Shown one piece after another: positions 1 through 64,000 of a DNA stretch of 64,000 bases. Location: the NCBI RefSeq assembly GCF_004785795.1, contig NZ_SRRO01000001.1, positions 4,774,001 through 4,838,000 of the forward strand. The letters run 5' to 3'. The position numbers and the translations under genes were made by a program. The notes under the pieces are model-generated. The model did not search any database. It was given only the letters and a program-made list of their open reading frames with translations, and had not been told where the DNA came from. This stretch comes from Nocardioides eburneiflavus. GTDB taxonomy: Bacteria > Actinomycetota > Actinomycetes > Propionibacteriales > Nocardioidaceae. Within the stretch, counting starts at the first letter, position 1; each line of letters starts with the position of its first letter.

Positions 1-72
1 GAGCGCCACCCGGCCCACGACAACGTCGACGACTTCCCCCTCCCGACCGCCAACACGGTGTCGGCGAGTTGA
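1..72 (+). CDS. C-terminal end of an unknown protein (partial)
   Basis: A reading frame open from the first base ends at TGA (70-72), encoding 23 residues ending in TANTVSAS. Codon third positions are almost all G or C, as in real genes here. The fragment is too short to assign. It stops 23 bp before the lipoprotein gene on the same strand, so it may be the upstream member of that operon. The rest lies outside the window. Confidence 0.5.
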   Translation, partial: ERHPAHDNVDDFPLPTANTVSAS

Positions 73-95
73 GGCACGGGGCGGCGGCTTCGGCC

Positions 96-743
96 ATGAT
101 GAAGCGCATGGGCCACCCACGAGACCTGGCGGCACTCGCCGCCGCGGCGCTCACGCTGCTGGCCACGGCCGGGTGCTCCGGGGGCGGTCCGCCGGACGAG
201 CCGGACCGGCCGCCGTCGCAGGGGGTCGCCCTGCGCGTCGAGACCGTGGCGGGCGCGGACCGCCTCGACGAGGACACCCGCGCCGAGGCCGAGGCAGCCG
301 TCGGGGAGCTGCTGTCGGCCTACGTCGTGGACGCCTTCCTCGGCACGTTCCCGCGCCAGGAGTTCGTCCGCTCCTTCGAGTCGTTCACGAGTGTCGCCGC
401 GCGCGACGGTGCCGGCGACATCGACGTGCTCACGGCGGCGAGCGCGCGCGACGCGACGGCCGTGCGCGCGACCGACCTCGAGGCCCGCCTGTCGTTCCTG
501 GCCAGGGGTGGCACGGTCCACGGCAGCACCGCGACGGTGCACCTCGCCTTCGACGCGACGATGGAGGACGGATCGAGCCGCCCGCTCGTGCTCGACGGCC
601 GCTTCCTGCTCGTCGCCGACAGCGAGGGCTGGTCGATCTTCGGCTACGACGTGGCCCTGGACGACGGCGCACCGGTCGACGCCGAGCTCGAGGACGACGC
701 CGAGGGCGACGCCGGGGACTCAGCGACGGACGGCTCGTCGTGA
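96..743 (+). CDS. Predicted lipoprotein coupled to an LCP protein
   Basis: A 215-residue protein with a lipoprotein signal peptide: a basic N-terminus (MMKRMGHPR), a hydrophobic Ala/Leu core and a lipobox ending TAGC, with the lipidated Cys near residue 27. The mature part is acidic, has no motif I recognise, and ends in an Asp/Glu/Ala-rich tail; its middle could be a small alpha+beta (NTF2-like) fold, but that is only an impression. I chose ATG 96 because it puts a short basic n-region before the hydrophobic core; ATG 99 or a TTG at 69 are alternatives. The stop overlaps the GTG of the next gene, so the two are probably translationally coupled and may work together at the cell envelope. Function unknown. 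Confidence 0.75.
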   Translation: MMKRMGHPRDLAALAAAALTLLATAGCSGGGPPDEPDRPPSQGVALRVETVAGADRLDEDTRAEAEAAVGELLSAYVVDAFLGTFPRQEFVRSFESFTSVAARDGAGDIDVLTAASARDATAVRATDLEARLSFLARGGTVHGSTATVHLAFDATMEDGSSRPLVLDGRFLLVADSEGWSIFGYDVALDDGAPVDAELEDDAEGDAGDSATDGSS

Positions 744-1648
744 GTGCCGTACGACGCCTCGTGGCGCAAATGCTGCTGCTGGCCGGCGCGGCCCTGCTCG
801 TCCCGGCGGGCTCGGTGCACCCGACGACCCTCAGCCTCACCACCGTCACGACGGCCAAGTCGGTGGACGCCGGCGACGGCGTGCTCTGGGTGCTCGCCCT
901 CGGCTCCGAGGCAGGTCCCGGCCAGGACGTGATGACGGGGCGCACCGACGCCATCCAGCTGATCGGGGTGAGCTGGGAGACCCGCCGGGCGGTGGCGATC
1001 GGCCTCCCCCGCGACCTGTGGGTCGAGCTGCCGAGCGGTCGCGCGCGGATCAACGAGGCGCTCGCCGAGGGCGGTCCCGACGGTGCTGCCCGGGAGGTGG
1101 ACGACCTGCTCGGGATCACTCCCGATGTCGTGATGGTCACCGCCGCCGACGGCTTCCTGTCCATGATGGGCGCCGTCGGCGACGTACGGGTGGACTCGCC
1201 GATCGGCTTCACCACCGAGGAGGGCGGGGTCCGGGTGCGCCGCGGCACCAACACGCTCGACGCCCGGCAGGCCCTGGCGTACGCCACCACGCGGGAGGGC
1301 CTGCCCGCCGGCGACTTCGACCGGGCCGCCAACCACCAGCGCCTGCTGCTCGCCACGCTCGCCCGACTGCGCGCCGCGGAGGACGAGGTGGGGTTCATGG
1401 AGCGGGTCGCGCTCGCCGCGCTCGAGGGGATCGACACGGACCTGTCGCCGTCCGCCGCCTACCGCCTGGTCCAGGCGCTGACCACGATCGACCCCGCCCG
1501 CACCGACGCGTGCATCATCCGCGGTGACTTCGGGGTCGAGTTCGGCGCCGACGTCGTCTACCCGGACGAGGAGCAGGCCCGGGCGGTCGGTGCGGACGCG
1601 CGCGACGACGTACGCCTCCAGGGCGGGTGCCGCGACGGGAGCGGCTGA
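740..1648 (+). CDS. LytR-CpsA-Psr (LCP) family protein
   Basis: A 302-residue protein with one N-terminal hydrophobic segment (about residues 7-26) and an extracytoplasmic LCP domain. LCP enzymes transfer lipid-linked glycans (teichoic acid, arabinogalactan, capsule) onto peptidoglycan. Hallmarks seen are GRTDAIQLI with its conserved Asp, the IGLPRDLWVELP strand with the conserved Arg-Asp, INEALAEGG, and a YATTREG...GDFDRAANHQ segment that matches the family's usual R..D..R..RQ region. It lacks the long C-terminal extension of many actinobacterial LCP proteins. The start is GTG 740, overlapping the upstream lipoprotein stop (GTGA). It converges on the response regulator gene with a 9-bp gap. 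The exact glycan substrate is unknown; the surface-glycan island in this window is a possible source, which is inference. Confidence 0.85.
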   Translation: MSAVRRLVAQMLLLAGAALLVPAGSVHPTTLSLTTVTTAKSVDAGDGVLWVLALGSEAGPGQDVMTGRTDAIQLIGVSWETRRAVAIGLPRDLWVELPSGRARINEALAEGGPDGAAREVDDLLGITPDVVMVTAADGFLSMMGAVGDVRVDSPIGFTTEEGGVRVRRGTNTLDARQALAYATTREGLPAGDFDRAANHQRLLLATLARLRAAEDEVGFMERVALAALEGIDTDLSPSAAYRLVQALTTIDPARTDACIIRGDFGVEFGADVVYPDEEQARAVGADARDDVRLQGGCRDGSG

Positions 1649-1657
1649 GGCCTGCCT

Positions 1658-2305
1658 CTACTGTCCGAGGCCCGCCTCGCGAGCCTTGACGATCGCCTGG
1701 GCCCGGTGGGCGACCTGGAGCTTGGTGAAGATGTTGCTGGCGTGGTTGCGCACCGTCTTGACCGACAGCCCCAGCTGTCGCGCGATCTCGCCGTTCTCGC
1801 GGCCCTCGGCGATGAGCCCCAGCACGACCCGCTCGCGGTCGGTGAGGTCCGGGAAGGCGTCGGCGACGGGCCGGCTGCGGACCCCGGCGAAGTAGGTCAT
1901 CACCCGGTCGGCGATCCCCGGCCCGAAGATCACCTCGCCGGCCCCGACGGCCTGCACCGCGCGCGTGATCTCGGCGCGGCGCGCCCCCTTGAGCAGGTAC
2001 CCGCGCGCGCCGGCCCGCACGGCGGCGAACACCGACTCCTCGTCCTCCATCATGGTCAGCACCAGGACCCCGATGTGCGGCGAGGACGCCACGATCTGCG
2101 CGGTCGCGTCGATGCCGTTGACGCGGGGCATGTGCAGGTCCATCAGGACGACGTCGGGCTGCAGGTCGAGAGCCAGGGCGACCGCCATCGCCCCGTCCGC
2201 GGCGGTGCCGACGACCTCGATGGCGGGGGCGGCGGCGAGGAGGGCCTCGAGTCCCTTGCGGAACGCCTCGTGGTCGTCGGCGATCAGGACCCGCTGCGTG
2301 TCCAT
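1658..2305 (-). CDS. LuxR/NarL-family response regulator
   Basis: A 215-residue two-component regulator. The receiver domain (about 4-120) has the acidic pair in LIADDHE, the phospho-acceptor Asp near residue 56 (VVLMDLHMPRVNG) and the switch Lys in YLLKGARR. The C-terminal LuxR helix-turn-helix (about 150-212) contains LTDRERVVLGLIAEG and LGLSVKTVRNHASNIFTKL. It should be phosphorylated by the adjacent histidine kinase, whose stop lies 34 bp upstream of its start. ATG 2305 is preceded by GGAGG about 9 nt away and begins exactly at the receiver domain, so it is preferred over longer in-frame starts. Target genes are unknown; the neighbouring RTX protein gene is one candidate. Confidence 0.93.
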   Translation of the reverse strand: MDTQRVLIADDHEAFRKGLEALLAAAPAIEVVGTAADGAMAVALALDLQPDVVLMDLHMPRVNGIDATAQIVASSPHIGVLVLTMMEDEESVFAAVRAGARGYLLKGARRAEITRAVQAVGAGEVIFGPGIADRVMTYFAGVRSRPVADAFPDLTDRERVVLGLIAEGRENGEIARQLGLSVKTVRNHASNIFTKLQVAHRAQAIVKAREAGLGQ

Positions 2306-2339
2306 GCCCTCACCCCTCCGTCGTCGGTCGTGACCGGCG

Positions 2340-4592
2340 TCAGCCGCTCGACGGTCCCGTGACCGGCAGCCGTGCCCGGACGACGGTCCCACCGCCCGGA
2401 CGGTCCACCGCCTCGAAGGAACCGCCGAGCTCCTCCGCGCGCTCACGCATCGAGGACAGGCCTACACCCGGCGACCGGTCCGCGGCCAGCCCCGTGCCCG
2501 TGTCGGACACCTCGATCTCGAGGTCGTCGCCGGCGCGGCCCAGTCGTACGGTGCAGCGGGAGGCACCGCTGTGGCGGCGTGCGTTGGTCACGGCCTCGAG
2601 GACGATCCGGTAGGCCGCGACCTCCACCGCGGCGGGCAGCGGCTCGAGACCGTCCTCGGCCTCCACCGACCAGGGCACCCCGACGGGGCCAGACCCACCC
2701 GACCCGCCTGCGTGGTCCGCCGCCAGGTGTCGCAGCGCCGAGACCAGCCCGAGCTGGTCGAGCGCCGGCGGGCGCAGCCCCTCGACCAGCCGACGCACCT
2801 CGCCGATGTCCTCCCTCGCCCGCTCGGCGAGGCGGGCGACGAGGTCCGCGGCCCGGTCGGGGTCGTCGCGGATCAGGTCCGTGGCGGACTCGAGCCCCAT
2901 GGCGAAGGTCGCCAGCGACGGCCCCAGTCCGTCGTGCAGGTCGCGACGCAGGCGCCGCCGCTCCTCCTCGCGGGCGGCGACCAGGCGGCGGCGCGACAGC
3001 TGCAGCTCCCGGTTGGCGGTGACGGCCTGGACGAGGGCTCCGACCTGTGCGCCGACGTCCTCCAGCAGGCGCCGGTCGCCGGGGCCGAAGGGGTCGTGTC
3101 CGGCGTCGACCTCGACGCGCAGGCGCCCCAGCGTCGATCCGCCCGCGATGAGGTCGACGGTCGCGGGTGCCCCGGCGGGATGCCCGACGGTGGCGGCGAC
3201 CGGTCCGGAGGTCGAGGTCGCGAACACGTCGACAGCCGCGAAGGACAGGTGGAGCCGCCGGGCGAGCAGCTCGAGCGCCTCCCGCAGGGCCTCCTCCGGC
3301 GCCGTGAGCGCGTCGAGGCGCCGCAGCTCGGAGACGACCCGCTCGGGGAAGTCGCGGTCGCCGTACACCCACCGCCGCACGGTCCGTTGCACGGCCACAC
3401 CGACGGGGAGGAGCAGCAGCGCGAGCAGCCCGCCCGCGAGCATCGACTCGACGGCGACGTCCGCGGCGAGCTCCACGGCCCGCACCACCACGGCGAAGGC
3501 GGCACCGACCACGACCAGCACCAGCGCCTGCACCAGCCCGCGCCGCACCCGGGGCTCGATCTCCTCGAGCCGGTAGCGGGCCGACGCCGCCGCCACGCAG
3601 GCCAGCACCAGCCCACCTGCGAGCAGCACCAGCAGGTCCCCCCGGACGAGCGCCCGGTCGGTCAGCAGCGCCGGCGAGGGTCCGAGGACGAGCCAGGCAC
3701 CCACCCCGGCTCCGGTGCCGAGCAGTGCGAGACGTGTCGCCAGGACGTCCTCGCGGCGGCTCGCGCGCAGGTGCGCCAGCGTCGCCGCGACGAGCAGGAC
3801 GGGGATCGTGGCCCACAGGGTCGGGGCGGCGACGCTCGACAGCACCTGGAGGCGGGCCGCGGGCGAGCCCGCCGCGTCGAGCCGCGGGCCCAGCGACGCG
3901 GCGTACGCGAGGAGCGGGACGGCGGCCAGCGCGGCCGTCACCCAGCGCTCACGCCCTGACGGCCGGGTCGTCAGGGAGACGGCGAGCACCAGCGCCACGA
4001 GCCCGAGCGCGGCGACCGTCTCCCCGACCGCCTGCTGCCAGGCCCCGCGCCCGAGGTCGAGGACGTCCGGACCCCACGGGGTCGAGGTCGCCGCGGCCGG
4101 CAGCAGCGCACAGGCGGTGAGGTACGCGCGCGCCGCCGCGGCCCCGGACGCCGACCAGAACACCAGCGAGCCGACGCTCAGGACCAGCACGGCGAGGAGC
4201 GGGACCACAGGTGCCGCGCGCACCGCACCCAGCACCGGGTAGGCGCCGACCGTGACGTCGACCTGCTGGATCAGGTCCAGCCCGGCGCCGGCGCGGCGGA
4301 CCTCGTAGCGCACGACGTCGCCGGCCTCGAGCGCGGCCGCTCCCCCGCTGTCCACCCAGTCGGAGATCGACCTGCCGTCGACCGCCTGCACCTCGTCGCC
4401 AGGTCGCAGCGGCGTGTCACCGTACGTCGCGGCGACGCGGACCGACTCACCCCAGTGCACCGTGCCCGACGGCACCAGCCGCGAGGACAGGCTCGTGCCG
4501 TCCGACGGCGTCGCCAGGAGCGCGAGGAGGGTCCAGCAGACCGGCACCGCCCACGCCGCTGCCAGCACGAGCAGCCTGCCTCCGCGCGACAT
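2340..4592 (-). CDS. Sensor histidine kinase (HisKA_3/NarL type) with PDZ-like sensor and GAF domain
   Basis: A 750-residue membrane kinase. After an N-terminal TM helix (about 7-27) comes an extracytoplasmic segment resembling a PDZ domain (PLRPGDEVQAVDGRSISDW). Several TM helices follow to about residue 400, then a GAF-like domain (about 420-520). The HisKA_3 dimerisation region holds phospho-acceptor His about 553 (RRDLHDGLGPSLA). The ATPase domain shows the N box EAVTNARRHSG, G1 DTGTG, and GVGLSSMRERAEELGG. It sits upstream of the LuxR-type regulator in the same orientation, 34 bp apart, forming a standard pair. The PDZ-like ectodomain resembles that of some actinobacterial kinases thought to sense envelope or peptide cues; the signal is unknown. 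Confidence 0.92.
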   Translation of the reverse strand: MSRGGRLLVLAAAWAVPVCWTLLALLATPSDGTSLSSRLVPSGTVHWGESVRVAATYGDTPLRPGDEVQAVDGRSISDWVDSGGAAALEAGDVVRYEVRRAGAGLDLIQQVDVTVGAYPVLGAVRAAPVVPLLAVLVLSVGSLVFWSASGAAAARAYLTACALLPAAATSTPWGPDVLDLGRGAWQQAVGETVAALGLVALVLAVSLTTRPSGRERWVTAALAAVPLLAYAASLGPRLDAAGSPAARLQVLSSVAAPTLWATIPVLLVAATLAHLRASRREDVLATRLALLGTGAGVGAWLVLGPSPALLTDRALVRGDLLVLLAGGLVLACVAAASARYRLEEIEPRVRRGLVQALVLVVVGAAFAVVVRAVELAADVAVESMLAGGLLALLLLPVGVAVQRTVRRWVYGDRDFPERVVSELRRLDALTAPEEALREALELLARRLHLSFAAVDVFATSTSGPVAATVGHPAGAPATVDLIAGGSTLGRLRVEVDAGHDPFGPGDRRLLEDVGAQVGALVQAVTANRELQLSRRRLVAAREEERRRLRRDLHDGLGPSLATFAMGLESATDLIRDDPDRAADLVARLAERAREDIGEVRRLVEGLRPPALDQLGLVSALRHLAADHAGGSGGSGPVGVPWSVEAEDGLEPLPAAVEVAAYRIVLEAVTNARRHSGASRCTVRLGRAGDDLEIEVSDTGTGLAADRSPGVGLSSMRERAEELGGSFEAVDRPGGGTVVRARLPVTGPSSG

Positions 4593-4649
4593 GCAGGCAT
4601 CGTGCCCCTCGCCACCGGCACGGGGGAAGCGGGCGCGCTCGGCGACCTG

Positions 4650-5906
4650 TCAGCAGCTCGAACGCTTCTCGGCGCTCTTGCAGGTGTCGTTGCCGCCGCG
4701 ACCGCGCGCGATGTCGAAGCCGGTGCCGCCGTCGAGGCGGTCGGGCTGGCGGGAGCCGGTCATCACGTCGGCGCCGCCGCGGCCGTAGATCATCGCGCGG
4801 TAGTCGGGGTGCGCGGTGATGACCTCGGAGTCGTTGCTGCCCTTGAAGATCGACAGGGCCCGGGCCGGGAGCACGATGTCGCTGAACCCGGTGATCCTGC
4901 CCTCGAGCGTGTAGGGCTGCAGGTCGCGGATGGTGGACCTCTTCTGCTGGTCGATGCGCACCGTCGGCTTGGCCAGCGGGTTGCCGTTGGGCAGCAGCCG
5001 GAGCTTGTCCTGCCCGCCGTGGCCCTTGGCGACGAAGCCGGACTCGAGCGGGATCGGGAAGGTGACGGTGTCGACACCGCTGCCGCCGCGGAAGCTCTGG
5101 TGGCTCTCCGAGGTCGAGGTGAGCACGTCGCTGCCGCTGCCGCCGACGAAGGTGTCGATGCCGACCGCCCCGGTGATGGTGTCGTCGCCGGCGTCGCCGT
5201 AGAGCCTGTCGTTGCCGGCAACGCCGGGGCTGTCGCCCACGATGGTGTCGTCGCCGCCCTGGCCGTAGAGCAGGTCGTCGCCGCCGCGGCCCAGGATCAC
5301 GTCCTCGGAGTTGGTGCCCTTGATCATGTCGCCCTGCGGTGAGCCGATCACCCGGATGCCCTGGCTGTAGCCGCTGATGGTGTCGGTGCCCTCGGCGGTG
5401 ATCACCGACGTCGCCGCGGCCCGGAAGTCCACGACCACCGCGGCGGGCGCGTCGGCGTAGGACAGTCCGTCCACCACGACCTTGGTCCCCTCGGTCGCGG
5501 GGCGCGGGTCGACGCCGAGGTCGATCGTGTCGTCACCGGCGCCACCGGAGATGGTGTCGCCCTTCTTCACCACCCGACCGAACTGGTCGATCCGGACCAG
5601 GTCGGCGTCACCCCAGATGCGGTCGTTGCCGTCGCCGCCGAGGATGGTGTCGGCACCGTCGCCACCGCAGATCACGTCGTTGCCGCCGACGCCGCGGATG
5701 GTGTCGTTGCCGCCCCGGCCCACGATGACGTCGCGCTGGGGAGTTCCGGTGAGGGTGTTGGCCTTGTTGTTGCCGATGATCGTGGCCTTCAGCCCGGCAC
5801 ACGTGGGCGCGGCCGCCTGGGCCGGAACGACCAGGCCGACCGCGGGGACGACGAGCGCCAGCCCGACGGCGGCGGAGCGAGCGAGTCTGCAAGCCGAGAG
5901 AGACAT
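4650..5906 (-). CDS. Secreted RTX (hemolysin-type calcium-binding repeat) protein
   Basis: A 418-residue protein with a Sec signal peptide (hydrophobic stretch ending VVPAQA-AA, cleavage about residue 32). Two clusters of Gly/Asp-rich nonapeptides follow, such as GGNDTIRGVGGND and GGDGADTILGGDGND near the N-terminus and GRGGDDLLYGQGGDDTI in the middle. RTX repeats fold as calcium-filled beta-rolls after secretion. No protease or lipase domain is visible, so this looks like a stand-alone calcium-binding surface or matrix protein. ATG 5906 is preceded by AAAGG with 7-nt spacing and starts the signal peptide; a longer frame is less likely. The last residues include paired Cys (NDTCKSAEKRSSC). 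It stands alone between the kinase gene and ligA. Confidence 0.88.
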   Translation of the reverse strand: MSLSACRLARSAAVGLALVVPAVGLVVPAQAAAPTCAGLKATIIGNNKANTLTGTPQRDVIVGRGGNDTIRGVGGNDVICGGDGADTILGGDGNDRIWGDADLVRIDQFGRVVKKGDTISGGAGDDTIDLGVDPRPATEGTKVVVDGLSYADAPAAVVVDFRAAATSVITAEGTDTISGYSQGIRVIGSPQGDMIKGTNSEDVILGRGGDDLLYGQGGDDTIVGDSPGVAGNDRLYGDAGDDTITGAVGIDTFVGGSGSDVLTSTSESHQSFRGGSGVDTVTFPIPLESGFVAKGHGGQDKLRLLPNGNPLAKPTVRIDQQKRSTIRDLQPYTLEGRITGFSDIVLPARALSIFKGSNDSEVITAHPDYRAMIYGRGGADVMTGSRQPDRLDGGTGFDIARGRGGNDTCKSAEKRSSC

Positions 5907-6048
5907 GTGACTACCTTTCAGTGGGGCACCCCGAGGACGCCTGCGCCGGTGAGACCTCCCGGTCAACCGGAAAGTTGTCCGCAGCAGGTCCCGTTCTCGA
6001 CACGCCTACCCGTTGCGGGAGCCCCTACACACCTGCCGCACCACCGTC

Positions 6049-10601
<4,553 letters not shown>

Positions 10602-10651
10602 CCCCCGGTCCGACGCCCGATCCGTTCCCGCCGCAGCTCCGAAGGAGAGTC

Positions 10652-11293
10652 GTGACCGCGCCGCACCTCACCCGCCACGACACCGCCGACGGATCCACCC
10701 GCGCGATGATCCTGCTGCTCCACGGCGGCAAGCCGCGTTCCACCCAGTCCGTCGACGGGCGCAGCGCCTCGTGGCGTCGCGTGCTCTGGCTGCAGCGGGA
10801 GATCGCCCAACGGGCCCACGAGGCGGGCGTGGGCGTGTGGTCGGCGCGCTACCGCACGCGCGGCTGGAACGGTGGGCGCGAGCCCCGGTCCGACGCCCGG
10901 TGGGCGCTCGAGCAGGTGCGCGCCGAGCTGGGCGAGGTCCCCGTCGTGCTGCTCGGGCACTCGATGGGAGCGCGGGTGGCGGTGCACGTGGCCGACGACC
11001 CGTCGGTGGTCGGCGTGGTCGGGCTCGCGCCCTGGTGGTCGGCCGAGGACCCGGTGCACACCCTCGCGGGGCGCCGGCTCCGGGCCGCCCACGGCCGCCG
11101 CGACCGCATCACGTCGTTCCGTGAGACCGCTCGCTACGTCGATCGTGCCCGCGAGGTCGCCGACAGCGCCGAGCTCCGCGACATGGGCGGGCTCGGCCAC
11201 TACATGCTCGCCGGCTCCCGGCGCTGGCACGACGTGGCGATCGAGTCGTGCCTCGACGTCCTGGAGGCGCAGGTCCCGCACCGGGACAGGTGA
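10652..11293 (+). CDS. Small alpha/beta-hydrolase (esterase/lipase-like)
   Basis: A 213-residue alpha/beta-hydrolase. The oxyanion-hole strand is MILLLHGG. The nucleophile elbow GHSMGARVAVHVA supplies Ser. An Asp in HGRRDRITSF and a His in GGLGHYML lie in the right order for a catalytic triad. There is no signal peptide, so it is cytoplasmic. GTG 10652 has AAGGAG about 5 nt upstream (10642-10647), which decides it against the longer frame overlapping the MFS gene. It follows the TetR-MFS pair on the same strand and could act on a compound linked to the pump, or be independent. Substrate unknown. Confidence 0.85.
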   Translation: MTAPHLTRHDTADGSTRAMILLLHGGKPRSTQSVDGRSASWRRVLWLQREIAQRAHEAGVGVWSARYRTRGWNGGREPRSDARWALEQVRAELGEVPVVLLGHSMGARVAVHVADDPSVVGVVGLAPWWSAEDPVHTLAGRRLRAAHGRRDRITSFRETARYVDRAREVADSAELRDMGGLGHYMLAGSRRWHDVAIESCLDVLEAQVPHRDR

Positions 11294-11324
11294 ACCGCCC
11301 GGTCTTCTCGCCCGGAGGTCTCGC

Positions 11325-12314
11325 CTAGAGGTTCCGGGCGACCGTCGCCGTCAGCCGCACCGCCCGCGCCGCCCACTGCGGGGTGGCGCCCGCCAGCCCG
11401 CAGGTCGGGCTGACGACCAGGGCCTCCCCCACGGCCTCCGGGTCCAGGCCGAGCATGTCGAGCCAGCGCTGGACCCGCTCGGTCACACCGGCGTCGGACG
11501 GGTCGGTGGCCGGGTCGGTGGGCGGCACGACGCCAAGGGCCGCCGTACGCCCGGCCTCCAGCACCTCGGCGAAGGTGTCCAGGTCGCCCGGACCGAGCAG
11601 GTCCAGGTCGGCCGACAGGCCGTGCACCCCGGTGCCTGCGACGAGCGACCATGGCGTGCGGGGCGCGCAGGAGTGCACCCACGCCTCGCCGCCCGCCTCG
11701 GTGATCGCGGCCACCACCCACTCCAGGTGGGCCGATGCCTCGGGCAGGTCGACGCTGCGGTGCCGGCCGTAGCCGCTCGCGGTGGGCACCTGGCCGTGGA
11801 CGACCGCGGCGAGGGCGGGCTCGTCGACCTGGACGATCCAGCGGTCGACACCACGCACACGACGCTGCAGGTCGGCCAGGTGGAGCCGTACGCCCTCCGC
11901 CAGCGCCTGCGCCAGCTCGCGGCGCGCACCGTGGTCGCTGAGGACCTTGTCGCCGCGCGGCTTCTCCACCGTCGCGGCGAGCGTCCACGGTCCGACGACC
12001 TGCGTCTTGAACGCCCCGCCGTGGTCCTGGGCCAGCTCCTCCACCGTGTCGAGGTCCTGCGCGAGCAGGGACCGTGCCCTCCGGTGGTCGACACCACTGA
12101 CGTCGGTGAGGCGCCACCCGGCCGGCTGCAGGTCCGCCGCCAGCCCGTCGAGGACCGCCAGGCCACGTCCGGTCATCGCTGCCCAGACGCCGCGCGCCGG
12201 CAGCTCCGGGACGTGCGGCAGGTCGGGCAGCTCGCCGAGGACGAGCCGGACTGCCTCGGCGTACGCGTCGTCCGTCGTCCCGGGCATCGAGCCGATGCCG
12301 GTGGCGGCGCTCAC
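11325..12314 (-). CDS. Short cobalamin-independent methionine-synthase-like (MetE C-terminal-like) protein
   Basis: A 329-residue protein resembling the C-terminal catalytic barrel of MetE. The metal-site motifs appear conserved: His and Cys in WVHSCAP and a Cys in VVSPTCGLAG, matching the H-x-C and D-C-G-L region of MetE. It lacks the MetE N-terminal half. Short actinobacterial relatives are usually annotated as methionine synthases of unknown methyl donor; I recall a similar gene near ligA in mycobacteria. It starts at GTG 12314, overlapping the stop of the serine hydrolase, and is the last gene of iscS-mnmA-hydrolase-metE-like. It may use a methyl donor other than folate, but nothing in the sequence proves it. 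Confidence 0.8.
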   Translation of the reverse strand: MSAATGIGSMPGTTDDAYAEAVRLVLGELPDLPHVPELPARGVWAAMTGRGLAVLDGLAADLQPAGWRLTDVSGVDHRRARSLLAQDLDTVEELAQDHGGAFKTQVVGPWTLAATVEKPRGDKVLSDHGARRELAQALAEGVRLHLADLQRRVRGVDRWIVQVDEPALAAVVHGQVPTASGYGRHRSVDLPEASAHLEWVVAAITEAGGEAWVHSCAPRTPWSLVAGTGVHGLSADLDLLGPGDLDTFAEVLEAGRTAALGVVPPTDPATDPSDAGVTERVQRWLDMLGLDPEAVGEALVVSPTCGLAGATPQWAARAVRLTATVARNL

Positions 12315-13276
12315 GTCCGATCACCCGCCTCGGCCAGCAGCCGAGCGGCGGCGCCGTCGACGGACCGGGTGGACGCGCTGACCAGCGCCACCCCGACGCC
12401 GTGCTCACGGTCGATCGCGACGAACGACCGGAAGCCGCCCGTGCCGCCGTTGTGCCACGTCACCGTGCGCCGCAGCAACGGACCGGTCAGCCATCCCGCG
12501 CCGATGCGCATCCGGCCGGTGAACGGCGCGACCGGCTCCAGGGCCTCGGCACCTGCGACCGTGCCCTCGAGCATGGCCCGCAGCAGCACCGCCAGGTCGG
12601 TGGCCGAGGACCGCACTCCCCCGGCCGGGGCGAGCGCGACGTTGGCCCACGGCTCGACCTCGCGTCCCGCGCGGTTGCGGGGTGCGACGGCTCCGGGCCG
12701 CAGCTCGTCGGTGGAGGTCGGGACGTAGGTGTCGACCAGCCCGAGCGGGGCGGCGATGCGCGTCGCGACCAGGTCGGCGTACGTCGTCGCCGCGGCCGCG
12801 GCCACTGCGTGCCCGAGAAGCTGGAAGCCGAGGTTGGAGTAGGACGGGCCGGTCCTGCCGGGGACGACGCCGTCGAGCCGGGCCAGGAGGCCCGCCAGGT
12901 CCTCGCGGTAGGGGTTGCGCCCCGAGCGCCACAGCTGCCACGTGCGCGCCAGCACGTCGGCGCCGCCGGCGAGCCGGGGCAGCCCGGAGGTGTGGGTGGC
13001 GAGGGCGGACAGCCGGATCCCCGCGAGGGCCGCGGGGACGTCGAGGTGGTCGCCGAGGACGGCGTCGTCGGCGAGCTCGCCGCGGGTGATCGCATCGCGC
13101 CACAGCAGCCCGGTGACGCCCTTGCTCACCGAGCCGAGCTCGACGTCGCCGTGCACCCCGGCTCCGACCGCGTCGACCTCGTCGTCCCCCGGCGTCACCA
13201 GCGCGACGACGTACGTCGGGTGCTTGCTCCCGAGGAGCGCGCCCGCCTGCGTGGCCAGGGCGCTGCCGGCGCTCAC
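12311..13276 (-). CDS. Serine hydrolase, class C beta-lactamase/PBP-like fold
   Basis: A 321-residue member of the beta-lactamase family (PF00144 type). The SxxK motif is SVSK at residues 49-52, the YxN motif is in [11 protein letters not shown], and the third motif is HNGGTGGF (H-x-G replacing KTG). No signal peptide is visible, which argues for a cytoplasmic esterase or peptidase rather than an antibiotic-resistance enzyme. The start GTG 13276 overlaps the mnmA stop (GTGA) and its stop overlaps the next gene, so it is embedded in a translationally coupled operon with iscS and mnmA. A functional link with tRNA thiolation is not obvious. Confidence 0.87.
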
Positions 13277-14376
13277 CGGGCCGTCACCGGGCGGGTGGCC
13301 GAGATCGTGGCGGAGCCGACGACGCGGGTGCCGTCGTAGATCACCGCCGCCTGGCCGGGCGCGATGCCCTCGGCCGGCTCGAGCAGGTCGATCTCCACGC
13401 GGTCGCCCGAGACCGCCACGACAGCACGGTGCTCGGCGCCGTGGGCGCGCAGCTGCACCGTGCCGTCGACCCGCTCGGGCACCGTGCCGCACCAGCGCGG
13501 CCGGATGCCCGACACGTGGTCGACCGCGAGCCGTTCGCGCGGCCCGACGGTGACGGTGCCGCTGACGGGCTCGATGTCGAGGACGAAGCGCGGCTTGCCG
13601 TCGGCGGCGGGGACGCCGAGCCGGAGCCCGCGGCGCTGGCCGATGGTGAAGGCGTAGGTGCCGGCGTGGCTGCCGACCTCCTCCCCCGTCGTGGCGTCGA
13701 CGATCGAGCCCCCGTGGTTGGGGGCGCGGTCGCCGAGCTTCTCGCGCAGCCAGCCCGCGTTGTCGCCGTCCGCGACGAAGCAGATGTCGTGCGAGTCGGG
13801 CTTGTCGGCGACCAGCAGCCCGCGGGCCTCGGCCTCGCGGCGCACCGCGGGCTTGTCGGTGTCGCCCAGGGGGAACAGCGAGTGGCGCAGCTGCTGCTGG
13901 TCGAGCACCCCGAGGACGTAGGACTGGTCCTTGGCGTGGTCGGTCGCCCGGTGCATCTCGATGAGGCCGTCGGCCCCGGTGCGCAGCTGTGCGTAGTGGC
14001 CCGTGGCGACGGCGTCGAAGCCCAGCGCCAGCGCGCGGTCGAGCACGGCCGCGAACTTGATCTTCTCGTTGCAGCGCAGGCACGGGTTCGGCGTCCGCCC
14101 GGCGGCGTACTCGTCCATGAAGTCCTCGACCACGTCCTCGTGGAAGCGCTCGGAGAGGTCCCAGACGTAGAACGGGATGCCGATGACGTCGGCGGCGCGA
14201 CGCGCGTCGTTGCTGTCCTCGATGGTGCAGCAGCCGCGCGCACCGGAGCGGTAGGACGCCGGGTTGCGGCTGAGCGCGAGGTGCACGCCGGTCACCTCGT
14301 GCCCCGCCTCGACGGCCCGGGCCGCGGCGACGGCGGAGTCCACGCCGCCCGACATGGCGGCCACCACACGGGCCAT
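13273..14376 (-). CDS. mnmA: tRNA-specific 2-thiouridylase MnmA
   Basis: A 367-residue enzyme that inserts sulfur at C2 of wobble uridine-34 in tRNA for Lys, Glu and Gln, using ATP and a persulfide relay. The PP-loop SGGVDS lies at residues 9-14. Catalytic Cys are present in [12 protein letters not shown] (about 99/102) and DSHDICFV (about 200), and THGHY-type and Gln-rich (GQRRG) segments follow. It starts at ATG 14376, overlapping the iscS stop, which fits its need for sulfur from the cysteine desulfurase upstream. Full length for the family. Confidence 0.97.
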
Positions 14377-15557
14377 CAGCGTGCTCGCGCGGCGCGGGCC
14401 CGCTCCACGACCGGCCCGATCGCCTCGACGAGCCGGTCGACGTCGTCGCGGGTGGTGGTGTGGCCGAGCGAGAAGCGGAGCGAGTGGCGCGCCTGGTCGT
14501 CGTCGCAGCCCATGGCGAGCAGGACGTGGGAGGGCTGTGGCACGCCGGCGGAGCAGGCCGAGCCGGTGGAGCACTCGATGCCACGCGCGTCGAGCAGCAT
14601 CAGCAGGGAGTCGCCCTCGCAGCCGGGGAAGCCGATGTGGGCGTTGCCGGGCAGCCGCAACGGCCCGGGCGGCGTGCCGTGGAGGTGGGCGTCCGGGACG
14701 ACCTCGACCACGCGGCGCACGAGGTCGTTGCGGAGGGCGGCGACGCGCACGGCGTGCTCGTGCTGGTGCTTGACCGACTCCTCGACCGCGGCGGCGAGGC
14801 TCGCGATGGCGGGCACGTCGAGGGTGCCGCTGCGGATGTCGCGCTCCTGCCCGCCGCCGTGCACGAGCGCGCTCACGGCCAGGTCGCGGCGTACGACGAG
14901 TGCGCCCACACCGTAGGGACCCCCGACCTTGTGGCCGGTGAAGGTCAGGGCGTCGACACCCGATGCCGCGAAGTCGACTGGCACCTGGCCGAGAGCCTGC
15001 ACCGCGTCGGTGTGGACGGGGATCGCGTGCTCTGCCGCGAGCGCCACGACCTCGTCGATCGGCTGCAGCGAGCCGACCTCGTTGTTGGCCCACATCACCG
15101 AGATCAGGGCGACCGAGCCGGGGTCCCTGGCCACCGAGTCCCTGAGGGACTCGAGGTCCAGCACGCCCTCGGAGGTCACCGGGAGCAGCTCGACGTCCGC
15201 GCCGTCGCTCTCCGCCAGCCAGTGCAGCGGGTCGAGCACCGCGTGGTGCTCGATCGCGCTCGACAGGATGCGCGTGCGGCGCGGGTCCTCCGCCCGTCGC
15301 GACCAGAAGATGCCCTTGATCGCGAGGTTGTCGGACTCGGTGCCGCCCGAGGTGAAGACCACGTCACCCGGGCGCGCGCCGATGACGCGGGCGATCGTCT
15401 CGCGCGACTCCTCGACCACGCGGCGGGCGCCGCGGCCGGAGGCGTGCAGCGAGCTGGCGTTGCCCACCCCGGTGAGCTGCCGCGTCATCGCCTCGACCGC
15501 GACCGGCAGCATGGGCGTGGTCGCGGCGTGGTCGAGGTAGACGAGCGGCTGCTTCAT
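14376..15557 (-). CDS. iscS: Cysteine desulfurase (IscS/NifS family)
   Basis: A 393-residue PLP enzyme that takes sulfur from cysteine for Fe-S clusters and tRNA thiolation. It opens with YLDHAATTP; the PLP Lys is about residue 210 in [12 protein letters not shown], and the catalytic Cys about 335 in STGSACSAG. It heads the operon with mnmA, its stop overlapping the mnmA start. ATG 15557 is 9 nt downstream of a TAGGCT -10 element, so the transcript probably has a very short leader; an AGG lies just before the ATG. Confidence 0.96.
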
Positions 15558-15566
15558 GACCTGCCA

Positions 15567-15572
15567 AGCCTA
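15567..15572 (-). promoter_or_regulatory. -10 element (TAGGCT) of iscS
   Basis: TAGGCT on the minus strand lies 9 nt before the iscS ATG, implying a transcript starting at or just before the start codon. It is back to back with the plus-strand TAGGCT at 15618-15623, making a divergent promoter region. Confidence 0.55.
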
Positions 15573-15617
15573 CGGGGCGACCCTCGCCAACTGCGCCCGA
15601 GTGTCGTGCCGACCACC

Positions 15618-15623
15618 TAGGCT
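15618..15623 (+). promoter_or_regulatory. -10 element (TAGGCT) giving a leaderless transcript
   Basis: TAGGCT lies exactly 6 nt before the GTG at 15630. With the usual 6-7 nt from -10 to +1, transcription would start on the GTG itself. No Shine-Dalgarno is present. Confidence 0.65.
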
Positions 15624-15629
15624 CCCCGC

Positions 15630-16883
15630 GTGCGCGCATCCCGGGCCTGGTTCGCCTGCCTCCTCCTGCTGCCGACGGTCGCGTGCCAGGGCGGTACGCC
15701 CCCACCGGCCGAGCCCAGCCACCCGGGGCTCCCGGCACGCTCCGCACCCCCCGCCGGCATGGACGAGTCGCTCCGCGACGCGGCGCTGGAGCTCGTCGAG
15801 ACCCGTGAGCAGGCCCTGGTCGACGGAGACCGCGACGCCTTCCTCGCCACCATCGACCCGTCGGCCGAGGAGTTTGCGAGGACGCAGGCCCGGTGGTGGG
15901 ACAACGTCGCCCGCCTGCCGGCCACCGAGATGGCCCTCGCGCTCGGCGACGAGGGCGTGATGACCCGCGTCCACGGCGAGGGCGACCTCCAGCTGCCGAT
16001 CGACTTCACGATGCGCCTCGACGGCTACGACGAGCACGCCGTGACCCAGCCGCTGATCTACACCTTCGTGGGCGACGAGGACGAGGTGCTGCTCACCAGC
16101 GACCGCAACCTCCAGAACGACGCGCTCACGGGCTGGCTGCCCGCGCCGTGGGACGTCACCTCGATCACCGTCGAGGAGTCCGACGGGGTGCTCGGTGTCT
16201 TCGACGACGAGACGAAGGACCAGGCCGCGGAGCTGCAGGACGCCATCGTCGCGGCGCGCGACGCCATCGAGCCGCTCGTGCCGCCGTGGTCCGGGCGGGT
16301 CGTCGCCTACGACATCAGCGACGTCGACGCCATCGACAAGATGAGCTCGATGTCGATCGACCGGACGGCCGGCATCGCGTTCCCGGTGATGGCGCGGCTG
16401 GGTGGCAAGAAGGTCGCGGCCCACCGCTTCGCGGTCAACCCCGTCCACACCGACGGCGAGGAGTGGCGGGGCATCCTCTTGCGCCACGAGCTCGTGCACG
16501 TCGCGCTCGGGTCCTCCGACAACGGCAGCCCGCGGTGGTTGAGCGAGGGCGTGGCGGACTACGTCGCCTACTCGGCTGCCTACGACGTCGACCAGCGTCG
16601 CCGCGGCCTCGCCCAGCAGCTCGGGTCGATGGCACCGCGGAGCCTGCCGACGGGGCGCGACTTCTACCAGGGTCGGTCCCGGCTCAACTACGCGCTCGCC
16701 CACCTCGCCTGCGCCTACCTCACCAGCACGCGCGGCGACGACGTGCTGTGGGACCTGATGGGCAGCTTCCGGCGCAGGGGCGCCCCGTTCCCCGCCGACG
16801 TGGAGGCCCGGGTCCGGGCGGAGCTCGGCATGTCGACCAAGGAGATCGTGGCCGACGCCCTCGCCTGGGCGCGGTCGGCCTGA
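15630..16883 (+). CDS. Lipoprotein with HELVH zinc-metallopeptidase-like motif
   Basis: A 417-residue protein with a lipoprotein signal peptide (MRASRAWFACLLLLPTVAC, lipobox TVAC, Cys about 19). The C-terminal half contains LLRHELVHVALG followed 16-20 residues later by WLSEGVADYVAY, the gluzincin pattern HExxH plus ExxxD, so it is probably an extracellular zinc-binding peptidase-like protein. The N-terminal half (about 45-200) is acidic and may be an NTF2-like or prodomain region. The usual catalytic Glu is present (HELVH). GTG 15630 is likely leaderless (TAGGCT 6 nt upstream). It is divergent from iscS and converges on the nucleotidyltransferase-like gene with a 1-bp gap. Substrate unknown. 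Confidence 0.82.
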   Translation: MRASRAWFACLLLLPTVACQGGTPPPAEPSHPGLPARSAPPAGMDESLRDAALELVETREQALVDGDRDAFLATIDPSAEEFARTQARWWDNVARLPATEMALALGDEGVMTRVHGEGDLQLPIDFTMRLDGYDEHAVTQPLIYTFVGDEDEVLLTSDRNLQNDALTGWLPAPWDVTSITVEESDGVLGVFDDETKDQAAELQDAIVAARDAIEPLVPPWSGRVVAYDISDVDAIDKMSSMSIDRTAGIAFPVMARLGGKKVAAHRFAVNPVHTDGEEWRGILLRHELVHVALGSSDNGSPRWLSEGVADYVAYSAAYDVDQRRRGLAQQLGSMAPRSLPTGRDFYQGRSRLNYALAHLACAYLTSTRGDDVLWDLMGSFRRRGAPFPADVEARVRAELGMSTKEIVADALAWARSA

Positions 16884-16884
16884 G

Positions 16885-17541
16885 TCAGGCCATCAGCCCC
16901 AGCCACGGGTGGTCGGGGTGGAGGCGGCGTACGACGTCGGCGAGCCACGCCTGCGCCTGCGGATCGAGGAGCGGCCAGGTCACCGCCAGGTCGCGGTCGT
17001 CCTTGGGCCGGTGCAGCGCCGCCTTGTAGTGCAGCGTGACCTCCGGCCGCTGGTAGCGCACGCCGTCCCCGGCGACCCACGTCACGTCGTCGAGGGGCAG
17101 GACGATGTCCGGATCGCGCTTGCTGGTCCAGAGGCCGTCGCGGTCGGGGGTCGGGACCATGTCCACCACCCACGGGTCCGAGGCGCTCCGCCGGATCCAG
17201 ACCTGGCTGCCCACGTCGAGCACCTCGGGGTGCCGGTCGTTGAAGGGCCGCAACGTCCCACCGTGGTTGCTCCAGAGGTTCCAGTCGGCGCCGACGTGCG
17301 CGCGGAAGGCCCCGAGGTCGCAGCCGAGGATCGAGACGTCGACGTCCTCGTGCTCGCGCGGGCGACCGGTGTACGCCTCGATGGACCATCCGCCCACGAT
17401 CCACCACGGCCGCTCGAAGCCGGCCATGAGCTCGACGACGCCGGCCGGGTCGAGCGGCGCCCACCGCCCGTACCACCGGAAGAACTCCTCGTCCTCCGCG
17501 ACCTCCTCCGCCGTGCGGTGCAGTGGCTCACGCTCGCCCAT
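16885..17541 (-). CDS. Nucleotidyltransferase-fold protein (aminoglycoside/lincosamide adenylyltransferase-like)
   Basis: A 218-residue protein whose core WWIVGGWSIEAYTGRPREHEDVDVSI carries the GG(W)...DxD pattern of the polymerase-beta-like nucleotidyltransferases seen in lincosamide and aminoglycoside adenylyltransferases. A later DMVPTPDRDG may supply a third acidic residue. The C-terminus (HYKAALHRPKDDRDLAVTWPLLD) resembles the helical part of these proteins. Such chromosomal homologues may be toxin-like or resistance-like, and often have no known substrate. ATG 17541 is preceded at 6 nt by TAGCGT, so it is likely leaderless. A resistance role is not shown. Confidence 0.75.
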   Translation of the reverse strand: MGEREPLHRTAEEVAEDEEFFRWYGRWAPLDPAGVVELMAGFERPWWIVGGWSIEAYTGRPREHEDVDVSILGCDLGAFRAHVGADWNLWSNHGGTLRPFNDRHPEVLDVGSQVWIRRSASDPWVVDMVPTPDRDGLWTSKRDPDIVLPLDDVTWVAGDGVRYQRPEVTLHYKAALHRPKDDRDLAVTWPLLDPQAQAWLADVVRRLHPDHPWLGLMA

Positions 17542-17547
17542 GCGCCG

Positions 17548-17553
17548 ACGCTA
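17548..17553 (-). promoter_or_regulatory. -10 element (TAGCGT), leaderless promoter
   Basis: TAGCGT on the minus strand is separated by exactly 6 nt from the ATG at 17541, with no Shine-Dalgarno between. The identical TAGCGT-N6-ATG arrangement recurs at 60164-60150. Confidence 0.6.
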
Positions 17554-17811
17554 GCGCCCGTCCGGGAGTCGCTGTGGGGGGATGACGGGTGGGCTTCTGT
17601 GGTGGCCGGCCAACGAAGGTGCCGTGCTCGTGATCCCCGCGGGCACCACGAGAACCTCTACGCCATCCCCGACGACGCCGGCCGCGCCGTGTGGGACCTC
17701 ACCCCAGCGCGTGGCCGTCGCGATGCGGGCGGCGTACGGCTGCGACGGGATCTCCAGCCGCCAGTCCTCCAGCCCCGGGATGAACTTCCACGCGCTCGGG
17801 TCGAACTTCAT
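17551..17811 (-). CDS. Small hypothetical protein, possibly a gene remnant
   Basis: An 86-codon frame starting MKFDPSAWKFIPG. The first 35 or so codons have the strong G/C third-position bias of real genes here; the later part (from about GEVPHGAAG) loses it and reads like non-coding sequence. This suggests a truncated or frameshifted remnant of a longer gene rather than an intact one. A near copy of the sequence for FDPSAWKF lies 64 bp upstream in another frame, within a hairpin. No function can be proposed. Confidence 0.3.
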   Translation of the reverse strand: MKFDPSAWKFIPGLEDWRLEIPSQPYAARIATATRWGEVPHGAAGVVGDGVEVLVVPAGITSTAPSLAGHHRSPPVIPPQRLPDGR

Positions 17812-17865
17812 CCGGGGTTGAGCGTGGGCGACTCCGGATCGACCTGAACTTCCACGCACTCGGGT
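17781..17865. repeat. Two 21-nt near-identical direct repeats
   Basis: The segment beginning TGAACTTCCACGC at 17781-17801 recurs at 17845-17865 with a single mismatch (G to A), 64 bp apart. The first copy encodes, on the minus strand, residues DPSAWKF of the small frame; the second forms one arm and loop of the hairpin at 17843-17876. Confidence 0.75.
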
Positions 17866-17876
17866 GGAAGTTCAGG
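17843..17876. terminator. Strong hairpin downstream of proB
   Basis: A perfect 13-bp stem (CCTGAACTTCCAC pairing with GTGGAAGTTCAGG) with an 8-nt loop lies 15 bp beyond the proB stop. No T-run follows on the minus strand, so it is either a stem-only actinobacterial terminator or a REP-like palindromic element. Confidence 0.5.
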
Positions 17877-17890
17877 CCGAGCCGTCCGGG

Positions 17891-19012
17891 CTACAGGAGC
17901 ACCAGGTCGTCGCGGTGGATGACCTCGCGCTCGTACGCCGCCCCGAGCGCGGCCTTGAGCTCCTTGGTCGAGCGGCCGAGCAGCGCCGGCAGCTCGTCGG
18001 CGTCGAAGTTCACCAGGCCCCGGGCCACCACGGCCCCGGCCGGGTCGAGCAGGTCGACGGCGTCGCCCGCCACGAAGCTGCCGCCGACGGCCGTCACACC
18101 CGCCGCCAGCAGCGAGGCCCGGCGCTCGACCACGGCCCGTACGGCGCCGGCGTCCAGGGTCAGCGTGCCCTGGCCCGAGGTCGCGTGGGCCAGCCACAGC
18201 AGCCGCGTCGGGCGGCGCTTTCCGGTCGCCTCGAACAGCGTCCCGACCTCCGCGCCGGCGAGGGCGGCCGCAGCCTGCTCGGCCGATGTCAGCACCACGT
18301 CGATGCCGGCGCCGGTGGCGATCCGGGCGGCGTCGACCTTGGTCGTCATGCCTCCGGTGCCGACGCCGGCTGCGCCGACGGACCCGATGGTCACCGACGC
18401 GAGGTCCTTCTCCGAGCGTACGACCGGGACGAGGCGCGAACCGGACCGCCAGGGCGGCCCGTCGTAGAGGCCGTCGACGTCGGAGAGCAGCACGAGGAGG
18501 TCGGCGTGGACCAGGTGCGCGACGAGCGCGGCGAGCCGGTCGTTGTCACCGAAGCGGATCTCCGAGGTGGCGACGGTGTCGTTCTCGTTGACGATCGGCA
18601 CGACGCCGAGCTCGAGCAGCTTGGCGAAGGTCTGGTGGGCGTTGCGGTAGTGGGCGCGCCGGGTGACGTCGTCGACGGTCAGCAGGACCTGGCCGGTGAC
18701 GATGCCATGCCGGGCGAACTCCTCCTGGTAGCGGTGGGCCAGCAGGCCCTGCCCCACGGACGCGGCAGCCTGCTGCGCCGCGAGACCCCGCGGGCGCCGC
18801 TTCAGCCCCAGCGGCGCGAGGCCGGCGGCGATGGCGCCCGACGAGACGAGGACGACCTCTGCTCCGCCGTCGCGCGCGGCGGCCAGCACCTCGACCAGCT
18901 GGCGCACGCGCGCCGGGTCGATGCCGCCGGCTGCGGTGGTCAGCGACGACGAGCCGACCTTGACCACGACCCGGCGGGCGGCGCCGACCAGGGCCGAGCG
19001 GTCAGTCGTCAC
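17891..19012 (-). CDS. proB: Glutamate 5-kinase
   Basis: A 373-residue enzyme phosphorylating glutamate, the first step of proline synthesis. The amino-acid-kinase domain begins [11 protein letters not shown]; further hallmarks are [37 protein letters not shown] and [16 protein letters not shown]-terminal PUA domain follows (about 285-360). GTG 19012 lies inside the end of obgE (11-bp overlap), so translation is probably coupled to that GTPase. It is the last gene of the rplU-rpmA-obgE-proB run and ends before a strong hairpin. Confidence 0.96.
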
Positions 19013-20594
19013 TGCCGTCCCAGTCGGGGTCGTCCTTCGTGCCGATCTCGTAGGCCATCGGTCCCACACCGGAGCTGCCCGAGCTGCGGTTGGGACCCTT
19101 CTTGCGGCGGCGCTCCTCGTCGAGCCGGCGGGCGACGTCGGCGCGCGCCTCCTCCTCGGCCTTGGTCTCCATGCCCTCGGCGATGTCGCGACGGCGCTCG
19201 CGCGCCGGCCGCTCCTCGCGCAGCCGCTCGTCCTCGCCGCGCCGCCCGAGCATCTCTGCGCCGGCCTCGATGCTGGGCTTGAAGTCGAAGACGACCGAGT
19301 TGTCCTCGGGACCGATGAGGACGGTGTCGCCCTCCTGGGCGCCCATCCGCGCGAGCTGGACCTCGACGCCGAGGCGGTTGAGGCGGTCGGCGAGGAATCC
19401 CACCGCTTCCTCGTTGCTGAAGTCGGTCTGGCGCACCCAGCGCTCCGGCTTGGTGCCGCGCACCCGCCAGCCACGCTGCCCTGAGCCTGCCGAAGGGTCC
19501 TCGGTGGCCACGACCGTGAAGTCGTCGCCGCCGTCGACGGCCTTGGGCCGGATGACGATCCGCTCGGGCTCGACGGCGGGCGCCGCCTCGCGGGACGCCA
19601 CGACGATCTCGGCCATGGCGAACGTGAGCTCGCGCAGGCCGGCACCGGACGCAGCGCTGACCTCGAACACGCGCAGCCCGCGGCCGCGCAGCTCCTCGAC
19701 CACCATGTCGGCGATGTCCTGGCCGTCCGGCACGTCGACCTTGTTGAGCGCGACCAGCCGCGGCCGGTCCTCGAGGCCGCCGTAGCGGGCGAGCTCGCCC
19801 TCGATGACCTCGAGGTCGTCGAGGGGGTTGCGGCCGGGCTCGATGGAAGCCGTGTCGATCACGTGGACCAGCGCGGCGCAGCGCTCGATGTGGCGCAGGA
19901 AGTCGTGCCCGAGGCCGCGGCCCTCCGCGGCACCCTCGATCAGGCCGGGCACGTCGGCGACCACGAAGGTCGTCTCGCCCGCGGTGACGACGCCGAGGTT
20001 GGGGATCAGGGTGGTGAACGGGTAGCCGGCGATCTTGGGCCGCGCCCGCGAGATCGCGGCGATCAGCGAGGACTTGCCGGCGCTGGGGAACCCGACCAGG
20101 CCGATGTCGGCGACGACCTTCAGCTCGAGGCGTACGGCGAGCTCGTCGCCGGGCTCGCCGAGCAGCGCGAAGCCGGGAGCCTTGCGCTTGGAGGAGGCAA
20201 GGGCGGCGTTGCCGAGCCCGCCGCGTCCCCCCTGCGCGATGACCATGGTGGTGCCGTGGCCGACCAGGTCGGCCAGCACGTTGCCGCCGGCGTCCTTGAC
20301 CAGGGTGCCGTCGGGGACGGTGAGGACGAGGTCCTTGCCGTTGCCGCCGTTCTTGTGGTCGCCGGCACCCTGGCCGCCGTTCTCGGCACGCCGCTTGGGG
20401 CTGTGGTGGTAGTCGACGAGCGTGGTCACGCTGGTGTCGACCTGCAGGATGATCGACCCACCCTGCCCGCCGTTGCCACCGTCGGGGCCGCCGAGCGGCT
20501 TGAACTTCTCCCGCTTGACGGAGGCCACGCCGTTGCCACCTCGTCCGGCCGCGAGGTGCAGCGTGACCTGGTCGACGAACGTGGGGATGGCCAT
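19002..20594 (-). CDS. obgE: Obg-family GTPase (ribosome assembly, stress control)
   Basis: A 530-residue GTPase. The Gly-rich Obg fold fills residues 1-160 ([31 protein letters not shown]). The G domain shows the P-loop GFPSAGKSS, switch [11 protein letters not shown] and specificity motif NKVD. A C-terminal OCT domain (about 340-420) is followed by an Arg/Glu-rich charged tail of about 100 residues. ATG 20594 has AAGGA 6 nt upstream and starts at [10 protein letters not shown]. Inside the OCT-domain linker a dispersed-repeat-like insert encodes DPSAGSGQ (see 19477-19500). It is in the expected rplU-rpmA-obgE order, overlapping proB. Confidence 0.97.
19477..19500. repeat. Dispersed palindrome-like repeat inserted in obgE
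   Basis: The sequence CCCTGAGCCTGCCGAAGGG (19479-19497) with its TG/TCC flanks matches the CCTTCGxCAxGCTCAGG type of small interspersed repeat common in high-GC genomes. Here it is read through in frame, giving DPSAGSGQ, between the GTPase and C-terminal parts of ObgE. Identification is from memory of the motif. Confidence 0.6.
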
Positions 20595-20693
20595 CAGATT
20601 CCTTGCATCGGTGGGAGAAAGCACGAAGGGCGCCCCCAGGCAGGGACGCCCCTCGCAATAGAGCTCAGTGCAGAAATGCTCGGTGTCGCGTCG

Positions 20694-20948
20694 TCACTCG
20701 CCGGGGACGATGTTGACGACCTTGCGACCGCGGCGGGTGCCGAACTCGACCGCGCCGGCCTGCAGGGCGAACAGGGTGTCGTCGCCGCCGCGGCCCACTC
20801 CGGTGCCCGGGTGGAAGTGGGTGCCGCGCTGGCGGACGATGATCTCGCCCGCGCCGACGACCTGGCCGCCGAAGCGCTTCACGCCGAGGCGCTGGGAGTT
20901 GGAGTCACGGCCGTTCTTGGTGCTCGCAGCACCCTTCTTGTGAGCCAT
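20694..20948 (-). CDS. rpmA: 50S ribosomal protein L27
   Basis: An 84-residue L27 protein, located at the peptidyl-transferase centre. It starts [24 protein letters not shown], the bacterial form without the cleaved N-terminal extension of Firmicutes, and continues [19 protein letters not shown] 20948 has AAGGA 8 nt upstream. It follows rplU by 44 bp and precedes obgE by about 100 bp on the same strand. Confidence 0.98.
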
Positions 20949-20992
20949 TGTTCAGTCCTTCTGGGGAGACTTGGTCGACCTCGAGCGAACGC

Positions 20993-21292
20993 TCAGAGGG
21001 AGATGTCGGTGACCTTGACCTGGGTGTACTTCTGGCGGTGACCCTGGCGCTTCTTGTAGCCGGTCTTGTTCTTGTACTTCTGGATGATGATCTTCGGGCC
21101 CTTGGTGCGGCCGGTGACCTCGACGGTCACGCTCGCCTTGTCCAGGCCGGTCGCGGTCACCTTGTCGCCGTCGACGACCATCACCACAGGAAGGGTGAGG
21201 GTGTCGCCGGCGGCGGCCATCGCGTCGATCTCGATGACGTCGCCCACGGCAACCTTCTGCTGCTTGCTGCCACTGCGCACGACTGCGTACAC
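20993..21292 (-). CDS. rplU: 50S ribosomal protein L21
   Basis: A 99-residue L21 that binds 23S rRNA. It begins MYAVVRSGSKQQKVAVGD and has the family C-terminus KIIIQKYKNKTGYKKRQGHRQKYTQVKV. It starts at GTG 21292 with GAGGAGA about 11 nt upstream. The roughly 190-bp gap before it should hold the promoter and leader; an L21-binding leader cannot be told by eye. Confidence 0.98.
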   Translation of the reverse strand: MYAVVRSGSKQQKVAVGDVIEIDAMAAAGDTLTLPVVMVVDGDKVTATGLDKASVTVEVTGRTKGPKIIIQKYKNKTGYKKRQGHRQKYTQVKVTDISL

Positions 21293-21432
21293 GGCGAGTC
21301 ACTCTCCTCGATACGGACTACAGGTAGAAAACTTGCGGGACTGCGCACGACACCGCCTGATCGGGCGAGTACGCCGCGTGGCGGGCGCGCAGAATCGGTG
21401 CATCGAACACCGAGGGCCAAGACTACGGGATC

Positions 21433-21467
21433 GGGTGCCGACCGGGCAAAACGAGGTCGGCCCACCC
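21433..21467. terminator. Terminator-like hairpin after rne
   Basis: GGGTG-CCGACC (21433-21443) pairs with GGTCGG-CC-CACCC (21455-21467): 11 bp with a 2-nt bulge and an 11-nt loop, beginning 19 bp past the rne stop. No T-run follows on the minus strand. It probably separates rne from the rplU operon. Confidence 0.5.
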
Positions 21468-21485
21468 GGGTTGAGTCCTCAGAGG

Positions 21486-24400
21486 TCAGCGCTTGCGCGA
21501 GCCCCTCTTCTTGATCGGGACGTGCTCCACGACCGGGGCCTCGGCGGCGGGCTCGGATGCGGGCTCGGCGACGGGCTCGACGACGGGATCCGCCCCCTGC
21601 TCCACCACGACCGTGCCCGGCTCGACGGCGCCCGAGTCCGGCACGGTGCCGACACCGGCGGGCGGGCCGGCCGGCCGGCTGGCCGACCGTCGGCGCGTAC
21701 GTGTCACCACGCGCGGCTTCTCAGCCTCGGCGGGGGCCTCGTCGGGGGTCTCGGGCGCCTCGGCGGGGGTCTCGTCGGGGGTGTCCGCGGACGCCTCGTC
21801 AGGGGTCTCGGCCGGGGTCTCGGCCGGGGTCTCGGCCGGGGTCTCGGCCGGGGTCTCGGCAGGGGTCTCGGCCGGGGTCTCGGCCGGGGTCTCGGCCGGA
21901 GCCGCCTCGGGGGGAGTCTCGGCCTCGTCCGCCGGCTTCTCGTGGCGCGCCATCGCGGCCACGTCCTTCGGTGACGGAGCGTGGTGGGGCTCGGCAGTCC
22001 TGGCGGTGGAGCTGGCGGTGGAGCTGGCGGTGGAGCCTCCCGCGCCGCCGTTGTCCTCGCCCGACGAGCCGCGTCGCCCGCGTCGGCGGCTGCCGCGCCG
22101 GCCCTCCCCGCCGTCGTCCGAGGACTTCGTGTGGGGGTCGACCGGCTGGTCCTTGATCACGACGCCGCGACCGTGGCAGTGCTCACAGCTCTCGCTGAAG
22201 GCCTCGACGAGACCGGTGCCGATGCGCTTGCGGGTCATCTGCACGAGTCCGAGCGAGGTGACCTCGGCGACCTGGTGGCGGGTGCGGTCGCGGCCCAGGC
22301 ACTCCACGAGGCGTCGCACGACGAGGTCGCGGTTGGACTCCAGGACCATGTCGATGAAGTCGACGACGATGATGCCGCCGATGTCGCGCAGCCGGAGCTG
22401 GCGCACGATCTCCTCGGCCGCCTCGAGGTTGTTCTTGGTGACCGTCTCCTCCAGGTTGCCGCCGGAGCCGGTGAACTTGCCGGTGTTGACGTCGACGACG
22501 GTCATCGCCTCGGTGCGGTCGATGATCAGCGAGCCGCCCGAGGGCAGCCAGACCTTGCGGTCGAGGCCCTTCTGGATCTGCTCCTCGACCCGGTACGTCG
22601 CGAAGACGTCGCCGGCGCCGTTGCGCTGGTACTTCTCGACGCGGTCGACGAGGTCCGGGGCGACCGACTCGACGTAGCCGTGGACGGTGGTCCACGCGTC
22701 GTCGCCCTCGATGACGAGCTTGGAGAAGTCCTCGGTGAAGAGGTCGCGGACCACCTTGAGGGTCAGGTCGGGCTCCCCGTAGAGCAGCTGCGGGCCGGAC
22801 CCCTTGTGGGCGGCCTTCTTCTCGATGTCCTCCCAGCGCGCCTTGAGCCGCTCGACGTCGCGGGTCAGCTCGTCCTCACTGGCACCCTCGGCTGCCGTAC
22901 GCACGATGACGCCGGCGGTGTCGGGGACGATCTCCTTGAGGAGGGTCTTCAGGCGGCTGCGCTCGGTGTCGGGCAGCTTGCGGGAGATGCCGGAGGTGGT
23001 GCCGTCCGGGACGTAGACGAGGAACCGGCCGGCGAGGCTGACCTGGCTGGTCAGCCGGGCGCCCTTGTGCCCGACGGGGTCCTTGGTGACCTGCACCAGG
23101 ACCATCTGCCCGCTCGAGAGGACCGACTCGATCTTGCGCGGCTGGCCCTCCTTGTGGCCCAACGACTGCCAGTTGACCTCACCGGCGTAGAGCACGGCGT
23201 TGCGGCCCTTGCCGATGTCGATGAAGGCGGCCTCCATGGACGGCAGCACGTTCTGGACGCGGCCGAGGTAGACGTTGCCGATGAGCGAGGTCTGCGACTC
23301 GCGTGCGACGTAGTGCTCGACGAGCACCTTGTCCTCGAGCACGCCGATCTGGATGAGGTCCTCGCGCTGGCGGATCACCATGACGCGCTCGACGGACTCG
23401 CGGCGGGCCAGGAACTCTGCCTCGCTCACGATCGGGGCGCGGCGGCGACCGGCCTCACGACCCTCGCGGCGGCGCTGCTTCTTCGCCTCGAGGCGCGTGG
23501 AGCCCTGGACCGAGGTGATCTGGTCCTCGGCGGAACGTCCCTTGCGGACCCGGGTGACGGTGTTGGGGGCGTCGTCGTCGCCACCCTCGTCGCCGGACCT
23601 GCGGCGGCGCCGGCGACGCCGGGAGGTGCCCTCGCCGTTGCCGTCGCCGTTCGCGTCGGAGCTGCTCTCGGCGCTGTCGTCGGAGCTGGTCCCGGAGCTG
23701 TCGGACGTGTCCGCGGAGTCGTCCCCGGGCTCGGACGAGCCGGCCTCGGCGCCGGACTCGGCACCGTCGCCGCCGGACTCAGACGACTTGCGGCGGCGGC
23801 GGCCCCCGCGGCGACGGCGACGCCGCGCGGGGCCGCCCTCACCATCGGTGTCGGCGTCGTCGTCCGAGTCGGAGTCGGCGTCGGCGTCGGTGTCGTCGGA
23901 GGAATCGGTGGACTCGGCGCCGGCGTCCGCGGCCGCCGTGCCGTCGGCGGTCTGGTCGGCAGTCTCGTCGGTGGCGCCCGCGGCGACCTCGTCGGTCACC
24001 TCGTCCTCGGCGACCTCCTCGGTCGCCGCAGCGTCGGCGGCGTCCTGGGCGGCCGCTCCGCGACCGCCGGACTTCTTGCCGGACTTCTTGCCTGCGGCCT
24101 TCTTGCTCGCGCCCCTCGTCCTCGCCGACGTCGTGGGCGCGACCTCGTCGCCGGCCACGTCGACCGCAGCCGACTCGGGTGCGGCCGACTCGTCCGCTGC
24201 GGGAGCCTCGACCGGGATCGGCGTCGGCTTCTTGCGGGTCCGGCGGGTCGTCGTCGTCACGACCGGGGCCTGGAACAGCACGGCGTGCCCGCTGTCGGCC
24301 TCGGGGCCCGACTCGTCCGAGACGGGCTCGACGGCGGGCTCGACGGCGGCCTTCTTGGCCGTGGTCCTCTTGGCCGGGGCCTTCCTCGCGGCGGTCTTGC

Positions 24401-24782
24401 GTGCGGCGGCCTTCTTGACCGGGGCGGCAGGCTCGTCGACGGACGCGGCCGCGGGAGCGTCAGCAGCGGCGGACGCCTCGGCGTCGGCCTCGGGTGCGGC
24501 GGCCTTCTTGGCGGCGGACTTGCGCGGGGCGGCCTTCCTGGCCGTGGCCTTCTTCGCGGTGGCCCTCCTCGCGGGGGGCGCCGACTCGCCGACGTCCGTG
24601 GCCTCGGCGGTGTCACCGGTGTCGGCCGGCGCCTCCGGGGCGGCGGCCGCCTTCTTGGCGGGTGCCTTGCGCGTACGTCGCGTCACGACGGGAGCCGCGG
24701 GGGCCGTCTCCGTGGGTGCCACCGGGGCGTCTGCCCCCGACTCGCTGCGCTCGGGCTGGTCGTTCTGGTCATCACTGAGCAT
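21486..24782 (-). CDS. rne: RNase E/G family endoribonuclease with long disordered ends
   Basis: A 1098-residue RNase E/G. The catalytic core (about residues 440-920) has the S1 domain (VGRVQNVLPSMEAAFIDIGKGRNAVLYAGE-like), the DNase-I-like domain with catalytic Asp in VVDVNTGKFTG and IVVDFIDM, and the zinc-link Cys pair CEHCHGRG. The first 430 residues are low-complexity: alternating Lys/Ala-rich KKAAARK-type blocks and acidic Asp/Ser-rich stretches with Arg clusters (RRRRRRGGRRRR). The C-terminus carries eight PAET repeats. In this family such tails bind RNA and degradosome partners. ATG 24782 has GAGGAG 6 nt upstream and is preferred over GTG 24800. Confidence 0.95.
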   Translation of the reverse strand: MLSDDQNDQPERSESGADAPVAPTETAPAAPVVTRRTRKAPAKKAAAAPEAPADTGDTAEATDVGESAPPARRATAKKATARKAAPRKSAAKKAAAPEADAEASAAADAPAAASVDEPAAPVKKAAARKTAARKAPAKRTTAKKAAVEPAVEPVSDESGPEADSGHAVLFQAPVVTTTTRRTRKKPTPIPVEAPAADESAAPESAAVDVAGDEVAPTTSARTRGASKKAAGKKSGKKSGGRGAAAQDAADAAATEEVAEDEVTDEVAAGATDETADQTADGTAAADAGAESTDSSDDTDADADSDSDDDADTDGEGGPARRRRRRGGRRRRKSSESGGDGAESGAEAGSSEPGDDSADTSDSSGTSSDDSAESSSDANGDGNGEGTSRRRRRRRRSGDEGGDDDAPNTVTRVRKGRSAEDQITSVQGSTRLEAKKQRRREGREAGRRRAPIVSEAEFLARRESVERVMVIRQREDLIQIGVLEDKVLVEHYVARESQTSLIGNVYLGRVQNVLPSMEAAFIDIGKGRNAVLYAGEVNWQSLGHKEGQPRKIESVLSSGQMVLVQVTKDPVGHKGARLTSQVSLAGRFLVYVPDGTTSGISRKLPDTERSRLKTLLKEIVPDTAGVIVRTAAEGASEDELTRDVERLKARWEDIEKKAAHKGSGPQLLYGEPDLTLKVVRDLFTEDFSKLVIEGDDAWTTVHGYVESVAPDLVDRVEKYQRNGAGDVFATYRVEEQIQKGLDRKVWLPSGGSLIIDRTEAMTVVDVNTGKFTGSGGNLEETVTKNNLEAAEEIVRQLRLRDIGGIIVVDFIDMVLESNRDLVVRRLVECLGRDRTRHQVAEVTSLGLVQMTRKRIGTGLVEAFSESCEHCHGRGVVIKDQPVDPHTKSSDDGGEGRRGSRRRGRRGSSGEDNGGAGGSTASSTASSTARTAEPHHAPSPKDVAAMARHEKPADEAETPPEAAPAETPAETPAETPAETPAETPAETPAETPAETPDEASADTPDETPAEAPETPDEAPAEAEKPRVVTRTRRRSASRPAGPPAGVGTVPDSGAVEPGTVVVEQGADPVVEPVAEPASEPAAEAPVVEHVPIKKRGSRKR
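21802..21897. repeat. 12-bp tandem repeat, eight copies, coding PAET
   Basis: Eight tandem copies of GGGGTCTCGGCC (one has CA for CC) encode ET-P-A units of the RNase E/G C-terminal tail. Copy number is likely to vary between strains by slippage, changing the length of a Pro/Ala/Glu/Thr linker. Confidence 0.85.
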
Positions 24783-25119
24783 GTGGTGCTCCTCGGGCAC
24801 CCAGACGGTGCCGATTCGGCGTCCGCCGCTCTCGAGTGACGATCCCGGGGACGCAAAGCTTCTGTGGCGGCGACACCCTCCGCGTGTGCGTCTCCGGGCA
24901 GGAGATCCGTCACCTGCCGCGGTCGCCGGGCCACCGTCGAGTCGCTGTCACCGACTCCTGTGGCCGCGTCGCGGTCCGGTGACGTCCACCCACCCGGGGT
25001 GCCGGCCCCTCCCCATCCATCAGGGCGTGACCGGCGAGAACGTCGTCGGCTCGACGGGATCCCGGCGGGAGCCGGGGCGTCGAACGTGGCGAGTATCGCA
25101 CACCGCCGCAGGCCTGGCC
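24783..25119 (-). other. Non-coding region upstream of rne
   Basis: About 337 bp between the rne start and the stop of the TIGR03936-type gene. It has no convincing coding frame. It should carry the rne promoter and a long 5' leader; RNase E autoregulates through its leader in other bacteria. A GATACT/TATCGC-like AT-poor break near 25090-25100 (minus strand) is a possible -10, but I am not confident. Confidence 0.4.
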
Positions 25120-25848
25120 CTATGCGCGAGCCGCCAGCGGGTCGCCCACCTCGCCGGAGTCGCTGAGCGGCCCCTGGGCCGCGCGGGTCATCAGCGGCGC
25201 CTCCCCGGCCGGCAGCCCCGCGACGGACTCGAGTCCTCGCAGCACGTCGTCGGGGCGTACGGCCGGGGTGCCGTGCCGCAGCACCACGTCGAGCGACGTA
25301 CGCCCGCCGGCCGCCGGGTCCTCGGGCAGGACCACGAGCGACACGACCGCTCCCCGGGCGTCGAACTCGCGCATCCCCTTCTTCGTCATCCGCTCCACCA
25401 ACGTCTCGTCGGCGGCGAGGAACCGCTCCACGGCGGCGGTCGTGGCGTCCCGGTCGGCGGCGAGGTCGATGCGCCAGCGGCTGCCCTCGAGCAGGTCGGA
25501 CAGCGACCCGCCCGGGGACTCGACGACCTCCAGCACGTCGAGGCCCGGCGGCAGCGCCTCGTCGAGCTGGGCGTGGACGTCGGCCGGGACCACGACCTCG
25601 GCGAGCGCCAGCTCGAGGTACTCGGCCTCGCTGGCCGAGCCGGTGGGCGCGGCGCCGGCGTAGGAGATCCGGGGGTGGGGGTTGAAGCCCGAGGAGTACG
25701 CCATCGGGATCCGGGCGCGGAAGACCGCGCGCTCGAAGGCCCGGCTGAAGTCGCGGTGGCTGGTGAAGCGGAGCCGACCCCGCTTGGCGTAGCGCACCCG
25801 GAGGCGCTGGACGGGCGGAGCCTGCTGCTCGGGCTGTTGCTGGGGCAC
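25120..25848 (-). CDS. TIGR03936-type radical-SAM-associated protein (DUF2344)
   Basis: A 242-residue protein with the family N-terminus LRVRYAKRGRLRFTSHRDFSRAFERA...PMAYSSGFNPHPRISYAGA. Members are normally encoded next to, or fused with, a TIGR03960-type radical-SAM protein and close to rne. Here that partner lies 22 kb away at 47917-49890, with a glycan cluster between. The role is unknown; a nucleic-acid or tRNA/rRNA modification partner has been suggested for the pair. GTG 25848 has no Shine-Dalgarno; TACCGT lies 8 nt upstream, suggesting a leaderless transcript. Confidence 0.85.
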   Translation of the reverse strand: MPQQQPEQQAPPVQRLRVRYAKRGRLRFTSHRDFSRAFERAVFRARIPMAYSSGFNPHPRISYAGAAPTGSASEAEYLELALAEVVVPADVHAQLDEALPPGLDVLEVVESPGGSLSDLLEGSRWRIDLAADRDATTAAVERFLAADETLVERMTKKGMREFDARGAVVSLVVLPEDPAAGGRTSLDVVLRHGTPAVRPDDVLRGLESVAGLPAGEAPLMTRAAQGPLSDSGEVGDPLAARA

Positions 25849-25856
25849 GAGAGGAA

Positions 25857-25862
25857 ACGGTA
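25857..25862 (-). promoter_or_regulatory. -10 element (TACCGT) of the TIGR03936-type gene
   Basis: TACCGT on the minus strand lies 8 nt before GTG 25848, with no Shine-Dalgarno, fitting the leaderless pattern seen elsewhere in the window. Confidence 0.4.
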
Positions 25863-25880
25863 GTCGCCGGTCCGTCTGGT

Positions 25881-25892
25881 TAGGGTGCTGCC
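25881..25892 (+). promoter_or_regulatory. -10 element TAGGGT within a shared 12-mer, first island promoter
   Basis: TAGGGTGCTGCC occurs here and again, identical, at 40136-40147 before another glycan-cluster gene. The leading TAGGGT fits a -10 hexamer. The downstream gene start (25922) is 29 nt beyond the 12-mer and has a GGGGG ribosome-binding site. Confidence 0.5.
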
Positions 25893-25921
25893 GTCGCCGG
25901 AGTCGAAGGGGGAACCAGTCC

Positions 25922-27322
25922 GTGCGTAGAGCTGCCGCGTCGCGGCGAGGGCCGACCCGTTCGCGGACGGTGCCGGTCCTGCTGGTGGTCACACTGGTCG
26001 TCCTGCTCACCGCGCTGTGGCGCGAGGCAGGGTCGCGCCAGCCGATGAGCAGCGTCGACGAGCACATGCACCTCGACACGCACGCGCACGTCCACGACGG
26101 CACGTACCCGCACCGCGGGTCGCTCATGACGATGGAGGTCGTGCGGGAGTGGGCCTGCGGCGTCGGCCACGAGGCAGGCGACGCCATGGCGCCCTGCGAC
26201 CACCCCGACCTCGGACCCAACTCCCTGCCGTCCGGCATCTACACGTCGGGCTACATCCACTACCCCACGTACTTCGTCCTGGCCGAGGGATATCGCAGTG
26301 CCGCGGAGGCCGTGGGCGGTGGCGGGTCGTTCGTCACGCCCTACCGTCACTTCGCCGCCCTCATGGCCGGCTCGGGGATCCTGATCTGCCTCCTCGCCGG
26401 CTGGCGCCTCGGCTTCCGGGGGGCACGTCTGCTGGCGGCGACGTTCGCCCCCTCTGCCGCTGCGGGCATCCTGCTCTACGGCACGATCGCCAACCCACAG
26501 TCCTCAGCGGTGCTCACCGGCGCGCTGATCGCCTGGAGCGGTCTGCGCTGGGCGATCGGTGGACACGGCTTCTGGTGGCTCGCCGCGGCCACGGCCCTCG
26601 CCGCCTCCCTCGCCGTCGTCCAGTCCCTTCCGGCAGGCGTCTTCATGGTCGCGATGCTCGCCACCCTCGTGCTGCGCCGCCTCGGGTGGACCGTCCCCGG
26701 ACCGTGGCGACCGCGCTGGTGGCAGCTCGGCCTGCTCGCGGTGATCGTGGTGGCCCCTGTCATCGCCTACGGCCGGTGGCTGGAGTCGCGGGCCACCATC
26801 CCCAACAGCGAGCTCTACGGCTTCGCGTCGTTCGACGGTCTCGCCGACGTCGTGCGCGGCGCGCTGTGGGAGCTCTCGATCCTCCACACGCCGTGGTACG
26901 AGTCGGTCTCGCTGGGCGCGGACCCACAGGCACCGCTGGTCCAGCACGCGGCGCGGGCGGCCGTCCAGGGCGTCCCGCTCTGGATGACGCTCGCCGTCTT
27001 CGCGCCGCTCGCCGTGGTCGCCGGCCGCGCACTGCTGCGCGCCCGCGCGGCGTCCACGCAGGAGGACCGCACGGTGGGGATCGTCCCGCTCCTGGTCGTG
27101 TCCGCGTTCGTCACCCTGGTCCTCTTCCCGCCGGCACTGCGGGTGAGCAACGCCTTCAACGTGGGCTTCGACTACCCGATCGTGTCGCGGTACGCGATCT
27201 CGTTCGTCCCGGTGCTGGTGTGGCTCGTGCTGCTGGCCACGCCCGGGCGGCCGGTGCTGGGCAGGGTCCTCGCGACCCTGGGGACGGTGGGCGTGCTCGG
27301 CGTCGGACTGGCGATCTGGTGA
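25922..27322 (+). CDS. Polytopic membrane protein, DUF2142/GT-C-like (copy 1)
   Basis: A 466-residue membrane protein with a basic N-terminus, one TM helix, an extracytoplasmic loop of about 80 residues, then roughly ten more TM helices. The first loop starts SSVDEHMHLDTHAHVHDGTYPHRG; an acidic pair followed by His just after TM1 is characteristic of DUF2142 and other GT-C-like glycosyltransferases, where it marks the active-site loop. A second shared motif is TSGYIHYPTYFVLAEG. It is paralogous along its whole length to the next gene, whose GTG overlaps its stop. It probably moves or transfers lipid-linked sugars in glycan assembly; activity is inferred. GTG 25922 follows GGGGGAACC. Confidence 0.75.
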   Translation: MRRAAASRRGPTRSRTVPVLLVVTLVVLLTALWREAGSRQPMSSVDEHMHLDTHAHVHDGTYPHRGSLMTMEVVREWACGVGHEAGDAMAPCDHPDLGPNSLPSGIYTSGYIHYPTYFVLAEGYRSAAEAVGGGGSFVTPYRHFAALMAGSGILICLLAGWRLGFRGARLLAATFAPSAAAGILLYGTIANPQSSAVLTGALIAWSGLRWAIGGHGFWWLAAATALAASLAVVQSLPAGVFMVAMLATLVLRRLGWTVPGPWRPRWWQLGLLAVIVVAPVIAYGRWLESRATIPNSELYGFASFDGLADVVRGALWELSILHTPWYESVSLGADPQAPLVQHAARAAVQGVPLWMTLAVFAPLAVVAGRALLRARAASTQEDRTVGIVPLLVVSAFVTLVLFPPALRVSNAFNVGFDYPIVSRYAISFVPVLVWLVLLATPGRPVLGRVLATLGTVGVLGVGLAIW

Positions 27323-28773
27323 GGCCCGTGACGCGTACGACCTCCCTGCGCAGCCGCGCGGCCTCGTGGCTCGGCGTCGGCGTCCTCGTCGCCGGCCTGG
27401 TCCTCACCCTGGTCACGACGTGGCGCCTGGCCGGAGAGGGCAAGCCCCTCTCCCCCGTCGACGAGATCGCCCACGCCGACACGGCCTTCAAGGTGCACCG
27501 GGGCACCTACCCCTACCGCGGCGCCGACATCGGCCGGCCGCTCGTCGACACCTGGACCTGCTACTCCGGGCACCAGTCCATCGCGTGGCAGGCGCGGTGC
27601 GGCTCGGCGAAGGCGGTGCCGAGCCGCCTGCCGCAGCCCACGGGCTCGCACACCACCGGCTACATCCACTACCCGACCTACTTCGTGGCCGGTGAGGGGT
27701 TCCGCCGTGCCCACGACGCAGTCGCCGGCGAGGCCCGGTGGGAGCTCGACACCTACCGCCGCTTCGCCGCCGTCGTCGCCGTGCTCGGCATGGCGCTCTG
27801 CGCGTACGTCGCCAGGCGGCTGGGGCTCGGGCCGGCCGGGCAGGTGGCGGCGGCCTTCATCCCGGTCGCCGCGCCGTCGGTGCTCGTCTACTCCACGATG
27901 GTCAACCCCATGTCCGCCGCCGTGCTGTGCGGAGCGCTGGTCGCCGGTGCCGGCCTCCGGTGGCTGCTGACCGGACGCGGCTTCGGCTGGGTCGCGGCCG
28001 CCACGGCGGTCAGCGCCGCCGTCGCGGTGACGGCGTCACTGCCGGCCGGGGTGCTGCTCGTCGCCGTCCTGCTCGGCCTCCTCCTCCGGCTCCGGGGACG
28101 GCGGTTCGACACGCCGTGGGACCCGCGCTGGTGGCACGCCGCCGTCCTCGCCGGGCTGCTCGTCGTGCCGATCCTCGCCTACGGAACCGTGATCGACGCT
28201 CGCGCGACGATCGACGACGCGACGCTCTACGCGCCCTACGCCCGTGCGGGCTGGGAGCAGGTCGCGCTCGGCGTGTGGGCGGAGATCTTCGCCTCCCACC
28301 TGCCGTGGGTCGAGGACGGCAGCCTCGTGCGGCCGGAGCTGGGCACGGTGCGCACCTACGTCCGGGCGGCCGGGATCGGCATGCCGCTGCTGGTCACCGC
28401 GATGGTCGGGGGCGGCCTGATCGCCGGTGCGACGGGCGTGCTGCGCCGGCTCGACCTGCCGTGGCGTCCCACATCGGCGACGGTGCCCGAAGGGCAGTCC
28501 GACGGCCAGCCCGACCGGGAGCCCGTACGCGTGCTCCAGCTGGCGGCCGTCTCGGCCCTGCTGGGCCTGCTGGCCTATCCCCCGCTGCTCCGGCTGCTGA
28601 ACGCCGTCAACGTGGGCATCGACTACCCGGTCGTCTCCCGCTACTCCATCTCCCTCGCCCCGTTCTTCGTGCTGGTGGTCCTCCTGCTCGCGCGCGACCA
28701 CCCTTGGTTCGCCAGGGTCCTCGCCGCGGTCGGCGTGATCTCCGTCGCGGCCTGGTGCGTCAGCGCCTGGTGA
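27319..28773 (+). CDS. Polytopic membrane protein, DUF2142/GT-C-like (copy 2)
   Basis: A 484-residue tandem paralogue of the preceding gene. Shared landmarks are SPVDEIAHADTAFKVHRGTYPYRG after TM1, TTGYIHYPTYFVAGEGFRRA, YGTVIDARATIDDATLY in the fourth or fifth loop, and VNVGIDYPVVSRYSISLAP near the C-terminus. Two extra Cys (TCYSGH, ARCGS) sit in its first loop, as do two Cys in copy 1 (ACGVGH, PCDH), suggesting a conserved disulfide outside the membrane. GTG 27319 overlaps the upstream stop (GTGA); GTG 27328 is an alternative. Likely a partner in a membrane complex of the glycan pathway. Confidence 0.75.
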   Translation: MRPVTRTTSLRSRAASWLGVGVLVAGLVLTLVTTWRLAGEGKPLSPVDEIAHADTAFKVHRGTYPYRGADIGRPLVDTWTCYSGHQSIAWQARCGSAKAVPSRLPQPTGSHTTGYIHYPTYFVAGEGFRRAHDAVAGEARWELDTYRRFAAVVAVLGMALCAYVARRLGLGPAGQVAAAFIPVAAPSVLVYSTMVNPMSAAVLCGALVAGAGLRWLLTGRGFGWVAAATAVSAAVAVTASLPAGVLLVAVLLGLLLRLRGRRFDTPWDPRWWHAAVLAGLLVVPILAYGTVIDARATIDDATLYAPYARAGWEQVALGVWAEIFASHLPWVEDGSLVRPELGTVRTYVRAAGIGMPLLVTAMVGGGLIAGATGVLRRLDLPWRPTSATVPEGQSDGQPDREPVRVLQLAAVSALLGLLAYPPLLRLLNAVNVGIDYPVVSRYSISLAPFFVLVVLLLARDHPWFARVLAAVGVISVAAWCVSAW

Positions 28774-28791
28774 GGGCCCGCCCCGGGCCCT
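28773..28791 (+). terminator. Hairpin terminator after the DUF2142-like pair
   Basis: AGGGCCCG-CCC-CGGGCCCT is a perfect 8-bp stem with a 3-nt loop, starting on the last base of the stop codon and followed about 8 nt later by TTTT. It probably ends the two-gene transcript. Confidence 0.6.
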
Positions 28792-28824
28792 GGCCACGTT
28801 TTCCGTCTTGCCCGTGGCGACGCG

Positions 28825-28842
28825 TAGGTTGTGACGGTCACA
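28825..28842 (+). promoter_or_regulatory. Candidate -10 (TAGGTT) overlapping palindrome TGTGAC-G-GTCACA
   Basis: TAGGTT (28825-28830) resembles a -10. It runs into a perfect 6-1-6 palindrome TGTGAC-G-GTCACA (28830-28842) at the expected start site, 48 bp upstream of the first aminotransferase gene. It is probably an operator for an unidentified dimeric regulator. Spacing differs from the CRP site (three rather than six central bases). Confidence 0.4.
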
Positions 28843-28889
28843 CCACACGATGCGCAGGCCCTCTCGGGCCGTGATCCGGAAGGTCCTCC

Positions 28890-30035
28890 ATGCTCGCCAC
28901 CCGTCAGGTCGCCCTCGGTCAGCCCACTGTCGGCGAGGAGGAGATCGAGGCGCTCCGCGAGGTGTTCGCGAGCGGCTGGCTCTCCGGCGCGGGCCCGACC
29001 TGCGTCGCCTTCGAGGGCGAGCTCGCCGCGGCGACCGGCACCGCCCACGCGCTCGCGACGTCCAACTGCGGCTCGTCCTTGCACCTGGCGCTCCAGGTGC
29101 TCGGCGCGGGCCCCGGCGACGAGGTGATCGTCGCCGACTACACCTTCCCCGCCACGGGCCACTCGGTGATGTGGACCGGCGCCACGCCGCGCTTCGCGGA
29201 CGTCCGCCCCGACATCGGCACCATCGACGTCGACGCCGCGGCCGCCCTGGTCAACGAGCGCACGGTGGGCATCATCGCCGTCGACATGGTCGGCCAGCCC
29301 GCCGACTACGACGAGCTCGCCGCGCTCTGCCGCAGCCGTGGGCTGTGGCTGTTGGAGGACGCCGCCTGCTCGGCCGGCGCGACCTACAAGGGCCGGCCGG
29401 CCGGCAGCCTGGCCGACCTGGCCGCGTTCAGCTTCCACGGCCGCAAGGGCATCACTGCCGGCGAGGGCGGCGCGCTGGTCGGCGACGACGCCACGCGCAT
29501 GGACCTGGCCCGCAAGCTGCACACCTACGGCATCGCCCCCGCCGTCAGCCGCGAGGGCTCCTCGGCTCTGGCGGTGCCGTCCTTCGACATGGCGGGCTAC
29601 AACTACCGGATGTCCGACGTGCAGGCCGCCATGATGCGCGTCCAGCTCACCCGGCTCCCGGCCCTCGTCGCGGCGCGCACCGCTGCCGCCGCCGGCTACG
29701 CCGAGCGCCTCGGCGACGCCGAGGGGATCACCCTGCCGGTCGTCGCGGAGAACCGCACCCACCCCTACCAGTCCTACCTCGTGACCACCGACGACACGGT
29801 CGACCGCGACGCCGTGGTGATGGCGCTGCGCGAGCGCGGCGTCGGCAGCAACTTCGGCACGTACGCCTCCCACGTCCAGCCCGTCTACGGCACCCAGGAC
29901 GTGTGCCCGGTGTCGGCCCGACTCTTCGCCACGCAGTTCGCGCTGCCGATGCACGCCAACCTGGTGGCCGACGACCTCGACTACGTCTCCGAGCAGCTGC
30001 GCGACGTCCTCGCCGACCCGGCCGTGCGCCGCTGA
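28890..30035 (+). CDS. DegT/DnrJ/EryC1 sugar aminotransferase (1)
   Basis: A 381-residue PLP-dependent aminotransferase of the family that aminates keto-nucleotide sugars. The PLP Lys lies in FSFHGRKGITAGEGGAL; SNCGSSLHLALQ near the N-terminus and GDEVIVADYTFPATGH and LEDAACSAGATYKGRPAG in the middle are family signatures. It is closest in style to C4- or C3-amination enzymes of O-antigen and antibiotic sugars; the position aminated cannot be decided by eye. ATG 28890 has GGAAGG upstream. It leads a run with an LpxA-like acyltransferase and a second aminotransferase, so amination followed by N-acylation is likely. Confidence 0.88.
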   Translation: MLATRQVALGQPTVGEEEIEALREVFASGWLSGAGPTCVAFEGELAAATGTAHALATSNCGSSLHLALQVLGAGPGDEVIVADYTFPATGHSVMWTGATPRFADVRPDIGTIDVDAAAALVNERTVGIIAVDMVGQPADYDELAALCRSRGLWLLEDAACSAGATYKGRPAGSLADLAAFSFHGRKGITAGEGGALVGDDATRMDLARKLHTYGIAPAVSREGSSALAVPSFDMAGYNYRMSDVQAAMMRVQLTRLPALVAARTAAAAGYAERLGDAEGITLPVVAENRTHPYQSYLVTTDDTVDRDAVVMALRERGVGSNFGTYASHVQPVYGTQDVCPVSARLFATQFALPMHANLVADDLDYVSEQLRDVLADPAVRR

Positions 30036-30055
30036 GGCGCAGGAGCGCGACGCAC

Positions 30056-30757
30056 GTGGGCAACGACAACAGGATCCACCCGACCGCGGTCATCGGCCCG
30101 GAGGTCACCCTCGGCACGAACAACGTCGTCGGACCGTTCTGCGTCCTGCAGGGCAGGGTCAGCCTCGGCGACGACAACTACCTCGCCTCGCACGTCGTGG
30201 TCGGCGGTGCCGCGGAGGTGCGCGGCCACGACATGACCGCGTCGTGGGAGGAGCCGTTCGACGGCAACCCCGTCGCCATCGGGTCGCGCAACGTCTTCAA
30301 GGAGATGGTGACGATCAGCGGTGGCTGGGCCCACGAGACCGCGGTGGGCGACGACGGCTTCTTCATGACCAAGGCCCACGTCAACCACGACGGCCGGATC
30401 GGTGACGAGGTCACCGTGTCCGCGATGGTTGTGACCGCCGGCCACGTCACCGTCGGCGACGGCGCCAACCTCGGCCTCGGCACCGTGGTGCACCAGCGCC
30501 TGACCGTGCCGGAGGGGTCGATGATCGGCATGCAGTCCGCCGTGACGCGCCAGCTGCCCCCCTTCGTCGTGAGCATGGGCGTCCCTGCCCGGGCGGCGCG
30601 GCTCAACACCTACCGGCTCGACCGCCTCGGCGTGGCCGCCGACCAGCACGAGCCGCTCGCGGCCGTCGTGCTGCACGGCTCGCGCGACACGAGCGGCCTG
30701 CACGACCCGCTCAAGGCCCCTGTCGAGGCGTGGCTCTCACGCCTCGAGCACCACTGA
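30056..30757 (+). CDS. LpxA-like left-handed beta-helix acyltransferase
   Basis: A 233-residue hexapeptide-repeat protein. The N-terminal coils IHPTAVIGPEVTLGTNNVVGPFCVLQG and the central FMTKAHVNHDGRIGDEVTVSAMVVTAGHV follow E. coli LpxA, including the two His of AHVNHD where LpxA has its catalytic His125. The helical C-terminus characteristic of LpxA (PARAARLNTYRLDRLG) is present. LpxA acylates UDP-GlcNAc in lipid A synthesis, but this organism should have no lipid A, so the acceptor is more likely an amino-nucleotide sugar made by the flanking aminotransferases. GTG 30056 has AGGAG about 10 nt upstream and lies 20 bp past the previous stop. Confidence 0.82.
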   Translation: MGNDNRIHPTAVIGPEVTLGTNNVVGPFCVLQGRVSLGDDNYLASHVVVGGAAEVRGHDMTASWEEPFDGNPVAIGSRNVFKEMVTISGGWAHETAVGDDGFFMTKAHVNHDGRIGDEVTVSAMVVTAGHVTVGDGANLGLGTVVHQRLTVPEGSMIGMQSAVTRQLPPFVVSMGVPARAARLNTYRLDRLGVAADQHEPLAAVVLHGSRDTSGLHDPLKAPVEAWLSRLEHH

Positions 30758-30805
30758 CGACCTCTGACCGCACCGACTGCACCGACCGCACCCGAAAGGC
30801 TCCAC

Positions 30806-31918
30806 ATGTCCGCCGAGTCCCTCCCGTTCATCCCGCCCGCCAAGCCGATCGTCGGCGACGACGAGCGTGCCGCCGTGGACCGCGTGATGCGCTCCGGCAT
30901 GATCGCCCAGGGCCCCGAGGTCGCCGCGTTCGAGCAGGAGTTCGGCGCCGCGGTGGCCGGCGGGCGTACGACCGTGGCCGTGAACTCCGGCACCTCGGCC
31001 CTCCACCTCGGCCTGCTCGCCGCCGGCATCGGGCCGGGTGACGAGGTGATCGTCCCGTCCTTCACCTTCGCCGCGACCGCCAACTCGGTCGCGCTGACCG
31101 GAGCGACGCCGGTCTTCGCCGACGTCGAGCCCGACTACTTCTGCCTCGACGCCGAGAGCGTCCGCGCCGCTGTCACCGAGCGCACCGTGGCGATCATGCC
31201 GGTGCACCTCTACGGCCACCCCGCCGACGTCGACGCGCTGCGCGCCGTCGCCGACGAGCACGGCCTGCGGCTGTTCGAGGACGCCGCCCAGGCCCACCTC
31301 GCGACGTGGAAGGGCGCCCAGGTCGGCTCCTTCGGCGACTTCGCGATGTTCAGCCTCTACCCGACCAAGAACATGACCTCGGGCGAGGGCGGCATGGTCT
31401 CCTGCGCCACCGAGGAGATCGCGCGCACGGTGCGCCTGCTGCGCAACCAGGGCATGGAGCGCCAGTACGCCAACGAGGTCGTCGGCTTCAACGCCCGGAT
31501 GACCGACATCCACGCCGCCATCGGCCGCGTCCAGCTGACCAAGGTCGAGGGCTGGACCAAGGTGCGCCAGGAGAACGCGGCCTACCTCGACGCCCACCTC
31601 GAGGGTGTCGTGGTGCCGCCCGTCGCCGACGACGCGACGCACGTCTACCACCAGTACACGATCAAGGTCGACGGCGACGAGCGCGACCGCATCGTCGCCG
31701 CCATGCGCGAGGAGCACCAGGTCGGCTCGGGCGTCTACTACCCGATCCCCAACCACCAGCTCGCCTCGCTGACCCGCTACGCCGAGGGCCTCGAACTGCC
31801 GGTGACCCAGCAGGTCGCGCGCGAGGTCATCTCGCTGCCGGTCCACCCATCGCTGGGCGAGGCCGACCTCGAGCGCATCGTCACCGCCGTCAACACGACG
31901 GTGCGCGCCGGAGCCTGA
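30806..31918 (+). CDS. DegT/DnrJ/EryC1 sugar aminotransferase (2)
   Basis: A 370-residue aminotransferase. The PLP Lys is in FSLYPTKNMTSGEGGM; VNSGTSALHLGLLAAGIGPGDEVIVPSFTFAATANSV-type N-terminal motifs and FEDAAQAHLATWKG are present. The sequence resembles WbpE/WlbC/GnnB-type enzymes that aminate C3 of keto UDP-sugars, fitting the Gfo/Idh/MocA dehydrogenase at 36741-37694. It is clearly distinct from the first aminotransferase of the cluster, so two different keto-sugars, or two steps, may be served. ATG 30806 has GAAAGG upstream. A strong hairpin follows. Confidence 0.88.
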   Translation: MSAESLPFIPPAKPIVGDDERAAVDRVMRSGMIAQGPEVAAFEQEFGAAVAGGRTTVAVNSGTSALHLGLLAAGIGPGDEVIVPSFTFAATANSVALTGATPVFADVEPDYFCLDAESVRAAVTERTVAIMPVHLYGHPADVDALRAVADEHGLRLFEDAAQAHLATWKGAQVGSFGDFAMFSLYPTKNMTSGEGGMVSCATEEIARTVRLLRNQGMERQYANEVVGFNARMTDIHAAIGRVQLTKVEGWTKVRQENAAYLDAHLEGVVVPPVADDATHVYHQYTIKVDGDERDRIVAAMREEHQVGSGVYYPIPNHQLASLTRYAEGLELPVTQQVAREVISLPVHPSLGEADLERIVTAVNTTVRAGA

Positions 31919-31940
31919 GCGGCCCCTGCACGACCGCACC

Positions 31941-31971
31941 GCGGCCGGTGTCCCTCACGGGCACCGGCCGC
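31941..31971. terminator. Bidirectional terminator hairpin
   Basis: GCGGCCGGTG pairs with CACCGGCCGC (10 bp), extended inward by one T-G and two C-G pairs around a 5-nt CTCAC loop. It lies between the ends of two convergent genes, 22 bp and 8 bp from their stops. No T-run. Confidence 0.65.
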
Positions 31972-31979
31972 CGTGCGTC

Positions 31980-33956
31980 TCACCCGCGCTCGCGCAGGGC
32001 GTAGACGTACTGGGGGCCGCCGTTCCAGGTGAAGGTGCGCAGCGGCCGCACGCACGGACCGGGGATCTCCAGCGTCGCGACGACGTAGCCGACGTCGAGG
32101 TCGCTCTCGGCCAGCCAGCACGGGTGGGCGTGGATGACGATGACGTCGGGCGCCGCCTCCTCCACCCACGGGGCGTCGCGCTCGCCGTCGAAGGCGACGT
32201 AGAGGTAGCTCGCCCCGCGGTTCCACACGTTCTCGTACTCGTGGTCGGGGTCGACCTTCTCCCACTCGGACACGATCGGGCCGGTCACCTGGTTGCCGGT
32301 GAGGGTCGGCGCGCCGTTGGCGATGAGCAGCGCGTTGGCCGCCATCGAGTTGGTCGCGATGAGCGTGCCGTCCGCCTCGGCGCGGCGGGTGAGGGCCCGG
32401 GCCGCGTCGGCCGCCGGGCTGCTGCGCAGGTCGCCGACCCCGCGTACGACCGGGTTGGCGTCGATGCCTGCGGCCAGGCACACGACGAGCGTGCCGACGA
32501 CCGGCCACGAGCGGGACGGCCAGCGGGTCACGGCGTAGGCGACGGCCGACACCGCCAGCACGGCCGCCCAGACCTGCCAGGTGGCCAGGTCGGGCAGCGC
32601 GCGGCGCGCGTCGGAGGCGCCGTAGGCGGTGACGACGCCCGTCGTGACGGCGGCGGCCACGGCGAGGCGCGAGGAGTCCCCGGTGAGGCGGGAGACCAGC
32701 AGGACCAGCAGGAGCGTGGCCGGGAAGCCCACCGTCTGTGCCGCCCGGACCGGCAGCACCGCGCTGAGCAGCGGGACGTGCTCGCCGAGCAGGCCCCAGT
32801 CGAACATCGCCCACGCGCTCCACAGCGCGGTGGCCGCGGCGAGGGTGGTGATCGCACCCCTCTGGGCAGTGGTCGCACCCGCCCAGGCGCGCCGCCACAC
32901 CACCAGCGCCCAGAAGGCGCACACCAGGAAGCCGGAGGAGATCTCGCTCTGGTTGAGCAGGGTGGGCGCGGCCCCGTCCTCCATCTCGAACAGCGCCGGC
33001 CCGCCGACGAGCTGGGAGGGCATCTGGGCCGCGCCGGTGACGCGCCGCAGGCCCGGGTAGACCGTGTTGAGCTCGGCCGACAGCGACGCCGCGTTCTCGA
33101 GCAGCGTGCCGGCCAGCACGGCCAGCGAGACGAGCGCGCCGGCGCCCACCGTCAGCAGCGCCTGGCGGCGCGTGACCCGGTCCGCGACGAGGTAGACACC
33201 CGTGGCGATCACCAGGGGCACGCCCAGGGTGAGGGACCACGGCACGTAGTAGGTCACCAGCCGGGCGAGCAGCACCCCCGCAACCGCGGCCTGGAGCACC
33301 GCGACCACCCGGTGCCCGGCGACCATCCGGTCGCGCGCCAGCCAGAGCACGTAGCTGCCGGCAGCCGCGAAGGCCATGATCCGCACCGGCATGAAGGACC
33401 ACCACAGCGACGCCGGGGCGAGGAAGACGAGCACCACGCCCAACCAGGACAGGGGCCGCGACGCGCCCATCCGGCGCAGCAGCGGTGGCAGCGCGAGCAC
33501 GAGGAGCAGCCAGGGCCACGCCCGGAACGCCGAGAACAGCATCTCGTCGGGCAGCCACGGGCCCAGCCGGAGCAGGTTGCCCTCGTGGAAGAGGACCGAC
33601 TCCACGACCTGCCCGGACGAGATCTGGTAGATCAGGTCGGGGTCCTGCGACAGCGACGGGGCCGTCGACGTGCCGTGGGCGAGCACCGAGAGGTCGATGG
33701 GAGCCTGCGTCAGCCACTCGTCGCTGCGGATGGGCAGGGACGTGCCCCACTGGTCGGCACCCTCCCCCGTGCCCTCGACCGACAGCAGGCCGAGCGACGA
33801 GGTGGACAGGCTGCCGAGCACGATCGCGGTGTAGGCCAGCAGCGGTAGCAGCACCTCGAGGCGATCAGGCCAGCTGCCCAGGATCCGCCAGGTGCGCCGC
33901 TCCTCGTCGGGGAGCGGCGATTCCGGTGGCTGCGGTGAATCCGGGGACTCCGACAC
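31980..33956 (-). CDS. Large polytopic membrane protein, GT-C-like (RSDEW motif)
   Basis: A 658-residue membrane protein with a Pro-rich cytosolic N-terminus, about 12-13 TM helices and a soluble C-terminal domain of some 160 residues (from about LTRRAEADGTLIATNS). The loop after TM1 reads LPIRSDEWLTQAPIDLS; Asp-Glu there recalls the catalytic acidic residues in GT-C glycosyltransferases, and the C-terminal extracytoplasmic domain resembles YfhO-type proteins. I recognise it as a DUF7657-like family member but cannot assign a substrate. It is transcribed alone, opposite to its neighbours, from GTG 33956. Likely glycan transferase; inference. Confidence 0.7.
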   Translation of the reverse strand: MSESPDSPQPPESPLPDEERRTWRILGSWPDRLEVLLPLLAYTAIVLGSLSTSSLGLLSVEGTGEGADQWGTSLPIRSDEWLTQAPIDLSVLAHGTSTAPSLSQDPDLIYQISSGQVVESVLFHEGNLLRLGPWLPDEMLFSAFRAWPWLLLVLALPPLLRRMGASRPLSWLGVVLVFLAPASLWWSFMPVRIMAFAAAGSYVLWLARDRMVAGHRVVAVLQAAVAGVLLARLVTYYVPWSLTLGVPLVIATGVYLVADRVTRRQALLTVGAGALVSLAVLAGTLLENAASLSAELNTVYPGLRRVTGAAQMPSQLVGGPALFEMEDGAAPTLLNQSEISSGFLVCAFWALVVWRRAWAGATTAQRGAITTLAAATALWSAWAMFDWGLLGEHVPLLSAVLPVRAAQTVGFPATLLLVLLVSRLTGDSSRLAVAAAVTTGVVTAYGASDARRALPDLATWQVWAAVLAVSAVAYAVTRWPSRSWPVVGTLVVCLAAGIDANPVVRGVGDLRSSPAADAARALTRRAEADGTLIATNSMAANALLIANGAPTLTGNQVTGPIVSEWEKVDPDHEYENVWNRGASYLYVAFDGERDAPWVEEAAPDVIVIHAHPCWLAESDLDVGYVVATLEIPGPCVRPLRTFTWNGGPQYVYALRERG

Positions 33957-34146
33957 CGCTGGTTCCGGCGACGTGGTGTCGATGACGGCCTCCCCGTGTC
34001 TGGTCCCGAGCGGCGGTCAGGCTACTCCATGCCGTACGGCGCACCGCCTGCCCGGGCCGCGCCCGTGGCCGCGGCCGGATTGGGAGCACACCGCCGCGGA
34101 TCGTTATGGTGGACCGGTTTGTCGGCGCAATCGATCGGGGTCATAC

Positions 34147-35346
34147 GTGCGCATCGTCGTGGTGAACAACTTCTACCCGCCGCGGGTGGGAGGCAGCGCT
34201 CACCTGAGTGACGCCCTGGCGCGCGGCTATGCCGCCCGGGGCCACGAGGTCCTCGTGGTGACCGCGGCCTACCAGGACGCCCCTGCCGAGGAGTGGCGCG
34301 ACGGCGTACGGGTGGTGCGCTTCCCCGCCTTCGTGCTCCCCGAGAGCCGGCTGGCGGTCTCCTTCGACATCTCGTTCGCCACGCGGCCGTCGCTGCGCCG
34401 CCGCCTCGCCGCGCTGCTCGACGACTTCGCGCCCGACGTGATCCACCAGCACGGACAGTTCATGGACCTCACCTGGGCCACCGGCGCATGGGCGCGGCGA
34501 CGGGGCGTTCCCGTGCTGCTGAGCATCCACACGCGCCTGGAGAACCCCGCGGCCACCTACCGGCACGCCTTCCGGTTCCTCGACGCCACCCTCGTGGCGC
34601 CCCGCCTGCGCCGCTCGCGGCCCTCGCTCGTGGTGATGGACTCCTACATGGACGACTACATCAAGGAGCGCTACCGCGGCCGCTACCGCGACCTCGTCGC
34701 GATCCCCGTCGGCGTCGACCCGGCCTGGGTCCGCTCCGGCGACGCGACCCGCGGTCGCGAGCTCGCCGGCGTCGGCGACGCCCCGATCATCCTCTCCGTC
34801 GGGCACGTCATCCCGGTCCGCGACCGGCTCGGCCTGGTCGAGGCGCTGCCCGCGGTGCTCGCCCGGCACCCCGAGGCCCGCCTGGTCGTCGTGGGCCGCG
34901 TCTACTACGACCTGTTCCAGAAGCGTGCCGAGGAGCTGGGCGTGGCCCACGCCGTGCAGAGCCTCGGCGCCGTCCCCAAGTCCGACATCCCGCACCTGCT
35001 GGCCGCGGCCACCGTCGAGAGCCACGAGCAGGGCCTCGGCCTGGGCACCGCGACGCTGGAGTCGATGGCGGCCGGCACCCCGGTGGTGGCGTGGGGGCGC
35101 ATCGACAACTTCCCCGGCATCCCGATGATCGACGGCGACGACATCTTCATGTGCGACGTCGGCGACGTCGACGGCCTGGCCGCCCGCCTCAACCTCGCGC
35201 TCGACGACCCCGAGGCGACCCGTCAGGTCGGCGAGAGCGCCCGCGCGATCGTCGACCAGCACTTCGCCCTCGACCGGGTCACCGAGCGGCACCTCGAGGT
35301 CCTCGGCGGCCTCGTCGCCCACCCGGTCCCGCAGCGCACCCGCTGA
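34147..35346 (+). CDS. Glycosyltransferase family 4 (GT-B)
   Basis: A 399-residue cytoplasmic glycosyltransferase. The N-terminal Rossmann domain begins VRIVVVNNFYPPRVGGSAHL with the GT4 Gly-rich acceptor loop. The C-terminal donor domain has ILSVGHVIPVRDRLGLVEALP and the E-x7-E element in ESHEQGLGLGTATLESMAAGTPVVA. It retains the anomeric configuration of an NDP-sugar donor. GTG 34147 follows a GGGG purine run; it sits divergent from the DUF7657-like gene with 190 bp between, where a TATGGT -10-like element is seen near 34105. Only classical glycosyltransferase in the island. Confidence 0.9.
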   Translation: MRIVVVNNFYPPRVGGSAHLSDALARGYAARGHEVLVVTAAYQDAPAEEWRDGVRVVRFPAFVLPESRLAVSFDISFATRPSLRRRLAALLDDFAPDVIHQHGQFMDLTWATGAWARRRGVPVLLSIHTRLENPAATYRHAFRFLDATLVAPRLRRSRPSLVVMDSYMDDYIKERYRGRYRDLVAIPVGVDPAWVRSGDATRGRELAGVGDAPIILSVGHVIPVRDRLGLVEALPAVLARHPEARLVVVGRVYYDLFQKRAEELGVAHAVQSLGAVPKSDIPHLLAAATVESHEQGLGLGTATLESMAAGTPVVAWGRIDNFPGIPMIDGDDIFMCDVGDVDGLAARLNLALDDPEATRQVGESARAIVDQHFALDRVTERHLEVLGGLVAHPVPQRTR

Positions 35347-35388
35347 CCCCCGAAACCCACGATCCACACCCCTGAGGAGATCCACCAG

Positions 35389-36312
35389 ATGAGCTCGAAG
35401 GAAACCGTCTTCTTCACCGGCGGAGCCGGCTTCATCGGCCTGCACGTCGTGCCCATGCTGCTCGAGAAGGACTACAAGGTCCGCATCTTCGACAACATGT
35501 TCCGCGGCGACCGCGAGGCCGTGGCCGCCCTCGGCGACGACGTCGAGCTCATCGACCAGGACGTGCGCTACGGCGGCTCGGTCCACGCCGCGATGAAGGG
35601 CTGCTCCAAGGTCATCCACGCCGCCGCCGTGTCGATCAACAAGAGCCAGGCCGACCCGCACGAGTCGATGGACATCAACATGATCGGCAACCACAACGTG
35701 TTCGCGGCCGCCGCCGAGCACGGTGTGGACCGACTCGTCTACTGCTCCTCGGCGTCGGTCTACGGCGACCCCGAGCGGCTGCCGATGCACGAGGACGACA
35801 AGCTCCTCCCCATCACGCCCTACTGCATCGCCAAGCGCGCCGGCGAGGACCTCCTCGCCTACTACCAGCGTCGCGCCAACCTGTCCTGGGTCGCGCTGCG
35901 CTTCTTCAACGTCTACGGCCCGGGCCAGAAGACCACCGCCTACTACACCTCGGTGATCAACCACTTCGTCAACCGGATCAAGAACGGCGAGCCCCCGGTC
36001 ATCGACGGCAAGGGCGAGCAGTCGATGGACTTCATCCACGTCCACGACATCGCACGCTCCGTCGTGCTCGCGCTCGAGTCCGAGCAGGCCAACGTGCCGG
36101 TCAACGTCGGCACCGGCATCGACACCTCGATCGCCGACCTCGCCCGGATCCTCATCGACGCCGTCGGCGCCGACGTGGAGCCGCAGTTCAACCCCCGGGA
36201 CGTCCTCGTCGGCCGCCGGGCCGCCGACACCACCCGCGCCAAGGAGGTCCTCGGCTTCGAGCCGACGATCGACGTGCGGACCGGCATGACCGAGCTCATC
36301 CGGGGACAGTGA
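35389..36312 (+). CDS. NAD-dependent sugar epimerase/dehydratase
   Basis: A 307-residue extended SDR enzyme. It has the NAD-binding GGAGFIG, the catalytic SSASVYG and Y-x3-K (YCIAK), and substrate-region motifs RFFNVYGPGQ and NVGTGIDTSI. It is similar to UDP-glucose or UDP-GlcNAc 4-epimerases and dehydratases; which one cannot be decided without alignment. ATG 35389 has GAGGAG upstream. It follows the GT4 gene by 42 bp and precedes a hexapeptide acetyltransferase by 7 bp, so the three form an operon. Confidence 0.9.
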   Translation: MSSKETVFFTGGAGFIGLHVVPMLLEKDYKVRIFDNMFRGDREAVAALGDDVELIDQDVRYGGSVHAAMKGCSKVIHAAAVSINKSQADPHESMDINMIGNHNVFAAAAEHGVDRLVYCSSASVYGDPERLPMHEDDKLLPITPYCIAKRAGEDLLAYYQRRANLSWVALRFFNVYGPGQKTTAYYTSVINHFVNRIKNGEPPVIDGKGEQSMDFIHVHDIARSVVLALESEQANVPVNVGTGIDTSIADLARILIDAVGADVEPQFNPRDVLVGRRAADTTRAKEVLGFEPTIDVRTGMTELIRGQ

Positions 36313-36319
36313 GCCTCCG

Positions 36320-36754
36320 GTGAGCGCGTCCCTGCCGCCCAACCCGTGGAACGAGCACGCCTGGGTGGTCGGCGAGCCGACGGTCGGTGAGGGCACCTGG
36401 ATCGGTGCCTTCACCGTCATCGACGCCTCGGGCGGGCTCACCATCGGCCGGGGGTGCGACATCTCCTCCGGCGTGCACATCTACACCCACTCCTCGGCGA
36501 GGCGCTGCGTCTCCGGACGCCGCTTCGCCGAGGTGGAGCGCCAGCCCGTCACGATCGGTGACCACGTGTTCGTGGGCGCCGGCGCGATCATCAACATGGG
36601 CGTCACGATCGGTGACGAGGCCGTCGTCGGAGCCGGGGCCGTCGTGACCGCCGACGTCCCTGCCCGCGCGATCGTCGGCGGCGTACCTGCGCGTCAGATC
36701 GGTCGGGTCGACCTCGACGACCCGACCGACCCGCGGCTCGTCACCGGGTCCTGA
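36320..36754 (+). CDS. Hexapeptide-repeat N/O-acetyltransferase (WbbJ/WbpD-like)
   Basis: A 144-residue left-handed beta-helix acetyltransferase: GEGTWIGAFTVIDASGGLTIGRGCDISSG, then VTIGDHVFVGAGAIINMGVTIGDEAVVGAGAVVTADVPARAIVGGVPAR, the usual acetyl-CoA-binding end. The length matches WbpD/WlbB-type enzymes that acetylate a 3-amino group of UDP-sugars. GTG 36320 lies 7 bp after the epimerase stop. Its last 14 bp overlap the end of the convergent dehydrogenase gene. With an aminotransferase and a dehydrogenase nearby, an N-acetylation step is the simplest reading. Confidence 0.85.
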   Translation: MSASLPPNPWNEHAWVVGEPTVGEGTWIGAFTVIDASGGLTIGRGCDISSGVHIYTHSSARRCVSGRRFAEVERQPVTIGDHVFVGAGAIINMGVTIGDEAVVGAGAVVTADVPARAIVGGVPARQIGRVDLDDPTDPRLVTGS

Positions 36755-37694
36755 GGACCTCGTCGACCACGCTGTGCGCGGGCAGGATGCTCGCGCGCTC
36801 GGCGTCGAGGTCGACGGTGCCGTCGACGAGGTCGACGAAGTGGGCGAGCTGTGAGACCAGCGGCTCGGCCCCGCCGATCTCGGGCACCTCGATCTCGGTG
36901 AACTGGCGGAACCCGACGAAGTCGTCGTCGGGCTCGATGCTGGAGTGGCGGTAGCTGGTCAGCCCGCGGCGCAGCAGGTCGATCTCGATCATCCGGTCGA
37001 GCTCCTGGATGACCATCGAGCGGACCTTGACCTGCCCGAGCCGGCTCGCGGACACCGAGGCGATGCCGCCGCCGGAGAAGCGCACGCCGGCCTCGACGAT
37101 GTCCTCCGCGCCGGGGACGCTCTCGGGGTGGAACTGCCCGACCTTCACGTCGAAGGACTCCGGCTGCTCGCCGCCGAAGGCGCGCACCACGAGGTCCACG
37201 TCGTGGACGAGCAGGTCCCAGGCCACCCCGGTCTTGATGCGCGAGGCGTACGGGGAGTGGCGCTGGGCCCGCACGTAGAGCGGGGCCTCGACCATCTTCA
37301 TCGCGGTCATGACGGCCGGGTTGAAGCGCTCGAGGAAGCCGCACATGAGCGGGGTGCCGGCCTCGGCGGAGGCGTCGACGAGCTCCTGGGACTGCTCGAG
37401 CGAGGGGCACAGCGGCTTCTCGACGAGCAGCGGCAGCCCGGCGGCGATGACCTGGGCGGCGAGGTCGTGGTGGGCCTCGGTCGCCGCAGCGATCACGACG
37501 GCGTCGTAGGCCCCGATCCCGTCGAGGTCGGCCTGCCACGCGGAGTCGTACTGACCGGCGACGGCGCGGCCACTCTCCTCGTGGGGGTCGATCACGGCAG
37601 CCAGCTCGGTCCGCGGACCGGTGGCGATGACACGTGCGTGGTTGCGGCCCATGGACCCGGATCCGACGAGGGCGATGCGCAGTGGTTCAGCCAT
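36741..37694 (-). CDS. Gfo/Idh/MocA-family sugar dehydrogenase (WlbA/GnnA-like)
   Basis: A 317-residue NAD(P)-dependent oxidoreductase. The Rossmann motif GSGSMGRNHARVI and the EKP triad (VEKPLCPSLEQ) are typical; HSPYASRIKTGVAWDLLVHDVD resembles the substrate region of UDP-GlcNAc and UDP-GlcNAcA 3-dehydrogenases (GnnA, WlbA/WbpB). Such enzymes make the 3-keto sugar for a DegT-type aminotransferase. ATG 37694 follows TAGGGT by 6 nt, so it is leaderless. It is transcribed against the acetyltransferase, their 3' ends overlapping by 14 bp. Confidence 0.87.
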   Translation of the reverse strand: MAEPLRIALVGSGSMGRNHARVIATGPRTELAAVIDPHEESGRAVAGQYDSAWQADLDGIGAYDAVVIAAATEAHHDLAAQVIAAGLPLLVEKPLCPSLEQSQELVDASAEAGTPLMCGFLERFNPAVMTAMKMVEAPLYVRAQRHSPYASRIKTGVAWDLLVHDVDLVVRAFGGEQPESFDVKVGQFHPESVPGAEDIVEAGVRFSGGGIASVSASRLGQVKVRSMVIQELDRMIEIDLLRRGLTSYRHSSIEPDDDFVGFRQFTEIEVPEIGGAEPLVSQLAHFVDLVDGTVDLDAERASILPAHSVVDEVLRTR

Positions 37695-37700
37695 GCCCGA

Positions 37701-37706
37701 ACCCTA
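37701..37706 (-). promoter_or_regulatory. -10 element (TAGGGT), leaderless promoter
   Basis: TATATAGGGT on the minus strand places TAGGGT exactly 6 nt before ATG 37694, without a Shine-Dalgarno sequence. Confidence 0.65.
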
Positions 37707-37841
37707 TATACGGGTCGCGTTTTGGCCGCATCGCGCCCCGGTGGGGCAAGATGGCCGTGCAGACGCCCCCACCGCGGCGTCGTCTCAGCAGGTGCCGCTC
37801 CGGGCGGCCACCCGACGAAGGGATCCGTCACGTCCACCGAA

Positions 37842-38825
37842 GTGCAGCCCGCGCACACCATGCGCGGCCGGCTCATCCACTGGGCGCGCCTCCTCCTCGT
37901 CGTCGCCGTGGTCGTGGCGGCCGGCTATGCCCTCTGGTCCAACCACGAGGTCGTGCAGGAGACCCTCGCCGAGCTGTCCTGGCGTGACTGGCTGCCGTCG
38001 TTCCTCGCGCTGCCCGTCGCCATCCTGCTGTCCACCTGGAGCTGGCAGCTCCTCGTGGACGAGCTCGGCAAGCCGATCGGCGTGGCCCGCGGCGCGCAGA
38101 TCTTCCTCGTCGGCCAGCTCGGCAAGTACCTCCCCGGGTCGGTGTGGGCCTACCTCCTGCAGATCGAGCTCGGGCGCCGCGCCGGCCTGGCGCGGGCGCG
38201 GATCTTCACCGCCACGCTGTTCTCGCTGGCCGTGGCCGTCGTCGCGGCCCTCCTCGCCGGCTCGCTGGTGCTCCCCGGTTTCATCCGGGACTACGAGGAG
38301 CTCCGCAACCTGGTCTGGCTCTACCTGCTGCTCCCGATCGGCGTCGTGTGCCTCCACCCGCGCATCCTCGAGCGGCTCGTGGCCCTCGGCTTCAAGATCC
38401 TGCGCCGCCCGCAGCGTGACCACCCCGTCCGCACCCGCGCCGTGGCGCTCTCGCTCCTCGCGGCTGTCGGGTCGTACGGCTTCTTCGGCCTCCACCTGTG
38501 GCTGCTGGTGCGGGGCGTGTCCGACGTCGACGGCAGCGCGGACTTCCTGCTGGTGTGCATCGGGACCATGGCGATCGCGATGATCTCGGGGCTGTTCTTC
38601 TTCCTGCTGCCCTCCGGCGCCGGCGTGCGCGAGCTGATCATCGTCACGGCGCTCGCGCCGACCATCGGCGCCGGCGAGGCGATCGCCCTCGCCGCCGTGT
38701 CCCGCGTGCTGATCGTCGTGGCGGACCTGCTCACCGCCGCGTGCGCCGCCGGGCTCGGCTGGTGGGAGCGACGGCGCTACGGCCCGATCCCCCACGACCA
38801 GGGCGTCGACGACGACGAGTCCTGA
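37842..38825 (+). CDS. LPG-synthase TM-domain (UPF0104) membrane protein
   Basis: A membrane protein of about 327 residues with eight or nine TM helices. VGQLGKYLPGSVWAYLLQIELGRRAG is the diagnostic motif of the lysylphosphatidylglycerol-synthase TM family (PF03706), and LPSGAGVRELIIVTAL the second. Stand-alone members in glycan clusters are thought to flip or move lipid-linked substrates. The start is unclear: AAGGGA at 37818-37823 would suit a codon about 37829, but there the frame has GTC; GTG 37842 is the next usable start and ATG 37860 the next. It could be the only flippase-like protein of the island. Confidence 0.8.
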   Translation: MQPAHTMRGRLIHWARLLLVVAVVVAAGYALWSNHEVVQETLAELSWRDWLPSFLALPVAILLSTWSWQLLVDELGKPIGVARGAQIFLVGQLGKYLPGSVWAYLLQIELGRRAGLARARIFTATLFSLAVAVVAALLAGSLVLPGFIRDYEELRNLVWLYLLLPIGVVCLHPRILERLVALGFKILRRPQRDHPVRTRAVALSLLAAVGSYGFFGLHLWLLVRGVSDVDGSADFLLVCIGTMAIAMISGLFFFLLPSGAGVRELIIVTALAPTIGAGEAIALAAVSRVLIVVADLLTAACAAGLGWWERRRYGPIPHDQGVDDDES

Positions 38826-38838
38826 CCGGCCTGCCTGA

Positions 38839-38852
38839 CCCGGCGCCGGGTG
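38839..38852. terminator. 14-nt perfect palindrome between convergent genes
   Basis: ACCCGGCGCCGGGT lies 13 bp past the stop of the UPF0104 gene and 20 bp from the end of the convergent oxidase gene. It can form a 5-bp stem with a GCGC loop. Weak terminator candidate. Confidence 0.3.
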
Positions 38853-38871
38853 ACCCTGGGCACTGGGCGGA

Positions 38872-40074
38872 TCAGCCCTGGACGCCGTCCACCCGGTCGA
38901 CGATCAGGTCGGCGATCGGCAGCGCCGAGGTGGCGGCCGGCGACGGCGCGTTGACCACGTGGAGGGTGCGCGGCGTGTCGCGCATGAGGAAGTCGTGCAC
39001 GAACGAGCCGTCGCGCATGACCGCCTGTGCGCGGATGCCGGCCTCACGAGGCGTCAGGTCCTCGAGGCGCAGGTCGGGGCAGTACTTCTGGCACAGCCGG
39101 AGGTAGCCGCGCTTGGACAGCGAGTTGCGCATCTCGCGCACCCCGGTGCGGACGTTGGCGCGCGCGACGTGCCACATGCCGGGGAAGGTGACGATGTCGC
39201 GGACGTCGCGGCGGTCGAAGGAGAACTTCGGGTAGCCCTCTCGGGCCAGGCCCAGCACGGCGTTGGGGCCGACGTTGAGGCCCCCGTCCACCGTCGGCGT
39301 CAGGTGGACGCCGAGGAAGGGCAGCTCCGGGTCGGGGATGGGGTAGATCAGCGTGTCGACGAGGTCGGCCCGCTCAGGGCGTACGTCGTAGTACTCCCCC
39401 CGGAAGGGCACCATCGCGAAGTCGACCTCGACCCCCGCCATCGCCGCCACCCGGTCGGCCTGCACGCCGGCGCAGAAGACGACGTGCGACCCGCGTACGT
39501 CCCCGCGGCTGGTCGTCAGGACGACCTCCTGCGCGGTCTCCCGGATGCCCAGCACCCGGGTGTCGCGCATGAGGGTCCCGCCGGCCTCCTCGACCAGCGT
39601 CGCGAGGCGGCGGTTGATCATGCCGTAGTCGGTGATGCCGGTGGCCGCGACGTGCAGCGCACCCAGCCCGGCCACGTGCGGCTCGCGCTCGCGCAGCTCG
39701 GCGCCGGAGAGGACCGTGGCCTCGATGCGGTTGACCGCGGCACGCTCGGCCAGCGCCTGCATCGCGGCGAGCTCGCGCTCGTCGGTCGCGACCAGGAGCT
39801 TGCCGATGCGTCGCCACGGGATGCCGTGCTCCTCGGCGAACTCCTCGGTGGCGGTGGCGCCGGCGCGGCACAGGTCGGCCTTGAGGCTGCCGGGCGTGTA
39901 GTAGATGCCGGAGTGGATGACACCGCTGTTGTGGCCCGTCTGGTGACGACCGAACTCGGGCTCCTTGTCGAGCAGCAGCACCCGCCGGTCGGGGTGGCGC
40001 CGGCTCAGGGTCCACGCGGTGGCGGCTCCCACGATGCCGCCGCCCACGACGACGTGGTCAAAGGTCTCGGCCAC
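38872..40074 (-). CDS. lhgO: FAD-dependent L-2-hydroxyglutarate oxidase-like protein
   Basis: A 400-residue FAD oxidoreductase. The N-terminal dinucleotide motif is VVVGGGIVGAATAWTLSRR, followed by LLLDKEPEFGRHQTGHNSGVIHSGIYY, the LhgO/DAO signature. LhgO oxidises L-2-hydroxyglutarate to 2-oxoglutarate; homologues can act on other 2-hydroxy acids. GTG 40074 has GGAGG 6 nt upstream, preferred over an ATG further out. Its presence inside a glycan cluster is odd; 2-oxoglutarate/Glu turnover from the aminotransferases is a conceivable link but speculative. Confidence 0.88.
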   Translation of the reverse strand: MAETFDHVVVGGGIVGAATAWTLSRRHPDRRVLLLDKEPEFGRHQTGHNSGVIHSGIYYTPGSLKADLCRAGATATEEFAEEHGIPWRRIGKLLVATDERELAAMQALAERAAVNRIEATVLSGAELREREPHVAGLGALHVAATGITDYGMINRRLATLVEEAGGTLMRDTRVLGIRETAQEVVLTTSRGDVRGSHVVFCAGVQADRVAAMAGVEVDFAMVPFRGEYYDVRPERADLVDTLIYPIPDPELPFLGVHLTPTVDGGLNVGPNAVLGLAREGYPKFSFDRRDVRDIVTFPGMWHVARANVRTGVREMRNSLSKRGYLRLCQKYCPDLRLEDLTPREAGIRAQAVMRDGSFVHDFLMRDTPRTLHVVNAPSPAATSALPIADLIVDRVDGVQG

Positions 40075-40135
40075 TGGGGTCCTCCAGGGTGCTGGTGCGA
40101 GGTCGGGCGACAGCATAGGTACTGACCACCGAGGG

Positions 40136-40147
40136 TAGGGTGCTGCC
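40136..40147 (+). promoter_or_regulatory. -10 element TAGGGT within the shared 12-mer; leaderless
   Basis: TAGGGTGCTGCC, identical to the sequence at 25881-25892, has its TAGGGT 8 nt before GTG 40150. There is no Shine-Dalgarno, so transcription probably begins at the GTG. Confidence 0.55.
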
Positions 40148-40149
40148 CC

Positions 40150-40740
40150 GTGGAGAACCGGGGAGACGACACCGACGAGACCGGCACGGCCGCGAGGCTG
40201 GCCCGTGCGGAGAAGGCGCTGCGCCAGTCCGGCCGCGAGCTGAAGTGGTGGCAGATCGAGCTCGAGCACACCAAGGAGGCCCTGCAGCGCGCGCGGCGCC
40301 AGCGGGCCCGGCTGCGCGACCAGGTCGACTCCCTCTCCGACGCCCTCGCGACCACGCTGTCCGAGGCCTACTGGGCCGCCCAGGACTCGCGCGGCTCCGG
40401 CGTGGCCCGCCTCGTCGGGCGGCGCTCGTCCGGCGACGCCGAGGCCGACCTGGTGCGCGAGGTCGAGGCCAGCGCGGCCTTCGACGGCGGCTGGTACCTC
40501 CGGACCCATCCCAAGGTCCCCGGCACGGGGCTGAGCCCCGCCCTGCACTACGTACGCCACGGCAACGCCAAGCGGCTCGACCCGGGGCCGTCCTTCAGCA
40601 CCGCGGCCTACCTCGAGCGCCACCCCGAGGCGGCCGACGAGGGTCTGCCGGCCCTGCTCCACGCGATCCGCCACGATCGGCTCGGCGAGACCCGCGACGA
40701 CGACGCCACCGCGTCCCCGGCCAGCGACCTGCACCTGTGA
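40150..40740 (+). CDS. Coiled-coil protein with FDxxWYLRTHP repeat (module A, small subunit)
   Basis: A 196-residue soluble protein. Residues about 10-70 form a charged coiled coil (ARLARAEKALRQSGRELKWW...RARRQRARLRDQVDSL). The C-terminal half has two copies of a repeat seen in glycan-associated proteins: AFDGGWYLRTHPKV...ALHYVRHG and FSTAAYLERHPEA...LLHAIRH. It is paralogous to the protein at 45782-46312, and the repeat recurs in the N-terminus of the next protein. Its stop overlaps the GTG of that RgpF-like gene (GTGA), so the two are made together and may interact. Function unknown. Confidence 0.8.
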   Translation: MENRGDDTDETGTAARLARAEKALRQSGRELKWWQIELEHTKEALQRARRQRARLRDQVDSLSDALATTLSEAYWAAQDSRGSGVARLVGRRSSGDAEADLVREVEASAAFDGGWYLRTHPKVPGTGLSPALHYVRHGNAKRLDPGPSFSTAAYLERHPEAADEGLPALLHAIRHDRLGETRDDDATASPASDLHL

Positions 40741-43298
40741 CGGGCATGCTGGACCTCGCCGAGTTCTCCTCGCGCTGGCGCGCCTTCGTCCCCCGGTGGG
40801 TCGCCGCGTCCGACGAGGAGCGCACCCGGCTCGTCGCGGAGGCGATGGCCCACGGCCTGCCCGCTGTCGAGGAGGGCGAGGCGGGCGAGGCCCCGGACCG
40901 CGACGCCGTCCTGGCCGCGGAGGTCGCCGTCATCCGCGCGAGCGGTGAGTTCGACGAGTTCGGCTACATGTGGCACAACCCGGACCTGCGCTGGCACCTG
41001 TGCACCGGGCCCGAGCAGGCGATCCACTTCGCCGAGCGCGGCTGGCACGAGATGCGACACCCCTCCCCCGGCTTCGACCTCTGGCACTACACCAACGCCC
41101 ACCTCGACCCAGAGGACGACGAGGTCAACCCCGTCGTCCACCACGCGCTCGAGGGACGACGCCACGGCCTCGCCACGCTCCCCGAGGTGCAGGAGCTGCC
41201 GGCACCGACGGCGCCCGAGGGCACGCCGCGACGGGTCTGCCTGTTCGCCGCCTTCGACGTCGACGGCATCGTCGACCCGACCGTCGTGTCCTACCTCGCC
41301 GACCTCAGCCGGTTCGCCGACATCTACTACCTCGCCGACTGCGAGCTCGAGGACGGCGAGCTCGACAAGATCGCGCCCTACACCAAGGGCGCCTGGGCGA
41401 TCCGCCACGGCCGCTACGACTTCGGCTCGTACTCGATGCTCGCCACCGACCTCGTCGGCTGGGACGTCATCGACCAGTACGACGAGATGATGCTCGCCAA
41501 CGACTCGTGCTGGCTGGTCCAGCCGCTCGACACCGTCTTCGCCAAGATGGACGCCACCGCGTGCGACTGGTGGGGGCTCCAGGCGACCTACGAGGACTTC
41601 GGCATCAAGGACTACGAGGCGCTCGGCCGGCCGCTGTCGCTCGACGACGTCGAGGAGCAGATGCGCCAGCAGGACCTCTGGCGCTACTCCGACTTCATCC
41701 ACGTCGGCTCCTACTTCCTCGTCTACCGCCGACGCGTGCTGCAGGACCCGGAGTTCCGCCGCCGACTCGAGACCGTCGCCAAGCAGCGCGACAAGACCGC
41801 GATCATCCTCAAGTACGAGATCGGGTTCTCCCGCCACCTCATCCTCGGGGGCTTCCACCTCGCCACCTTCGTCGACGGGATCCTCCCCTACCACCCGGTC
41901 TACCGGGCCTCGGCCTTCGACCTGATGGCCGAGGGCTTCCCGCTCCTGAAGCGACAGTTCCTCTACGAGAACCCCTTCTCCGCCCCCGACCTGCGGTTGT
42001 GGAAGCAGCGCGTGCTCGAGCACGTCCCGGACGCCGACGTCGACGCGATGGAGTCCAACCTGCGCCGGATCGCGCCGGCCTGGAGCCTGCACCGCAGCTT
42101 CGCCATCCGCTCCGGTCCCGACGGCACCGCGGTGCTGCCGGAGCCCCTCGGCTCGGAGACCTTCCCCGACGAGGACCGGTGGGTCCCCTCCTTCGACCAC
42201 TGGTGGGGCTTCCCCGTCGACCCGCGCACCGGCCTGCTCAGCGGCGCGGTCCGCGCCGTGTTCGACGCCGTGCGCGACGACCCGTCGGTGAAGAAGATCG
42301 TGCTGGAGGGTTCGCGCCCGCTGGACGTCTCCGGCCAGAACGTCGTCCGCATCGCCACGGAGAGCCCGCCCGGCCAGATGTACGGCCTGCGGATGGGCAC
42401 GATCTTCACCACGGTCGGCCCCCGCAGCGACGTCAACCACCCGCTGTCGCCGCGCCACCACCGCTTCCTCCAGCTCGGCAGAGCCACCGGTCTGGCGTCC
42501 CCGGACGTCGGGCTCGACGGCAGCGGCGACACCTGGGGCCTGCGCGACGCCAGCGCCCTCGAGCTCGACGACGCGCTCACGCGGGTCGTCGTGGTCTCGG
42601 GCACGCCCGGCGCCGAGGCTGCCGCACGCCTGCCCAGGCTCGACGACGACGGGGTGTGGGCGCTCGGCTCGCCGCGCATCGACCTGCTCGTCGCCGACGA
42701 GGGCGACCTGGCGCCGGCACACCGCGGTGAGCTCGACCGGCTGCGCCGGGTCCTCGCGGGCCGACGCCTGGTGGTCGTCGAGCCGTGGGACACCACGCTC
42801 GACCTCGACGCGCTGGTCGCCTGGGCGAGCGCGCACCCGGACGTCGCCGTGGCCGTACGCCCCGGGACGGGCACGGGCGCCTCCCTGCCCGAGCCACTGC
42901 TCGACCTGTCGGACGAGACCCTCGTCTCCGACCCCGCGAAGACCCCGCTCCCGGTGCACCCGGAGACCGCGTGGCGCTCGGCCGACGTGCTCGTCTCCGG
43001 CTCCGCCGCCGACCTCGCCGACTGGGCGGTGCTCGGCCGGCCGGCCGTCAGCATCGTGACGGACGAGCGGGCTCGCGACGCCGGGCTCCCGCTGCGCTCG
43101 ACCGGCGTGCGCGACCTCGGGCCCGCTCTCGACGCAGCGCTGGAGGCCGGCCCGGACGACGCGTACGTCTCCTGGGGCCGCGGCCTGCACTCCGCGAGCG
43201 ACGGGCACGCCGCCGAGCGCGTCGTCCTCGCGCTCAAGGCGACCTACCTGCCGGTCGACGAGTGGCTGGCCGAGGAGGCCTCGGCCGGGGCGGACTGA
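40737..43298 (+). CDS. RgpF (rhamnan synthesis F)-TagF-like fusion (module A, large subunit)
   Basis: An 853-residue protein. Residues about 70-145 hold the EFGYMWHNPDL...FDLWHYTNAHLD repeat. Residues about 165-440 are an RgpF-type glycan-synthesis domain (RRVCLFAAFDVDGIVD...LADLSRFADIYYLAD, GRYDFGSYSMLATDL, LANDSCWLVQPLD). The C-terminal half (about 500-840) looks like a diverged CDP-glycerol glycerophosphotransferase: GSPRIDLLVADEG and RSADVLVSGSAADLADWAVLGRPAVSI match TagF landmarks, but the WHGT His region reads LQLGRATG, so activity is doubtful. GTG 40737 overlaps the upstream stop; ATG 40746 is an alternative. Paralogous to 43314-45785. No TM segment. Confidence 0.82.
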   Translation: MTGMLDLAEFSSRWRAFVPRWVAASDEERTRLVAEAMAHGLPAVEEGEAGEAPDRDAVLAAEVAVIRASGEFDEFGYMWHNPDLRWHLCTGPEQAIHFAERGWHEMRHPSPGFDLWHYTNAHLDPEDDEVNPVVHHALEGRRHGLATLPEVQELPAPTAPEGTPRRVCLFAAFDVDGIVDPTVVSYLADLSRFADIYYLADCELEDGELDKIAPYTKGAWAIRHGRYDFGSYSMLATDLVGWDVIDQYDEMMLANDSCWLVQPLDTVFAKMDATACDWWGLQATYEDFGIKDYEALGRPLSLDDVEEQMRQQDLWRYSDFIHVGSYFLVYRRRVLQDPEFRRRLETVAKQRDKTAIILKYEIGFSRHLILGGFHLATFVDGILPYHPVYRASAFDLMAEGFPLLKRQFLYENPFSAPDLRLWKQRVLEHVPDADVDAMESNLRRIAPAWSLHRSFAIRSGPDGTAVLPEPLGSETFPDEDRWVPSFDHWWGFPVDPRTGLLSGAVRAVFDAVRDDPSVKKIVLEGSRPLDVSGQNVVRIATESPPGQMYGLRMGTIFTTVGPRSDVNHPLSPRHHRFLQLGRATGLASPDVGLDGSGDTWGLRDASALELDDALTRVVVVSGTPGAEAAARLPRLDDDGVWALGSPRIDLLVADEGDLAPAHRGELDRLRRVLAGRRLVVVEPWDTTLDLDALVAWASAHPDVAVAVRPGTGTGASLPEPLLDLSDETLVSDPAKTPLPVHPETAWRSADVLVSGSAADLADWAVLGRPAVSIVTDERARDAGLPLRSTGVRDLGPALDAALEAGPDDAYVSWGRGLHSASDGHAAERVVLALKATYLPVDEWLAEEASAGAD

Positions 43299-43313
43299 CC
43301 CGACGAGGGTCCT

Positions 43314-45785
43314 TCAGAGGTGCGCGAGCTCGCGCTCGCGCACCCGGCGAACGAACCGGCGCGCAGCGCCTCCGTCGAGCGCCACCACCTCGTCCGGGAC
43401 ACCGGGCGGCGCCTGCCAGCCCGCAGCGGCGGCGGTCGAGAGCGCGTCGAGGAGCCGCTCGACGGGGTCACCCGGGCCGTGCACCACGAGGGCGTTCCCG
43501 GCGGCGCGGGCGTCGAGCAGACCCGCCGCGGAGCCACCGACGAGCGCGGAGGCAGCCCGGAGGACGACCGCGGCGGACACGACGCTGCGGTCGCTGAGGC
43601 CGACCGGAGCCAGCGGCCGGAGTGCCTGCGTCAGGCTCGTCGGCGCGTCCGGCCGGTCCTCGCGCACGCCGAGGACCACTCCGGCGCTGCGGGCCCAGTC
43701 GCCGAGCCGCGCCACGTCGTCCGGTGACCAGGTCGCGGGCCGGTCGCCGCTGAGGACGACCAGCGGGCGACCCTCGAGCCGAGCCCGCAGCCGCGCCTCG
43801 GCCTGTGCCAGGTCGTCGGGCAGCACGTCGGCGAGCAGCAGGTCGTGGCGAGGGAGACCGGTCAGCCACACGTCGTCCGCAGCCAGGTGCGGGTCGGCGA
43901 CCCGGCGTGCTGCGGCCTCGTGGTCGGAGGTCACCGCGACCGCGTCGACGGCGCCGAGGACCGGCGCTGCTCGGCCGGGCGCCCACGGTGCGCCGACGTG
44001 GACGACGCGGTGCCGGGCGGGCAGCGGCGCGTGCGGGAGCGCGGCGTCGAGCGGGTCGGCGACGACGATCACTCCGCACCGCACCACCGCCTCCTGGCCG
44101 TCGAGGGTGGCGATCGGGACGACGCTCACGTTCGTGCCGCTCACGTCGTCGCGCAGGGCCCGGGTGCGGGTCAGGACGACCTTGCGCACGGTCGGGTCGT
44201 GGCGGACCTGCTCGAAGACGGCGCGCACGCTGGGGTCCAGCCGGCCCGACGGCCCGGCCGCGAAGGCCCACCAGTGCCCGAAGGACGGCGTCTCGCGGTC
44301 CATCCGCCGGAACGGGTGGCCCGCGAGGGCGGAGGTGCGTACGGTCCGGCGCCCCGTCGCCGGGTCCTGGACGACGTCGTACGCGTCGTGCACCCGCGCC
44401 GGATCGGTGACGCGGTCGATGTTGGCCGCCATCTCCTCGACCCGCGCCGCCGGAGCGAGCTCGCGCAACCGCTCGCGCCACCGGCCGACGTCGGGCGCGC
44501 GGCGCGGGTTCTCCCCCAGGAAGTTGCGCTTGGCCAGCGGGAAGCCGCGCCCGACCAGGTCGAACACGTGCCGGGAGTAGAGCGGGTGGAACGGCTGGAG
44601 GTCGGGCAGCCAGGTGTCGAAGTCGTAGCCGGCGTCGGTGAGGTGGCGGCTGAGGCCGACCTCGTACTTGTGCACCACGAGGCCCTTGGCCTCCTGCGGG
44701 ACGACCGTGTCGAGCCGCCAGCGGAAGCCCTCGTCGGCGACCACCGGCCGGCGGAAGACCAGGAAGTAGGAGCTCAGGTGCAGGTAGCGAACGTCGCTGA
44801 AGTGCCGCGGGCCGATGAACCGCTGCTTGGCCTCGGCCAGCGGGATCGGGGAGTCGTCGCGGAAGTAGTTCTCGTCGTGCTCCATCGACGTGGCCTGGAG
44901 GCTCCACCAGTCGCACGCCCGGGCGTCCATCGTCGCGAACACGTCGTCGAGCGGGTGGAGCAGGAAGCACGAGTCGTTGGCGAGCAGCAGCTCGTCGTAG
45001 GAGTCGACGACGTCCCAGCCGACCAGGTCGCGCGCGAGCATCGAGAACGAGCCGAAGTCGTAGCCCCCGTGCGGCACGCTCCACGCGCCCGCTGTCACGT
45101 CGGCCAGCTTGTCGAGCTCCCCCGGCTCGAGGACACCGTCGGCGAGGTAGTGGACGTCCGCGTGCCGCGAGAGCTCGCGGAGGTAGGTCACGACGTAGTC
45201 GTCGACCACCCCGTCCGCGTCGTAGGCAGCGAAGAGGCAGAGACGGCGGGGCGTCGTGCCCGCCGGGGGCTGGACGGCGGACCGCTCCGGGGGCGGGTCG
45301 GGGACAGGCCCCCAGCCGAGGTGGCGACCGACGACGAGCCAGTGCAGGAGGGGGTCGGCGCCGTCCGTGGTCGGGTCGAGGCGGTCGACCCAGTAGGACC
45401 AGAGGTCGAAGCGCGGGCTGGGGTTCTGCAGGAGCCGCCAGCCGGTCTCGACGTGGTGGCGGTAGGGGTCCGTGCCGCGTCGCAGCCGGTGGCGCACGGC
45501 GTACTCGTCGGCGTCGAGGAACCCGCTCGCGGCCACCACGGCGCGCGCGGCGGCGACCCGCGCCCGCTCGGGTGGCTGCGCACCGCCGGAACCGCCCGCG
45601 GGCAGCCCGTCACGGAGCACCTCCTCGACGAGCGCGTGGGCCGCCTCGGGGCCGTCGGCGGCCGCACGGCGCCAGCGCCGGACGAAGCCCGCCCACCGGT
45701 CGTCGAAGTCGGCGACGACGGCGCGCCTCTCCGCCAGCCGGTCCTCGAGCCGATCCTGCCCCTCCGGCTGCACGCCGCCCGTCAC
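43314..45785 (-). CDS. RgpF-TagF-like fusion (module B, large subunit)
   Basis: An 823-residue paralogue of the protein at 40737-43298, on the opposite strand and convergent with a 15-bp gap. Same order: repeat region (FLDADEYAVRHRL...FDLWSYWVDRLD), RgpF domain (RRLCLFAAYDADGVVDD, GGYDFGSFSMLARDL, LANDSCFLLHPLD) and a TagF-like C-terminus (GLPRHDLLLADVLPDD, RAASALVGGSAAGLLDARAAGNALV). The TagF His motif is again missing. GTG 45785 overlaps the stop of the small module-B gene (GTGA). Probable role: adding or decorating rhamnose-rich or similar surface glycan; substrate not predictable. Confidence 0.82.
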   Translation of the reverse strand: MTGGVQPEGQDRLEDRLAERRAVVADFDDRWAGFVRRWRRAAADGPEAAHALVEEVLRDGLPAGGSGGAQPPERARVAAARAVVAASGFLDADEYAVRHRLRRGTDPYRHHVETGWRLLQNPSPRFDLWSYWVDRLDPTTDGADPLLHWLVVGRHLGWGPVPDPPPERSAVQPPAGTTPRRLCLFAAYDADGVVDDYVVTYLRELSRHADVHYLADGVLEPGELDKLADVTAGAWSVPHGGYDFGSFSMLARDLVGWDVVDSYDELLLANDSCFLLHPLDDVFATMDARACDWWSLQATSMEHDENYFRDDSPIPLAEAKQRFIGPRHFSDVRYLHLSSYFLVFRRPVVADEGFRWRLDTVVPQEAKGLVVHKYEVGLSRHLTDAGYDFDTWLPDLQPFHPLYSRHVFDLVGRGFPLAKRNFLGENPRRAPDVGRWRERLRELAPAARVEEMAANIDRVTDPARVHDAYDVVQDPATGRRTVRTSALAGHPFRRMDRETPSFGHWWAFAAGPSGRLDPSVRAVFEQVRHDPTVRKVVLTRTRALRDDVSGTNVSVVPIATLDGQEAVVRCGVIVVADPLDAALPHAPLPARHRVVHVGAPWAPGRAAPVLGAVDAVAVTSDHEAAARRVADPHLAADDVWLTGLPRHDLLLADVLPDDLAQAEARLRARLEGRPLVVLSGDRPATWSPDDVARLGDWARSAGVVLGVREDRPDAPTSLTQALRPLAPVGLSDRSVVSAAVVLRAASALVGGSAAGLLDARAAGNALVVHGPGDPVERLLDALSTAAAAGWQAPPGVPDEVVALDGGAARRFVRRVRERELAHL

Positions 45786-46312
45786 CGGCTCGCCGGCGGG
45801 TAGGCGTCGGCGCCCTCGGCCTCGGCCGAGGCGAGGAAGTGCACCAGCGGGTTGATCCGCTCGACGATGACCTCGGGGTGGTCGAGGACGTACTGGGCGA
45901 TGTCGAAGGCCTCGCTCGGCTTGCGGAAGGGGTGGTCCCAGTGGCGCAGGAAGTGCACGCCGGGGTCCTCCCCGCGCTTGGCGACGTCGAGGTGGGTGCG
46001 CAGGTAGTAGGCGGCGTCGAAGAGCGGCGACTGCCGGATCAGCTCCAGCTGTCCGGCCTCCTCGGCCGTCACGCTCGTCGAGCCGCGCCTCCACCACGAC
46101 TTCTCGCCGGCTCCCGCCACCGCGGTCTCACCGCGCAGCCTCTCGGCGAGCAGCGCGGACAGCGTCTCGGCGGCCTTGGCCGCGCGGTCGCGGGACTTGC
46201 GCAGCCGCGCCTCGCGCTCACCCCACTTCTCCTGCTCGGCGCGCGCGGCGGCCAGCTCGCGGCGCAGCAGGTCGACCTCGTCGCGCAGGGTCTCCAGGTC
46301 GGGCTCGCTCAC
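45782..46312 (-). CDS. Coiled-coil protein with FDAAYYLRTH repeat (module B, small subunit)
   Basis: A 176-residue paralogue of the protein at 40150-40740. The N-terminal coiled coil reads LETLRDEVDLLRRELAAARA; two C-terminal repeats are LFDAAYYLRTHLDV...VHFLRHW and AFDIAQYVLDHPEV...LVHFLASA. Its stop overlaps the GTG of the large module-B gene, mirroring module A. GTG 46312 has TAGAGT 7 nt upstream and no Shine-Dalgarno, so it has its own leaderless promoter in the 20-bp gap after the CrtA-like gene. Confidence 0.8.
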   Translation of the reverse strand: MSEPDLETLRDEVDLLRRELAAARAEQEKWGEREARLRKSRDRAAKAAETLSALLAERLRGETAVAGAGEKSWWRRGSTSVTAEEAGQLELIRQSPLFDAAYYLRTHLDVAKRGEDPGVHFLRHWDHPFRKPSEAFDIAQYVLDHPEVIVERINPLVHFLASAEAEGADAYPPASR

Positions 46313-46319
46313 CCGCCGC

Positions 46320-46325
46320 ACTCTA
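46320..46325 (-). promoter_or_regulatory. -10 element (TAGAGT) of module B
   Basis: TAGAGT on the minus strand is 7 nt before GTG 46312 and begins 8 nt after the preceding stop, a compact internal leaderless promoter. Both modules therefore start with a leaderless promoter. Confidence 0.55.
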
Positions 46326-46332
46326 GCGACCC

Positions 46333-47031
46333 CTAGCGGACCGGGACGATGCCGCTGCGGCCCTGCCACGTCCCGTGCTCGGACAGCGGCCGGAACCGGT
46401 AGGTCGCGAACTCGCGGTGGAAGTCGCGACGCTCCCGCTCGGCCATCGCGGTGGCGTGGCGAGCGGGCTCCGAAACCTGCGAGCGGCCGTGGACCATGTC
46501 CTCCATCTCCCGCACGCTGCGCCACACGGAGAACGTCGAGATCGTGCGCGGCGGGCGTACGGCGGCCAGCGCCAGCGTGACGCCGGGATGGTCGCGCACG
46601 AGCCGCTCCACGGGCTTGCCGTGGCGCAGGAAGCGGGGCACCTCCGGGAGTCGCATCCGCGCCAGGGTGACGGCCACGACGGGCTCGTCCTGCGCCCAGG
46701 TGCCCGCGCGGACCGGCAGCCCCGGGAGCGCGTCGAGGGTCGACCAGCGCCGCAGGAACTCCAGCCGCACGTGCCAGCCCCCGGCGAGCGAGCGGCCGAG
46801 CGGGTCGTGGGCGAGGAAGCCCTCGAGCGCCGCCTCGTCGCGCCACTGCGCGAAGACGGCGATCCGGCGCAGCTGCAAGCGGTCGGGCGACACCGTCGGT
46901 GCACCGAGCCGCATCAACGACAGGCACTCGGCGTGGTCGAGCCCGTCGACCGCGTGCCCCCGCGGGCGCAGGAGCGCCTGCGCACCGACCCGGCGCGGGA
47001 CCTCGGCGAGGTGGAAGGAGTGCAGGCTCAC
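46333..47031 (-). CDS. Spheroidene monooxygenase (CrtA)-like protein
   Basis: A 232-residue protein resembling the CrtA family: LMRLGAPTVSPDRLQLRRIAVFAQWRDEAALEGFLAHDP, then GTWAQDEPVVAVTLARMRL and STFSVWRSVREMEDMVHGR. CrtA is a heme-type oxygenase acting on carotenoids in purple bacteria; in actinobacteria the name is passed to proteins of unknown substrate. No carotenoid genes are nearby. GTG 47031 overlaps the stop of the upstream gene (GTGA), so the two are coupled. It may be an auxiliary enzyme of the glycan region or merely border it. Confidence 0.65.
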   Translation of the reverse strand: MSLHSFHLAEVPRRVGAQALLRPRGHAVDGLDHAECLSLMRLGAPTVSPDRLQLRRIAVFAQWRDEAALEGFLAHDPLGRSLAGGWHVRLEFLRRWSTLDALPGLPVRAGTWAQDEPVVAVTLARMRLPEVPRFLRHGKPVERLVRDHPGVTLALAAVRPPRTISTFSVWRSVREMEDMVHGRSQVSEPARHATAMAERERRDFHREFATYRFRPLSEHGTWQGRSGIVPVR

Positions 47032-47882
47032 GCGGCACGGTCCGGATCGTGGTCCAGCCTGTAGTGCAGCCGCACGGCCGAGGCTCCCCACAGCCGGACC
47101 TCGTGGTCGGTGCGCAGCACGCCGTGCTGGTCGACGTCGAGGTGGAAGGTCTCGTGCAGCGGCACCCGGGCCGCGTGGGTGCGCCCGCCGTCGCGGACCA
47201 CGACGTACGCGCCGTCCTGGCCGAAGCGACCGGCCGGGGACTCGAGCAGGAGCCCGCCGTCACCGGCCACCGACGGCCGCAGGAACACCTGCACGTTGCC
47301 GGACTCGAGCGGGAAGGCGACGTGCACGCTCGGGCCGACCGCGCCGGGGAGCGTACGCGCGGAGTAGGCGCCGCTGAAGACGGGCCGTCCGCTGCCGCGG
47401 AGCGTACGCGTCCACGCCGCCGCGACCTGGCTGCCGTGGGCGTCGCGGACAGGGGTCACCCGGCTGTCCATCCCCCGCGCCACGTCGAGCGGCCGCATCG
47501 GCAGCGCGAGCTGCTCGACGCGCCGCCCCCACAGCCGCGAGACGAGCTCGCCGCCCGGCCAGAACAGCGGCGACCAGCCGGTCCACACCTCCATCTGCCA
47601 CTCGGACGTGTGCTCGTAGAAGTCGCGCACCTCGGGACGGAGCCGGCGTGAGTCGAACCCGGGACCGTCGAGCGCGGCCATCGAGGGCAGCAGCCCGGCA
47701 CTGTCGTCGTGCGGGCCCAGCACTCCCCCGCGTCGGGCGGCCTCTGCCTCGAGCCACGCGGTGGTGACCCGTGACGACTGGCTCATGGGGGCGTCCAGCC
47801 ACCGCTCGGGTCCGTCGAGGTCGACCTCGCGGCCGGTCAGCCGCCAGAACTTGCGGGTCCCGAGATCGAGGAGGTGCAGCAC
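47028..47882 (-). CDS. Conserved hypothetical protein
   Basis: A 284-residue soluble protein I do not recognise by name. Conserved-looking stretches are VRDFYEHTSEWQMEVWTGWSPLFWPGGELVSRLWGRRVEQLALPM and GMDSRVTPVRD, rich in Trp. No signal peptide, TM helix or known catalytic motif is seen. GTG 47882 lies 34 bp downstream of the radical-SAM stop on the same strand, and the CrtA-like gene overlaps its stop, so these may be one transcript. It marks the edge of the island on this side. Confidence 0.65.
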   Translation of the reverse strand: MLHLLDLGTRKFWRLTGREVDLDGPERWLDAPMSQSSRVTTAWLEAEAARRGGVLGPHDDSAGLLPSMAALDGPGFDSRRLRPEVRDFYEHTSEWQMEVWTGWSPLFWPGGELVSRLWGRRVEQLALPMRPLDVARGMDSRVTPVRDAHGSQVAAAWTRTLRGSGRPVFSGAYSARTLPGAVGPSVHVAFPLESGNVQVFLRPSVAGDGGLLLESPAGRFGQDGAYVVVRDGGRTHAARVPLHETFHLDVDQHGVLRTDHEVRLWGASAVRLHYRLDHDPDRAA

Positions 47883-47916
47883 GAGCCGGGATCATGCCAC
47901 GGTCGTGCGGCGACCC

Positions 47917-49890
47917 TCAGACCACGCTGAGCGGGAGCAGCTTCTGCCCGGTGGGGCCGACCTGGATCTCGGTGCCCATCTCGGGGCAGACGCCGCAGTC
48001 GTAGCACGGGGTCCAGCGGCAGTCCTCGATCTCGATGTCGGCGCCGTCGGCGGCCGCGAGGGCGTCCTCCCAGTCGCCCCACAGCCAGTCCTTGTCGAGG
48101 CCGGAGTCGAGGTGCTCCCAGGGCAGCACCTCCTCGTAGTCGCGCTCGCGGGTGGTGTACCAGTCGACGTCGACACCGGTGCCGGCCATGGCGGTCGCGG
48201 CCGACTCCATCCAGCGGTCGTAGGAGAAGTGCTCGCTCCAGCCGTCGAAGCGGCCGCCGTCGCGCCACACCTGCTCGATGACCTTGCCGACGCGACGGTC
48301 GCCGCGCGAGAGCAGGCCCTCGACGATGCCGGGCTTGCCGTCGTGGTAGCGGAAGCCGATCGCGCGGGCGAACTTCTTGTCCGCCCGGACGACCTCGCGC
48401 AGCAGCCGCAGCCGCTCGTCGGTGGCCTCGTGGTCGAGCTGCGGGGCCCACTGGAACGGGGTGTGGGGCTTGGGCACGAAGCCGCCGATGGAGACCGTGC
48501 AGCGGATGTCGTTGCGCCCGGAGACCTCGCGCCCGGTCGCGATGACTCGCTTGGCGAGGTCGGCGATCGCGAGGACGTCCTCGTCGGTCTCCTGCGGGAG
48601 GCCGCACATGAAGTAGAGCTTCACCTGCCGCCAGCCGTGGGAGTACGCCGCCGCGACCGTGCGGATCAGGTCCTCCTCGCTGACCATCTTGTTGATGACC
48701 TTGCGCATCCGCTCCGAGCCGCCCTCGGGGGCGAAGGTGAGGCCCGAGCGCCGGCCGTTGCGGGAGAACTCGTTGGCGAGGGTGATGTTGAAGGCGTCGA
48801 CGCGGGTGCTCGGCAGCGAGAGGGAGACGTTGGAGCCCTCGTAGCGGTCGGCGAGGCCCTTGGCGACCTCACCGATCTCGGTGTGGTCGGCGCTCGACAG
48901 CGAGAGCAGGCCGACCTCCTCGAAGCCGGACTTGCGGATGCCGTTCTCGACCATGTCGCCGATGGTCTTGATCGACCGCTCGCGCACCGGGCGGGTGATC
49001 ATGCCGGCCTGGCAGAACCGGCAGCCGCGGGTGCACCCGCGGAAGATCTCCACGGAGAAGCGCTCGTGCACGGTCTCGGCCAGCGGCACCAAGGGGTTGG
49101 CCGGGTACGGCCACTGGTCGAGGTCCATCAGCGTGTGCTTGCGGACCCGGAACGGGATGCCGGGCCGGTTGGGCACGACCGCCTCGATGGCGCCGTCGGC
49201 GGCGTAGGCCACGTCGTAGAAGCGCGGGACGTAGATGTTGCCGGTGACCGCGAGGCGGCGCAGCAGCTCGTCGCGCCCACCGGGCCGGTCCTCGAGCTTC
49301 CACTCGCGCACGATGTCGGAGATCGCGAGCACGACCTCCTCCCCGTCGCCGAGGACCGCGGCGTCGATGAAGTCGGCGATCGGCTCCGGGTTGAACGCCG
49401 CGTGACCGCCGGCGATCACGACCGGGTCGTCCTCGCCGCGGTCGACCGCGTGCAGCGGGATCCCGGCGAGGTCGAGCGCGTTGAGCATGTTGGTGTAGCC
49501 GAGCTCGGTGGAGAAGCTCAGGCCGAAGAGGTCGAAGGCACCGACCGGGCGGTGGCTGTCGACGGTGAACTGCGGGATCGGGCCGTGCTCGTCGCCCGTG
49601 CGCATGACCTGCTCCATGTCCGGCCACACCGAGTAGGTGCGCTCGGCGAGGATCCAGTCTCGCTCGTTGAGCACCTCGTAGAGGATCTGCACGCCCTGGT
49701 TGGGCAGGCCGACCTCGTAGGCGTCGGGGTACATCAGGGCCCAGCGGACCGTGGGACCGCCCGTCTCCGAGGCCGCGGCGCAGTCCCAGTCCTTCACGAC
49801 GGAGTTGAGCTCGCCGCCGACGTACTGGATGGGCTTCTGCACCGACGGCAGACGTGCCTCCAGACGCGGGAAGACCGACGCGACGGACAT
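47917..49890 (-). CDS. TIGR03960-type B12-binding-like radical SAM protein
   Basis: A 657-residue radical-SAM protein. The N-terminal third is B12-binding-like (LMYPDAYEVGLPNQGVQILYEVLN...IVAGGHAAFNPEP-type). The radical-SAM Cys motif is CTRGCRFC, followed by the GLPQETDED segment. A C-terminal Cys cluster (CRWTPCYDCGVC) could bind another Fe-S centre. The family's usual partner, the TIGR03936-type protein, lies at 25120-25848, separated by the glycan island. ATG 49890 has GAGGTG upstream. It begins the minus-strand run that continues into the hypothetical and CrtA-like genes. Reaction unknown. Confidence 0.93.
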   Translation of the reverse strand: MSVASVFPRLEARLPSVQKPIQYVGGELNSVVKDWDCAAASETGGPTVRWALMYPDAYEVGLPNQGVQILYEVLNERDWILAERTYSVWPDMEQVMRTGDEHGPIPQFTVDSHRPVGAFDLFGLSFSTELGYTNMLNALDLAGIPLHAVDRGEDDPVVIAGGHAAFNPEPIADFIDAAVLGDGEEVVLAISDIVREWKLEDRPGGRDELLRRLAVTGNIYVPRFYDVAYAADGAIEAVVPNRPGIPFRVRKHTLMDLDQWPYPANPLVPLAETVHERFSVEIFRGCTRGCRFCQAGMITRPVRERSIKTIGDMVENGIRKSGFEEVGLLSLSSADHTEIGEVAKGLADRYEGSNVSLSLPSTRVDAFNITLANEFSRNGRRSGLTFAPEGGSERMRKVINKMVSEEDLIRTVAAAYSHGWRQVKLYFMCGLPQETDEDVLAIADLAKRVIATGREVSGRNDIRCTVSIGGFVPKPHTPFQWAPQLDHEATDERLRLLREVVRADKKFARAIGFRYHDGKPGIVEGLLSRGDRRVGKVIEQVWRDGGRFDGWSEHFSYDRWMESAATAMAGTGVDVDWYTTRERDYEEVLPWEHLDSGLDKDWLWGDWEDALAAADGADIEIEDCRWTPCYDCGVCPEMGTEIQVGPTGQKLLPLSVV

Positions 49891-49975
49891 GACAGCAACA
49901 CCTCGATGTGGGACGGGGGCGGGACGGGGAAGGACCGACCCTCAAGGTTACGTCCCCCGCGGTGGTGCGGCCTAC

Positions 49976-51163
49976 TCAGCGACGGATCGCGCCGGACGAC
50001 CTCAGGTGGATGTTCTGGAGCAGGCCGAGGGCGAGCATGCCGGCGAACAGCGAGCTGCCGCCGTAGGAGACGAAGGGCAGCGGCACGCCGGTCACGGGCA
50101 TGATGCCCAGGCACATGCCGATGTTCTGGAAGGCCTGGAAGCCCCACCAGCACGCGATGCCGGCGGCGGCCACCCGGCCGAACAGGTCACCGGCCTGCGC
50201 CGAGATCGCCAGCGCGCGCCAGATCACGACCGCGAGGAGCAGGATCACCAGGCCCGCGCCGACGAGGCCGAGCTCCTCGCCGGCGACGGTGAAGATGAAG
50301 TCGGTGTGCTGCTCGGGGACGAACCCCGACCGGGTCTGCGAGCCGTCGAAGAGCCCCTGTCCGAACAGCCCGCCGTTGCCGACGGCGATGCGGGCCTGCT
50401 CGGTGTTGTAGCCGGCCCCGCGCGGGTCGAGGCCCGGGTTGGTGAAGGCGAGGAACCGGTCGACCTGGTAGGGCTTGAGCACCCCCATGGCCACCGCCCC
50501 GGCAGCTCCGGCGATGCCGGCCAGGGTGAGACCGGCGAGCCACCCGCGCCCGGCTCCTGCGATGGCCAGCACGCCGAAGACGGTGGCGGTGAGCACGAGC
50601 ATGGTGCCGAGGTCGGGCTGGAGCAGGATCAGCGCCGCGGGCAGGGCGGCGATGGCGAGCATCGCGACCACCTCGAGGCTGCCCACTCCCCGACCCCAGC
50701 GGCGCTCGGTGCGCTCGGCGACGACGAGCGCCATGCCGACCACCACCGCGAGCTTGGCGAGCTCGGCCGGCTGGATCGACATCCCGCCGAGCTGCAGCCA
50801 CGAGCGGGACCCGTTGATCGTGCTCCCGGCGACGAGCACCATCACGAGGCCGGCCACGCTCGCGACGTACGCCAGCGGGGCGAGGATGCGCACCCAGCGG
50901 TGGTCGGTGGCGAGCACGGCGACCATCAGCACCAGGCCGATGGCGACGTTGACCAGCTCCTTGCGGAGGTAGGCGTTCGGGTCGCCGCCGGTGAGGTCGG
51001 CGCGGGTCGAGGTCGCCGACCACACGAGCAGCGTCCCGATCGTGACGAGCGCGAGCGTCGCGGCCATCAGGACCCAGTCGAGGCCGGGGGCGCGCAGGGT
51101 CGACGCGCGTCCCACGGGACGGCCGGCGGGACGGCTGGCGGGACGGCTCGAGAGGACGGTCAT
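49976..51163 (-). CDS. rodA: SEDS peptidoglycan polymerase RodA
   Basis: A 395-residue SEDS-family glycosyltransferase that polymerises glycan strands with its cognate PBP2 during elongation. About ten TM helices are seen; motifs include GSRSWLQLGGMSIQPAELAKLA, LQPDLGT and PLPFVSYGGSSL. ATG 51163 has GGGGAG 8 nt upstream and is preferred over GTG 51172, which overlaps the PBP2 stop. It is last in the mreB-mreC-mreD-PBP2-rodA order. Confidence 0.95.
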   Translation of the reverse strand: MTVLSSRPASRPAGRPVGRASTLRAPGLDWVLMAATLALVTIGTLLVWSATSTRADLTGGDPNAYLRKELVNVAIGLVLMVAVLATDHRWVRILAPLAYVASVAGLVMVLVAGSTINGSRSWLQLGGMSIQPAELAKLAVVVGMALVVAERTERRWGRGVGSLEVVAMLAIAALPAALILLQPDLGTMLVLTATVFGVLAIAGAGRGWLAGLTLAGIAGAAGAVAMGVLKPYQVDRFLAFTNPGLDPRGAGYNTEQARIAVGNGGLFGQGLFDGSQTRSGFVPEQHTDFIFTVAGEELGLVGAGLVILLLAVVIWRALAISAQAGDLFGRVAAAGIACWWGFQAFQNIGMCLGIMPVTGVPLPFVSYGGSSLFAGMLALGLLQNIHLRSSGAIRR

Positions 51164-51168
51164 CGCCG

Positions 51169-53319
51169 TCACTCCCCTGCCTTGTCCGATGCCGCTTTCT
51201 CCGGCACGGGCGGCATGATCGACCCGTCGTCGAGGAACTGCGGCAGCCGGGAAGGCGGGACGGTGCCGGGGATCGCGGCCCGCGCGGGGCGTACGGTCTC
51301 GCCCTCGACGCCGTAGAGCGCCTCCCAGATCGCGCGGATCCCGTCCCCGGTGGAGCCGGAGCCGGTGCCGCCCTGGCTGATCATCATGACCACCACGTAG
51401 TCCTCGGAGTAGGACGCCACCCAGCCGGTCGACTGCTTGCCGTAGACCTCCGCCGAGCCGGTCTTGGCGCGGATGGTCACGTCGTCGATCGGGAAGCCGA
51501 CGAGCTTCCAGGCCATCGTGCCGACCCGCGACACGTTCTCGAGCGCCCCGTCGATGTAGTCGAGGTACTTCTTCGGCACGTCGACCTGGCCGACCTTGCG
51601 CGGCGCGATGCGGCGCAGGACCTCGCCCTCGGGGCTCACCACCGCCTTGGCGACGGTGGGCGCCCAGAGGGTGCCGCCGTTGCTGAGGGCGGCGTAGCCG
51701 CGGGCGAGCTGGAGTGGGGTGACGATCGTGTCGCCCTGCCCGATCGAGAAGTTCACGGCGTCACCGGCGCGGTAGAGGTTGCCCTCGAGGCAGAACTCGC
51801 GGGCGAACTTGTAGACGAAGTCGCTGGTGTCCGCGGTCTGGGGCTTGTCGCTCAGCTCGCAGTAGTAGTCCTTCTGGGACTCGTAGTAGTCCAGCTTCCA
51901 CTGCCGGTCGGCGATCCGGCCCGGTGCCTCGCCGGGCAGGTCGATGCCCGTGCGTGAGCCGAAGCCGAACTCCTTGGCCTCCTCGACCAGCGGGTCGCGG
52001 GCGTCGATGTCGGCCGGGTCGCTGCCGAACCGCTGCCAGAAGTCGTAGCCGATGCGGTAGAAGAAGGTGTTGCAGGAGACCTCGAGCGCCTTGGCGAAGC
52101 CGATGCTGCCGTAGGCGCCGGACTCGTAGTTCTTGAAGACGCGGTTGCCGACCTGGAAGCCCGACGAGCACGGCAGCGCGGTGTCGAGGGCGTAGCCGTT
52201 GGTGAGCGCTCCGGCGGTCATGAACGGCTTCCACGTGGAGCCCGGCGCGAACTGGCCCTGCGTGGCGCGCGAGAGGAGCGGCGTGCCGGCCTTCTCGGAG
52301 TAGAGCCGGCTCAGCTGGGCCTCGCTGATGCCGCCGGTCCACACGTCCGGGTCGTACGTCGGCTGGCTGGCCATGGCGATGACGCGACCGGTCTTCGTGT
52401 CGAGGACCACCGCCGCGCCGGAGTCGGCGGCGAACTTCCGGCCGGTGACCTTGTCGAGCTGCGTGCGCTGGAAGGCGATCCGCTCGGCGAGCTGGCGCTC
52501 GACGACGGACTGCACCTTGGCGTCGATGGAGGTGACGAGGGTGTCGCCGGGGGTGCTCTCGACGACCGAGTCGTCGCCCAGCACCCGGCCCATCGAGTCG
52601 ACCGCCACGCGGTGGTAGCCGGGCAGGCCGCGCAGCCACTCGTCGTACTCCTTCTCGACGCCGGCCCTGCCGACGACCGAGGCGCCGTTGAGCGAGCGGT
52701 CGTCGCGCTCCGCCGCGAGGTCGTACTCGTCCTCGGTGACCGGGCTGAGGTAGCCCAGCACGTGCGCGAGGTTGATGCCGAAGGGACGCGGGTAGGACCG
52801 CACGCTCTGCTGCTCGGCGAGCACGCCGGGGTAGTCCTCGGGCTGCTCGAGGATGCGCAGCGCGACGTCCTTGCGCACGTCGGTGGCCACGGGCACGGGC
52901 TGGTAGGGCGAGCCGTTCCAGCACACGTCGCGGACGCTGCCGGGATCGCCGCAGGTCACCAGGCGGGCCTCGACGTCCTCGGGCGTCGCGTCGACGACGA
53001 CCGCGACCCGGCGCACGAGCTCGGCCCGCTGGCGGTCCTCGAGCTTGCCGAGGAGGGTGCGGTCGACCGAGATCACCCACGACGTGCGGTTGGCGACGAG
53101 CGGGCGACCCTGGCTGTCGACGATGAGCCCGCGTTGGGGCTGCACCACGATGTCGCGCACCGACTGGTCGGCGGCCTGGGCCTGGTAGGACTCCCCGCCG
53201 ATCACCTGGAGGTAGTAGAGGCGGACGAAGAGGGTGGCGAACAGCGAGAAGACGAGCGCCTGGACGACCACGAGGCGCAGCCGGCTCCTGCTGGCCGACC
53301 GGCTGGTGGCGGGGCTCAC
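51169..53319 (-). CDS. mrdA: Penicillin-binding protein 2 (class B transpeptidase)
   Basis: A 716-residue transpeptidase cross-linking peptidoglycan during elongation. An N-terminal TM anchor (about 12-32) is followed by the pedestal domain (LYYLQVIGGESYQ, RGLIVDSQGRPL). The transpeptidase domain has the SxxK motif STWK (APGSTWKPFM), SxN in SCNTFFY, and KTGS in RAKTGSAEVYG. It is paired with RodA. GTG 53319 overlaps the mreD stop (GTGA). The C-terminal tail is Pro-rich and ends in charged residues. Confidence 0.96.
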   Translation of the reverse strand: MSPATSRSASRSRLRLVVVQALVFSLFATLFVRLYYLQVIGGESYQAQAADQSVRDIVVQPQRGLIVDSQGRPLVANRTSWVISVDRTLLGKLEDRQRAELVRRVAVVVDATPEDVEARLVTCGDPGSVRDVCWNGSPYQPVPVATDVRKDVALRILEQPEDYPGVLAEQQSVRSYPRPFGINLAHVLGYLSPVTEDEYDLAAERDDRSLNGASVVGRAGVEKEYDEWLRGLPGYHRVAVDSMGRVLGDDSVVESTPGDTLVTSIDAKVQSVVERQLAERIAFQRTQLDKVTGRKFAADSGAAVVLDTKTGRVIAMASQPTYDPDVWTGGISEAQLSRLYSEKAGTPLLSRATQGQFAPGSTWKPFMTAGALTNGYALDTALPCSSGFQVGNRVFKNYESGAYGSIGFAKALEVSCNTFFYRIGYDFWQRFGSDPADIDARDPLVEEAKEFGFGSRTGIDLPGEAPGRIADRQWKLDYYESQKDYYCELSDKPQTADTSDFVYKFAREFCLEGNLYRAGDAVNFSIGQGDTIVTPLQLARGYAALSNGGTLWAPTVAKAVVSPEGEVLRRIAPRKVGQVDVPKKYLDYIDGALENVSRVGTMAWKLVGFPIDDVTIRAKTGSAEVYGKQSTGWVASYSEDYVVVMMISQGGTGSGSTGDGIRAIWEALYGVEGETVRPARAAIPGTVPPSRLPQFLDDGSIMPPVPEKAASDKAGE

Positions 53320-53828
53320 GTGGTCGCCCACTGGGGGCTGAGGCGGGCGAACAGCTTCATCAGCGGCGGCAGGACGAAGGGAGTGAGCAGGACGTCCCAC
53401 ACGACCGCGACGAGGACGACCTCGAGCAGCCCGGCGACCGACATCGCCGGGTCGTCGAGCAGCAGTCCGGACAGCGCGAAGAGCGAGGTCGCCACGAAGG
53501 AGGCGGCGGCGACCGTGCCGACCACGGCCAGCGCGCTGGGCTTCTGGTCCTGGCGGACCCGGGCGGCGAGGAAGGCGGCGACGGTGAGCGCGAGCGCCCA
53601 GCGTCCGGCGACGTGGTCGGCCGGCGGCGCGAGGTCGAGGGTGAGGCCGGCGGCGAAGCCGAGGAGCAGCGCGAACGGCGCCTCGACGGTCAGCGCGGCC
53701 GCGACCACGACGAGCAGGCAGAGGTTGGGCACGACGCCGTGCCAGGCGACGTGCGGGAAGAGCGAGACCTGGACGACGAGGGCCACGACGACCGCGGCGA
53801 GGGCGGCGAGCCAGCGGAGGTGGCTCAT
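53316..53828 (-). CDS. mreD: Rod shape-determining protein MreD
   Basis: A 170-residue membrane protein with five or six TM helices, the right size for MreD. The family is poorly conserved; VVPNLCLLVVVAAALTVEAPFALLLGFAAGLTLDLAPP is typical. ATG 53828 overlaps the mreC stop (ATGA) and its own stop overlaps the PBP2 start. It links MreC to the PBP2/RodA complex. Confidence 0.93.
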   Translation of the reverse strand: MSHLRWLAALAAVVVALVVQVSLFPHVAWHGVVPNLCLLVVVAAALTVEAPFALLLGFAAGLTLDLAPPADHVAGRWALALTVAAFLAARVRQDQKPSALAVVGTVAAASFVATSLFALSGLLLDDPAMSVAGLLEVVLVAVVWDVLLTPFVLPPLMKLFARLSPQWATT

Positions 53829-54763
53829 CTGAGGCTCCCGTCCGCCTCGATGACCGCTCGGTCGCTCTGGAGGCCGCTCGGGACCATCACGCCCACCACG
53901 TCGAGGGCGGAGAAGTCGACGAACGGCTTCACGACCGCGCGCTGGGAGGCCTCGCGCAGCGAGCTGTAGACCTCGGTGATGGTGCCGATGGGAACGCCGG
54001 GGGCGTACGGGCCGGTCGTGCTGCCCCACGTCACGACCGTGTCGTTGCGGGCCGGCACCGAGGCGTCGTCGACCAGGCGCAGGTCGAGGCCCGACTCCTG
54101 GCGGAGCGATCCGCTGCCGGTGACGAAGCCGATCTCCATGCTGGACCCCACCCGCCCGCCGACGGTCGAGTCGGGGTCGATGACCAGCAGCACGGTGGCC
54201 GTGCTGCGGGTGACCCGCAGGACCCGGCCGACGAGCCCGTCGTTGTTGACGACCGTCATGTCCGGGCCGATGCCGGCCTCGGATCCGGCGTCGATGGTCA
54301 CGGTGAAGCTCTGCGACTGGCGCGAACCGAGCGCGACGACGCGGGCCGGCACGAGGGCGGACCCGAGGTCCTCGGCAGCCGTGGTGAGCCCGTCGTACTG
54401 CTCGAGGCGGTTGCGGTCGAAGCCGGTCAGCTCCACCTGCCCGCGGAGCTCGGCGTTGCTCGCCTCGAGGTCGCGGACCTGGTCGGCGAGGTCGTCCTTG
54501 CTGCGGAACCAGGCCGGGACGGCCGTGAAGGGACGTACGGCTGCCGCGACGCCTGCCTCGGCGGGACCGAGCGCCTCGCCGACGACGCGGCGGGCCGGCT
54601 CGAGCGGCGAGGCGCCGTCGCCGGAGACGTCGAGCGTGATCAGCGTGATGCTCGCGAGCACCAGCGCCACGAGCAGCGAGCGCGGCGGGCGGTTGCGCGA
54701 CTCGAGGCGGTCGAGGCCGGTCCAGCGCCGCTCCCGCCCGTCGTGTCCCCCGAAGGCACCCAT
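53825..54763 (-). CDS. mreC: Rod shape-determining protein MreC
   Basis: A 312-residue bitopic protein: a basic cytosolic N-terminus, a TM helix about 31-51 and an extracytoplasmic part with a coiled coil (LADQVRDLEASNAELRGQVEL) and the beta-barrel core (ARVVALGSRQSQSFTVTIDAG). It activates PBP2-RodA. ATG 54763 overlaps the mreB stop (ATGA). Confidence 0.95.
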   Translation of the reverse strand: MGAFGGHDGRERRWTGLDRLESRNRPPRSLLVALVLASITLITLDVSGDGASPLEPARRVVGEALGPAEAGVAAAVRPFTAVPAWFRSKDDLADQVRDLEASNAELRGQVELTGFDRNRLEQYDGLTTAAEDLGSALVPARVVALGSRQSQSFTVTIDAGSEAGIGPDMTVVNNDGLVGRVLRVTRSTATVLLVIDPDSTVGGRVGSSMEIGFVTGSGSLRQESGLDLRLVDDASVPARNDTVVTWGSTTGPYAPGVPIGTITEVYSSLREASQRAVVKPFVDFSALDVVGVMVPSGLQSDRAVIEADGSLR

Positions 54764-55791
54764 CAGAAGCGCCTCGGATCGGAGACGAGGACCTGCTGGA
54801 GCGCCTCGAACTCCTCCACGCACTTGCCGGCGCCGTAGGCCACCGAGGACAGCGGGTCCTCCGCGACGTGCACCGGCATGCCGGTCTCGTGGCGCAGCCG
54901 CTCGTCGAGGCCGCGCAGCATCGCACCACCACCGGTGAGGACGATGCCGCGGTCCATGATGTCGCCGGCCAGCTCGGGCGGCGTCTGGTCGAGGGTGGTG
55001 CGGACCGCGTCGACGATGCTGTGCAGCGGCTCCTCGAGCGCCTGGCGCAGCTCGGAGCTGGACACCACGACCGTGCGGGGCAGCCCGGAGACCATGTCGC
55101 GGCCGCGGATCTCCGCGTCGGGCTCGGTGGGGAGCGGGAACGCCGACCCGAGGGTCATCTTCATCTCCTCGGCGGTGCGCTCCCCCAGCTTGAGGGAGTA
55201 CTCCTTCTTCATCCACGCGATGATCGCCTGGTCGAGGTCGTCGCCGGCCGTGCGCACCGACAGGCTCGTCACGATGCCGCCGAGGCTGATGACAGCCACC
55301 TCGGTGGTGCCGCCTCCGACGTCGACGACCATGTTGCCGGTGGCCTCGTGGACGGGCAGCCCGGCGCCGATCGCGGCGGCCATCGGCTCCTCGACGATGT
55401 AGACGCGTCGCGCGCCGGCCTGGTAGCCGGCCTCCTTGACCGCGCGCTGCTCGACCGCGGTGATGCCGCTCGGCACGCAGATCACCATGCGGGGCTTGGC
55501 GAAGTAGCGGCGGCGGTGGACCTGGTGGATGAAGTAGCGCAGCATCTGCTCGGTCGCCTCGAAGTCGGCGATGACGCCGTCCTTGAGCGGACGGATGGCG
55601 GCGATGTTGTCGGGCGTGCGACCGATCATCCGCTTGGCCTCGTGGCCGACGGCGAGGACCTCGCCGGTCGTGGTGTTCATCGCCACGACCGACGGCTCGT
55701 CGAGCACGACGCCCTTGCCGCGGACATAGACCAGCGTGTTGGCGGTGCCGAGGTCGACGGCCATGTCTCGGCCGATCAGGTTGTGTGCCAT
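54763..55791 (-). CDS. mreB: Actin-like rod-shape protein MreB
   Basis: A 342-residue actin homologue that guides sidewall synthesis. Phosphate 1 MAVDLGTANTLVYV, phosphate 2 VVDVGGGTTEVAVI and adenosine GIVLTGGGAML motifs are all present. Its presence with mreC/D marks a rod-forming species or one using MreB for spores or branching. It heads the operon; a TAACCT -10 candidate lies at 55863-55868 on the minus strand, about 70 nt before ATG 55791. Confidence 0.97.
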   Translation of the reverse strand: MAHNLIGRDMAVDLGTANTLVYVRGKGVVLDEPSVVAMNTTTGEVLAVGHEAKRMIGRTPDNIAAIRPLKDGVIADFEATEQMLRYFIHQVHRRRYFAKPRMVICVPSGITAVEQRAVKEAGYQAGARRVYIVEEPMAAAIGAGLPVHEATGNMVVDVGGGTTEVAVISLGGIVTSLSVRTAGDDLDQAIIAWMKKEYSLKLGERTAEEMKMTLGSAFPLPTEPDAEIRGRDMVSGLPRTVVVSSSELRQALEEPLHSIVDAVRTTLDQTPPELAGDIMDRGIVLTGGGAMLRGLDERLRHETGMPVHVAEDPLSSVAYGAGKCVEEFEALQQVLVSDPRRF

Positions 55792-55925
55792 TGCCGCTGC
55801 TGCCCCTGCAGGTCGGGTGGTGCTCCGGGAAGAGGGGTCAGCGCTGGCTCCGACCCACGCTCAGGTTAAGGAGCGCGGGCGGGTGTTCCCGGCAGGACAC
55901 GCGCGGGACGGGTGTGACTGGTGGG

Positions 55926-56351
55926 TCAGAGGTTCGGAAACCAGATCCCGATCTCGCGGGCGGCGGACTCGGGCGAGTCGGAGCCGTGCACGATGTTCTG
56001 CTGGACGGCGAGGCCCCAGTCGCGCCCGAGGTCGCCGCGGATCGTGCCCGGCAGGGCGACCGTGGGGTCCGTGGCACCGGCGAGGGCGCGGAAGCCCTCG
56101 ATGCACCGCTCGCCCTCGATGACGACGGCGAGGACGGGGCCGGAGAGCATGAACTCGACGAGGGGCCCGTAGAACGGCTTGCCCTCGTGCTCGGCGTAGT
56201 GGTCGGCGAGGATCTCCGCGGTCGCGGTGCGCAGCTCCACGGCCGCGAGCGTATAGCCCTTGGTCTCGATCCGGCGCAGCACCTCGCCGGAGAGGCCGCG
56301 GCGCACGCCGTCGGGCTTGACGAGGACGAGGGAGCGCTGGACGTCGGTCAT
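55926..56351 (-). CDS. ndk: Nucleoside-diphosphate kinase
   Basis: A 141-residue kinase balancing NTP pools by a phospho-His intermediate. It shows LVLVKPDGVRRGLSGEV, the active-site His in QNIVHGSDSPESAAREI, and GTIRGD. ATG 56351 is preceded by TAGGCT at 7 nt, thus leaderless. It stands between DUF4233 and mreB. Confidence 0.98.
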   Translation of the reverse strand: MTDVQRSLVLVKPDGVRRGLSGEVLRRIETKGYTLAAVELRTATAEILADHYAEHEGKPFYGPLVEFMLSGPVLAVVIEGERCIEGFRALAGATDPTVALPGTIRGDLGRDWGLAVQQNIVHGSDSPESAAREIGIWFPNL

Positions 56352-56358
56352 GCCGGGC

Positions 56359-56364
56359 AGCCTA
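56359..56364 (-). promoter_or_regulatory. -10 element (TAGGCT) of ndk
   Basis: TAGGCT on the minus strand, 7 nt before the ndk ATG, with no Shine-Dalgarno. Short gap after the DUF4233 stop at 56375. Confidence 0.6.
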
Positions 56365-56374
56365 GCGAGGACGC

Positions 56375-56761
56375 TCAGCCCTGTTCCGCGCGGTAGGCCG
56401 CCCACGCCCCCGCGCGCTCCCGCTCGATCTTGCGTCCCAGCAGGTCCGCCGCCGTCCACAGCGCCGCGAAGATCAGGCCGAGGCCGAACATGACGGGCAG
56501 GACGAAGCCCAGCGCGACGGCCGCGACCTGGACCGCGTAGCCGGCCAGGTAGGCCCACTCGGCGCGTAGCATCCCGGCGAGGAGCAGGCACACCACGGCC
56601 AGGCCGAGGCCGACCGAGAGCGCCAGCGAGGTGTCGACGTCGGCGATGGTGATCATCACGGGCGTGGTCAGCCCGAGGGTGATGGCCTCGAGGCTGAGGA
56701 CCGCGGCGGCCATCCCGCGTCGCGGCGAGCGCTCGGTGTTGGTGGGTGCGGCCTCGGTCAT
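56375..56761 (-). CDS. DUF4233 membrane protein
   Basis: A 128-residue membrane protein with three or four TM helices (AAVLSLEAITLGLTTPVMI, LGLAVVCLLLAGML, AVALGFVLPVMFGLGLIFAALW). It belongs by position and pattern to the actinobacterial DUF4233 family, always between folC and ndk. ATG 56761 overlaps the folC stop (ATGA). Function unknown. Confidence 0.85.
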   Translation of the reverse strand: MTEAAPTNTERSPRRGMAAAVLSLEAITLGLTTPVMITIADVDTSLALSVGLGLAVVCLLLAGMLRAEWAYLAGYAVQVAAVALGFVLPVMFGLGLIFAALWTAADLLGRKIERERAGAWAAYRAEQG

Positions 56762-58128
56762 CGACGGCCCTTCAGCAGGCCGCGCGCCTCGCCCACGGTC
56801 ACCACCGATCCGGTGACGAGCACGGCGCCGGCGCCGATCGAGACGTCGATCGCCTCGCCGACCTCGGCGAGGGTGGCCGCCCGGTCGATGGCGTCGGCGA
56901 GGTCGGGGACGACGCTGACCCGGTCCTCGCCGAACACCTCGGCCGCGGCGCGGCCGAGGGCGGCGGCCGACATCGACCGCGGCGTCGAGTTCTGGGTGCA
57001 GACGACGTGCTCGAAGTAGGGCTCGAAGGCGGCGAGCACGCCGTCGGCGTCCTTGTCCTCCATCACGCCCATCACGCCGATGAGCGGGCTGAAGGAGAAC
57101 GAGTCGTCGAGCGCCGCGGCGACCGCCTCGGCTCCGTGCGGGTTGTGCGCGGCGTCGAGCACGATCGTGGGACTGCGGCGGATGATCTCCAGCCGTCCCG
57201 GCGAGGTGACCTCGGCGAAGGCGGCGCGCACGAGGTCGTCGTCGAGCTCGCCGGTGCCGAACGCCTCGACCGCTGCCAGGGCGACGGCGGCGTTCTGTGC
57301 CTGGTGGGCCCCGTAGAGCGGCAGGAACACGTCGTCGTACCGAGCGCGCAGGCCCTGCAGCGAGACGACCTGGCCGCCGACCGCGGGCGTGCGCGAGACC
57401 ACGCCGAACTCCATCCCCTCGCGGGCGACGGTGGCGCCGACCTCGGCCGCGCGCGCCAGCAGGACCGCCGCCACCTCCGGGGTCTGCTCGGCAAGGACCG
57501 CGACCGAGCCGGGCTTGATGATCCCGGCCTTCTCCACCGCGATGGTGGCCGGGTCCTCGCCGAGGTACTTGGCGTGGTCGACGGCGATCGGCAGGACCAC
57601 GGCGACGTCGGCGTCGATGACGTTGGTGGCGTCCCAGCTGCCGCCCATGCCGACCTCGACGACGGCCACGTCGACGGGCGCGTCGGCGAACGCGGCGTAC
57701 GCCATGCCGACGATGGTCTCGAAGAAGCTGAGCGGGTGCTCCTGCTCCGAGTCGACGAGGTGGGTGTAGCGGGCCACGTCGTTGAAGGCCCGAACGAACG
57801 CCTCGTCGTCGAGCGGCTCGCCGTCGACACTGATCCGCTCGCTCATCCGCTCGAGGTGCGGGGAGGTGAACCGGCCGGTGCGCAGGTCGAGGGCCCGCAG
57901 GAGCGTCTCGATCATCCGGCTGGTGCTGGTCTTGCCGTTGGTTCCGGTCAGGTGCACCGAGCGGAAGGAGCGCTGCGGCTCGCCGAGGAGCTCCGTGAAC
58001 GCCTCGATCCGGTCCAGGCTCGGCTCGAGCTTGGTCTCCGGCCAGCGCGACAGCAGGGCGTCCTCGACCTCTGCGTAGGTCTCGGCGAGGCGGGGGGCGT
58101 CCTGCGGGTCAGGGAAGGCGTCAGTCAT
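56758..58128 (-). CDS. folC: Folylpolyglutamate/dihydrofolate synthase
   Basis: A 456-residue Mur-ligase-type enzyme adding glutamate to (dihydro)folate. The ATP loop is LTGTNGKTSTSRMIE; further motifs are VEVGMGGSWDATNVI and LDAAHNPHG. ATG 58128 lies 9 nt after TAGACT, so the leader is very short. A dispersed repeat occupies the place of its -35 region (58151-58192). DUF4233 and perhaps ndk follow. Confidence 0.96.
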   Translation of the reverse strand: MTDAFPDPQDAPRLAETYAEVEDALLSRWPETKLEPSLDRIEAFTELLGEPQRSFRSVHLTGTNGKTSTSRMIETLLRALDLRTGRFTSPHLERMSERISVDGEPLDDEAFVRAFNDVARYTHLVDSEQEHPLSFFETIVGMAYAAFADAPVDVAVVEVGMGGSWDATNVIDADVAVVLPIAVDHAKYLGEDPATIAVEKAGIIKPGSVAVLAEQTPEVAAVLLARAAEVGATVAREGMEFGVVSRTPAVGGQVVSLQGLRARYDDVFLPLYGAHQAQNAAVALAAVEAFGTGELDDDLVRAAFAEVTSPGRLEIIRRSPTIVLDAAHNPHGAEAVAAALDDSFSFSPLIGVMGVMEDKDADGVLAAFEPYFEHVVCTQNSTPRSMSAAALGRAAAEVFGEDRVSVVPDLADAIDRAATLAEVGEAIDVSIGAGAVLVTGSVVTVGEARGLLKGRR

Positions 58129-58137
58129 GGCGCCACG

Positions 58138-58143
58138 AGTCTA
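58138..58143 (-). promoter_or_regulatory. -10 element (TAGACT) of folC
   Basis: TAGACT on the minus strand, 9 nt before ATG 58128. The expected -35 position falls inside the dispersed repeat at 58151-58192. Confidence 0.5.
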
Positions 58144-58150
58144 TGGGCCT

Positions 58151-58192
58151 CGGTTTCGACACGCTCGCTGCGCTCGCTGCTCAACCAGCGGG
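58151..58192. repeat. Dispersed intergenic repeat
   Basis: A 42-nt element with GGTTTCGAC at one end, two copies of CGCTCGCTG in the centre and TCAACCAGCG at the other. I recognise it from memory as a repeat scattered through intergenic regions of many high-GC actinobacteria. The outer GGTT/AACC ends are inverted. It separates folC from the secreted-protein gene. Confidence 0.6.
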
Positions 58193-58196
58193 GTGC

Positions 58197-59225
58197 TCAG
58201 CAGCGGACGGTCCGCCGCCACGGCTTCACGACCTCCAGCGCCTTCCCGTCGAGGGGGCGCTCGCGGAGCTGCTCCAGGGCGTCGGCCCAGCGCGGGTCGG
58301 CCGTCCCGGTGACGTACATCGACGAGCCCTGGTCGGCGTAGACGAGTCCGTACCTCTTCATCGCCACCACGATGGTCCGGGCGACACCGGTGTAGCGCCG
58401 GGCGGGGAACGACGCCCGCAGCCGGAACCGCATGCCGTACGCCGGCAGGTCCCGCGCGGTGTTGCCGCTCGGACCGCAGTGGCGGGCCGGCCACGTGTAC
58501 GCGTGCCGCGCGGTCGGGAGCGTGAAGCGCAGCGCGTGCGTGATCCGCCCGGAGGCCGCCTCGTCCCACGACAGGAGGCCGGGCAGGATCGGCAGACCGG
58601 CCGCGTCGGCGGAGGTCCAGCCCGCCGGGCGCAGGCGGTTGGAGGACAGGTCCCACCGGGCCGCGGACGCGGCGCGCCACGCCACGACGTCGCCGGAGGC
58701 GTCCCGCACCCGCTCGGCGGCGTACAGCTCGACGAGGTCGCACGTGCCGCGACGGACCGTGATGACGTGGCGATCACCCTCGTCCGGGTCGGGGTCGCGG
58801 GTGCTGCCGCCCTCGATGGCGGCATCGGCCGGGATCCACACCCGACCGCGGTCGCTCTCGCTGCGGTAGTCCTCCCCGTCGACCCCGAACTGCAGCGGCA
58901 GCAACGGCTGGTCCTCGTCGACGACGTTGACCGGGATGCCGTAGTACTCCTCCGTCGTGCCGAGGTCGAGGTGCAGGTCGTGCCCGGCGGCCTGCCGCCC
59001 GACGATCGCCGCCGAGTGCCGCCACACGGGGCGGGAGTCGACGCGGCGGTTCCACGGGTTGTCGGGCGGGAAGAGCTCGCACCCGCCCACGGCGTGCACC
59101 GGGGCACGCCGCTCGCGCTCGGGCACGACGCCCGCCAGCACCGGCGACGACGCCGTGGCCGCGACCACGAGGGACAGGGTGAGGGCCAGGCTGGTGACCA
59201 GGCTGGTGACCGTGAGGGGCCGCAT
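58197..59225 (-). CDS. Secreted conserved hypothetical protein
   Basis: A 342-residue exported protein with a Sec signal peptide (residues 1-31, hydrophobic LVTSLALTLSLVVAATASS). The mature start GGCELFPPDNPWNRRVDSRPVWRHSA is a motif shared by a family of actinobacterial secreted proteins whose role I do not know. Later features are HDLHLDLGTTEEYYGIPVNVVDE and AMKRYGLVYADQGSSMYVTG. No known catalytic motif. ATG 59225 has TAGTCT 6 nt upstream and no Shine-Dalgarno, thus leaderless; that -10 overlaps the TAG stop of the GNAT gene. Confidence 0.8.
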   Translation of the reverse strand: MRPLTVTSLVTSLALTLSLVVAATASSPVLAGVVPERERRAPVHAVGGCELFPPDNPWNRRVDSRPVWRHSAAIVGRQAAGHDLHLDLGTTEEYYGIPVNVVDEDQPLLPLQFGVDGEDYRSESDRGRVWIPADAAIEGGSTRDPDPDEGDRHVITVRRGTCDLVELYAAERVRDASGDVVAWRAASAARWDLSSNRLRPAGWTSADAAGLPILPGLLSWDEAASGRITHALRFTLPTARHAYTWPARHCGPSGNTARDLPAYGMRFRLRASFPARRYTGVARTIVVAMKRYGLVYADQGSSMYVTGTADPRWADALEQLRERPLDGKALEVVKPWRRTVRC

Positions 59226-59231
59226 CCGCCG

Positions 59232-59237
59232 AGACTA
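59232..59237 (-). promoter_or_regulatory. -10 element (TAGTCT), overlapping an upstream stop codon
   Basis: TAGTCT on the minus strand lies exactly 6 nt before ATG 59225. Its first three bases are the TAG stop codon of the preceding GNAT gene. Confidence 0.6.
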
Positions 59238-60152
59238 GGGCGTCGCCGGGAGCCTGACGAGGTGCTCGGCCATGTCGACCACCGGCTCGTAGCCGAGCCG
59301 GGCGTAGATCTTGTTCGACGTCGGGTTGGCCCGGTCGGTGAACAGGCACATCCGGTGCCCGGCCGCGAGCCCGCGCCTGGTGAGCTCACCCACGACGTAC
59401 GACGCGATGCCGCGTCCGCGGTGCTCGCGAGGCGTGTAGACGGGACCGATCCTGGAGACGCCGTACGACGGCAGGCCGGCGCCGCTCAGGTGGGCGACCG
59501 TCCCGTCGGGCAGCTCCCACAGCCACTCGACGCCCTCGCGGATGCGGACCAGCACGCTGTCGAGCGTGTTGTGCTCGCCAGAGGTCGGGTCGGGCTCGCG
59601 CCCCGCCTGCTCGTCGGCCTCCTCGTGGAACGCCGTGAACCACGCGAGCACCAGCTCGGCGTCGTCCTCCGTCGCGAGCCGCAGCCGACCCACGGGCGCG
59701 TCGGGCACCTCGACGGAGGTCGCCTCCCACAACCGCGTGCCCTTGTCGACGAGGAGCTCCCCGCCGCTCAGCTCCGCGGTCGTCCGGGCCAGCACCTCCG
59801 CGCCCGGCAGGGCACCGTTGGCCCCGCCCAGGTGCTCGCCCCGCTCGTGCAGGGCGGCTGCGAGCGCGCGGGCCGCGTCGTCCGGCATCGGCACGGAGAA
59901 GGTGGGGAACGGCTTGAACGGCGCGGTCCGCATGACCGCACTGACGACCTCGCCGGCGTCGTCGCGCACGACGAGCCACCAGCGCTCGAACGGCGCGCCG
60001 ACCCCGGCCCACGAGTCGTGGCCGTCGGCCAGCTCCCGGGCGGTCCGCTCGCTCACGCTGGCGATGACGCTGCCGAGCACGGGGTCGGCGGCGAGCAGGT
60101 CGCCCGCCGCGGCGAGGAACGGCTGCGGGGTGTCGAAGAACTCCAGCTCCAT
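59235..60152 (-). CDS. GNAT-family N-acetyltransferase
   Basis: A 305-residue acetyltransferase with a degenerate N-terminal half (about 1-150) and a C-terminal GNAT domain carrying the acetyl-CoA motif RIGPVYTPREHRGRGIASYVVGELTRRGL and the end NPTSNKIYARLGYEPV. The two-part size matches actinobacterial FR47-type GNAT proteins. Substrate unknown. ATG 60152 has TAGCGT 6 nt upstream, likely leaderless; it diverges from valS with 76 bp between. Confidence 0.9.
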   Translation of the reverse strand: MELEFFDTPQPFLAAAGDLLAADPVLGSVIASVSERTARELADGHDSWAGVGAPFERWWLVVRDDAGEVVSAVMRTAPFKPFPTFSVPMPDDAARALAAALHERGEHLGGANGALPGAEVLARTTAELSGGELLVDKGTRLWEATSVEVPDAPVGRLRLATEDDAELVLAWFTAFHEEADEQAGREPDPTSGEHNTLDSVLVRIREGVEWLWELPDGTVAHLSGAGLPSYGVSRIGPVYTPREHRGRGIASYVVGELTRRGLAAGHRMCLFTDRANPTSNKIYARLGYEPVVDMAEHLVRLPATP

Positions 60153-60158
60153 GGCGCG

Positions 60159-60164
60159 ACGCTA
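60159..60164 (-). promoter_or_regulatory. -10 element (TAGCGT), leaderless promoter
   Basis: TAGCGT on the minus strand, exactly 6 nt before ATG 60152; same hexamer and spacing as at 17548-17553. Confidence 0.6.
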
Positions 60165-60216
60165 CGACCCGGCCATCCGTCGTGATACTCGTTTTCGCAG
60201 GCCGGAGGCCCGTCAA

Positions 60217-60222
60217 TAGACT
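60217..60222 (+). promoter_or_regulatory. -10 element (TAGACT) of valS, leaderless
   Basis: TAGACT lies exactly 6 nt before the valS ATG (60229). No Shine-Dalgarno. The short 76-bp gap leaves no room for a T-box leader. Confidence 0.65.
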
Positions 60223-60228
60223 CAGCGC

Positions 60229-62874
60229 ATGACTGAGAACCCCAGCACCCAGGCACCGGACAGTGGTCCGACGACAGCGAGCACCGACCAGCGTGCCGTC
60301 GTCGTACCGGAGCGTCCGGCGCTCGAGGGTCTGGAGGACAAGTGGTCGCGCGCGTGGGCCGACAACGACACCTACGCCTTCGACCGCACGCAGCCGCGGG
60401 AGAACGTCTACTCGATCGACACTCCCCCGCCGACCGTGAGCGGCTCGCTGCACGTCGGCCACGTCTACTCCTACAGCCACACCGACCTGATCGCGCGCTA
60501 CCAGCGGATGCAGGGCAAGGCGGTGTTCTACCCGATCGGCTGGGACGACAACGGCCTGCCGACCGAGCGGCGCGTGCAGAACTACTTCGGCGTCCGCTGC
60601 GACCCGACCCTGCCCTACGACGCCGACTTCACCCCGCCGGAGAAGCCCGACCCGAAGAAGCAGGTCCCGGTCAGCCGCCCCAACTTCATCGAGCTGTGCG
60701 AGCAGCTCGTCGTGGAGGACGAGAAGGCGTTCGAGGCGCTCTGGCGCCAGCTCGGCCTGTCGGTCCAGTGGAACCCGACCTACACGACGATCGGTGACCA
60801 CTCGCGCACCGTCAGCCAGCGCGCGTTCCTGCGCAACTACGCCCGCGGCGAGGCGTACCTCTCCGAGGCGCCGACGCTCTGGGACGTCACCTTCCAGACC
60901 GCGGTCGCCCAGGCCGAGCTCGAGGCCCGCGACTACCCCGGCGCCTACCACCGTGTCGCGTTCCACACTGTTCCGACCGACGAGGCCTCCGGCCGCCCGA
61001 TCCACATCGAGACCACGCGCCCGGAGCTGATCCCGAGCGTCGTCGCGCTGATCGCCCACCCGGACGACGAGCGCTACCAGGACCTCCTCGGCACCACGGT
61101 GACCTCGCCGGTCTTCGGCGTCGAGATCCCGGTCCTCGCCCACCCGGCCGCGGAGCCCGACAAGGGCGCCGGCATCGCGATGTGCTGCACGTTCGGTGAC
61201 CTCACCGACGTCATGTGGTGGCGCGAGCTCGACCTGCCGATCCGTACGGTCGTCGGCCGCGACGGCCGACTCACCCGCGAGACGCCCGAGTGGCTCGCTG
61301 CCGAGCCCGCCGCCGCGGCGTACGCCGAGATGGCCGGCAAGACGACGTTCAGCGCGCGCGAGGCGATCGTGGGCCTGCTGCGGGAGTCCGGCGACCTCGA
61401 CGGCGAGCCCAAGGCCACCCAGCGGATGGCGAACTTCTACGAGAAGGGCGACAAGCCGCTCGAGATCATCGCGACCCGCCAGTGGTACATCCGCAACGGC
61501 GGCCGTGACGCGGCGCTGCGCAAGGAGATGCTGGTCCGCGGCGAGGAGGTCACCTGGATCCCCGCCCACATGAAGCACCGCTACGACAACTGGGTCGGCG
61601 GCCTCAACGGCGACTGGCTGATCTCGCGCCAGCGGTTCTTCGGCATCCCGTTCCCCGTCTGGTACCCGCTCGACGCCGACGGCGAGCCCGACCACGATCA
61701 CCCGCTGCTGCCCACCGAGGACCAGCTCCCGGTCGACCCGTCGACGGAGGCACCCCACGGCTACGACGAGGACCAGCGCGGCAAGCCCGGCGGCTTCGTC
61801 GGCGACCCCGACGTGATGGACACCTGGGCGACGTCCTCGCTGACCCCGCAGATCGCGGGCATGTGGGAGGTCGACGACGACCTGTTCTCGCGGGTCTTCC
61901 CCTACGACCTCGCCACCCAGGCACACGACATCATCCGCACCTGGCTGTTCTCCCGCGTCGTCCGCGCCGACTTCGAGCACCAGGTCGTCCCGTGGTCGCA
62001 CGCGATGATCTCGGGCTTCATCGTCGACCCCGACCGCAAGAAGATGTCGAAGTCCAAGGGCAACGTCGTGGTCCCCACCGACATCCTCGACAAGTACGGC
62101 GCCGACGCGGTGCGCTGGCGCGCCGCCATCGGCCGCCCGGGCATGGACTCGCCCTTCGACGAGTCGCAGATGAAGGTCGGCCGCCGGCTCGCGATGAAGG
62201 TCCTCAACGCCTCGAAGTTCGTCCTCGGCAACGTGGGCGCCACCGAGCTCAGCCCGGCCGCGGTCAGCGCCCCGGTCGACTGCGCGCTGCTCGGTCGGCT
62301 CGAGGTCGTCGTCCGCAGGGCCACCGAGGCGTTCGACGCCTACGACTACACGACCGCGCTCGAGGTCACCGAGAAGTTCTTCTGGGAGTTCTGCGACGAC
62401 TACCTCGAGCTCGTCAAGGAGCGTGCGTACGACTCCGAGGGGGGCCAGGGCACGGACTCGGCCCGCGCCACGCTGGCGATCGCGCTCCACGTCCAGCTGC
62501 GGCTGCTCGCCCCGTTCCTGCCGTACGCGACCGAGGAGGTGTGGTCGTGGTGGCAGGACGGCTCGATCCACCACGCCGCCTGGCCGACCGCCGCCGACCT
62601 CGGCTCCGCGGCCGCCTCGCAGCCGCTGGTGCTCGACGCCGTGGCCGCCGCCCTCACCGGCATCCGAGGCGCCAAGTCGCAGGCGAAGGCCAAGATGCGC
62701 GCGCCCCTCTCGCGCGTCGAGATCACCGGCCCGGCCACGCTCCTCGAGGCTGCCCAGCAGGCGCAGGACGACCTCCGCGCCGTGGGCACCATCGTCGGCG
62801 ACCTCGACTTCGTCGTCGACGAGTCGGCCTCCGAGCTGCGGGTCACCGCAGAGCTGGCGCCCACCGAGGACTGA
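60229..62874 (+). CDS. valS: Valyl-tRNA synthetase
   Basis: An 881-residue class I synthetase charging tRNA-Val, with editing. HIGH motif is HVGH in [20 protein letters not shown] is intact in [11 protein letters not shown]; the CP1 editing domain ([22 protein letters not shown]) lies between. The anticodon-binding domain follows. This appears to be the actinobacterial form without the long C-terminal coiled coil, which agrees with its shorter length. It converges on the Lys/Ala-repeat gene with a 7-bp gap; a CTGACC-ACC-GGTCAG palindrome (62871-62885) contains both stop codons. Confidence 0.97.
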
Positions 62875-62881
62875 CCACCGG

Positions 62882-63493
62882 TCAGCCCTTGCCGTGACCC
62901 TTGCCGTGGCCCTGGCCGGCGTGCCCGGCGGCCTTGGCTGCGTCACGCGCGGCCATGCGGACAGCCTTCGCGGCCTCGCGCTCAGCCTTCCGAGCAGCCT
63001 TCGCGGCCTCGCGCTCAGCCTTCCGAGCAGCCTTCGCGGCCTCGCGCTCAGCCTTCCGAGCAGCCTTCGCGGCCTCGCGCTCAGCCTTGCGAGCCGCCTT
63101 CGCGGCCTCGCGCTCAGCCGTACGGGCAGCCTTCACGGCGTCCTTGGTGTCCGAGGACACGGTGGGCGTGGTCTGCTGGGTGGGCTGAGCAGTGGCCTGC
63201 TCGGTGGCCTGCTGGGCTGCCCCGGCGGCCTGCTCCTGCGCAGGCGCCGGGGAGGCGACGACCTCGGCCAACGGCTGGGCGCTCAACTCGGCGGGGATGC
63301 TGACGGGAGCCTCGTCGGACTCCTCGACGGGGGGTGCCACCGGGCGCCGTTCGACGGGCGCGGCGATCGGCCTGGCGGGCTGGACGAGGTCCTCGATGCC
63401 GAAGCCGCGGCCCACCGACAGCGACATCAGGACGGCGCAGAGCACGGCTACGAGAGCGAACCCCACGAGTGGCCGCTTCTGGTCAACCCCCAC
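62882..63493 (-). CDS. Membrane-anchored Lys/Ala/Glu-repeat protein
   Basis: A 203-residue protein. A single TM helix (about 8-28, LVGFALVAVLCAVLMSLSV) is followed by a Pro/Ala/Gln-rich linker and then by five 11-residue repeats of KAEREAAKAAR type, ending in a Gly/His/Lys-rich tail (GHAGQGHGKGHGKG). The repeats should form a long, highly charged helix outside the cytoplasm, perhaps binding nucleic acid, teichoic acid or peptidoglycan. GTG 63493 has GAAGGGGA about 6 nt upstream; ATG 63511 is an alternative. Function unknown. Confidence 0.72.
   Translation of the reverse strand: MGVDQKRPLVGFALVAVLCAVLMSLSVGRGFGIEDLVQPARPIAAPVERRPVAPPVEESDEAPVSIPAELSAQPLAEVVASPAPAQEQAAGAAQQATEQATAQPTQQTTPTVSSDTKDAVKAARTAEREAAKAARKAEREAAKAARKAEREAAKAARKAEREAAKAARKAEREAAKAVRMAARDAAKAAGHAGQGHGKGHGKG
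62969..63133. repeat. Five tandem 33-bp coding repeats
   Basis: Five head-to-tail 33-bp units (62969, 63002, 63035, 63068, 63101), the first three almost identical, encode KAEREAAKAAR-type units of the membrane protein. Near-identity implies recent expansion by slippage or unequal crossing over. Confidence 0.9.
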
Positions 63494-63631
63494 CGGGTCC
63501 CCTTCCCACATGCAGACGAGACGCCAGTCTCTCCGGACCATGACGCGTGTCCCACGTCGATGGCCCGGAATAGTCCGAAGTGACTAGGCCGCCATGGTCA
63601 GATCAGGCCAGTGTCACACCGGGCAAGTGGG

Positions 63632-64000
63632 TCAGGCGGACTTCTTCTTCCGGCCCTCTGCCTCGCGGAGGACCAGGGTGGGCGCGACGTCGTCCTGGAC
63701 GACCTCGCGGGTCACGACCACCTTGGCGACGTCACCGCGGGAGGGCACGTCGTACATGACGTAGAGGAGGACCTCCTCGATGATCGCGCGCAGTCCGCGA
63801 GCACCGGTGCCGCGCTCGAGGGCCGCCTCGGCGATCGCGTCGATCGCGTCGTCGGTGAACTCGAGCTCGACGCCGTCGAGGTCGAAGAGCTTCTGGTACT
63901 GCTTGACGAGCGCGTTGCGCGGCTCGGTGAGGATCTGCACGAGCGCCTCGCGGTCGAGCTTGCTCACGCTGGCGATCAGCGGCAGGCGTCCGATGAACTC
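63632..64000 (-). CDS. clpX: ATP-dependent protease ATPase subunit ClpX (C-terminal part)
   Basis: The last 122 codons of ClpX, open to the window edge. It begins [20 protein letters not shown] and includes [26 protein letters not shown] and the sensor-2 region [22 protein letters not shown]. ClpX unfolds substrates for ClpP. The Zn-binding domain and Walker motifs lie outside. The short C-terminal end RKKKSA is seen. Gene order valS then clpX agrees with other actinobacteria. Confidence 0.95.

Follow-up and report, generated by a model that had tools for sequence, protein, structure and literature searches.

The junction between the genes for a TIGR03960 B12-binding radical-SAM protein (rSAM) and a TIGR03936/DUF2344 radical-SAM-associated protein is a genus-wide variable slot in Nocardioides; a strain-specific insertion is not supported. 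We put at roughly two in three the probability that glycan clusters in this slot are exchanged in place between species by homologous recombination, without recognised mobile genes. In the window (the whole 64,000-nt stretch of the Nocardioides eburneiflavus chromosome analysed here) the left slot edge is the DUF2344 gene (25120..25848, minus strand; 185.9 bits, NCBIfam cut-off 71.9) and the right edge is the rSAM gene (47917..49890, minus strand; 675.9 bits, NCBIfam cut-off 462.3). To the left of the pair lie rne (RNase E/G; 21486..24800, minus strand; PF10150), the genes for L21 and L27, obg, and an AA_kinase+PUA gene (called proB); to the right lie an FtsW/RodA-family gene (called rodA; 49976..51163, minus strand; PF01098), a penicillin-binding protein gene, mreD, mreC, and mreB. 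As originally predicted, the backbone order in the window is kept on either side, with rne on the left and rodA/mre on the right. Gene calling with a codon model and dynamic programming placed 18 genes in the slot, from 25970 to 47882 and on both strands.

The original prediction held that the two edge genes normally sit together. The class sample bears this out, with a pair gap of <400 bp in 42 of 59 genomes outside the order, but within the genus it fails: the pair is adjacent in a single one of 88 Nocardioides placements (3 bp, at a contig end) and generally non-adjacent, being apart in the other 87, the outcome that the original prediction had named as its refutation. Pair strand and order are constant in 88/88 placements, while the slot ranges from 3 bp to 31.6 kb (1 gap of 3 bp, 39 of 1-5 kb, 24 of 5-10 kb, 17 of 10-20 kb, and 7 of >20 kb). 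The genus placements leave out G004 and G016, which gave no rSAM match, G070, whose match was partial, small secondary matches, and eight genomes that lacked DUF2344 or had the pair split between contigs; G017, with 9% contamination, is counted twice. The class sample leaves out five genomes of the window's own family (four of them Nocardioides), the partial rSAM match of G292, secondary matches, and the 4 of 63 genomes that had no same-contig pair. One placement survey left out 10 of 109 genomes (different contig or strand), and one candidate-scoring step was capped at 10 candidates per genome. Gene turnover in the slot is strong, with 179 protein clusters across 87 genus intervals, and together with the range of gap sizes this supports the predicted hotspot.

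The commonest slot content in the genus sample is 1-10 kb long, usually with AlkZ-like glycosylase or MFS/DUF4190 genes. All 17 intervals of the window's clade contain at least one glycan-labelled cluster and none contains AlkZ or MFS/DUF4190 clusters; in the other 70 intervals at least one glycan cluster was found in 9 and AlkZ or MFS/DUF4190 in 63, all labels coming from scans of one or two members of each cluster. The usual AlkZ-like and MFS/DUF4190 clusters are absent from this 17-genome clade, in which the slot is occupied by several types of glycan cluster. Control junctions are tight in the same 17 genomes (proB-obg -7 to 47 bp, rodA-pbp2 8 to 62 bp, mreC-mreB 3 to 18 bp), and the core genes that enclose the variable content are conserved throughout the group. 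Among 19 intervals outside the genus, glycan cluster HMMs matched in 0 of 6 f3g7 intervals and two f1g3 intervals matched GT2a or epimerase, a weak test since the same HMM set labelled DUF2344 in only 5/19 (ends cut close).

Nor is the proposed strain specificity of the island supported. With one genome per species in the sample, its gene order is common to G012 and G022, the half of the island seen in N. cavernae matches, and so does the half seen in N. ganghwensis save for one gene that was not called; the island, or the part of it seen, is therefore common to four other species-level genomes. Gene order was the basis for naming six island types, at a point when a quick tree of the flanks had already been seen. 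When each was held as a clade on the flank-gene tree, AU tests gave p values of 8e-7, 2e-70, 3e-6, 3e-5, 0.042, and 0.054. The last value belongs to the window's own island type, which is not firmly non-clonal; the split that sets G000 apart has a bootstrap of 58. These results bear on vertical inheritance, by which the ancestor of the clade had a composite glycan cluster and its lineages retained different parts, leaving patchy types without exchange. Consistent with this are the p value of 0.054, the apparent presence of two cluster types in tandem in G089, as a composite ancestor could have had, and the finding that, in the 12 pairs compared, divergence of the island proteins equals or exceeds that of the flank proteins. 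We nevertheless consider it unlikely, because clade status is rejected for five of the six types at p < 0.05 (for four of these at p < 1e-4), types B and C are spread over well-separated branches, and a divergent DUF2344 is flanked on both sides by glycosyltransferase genes. Median amino acid identity between G000 and G012/G022 is 88% for the islands and 90-93% for the flanks; since shared islands are no more alike than flanks, any exchange would be old. The rne-side and rod-side flank trees differ, so the flank tree may mix histories. Recombination in the flanks may be raised: the island types conflict with the flank tree and the trees of the two sides differ, but DUF2344 gave an AU p of 0.41. 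No crossover point was located.

The slot was also predicted to be a precise insertion point, a description that fits the window itself and not its relatives. Glycosyltransferase genes are found on the far side (rne side) of the divergent DUF2344 in G017, G084, and G053; the rSAM-rodA junction has them in G074 and G030, and the rplU-rne junction in G030 and G075. The pair therefore does not mark a precise boundary. DUF2344 monophyly in the 17 genomes was not rejected (the AU p of 0.41 above), and the case for import of this gene therefore comes less from the tree than from gene order and identity. Synonymous sites were uninformative for dating the import because third positions are near saturation. 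Under exchange by homologous recombination, whole or partial clusters would be swapped in place between species by way of the conserved flanks on the two sides (rplU-rne and rod/mre). Such exchange would need no mobile element, and it may sometimes take DUF2344 along as a passenger housekeeping gene or strand glycan genes outside the pair.

The original prediction of about 18 glycan-related genes was right in the number of genes and the use of both strands; 15 of the 18 are glycan-type, some of them weakly, and three are not. Ten score above cut-off for a glycan-type Pfam family (DegT twice, Hexapep twice, GT4, Epimerase, GFO/IDH/MocA, LPG_synthase_TM, and RgpF twice). On the plus strand are a DegT/DnrJ/EryC1/StrS aminotransferase (28890..30035; PF01041), whose nearest solved relatives in PDB are TlmJ (the best match), perosamine synthetase, and ArnB; an LpxA-like hexapeptide acyltransferase (30056..30757; Pfam Hexapep); a second DegT aminotransferase (30806..31918), with scyllo-inositol transaminase as best PDB match and further matches including QdtB and WbpE, which we take to be sugar 3-aminotransferases; a GT4 glycosyltransferase (34147..35346; PF00534, PF13579); an NAD-dependent sugar epimerase/dehydratase (35389..36312; PF01370); a hexapeptide acetyltransferase (36320..36754; Pfam Hexapep); and an LPG_synthase_TM-type membrane protein (37860..38825; PF03706, 62.8 bits, cut-off 33.4). 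The GFO/IDH/MocA oxidoreductase (36741..37694, minus strand) has UDP-GlcNAc 3-dehydrogenase as its nearest NCBIfam model, under cut-off; the caller picked a later start at 37652, and the longer frame spans the full Rossmann profile. The remaining five glycan-type genes encode two membrane proteins, two small RgpF-partner proteins, and a DUF7657/DUF7654 protein of unknown function (31980..33854, minus strand; Pfam), counted here because it is recurrent in glycan intervals. Both membrane proteins, perhaps GT-C, are on the plus strand: one (25970..27322) has no Pfam match and is a paralogue, at 42% identity, of the other (27328..28773), which gives a weak PMT_2 match under the curated cut-off. 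The small partner proteins, both of cluster 9, are encoded at 40150..40740 (plus strand) and 45782..46312 (minus strand), each beside an RgpF gene, and the first shows YLxxxPDVxxxGxxPxxHYxxxG-type repeats when read by eye. The three genes outside the glycan set, all on the minus strand, encode an L-2-hydroxyglutarate oxidase (38872..40074; NF008726, 558.8 bits, cut-off 299), a protein with a weak spheroidene monooxygenase match and no glycan match (46333..47031; NF045923, 34 bits, cut-off 300), and a protein of unknown function without a glycan match (47028..47882) that adjoins rSAM in 11 of the 12 intervals holding it.

A set of oxidoreductase, DegT aminotransferase, and hexapeptide protein forms a pathway to 3-amino or 2,3-diamino sugars. 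The island's set resembles such a route, and its gene families suggest that the product is probably an amino-sugar glycan of the wall or surface. Its assembly would fall to the membrane enzymes together with the GT4 and RgpF transferases. Among the 18 genes, Pfam and NCBIfam gave no match to a Wzx flippase, Wzy polymerase, or ABC exporter, and several membrane proteins are without an assigned family. A cluster for a secreted or small-molecule glycoside, i.e., an aminosugar natural product, seems very improbable to us: enzymes of the DegT, epimerase, and acyltransferase kinds are found in antibiotic sugar pathways too, one DegT protein has TlmJ as its best PDB match, and an oxidase is present in the island, but the RgpF pair with its TagF-like parts, together with LPG_synthase_TM, DUF7657, and two more membrane proteins, speaks for a polymer of the wall or membrane, and no polyketide or peptide synthase scored over cut-off among the 18 genes.

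The two RgpF genes (40746..43298, plus strand, and its convergent paralogue 43314..45785, minus strand; PF05045 above cut-off in both, 41% identity) each encode an RgpF domain joined to a C-terminal, TagF-like domain without TagF motifs. The predicted model of the minus-strand copy (pLDDT 91) has TagF 3l7j as its best fold match (Foldseek E 2e-9, probability 1.00, TM 0.51 of target), with other GT-B folds (UDP-GlcNAc 2-epimerases) scoring nearly equal; Glyphos_transf was matched outright by three homologues at 41-43% identity, and a PDB sequence search with one RgpF protein gave no match. The WHGxPxK and (S/T)DYSS-type motifs have a catalytic role in TagF. Both are absent in 18/18 slot copies examined, and WHGxPxK is kept by 15 of 120 among the homologues listed. 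The slot proteins are like the RgpF rhamnan and TagF wall teichoic acid enzymes in combining an RgpF domain (PF05045) and a TagF-like fold in one protein, but as a fusion without TagF motifs they are neither plain RgpF nor plain TagF. No rml (dTDP-rhamnose) model scored over cut-off among the 18 genes, in which the RgpF domain does so twice. A recent inversion between the convergent RgpF modules is unlikely, given a protein identity of 41% between the copies and a longest inverted repeat of 365 nt at 77%. A broader reading, to which we would give somewhat less than even odds, is that in this Nocardioides clade rplU-rne-TIGR03936-TIGR03960-rodA is a platform with glycan genes settling at all four junctions, that whole surface-glycan types pass between species by core-gene recombination with a housekeeping passenger possible, and that the RgpF/TagF pair lost its glycerophosphate-polymerase motifs in the slot and hence has a new role.

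The suggested check of GC and codon bias did not mark the block as foreign: island composition is native (GC 0.731 vs 0.730; GC3 0.963 vs 0.957). Nothing scored above Rfam gathering scores in the window, and no conserved element was seen by eye at the slot edges. Even less credible than a small-molecule cluster is the reading implied by the title of the original prediction, one recent insertion of a mobile element between adjacent genes: outside shared types, similarity within the clade does drop close to where DUF2344 starts and rSAM stops, and transposase-like genes lie inside the islands of G012 and G022 (both read by eye), but 87/88 non-adjacent placements reject it for the genus, several species carry the same type of island, and neither the composition, nor the window's island (no tRNA, and no integrase or transposase match in Pfam or NCBIfam among its 18 genes), nor plasmid and phage records (no match covering >2% of the block at megablast sensitivity) support it.

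In its behavior the slot looks like capsule-locus-style exchange. The pneumococcal cps locus is a capsule locus of fixed address. Klebsiella K loci are too (PMC13043062), and with both the slot would share differing glycan cassettes at one address, exchangeable between backgrounds; unlike these loci, the slot was compared between species, not strains, and in an actinobacterium, and its cassette in the window has no Wzx/Wzy or ABC exporter match and a product deduced from gene families. Horizontal-transfer hotspots without mobile elements are a known kind (Oliveira et al., 2017; PMC5635113), from which the Nocardioides slot differs in spanning species of a genus and in that the neighboring junctions of relatives also hold glycosyltransferase genes. 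Our searches of an open-licence paper library turned up none on a locus of this kind in this group. The recombination model can be tested on the divergent allele of DUF2344 and on the glycosyltransferase genes of neighboring junctions. The slot provides a fixed address for reading and comparing surface-glycan type across Nocardioides species, and this type may bear on phage sensitivity and wall chemistry.

The interval between the TIGR03936/DUF2344 gene (25120-25848, minus strand) and the TIGR03960 radical-SAM gene (rSAM; 47917-49890, minus strand) is a real slot, variable throughout the genus Nocardioides, and in one clade it is given over to surface-glycan genes. The original prediction held that this gene pair is usually adjacent. 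In a class sample outside the window's order this is so: the HMM matches lie <400 bp apart in 42 of 59 pairs (counted only when on the same contig and strand), but it does not extend to the genus. Among 88 Nocardioides placements in 87 genomes, the gap is 3 bp in one, 1-5 kb in 39, 5-10 kb in 24, 10-20 kb in 17 and >20 kb in seven, and the window's gap of 22,072 bp is the fifth longest. The sole adjacent case (genome G076, with overlapping rSAM stop and DUF2344 start) sits at one end of a contig of 7,042 bp, in a genome of about 400 contigs. For the order outside the genus the pair is adjacent in 15/99; two of its genera, f2g9 and f4g10, have it adjacent in 7/7 and 5/6, and in a third, f3g7, it lies 8.7-15.9 kb apart in all 30 measurable of 38 genomes. 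The gap genes of f3g7, a genus of large genomes (loci L136-L141), match no HMM of the slot protein clusters except for one S8-type gene.

The window covers positions 4,774,001-4,838,000 of a 5.0 Mb genome in 2 contigs. A codon-model gene call places 18 genes from 25970 to 47882. DegT aminotransferases, hexapeptide acyltransferases and RgpF proteins are each encoded twice; GT4, an epimerase, a GFO/IDH/MocA oxidoreductase, LPG_synthase_TM, DUF7657/DUF7654 and an L-2-hydroxyglutarate oxidase are encoded once; the rest are two paralogous membrane proteins, one with a weak PMT_2 match, and proteins that are small or unknown. The L-2-hydroxyglutarate oxidase (38872-40074) recurs in the islands of G012, G022, N. 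ganghwensis and N. cavernae. To the left of the island lie an AA_kinase/PUA gene (called proB), obg, L27, L21 and rne, and to its right an FtsW/RodA gene, a penicillin-binding protein gene and mreDCB. No tRNA was found in the window, and Rfam gave zero matches above the gathering score there. The GC and codon-bias comparison proposed with the original prediction does not set the block apart, its composition being that of the window (GC 0.731 v 0.730, GC3 0.963 v 0.957, codon cost p 0.39). One DegT protein best matches scyllo-inositol transaminase, with QdtB and WbpE lower; the nearest model for the oxidoreductase is UDP-GlcNAc 3-dehydrogenase, below cut-off; one hexapeptide protein is LpxA-like and the other maltose-acetyltransferase-like. 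Judged from sequence, the island product would be an amino-sugar glycan.

Proteins predicted from 86 relatives' intervals were clustered together with the window's, each cluster label resting on one or two members. In a 17-genome clade supported on the rSAM tree, glycan-labelled clusters occur in 17/17 intervals and AlkZ-like or MFS/DUF4190 clusters in 0/17, so in this clade glycan genes take the place of the usual occupants. In the remaining 70 intervals, AlkZ or MFS/DUF4190 is found in 63 and at least one glycan cluster in nine. A hotspot for strain-specific glycans had been thought likely, but strain specificity finds no support in the relatives: G012 and G022 have the window's island order, and the right half, over the stretch that the retrieved loci cover, is present in N. 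cavernae and, minus an uncalled oxidoreductase gene, in N. ganghwensis. The gene pair at 46333-47882 is absent from the latter two loci. Its genes were found in 11 and 12 intervals, four of them without glycan clusters (G059, G073 and G091 included), and the second directly adjoins rSAM in 11/12. We do not count this pair as glycan genes. The expected number of about 18 fits the genes in the gap, 15 of which look glycan-related, some of them weakly.

A convergent RgpF pair, its members 41% identical to each other, occurs in 7/87 intervals. The two genes are 6.7 and 9.5 kb apart in G012 and G022, and transposase-like genes were recognised by eye between them. Small repeat proteins partner the RgpF genes, one partner being uncalled in G012. 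In named records, one window RgpF protein has relatives at 92% in Nocardioides ganghwensis and at 82% in N. cavernae, which places the window in this genus. Three homologues at 41-43% identity have an RgpF + Glyphos_transf architecture. For the 43314-45785 protein (predicted model, pLDDT 91) the best fold match is TagF, with a moderate TM score and other GT-B folds close. The WHGxPxK and (S/T)DYSS-type motifs are catalytic; they were found in the C-terminal part of 0/18 slot copies (window 40746-45785, six relatives, loci L095 and L096), and both are retained by 3 of the 9 RgpF copies listed from other addresses (one each in G006, G078 and G027).

By gene order, six island types were distinguished in the clade: A (G000, the window's genome, with G012 and G022), B (G030, G089, G075), C (G017, G084, G053), D (G096, G007), E (G019, G046) and F (G074, G077). 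The G089 slot (L012, L013) seemingly holds two distinct glycan cluster types in tandem. None of the six types forms a clade in a tree of nine flank genes from the 17 genomes. Constraining each to a clade gave AU p-values of 0.054 (A), 8e-7 (B), 2e-70 (C), 3e-6 (D), 3e-5 (E) and 0.042 (F), which are a guide only, since the types were named after a quick version of the flank tree had been seen and the rne-side and rod-side trees disagree. Shared islands are not closer than their flanks (G000-G012 median 88% v 90%), which makes any exchange an old one, or one combined with loss.

The TIGR03936/TIGR03960 pair is not a strict boundary for glycan genes, and the predicted precise insertion point holds for the window only: relatives carry glycosyltransferase genes at rplU-rne, rne-DUF2344 and rSAM-rodA too. 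In type C, about 3.4 kb holding two genes separates rne from DUF2344. One gene encodes a 406-aa GT4-type protein in 3/3 genomes; the other encodes a WsaF-type glycosyltransferase, for which G017 and G053 gave a match (the G084 copy was seen, unscanned). Identity to the window's DUF2344 is 70-73% in type C and 83-90% in the remaining 13 genomes; other flank genes of the type C genomes are not outstanding in identity. The DUF2344 tree puts the three together outside the clade, although the AU test does not reject clade monophyly (p 0.41). G074 and G030 have a two-domain GT2 gene between rSAM and rodA (982 and 1011 bits, own cluster HMM). G030 and G075 carry a ~750-aa gene with a C-terminal GT2 domain between rplU and rne, which is missing in their nearest relatives G089 and G019. 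Across the genus, the rSAM-rodA distance is >1 kb in 60/77 genomes and the L21-DUF2344 distance >6 kb in 13/86. Within the clade, the control junctions proB-obg, obg-L27, L27-L21, rodA-pbp2, pbp2-mreD, mreD-mreC and mreC-mreB are all <200 bp, and the first junction past mreB reaches up to 849 bp.

Strong RgpF homologues (E < 1e-90) occur in 15/98 genomes, at the slot in eight (counting G093, whose homologue lies beside DUF2344 with rSAM on a different contig) and in other places in seven. Only the slot holds copies with 53-78% identity to the window's; all others, including each slot's second copy, are at 39-46%. DUF2304, taken as a marker for another glycan module, is above cut-off in 37/98 genomes, always at the slot in 14/17 clade members and often elsewhere outside the clade; none exceeds cut-off in the window, G012 or G022. 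RgpF and DUF2304 genes also lie away from the slot, so Nocardioides has at least two glycan addresses, this one among them. At another glycan address, a ~1190-aa gene lies near RgpF or DUF2304 genes in four genomes (L157, L159, L161, L166). The expectation of a hotspot is supported by a slot that ranges from 3 bp to >20 kb across the genus. Its variation is best explained by exchange, in which glycan gene sets would be swapped at the slot through the conserved flanking genes. Exchange through conserved flanks is a known hotspot model (PMC5635113), and the Nocardioides slot would be a further example.
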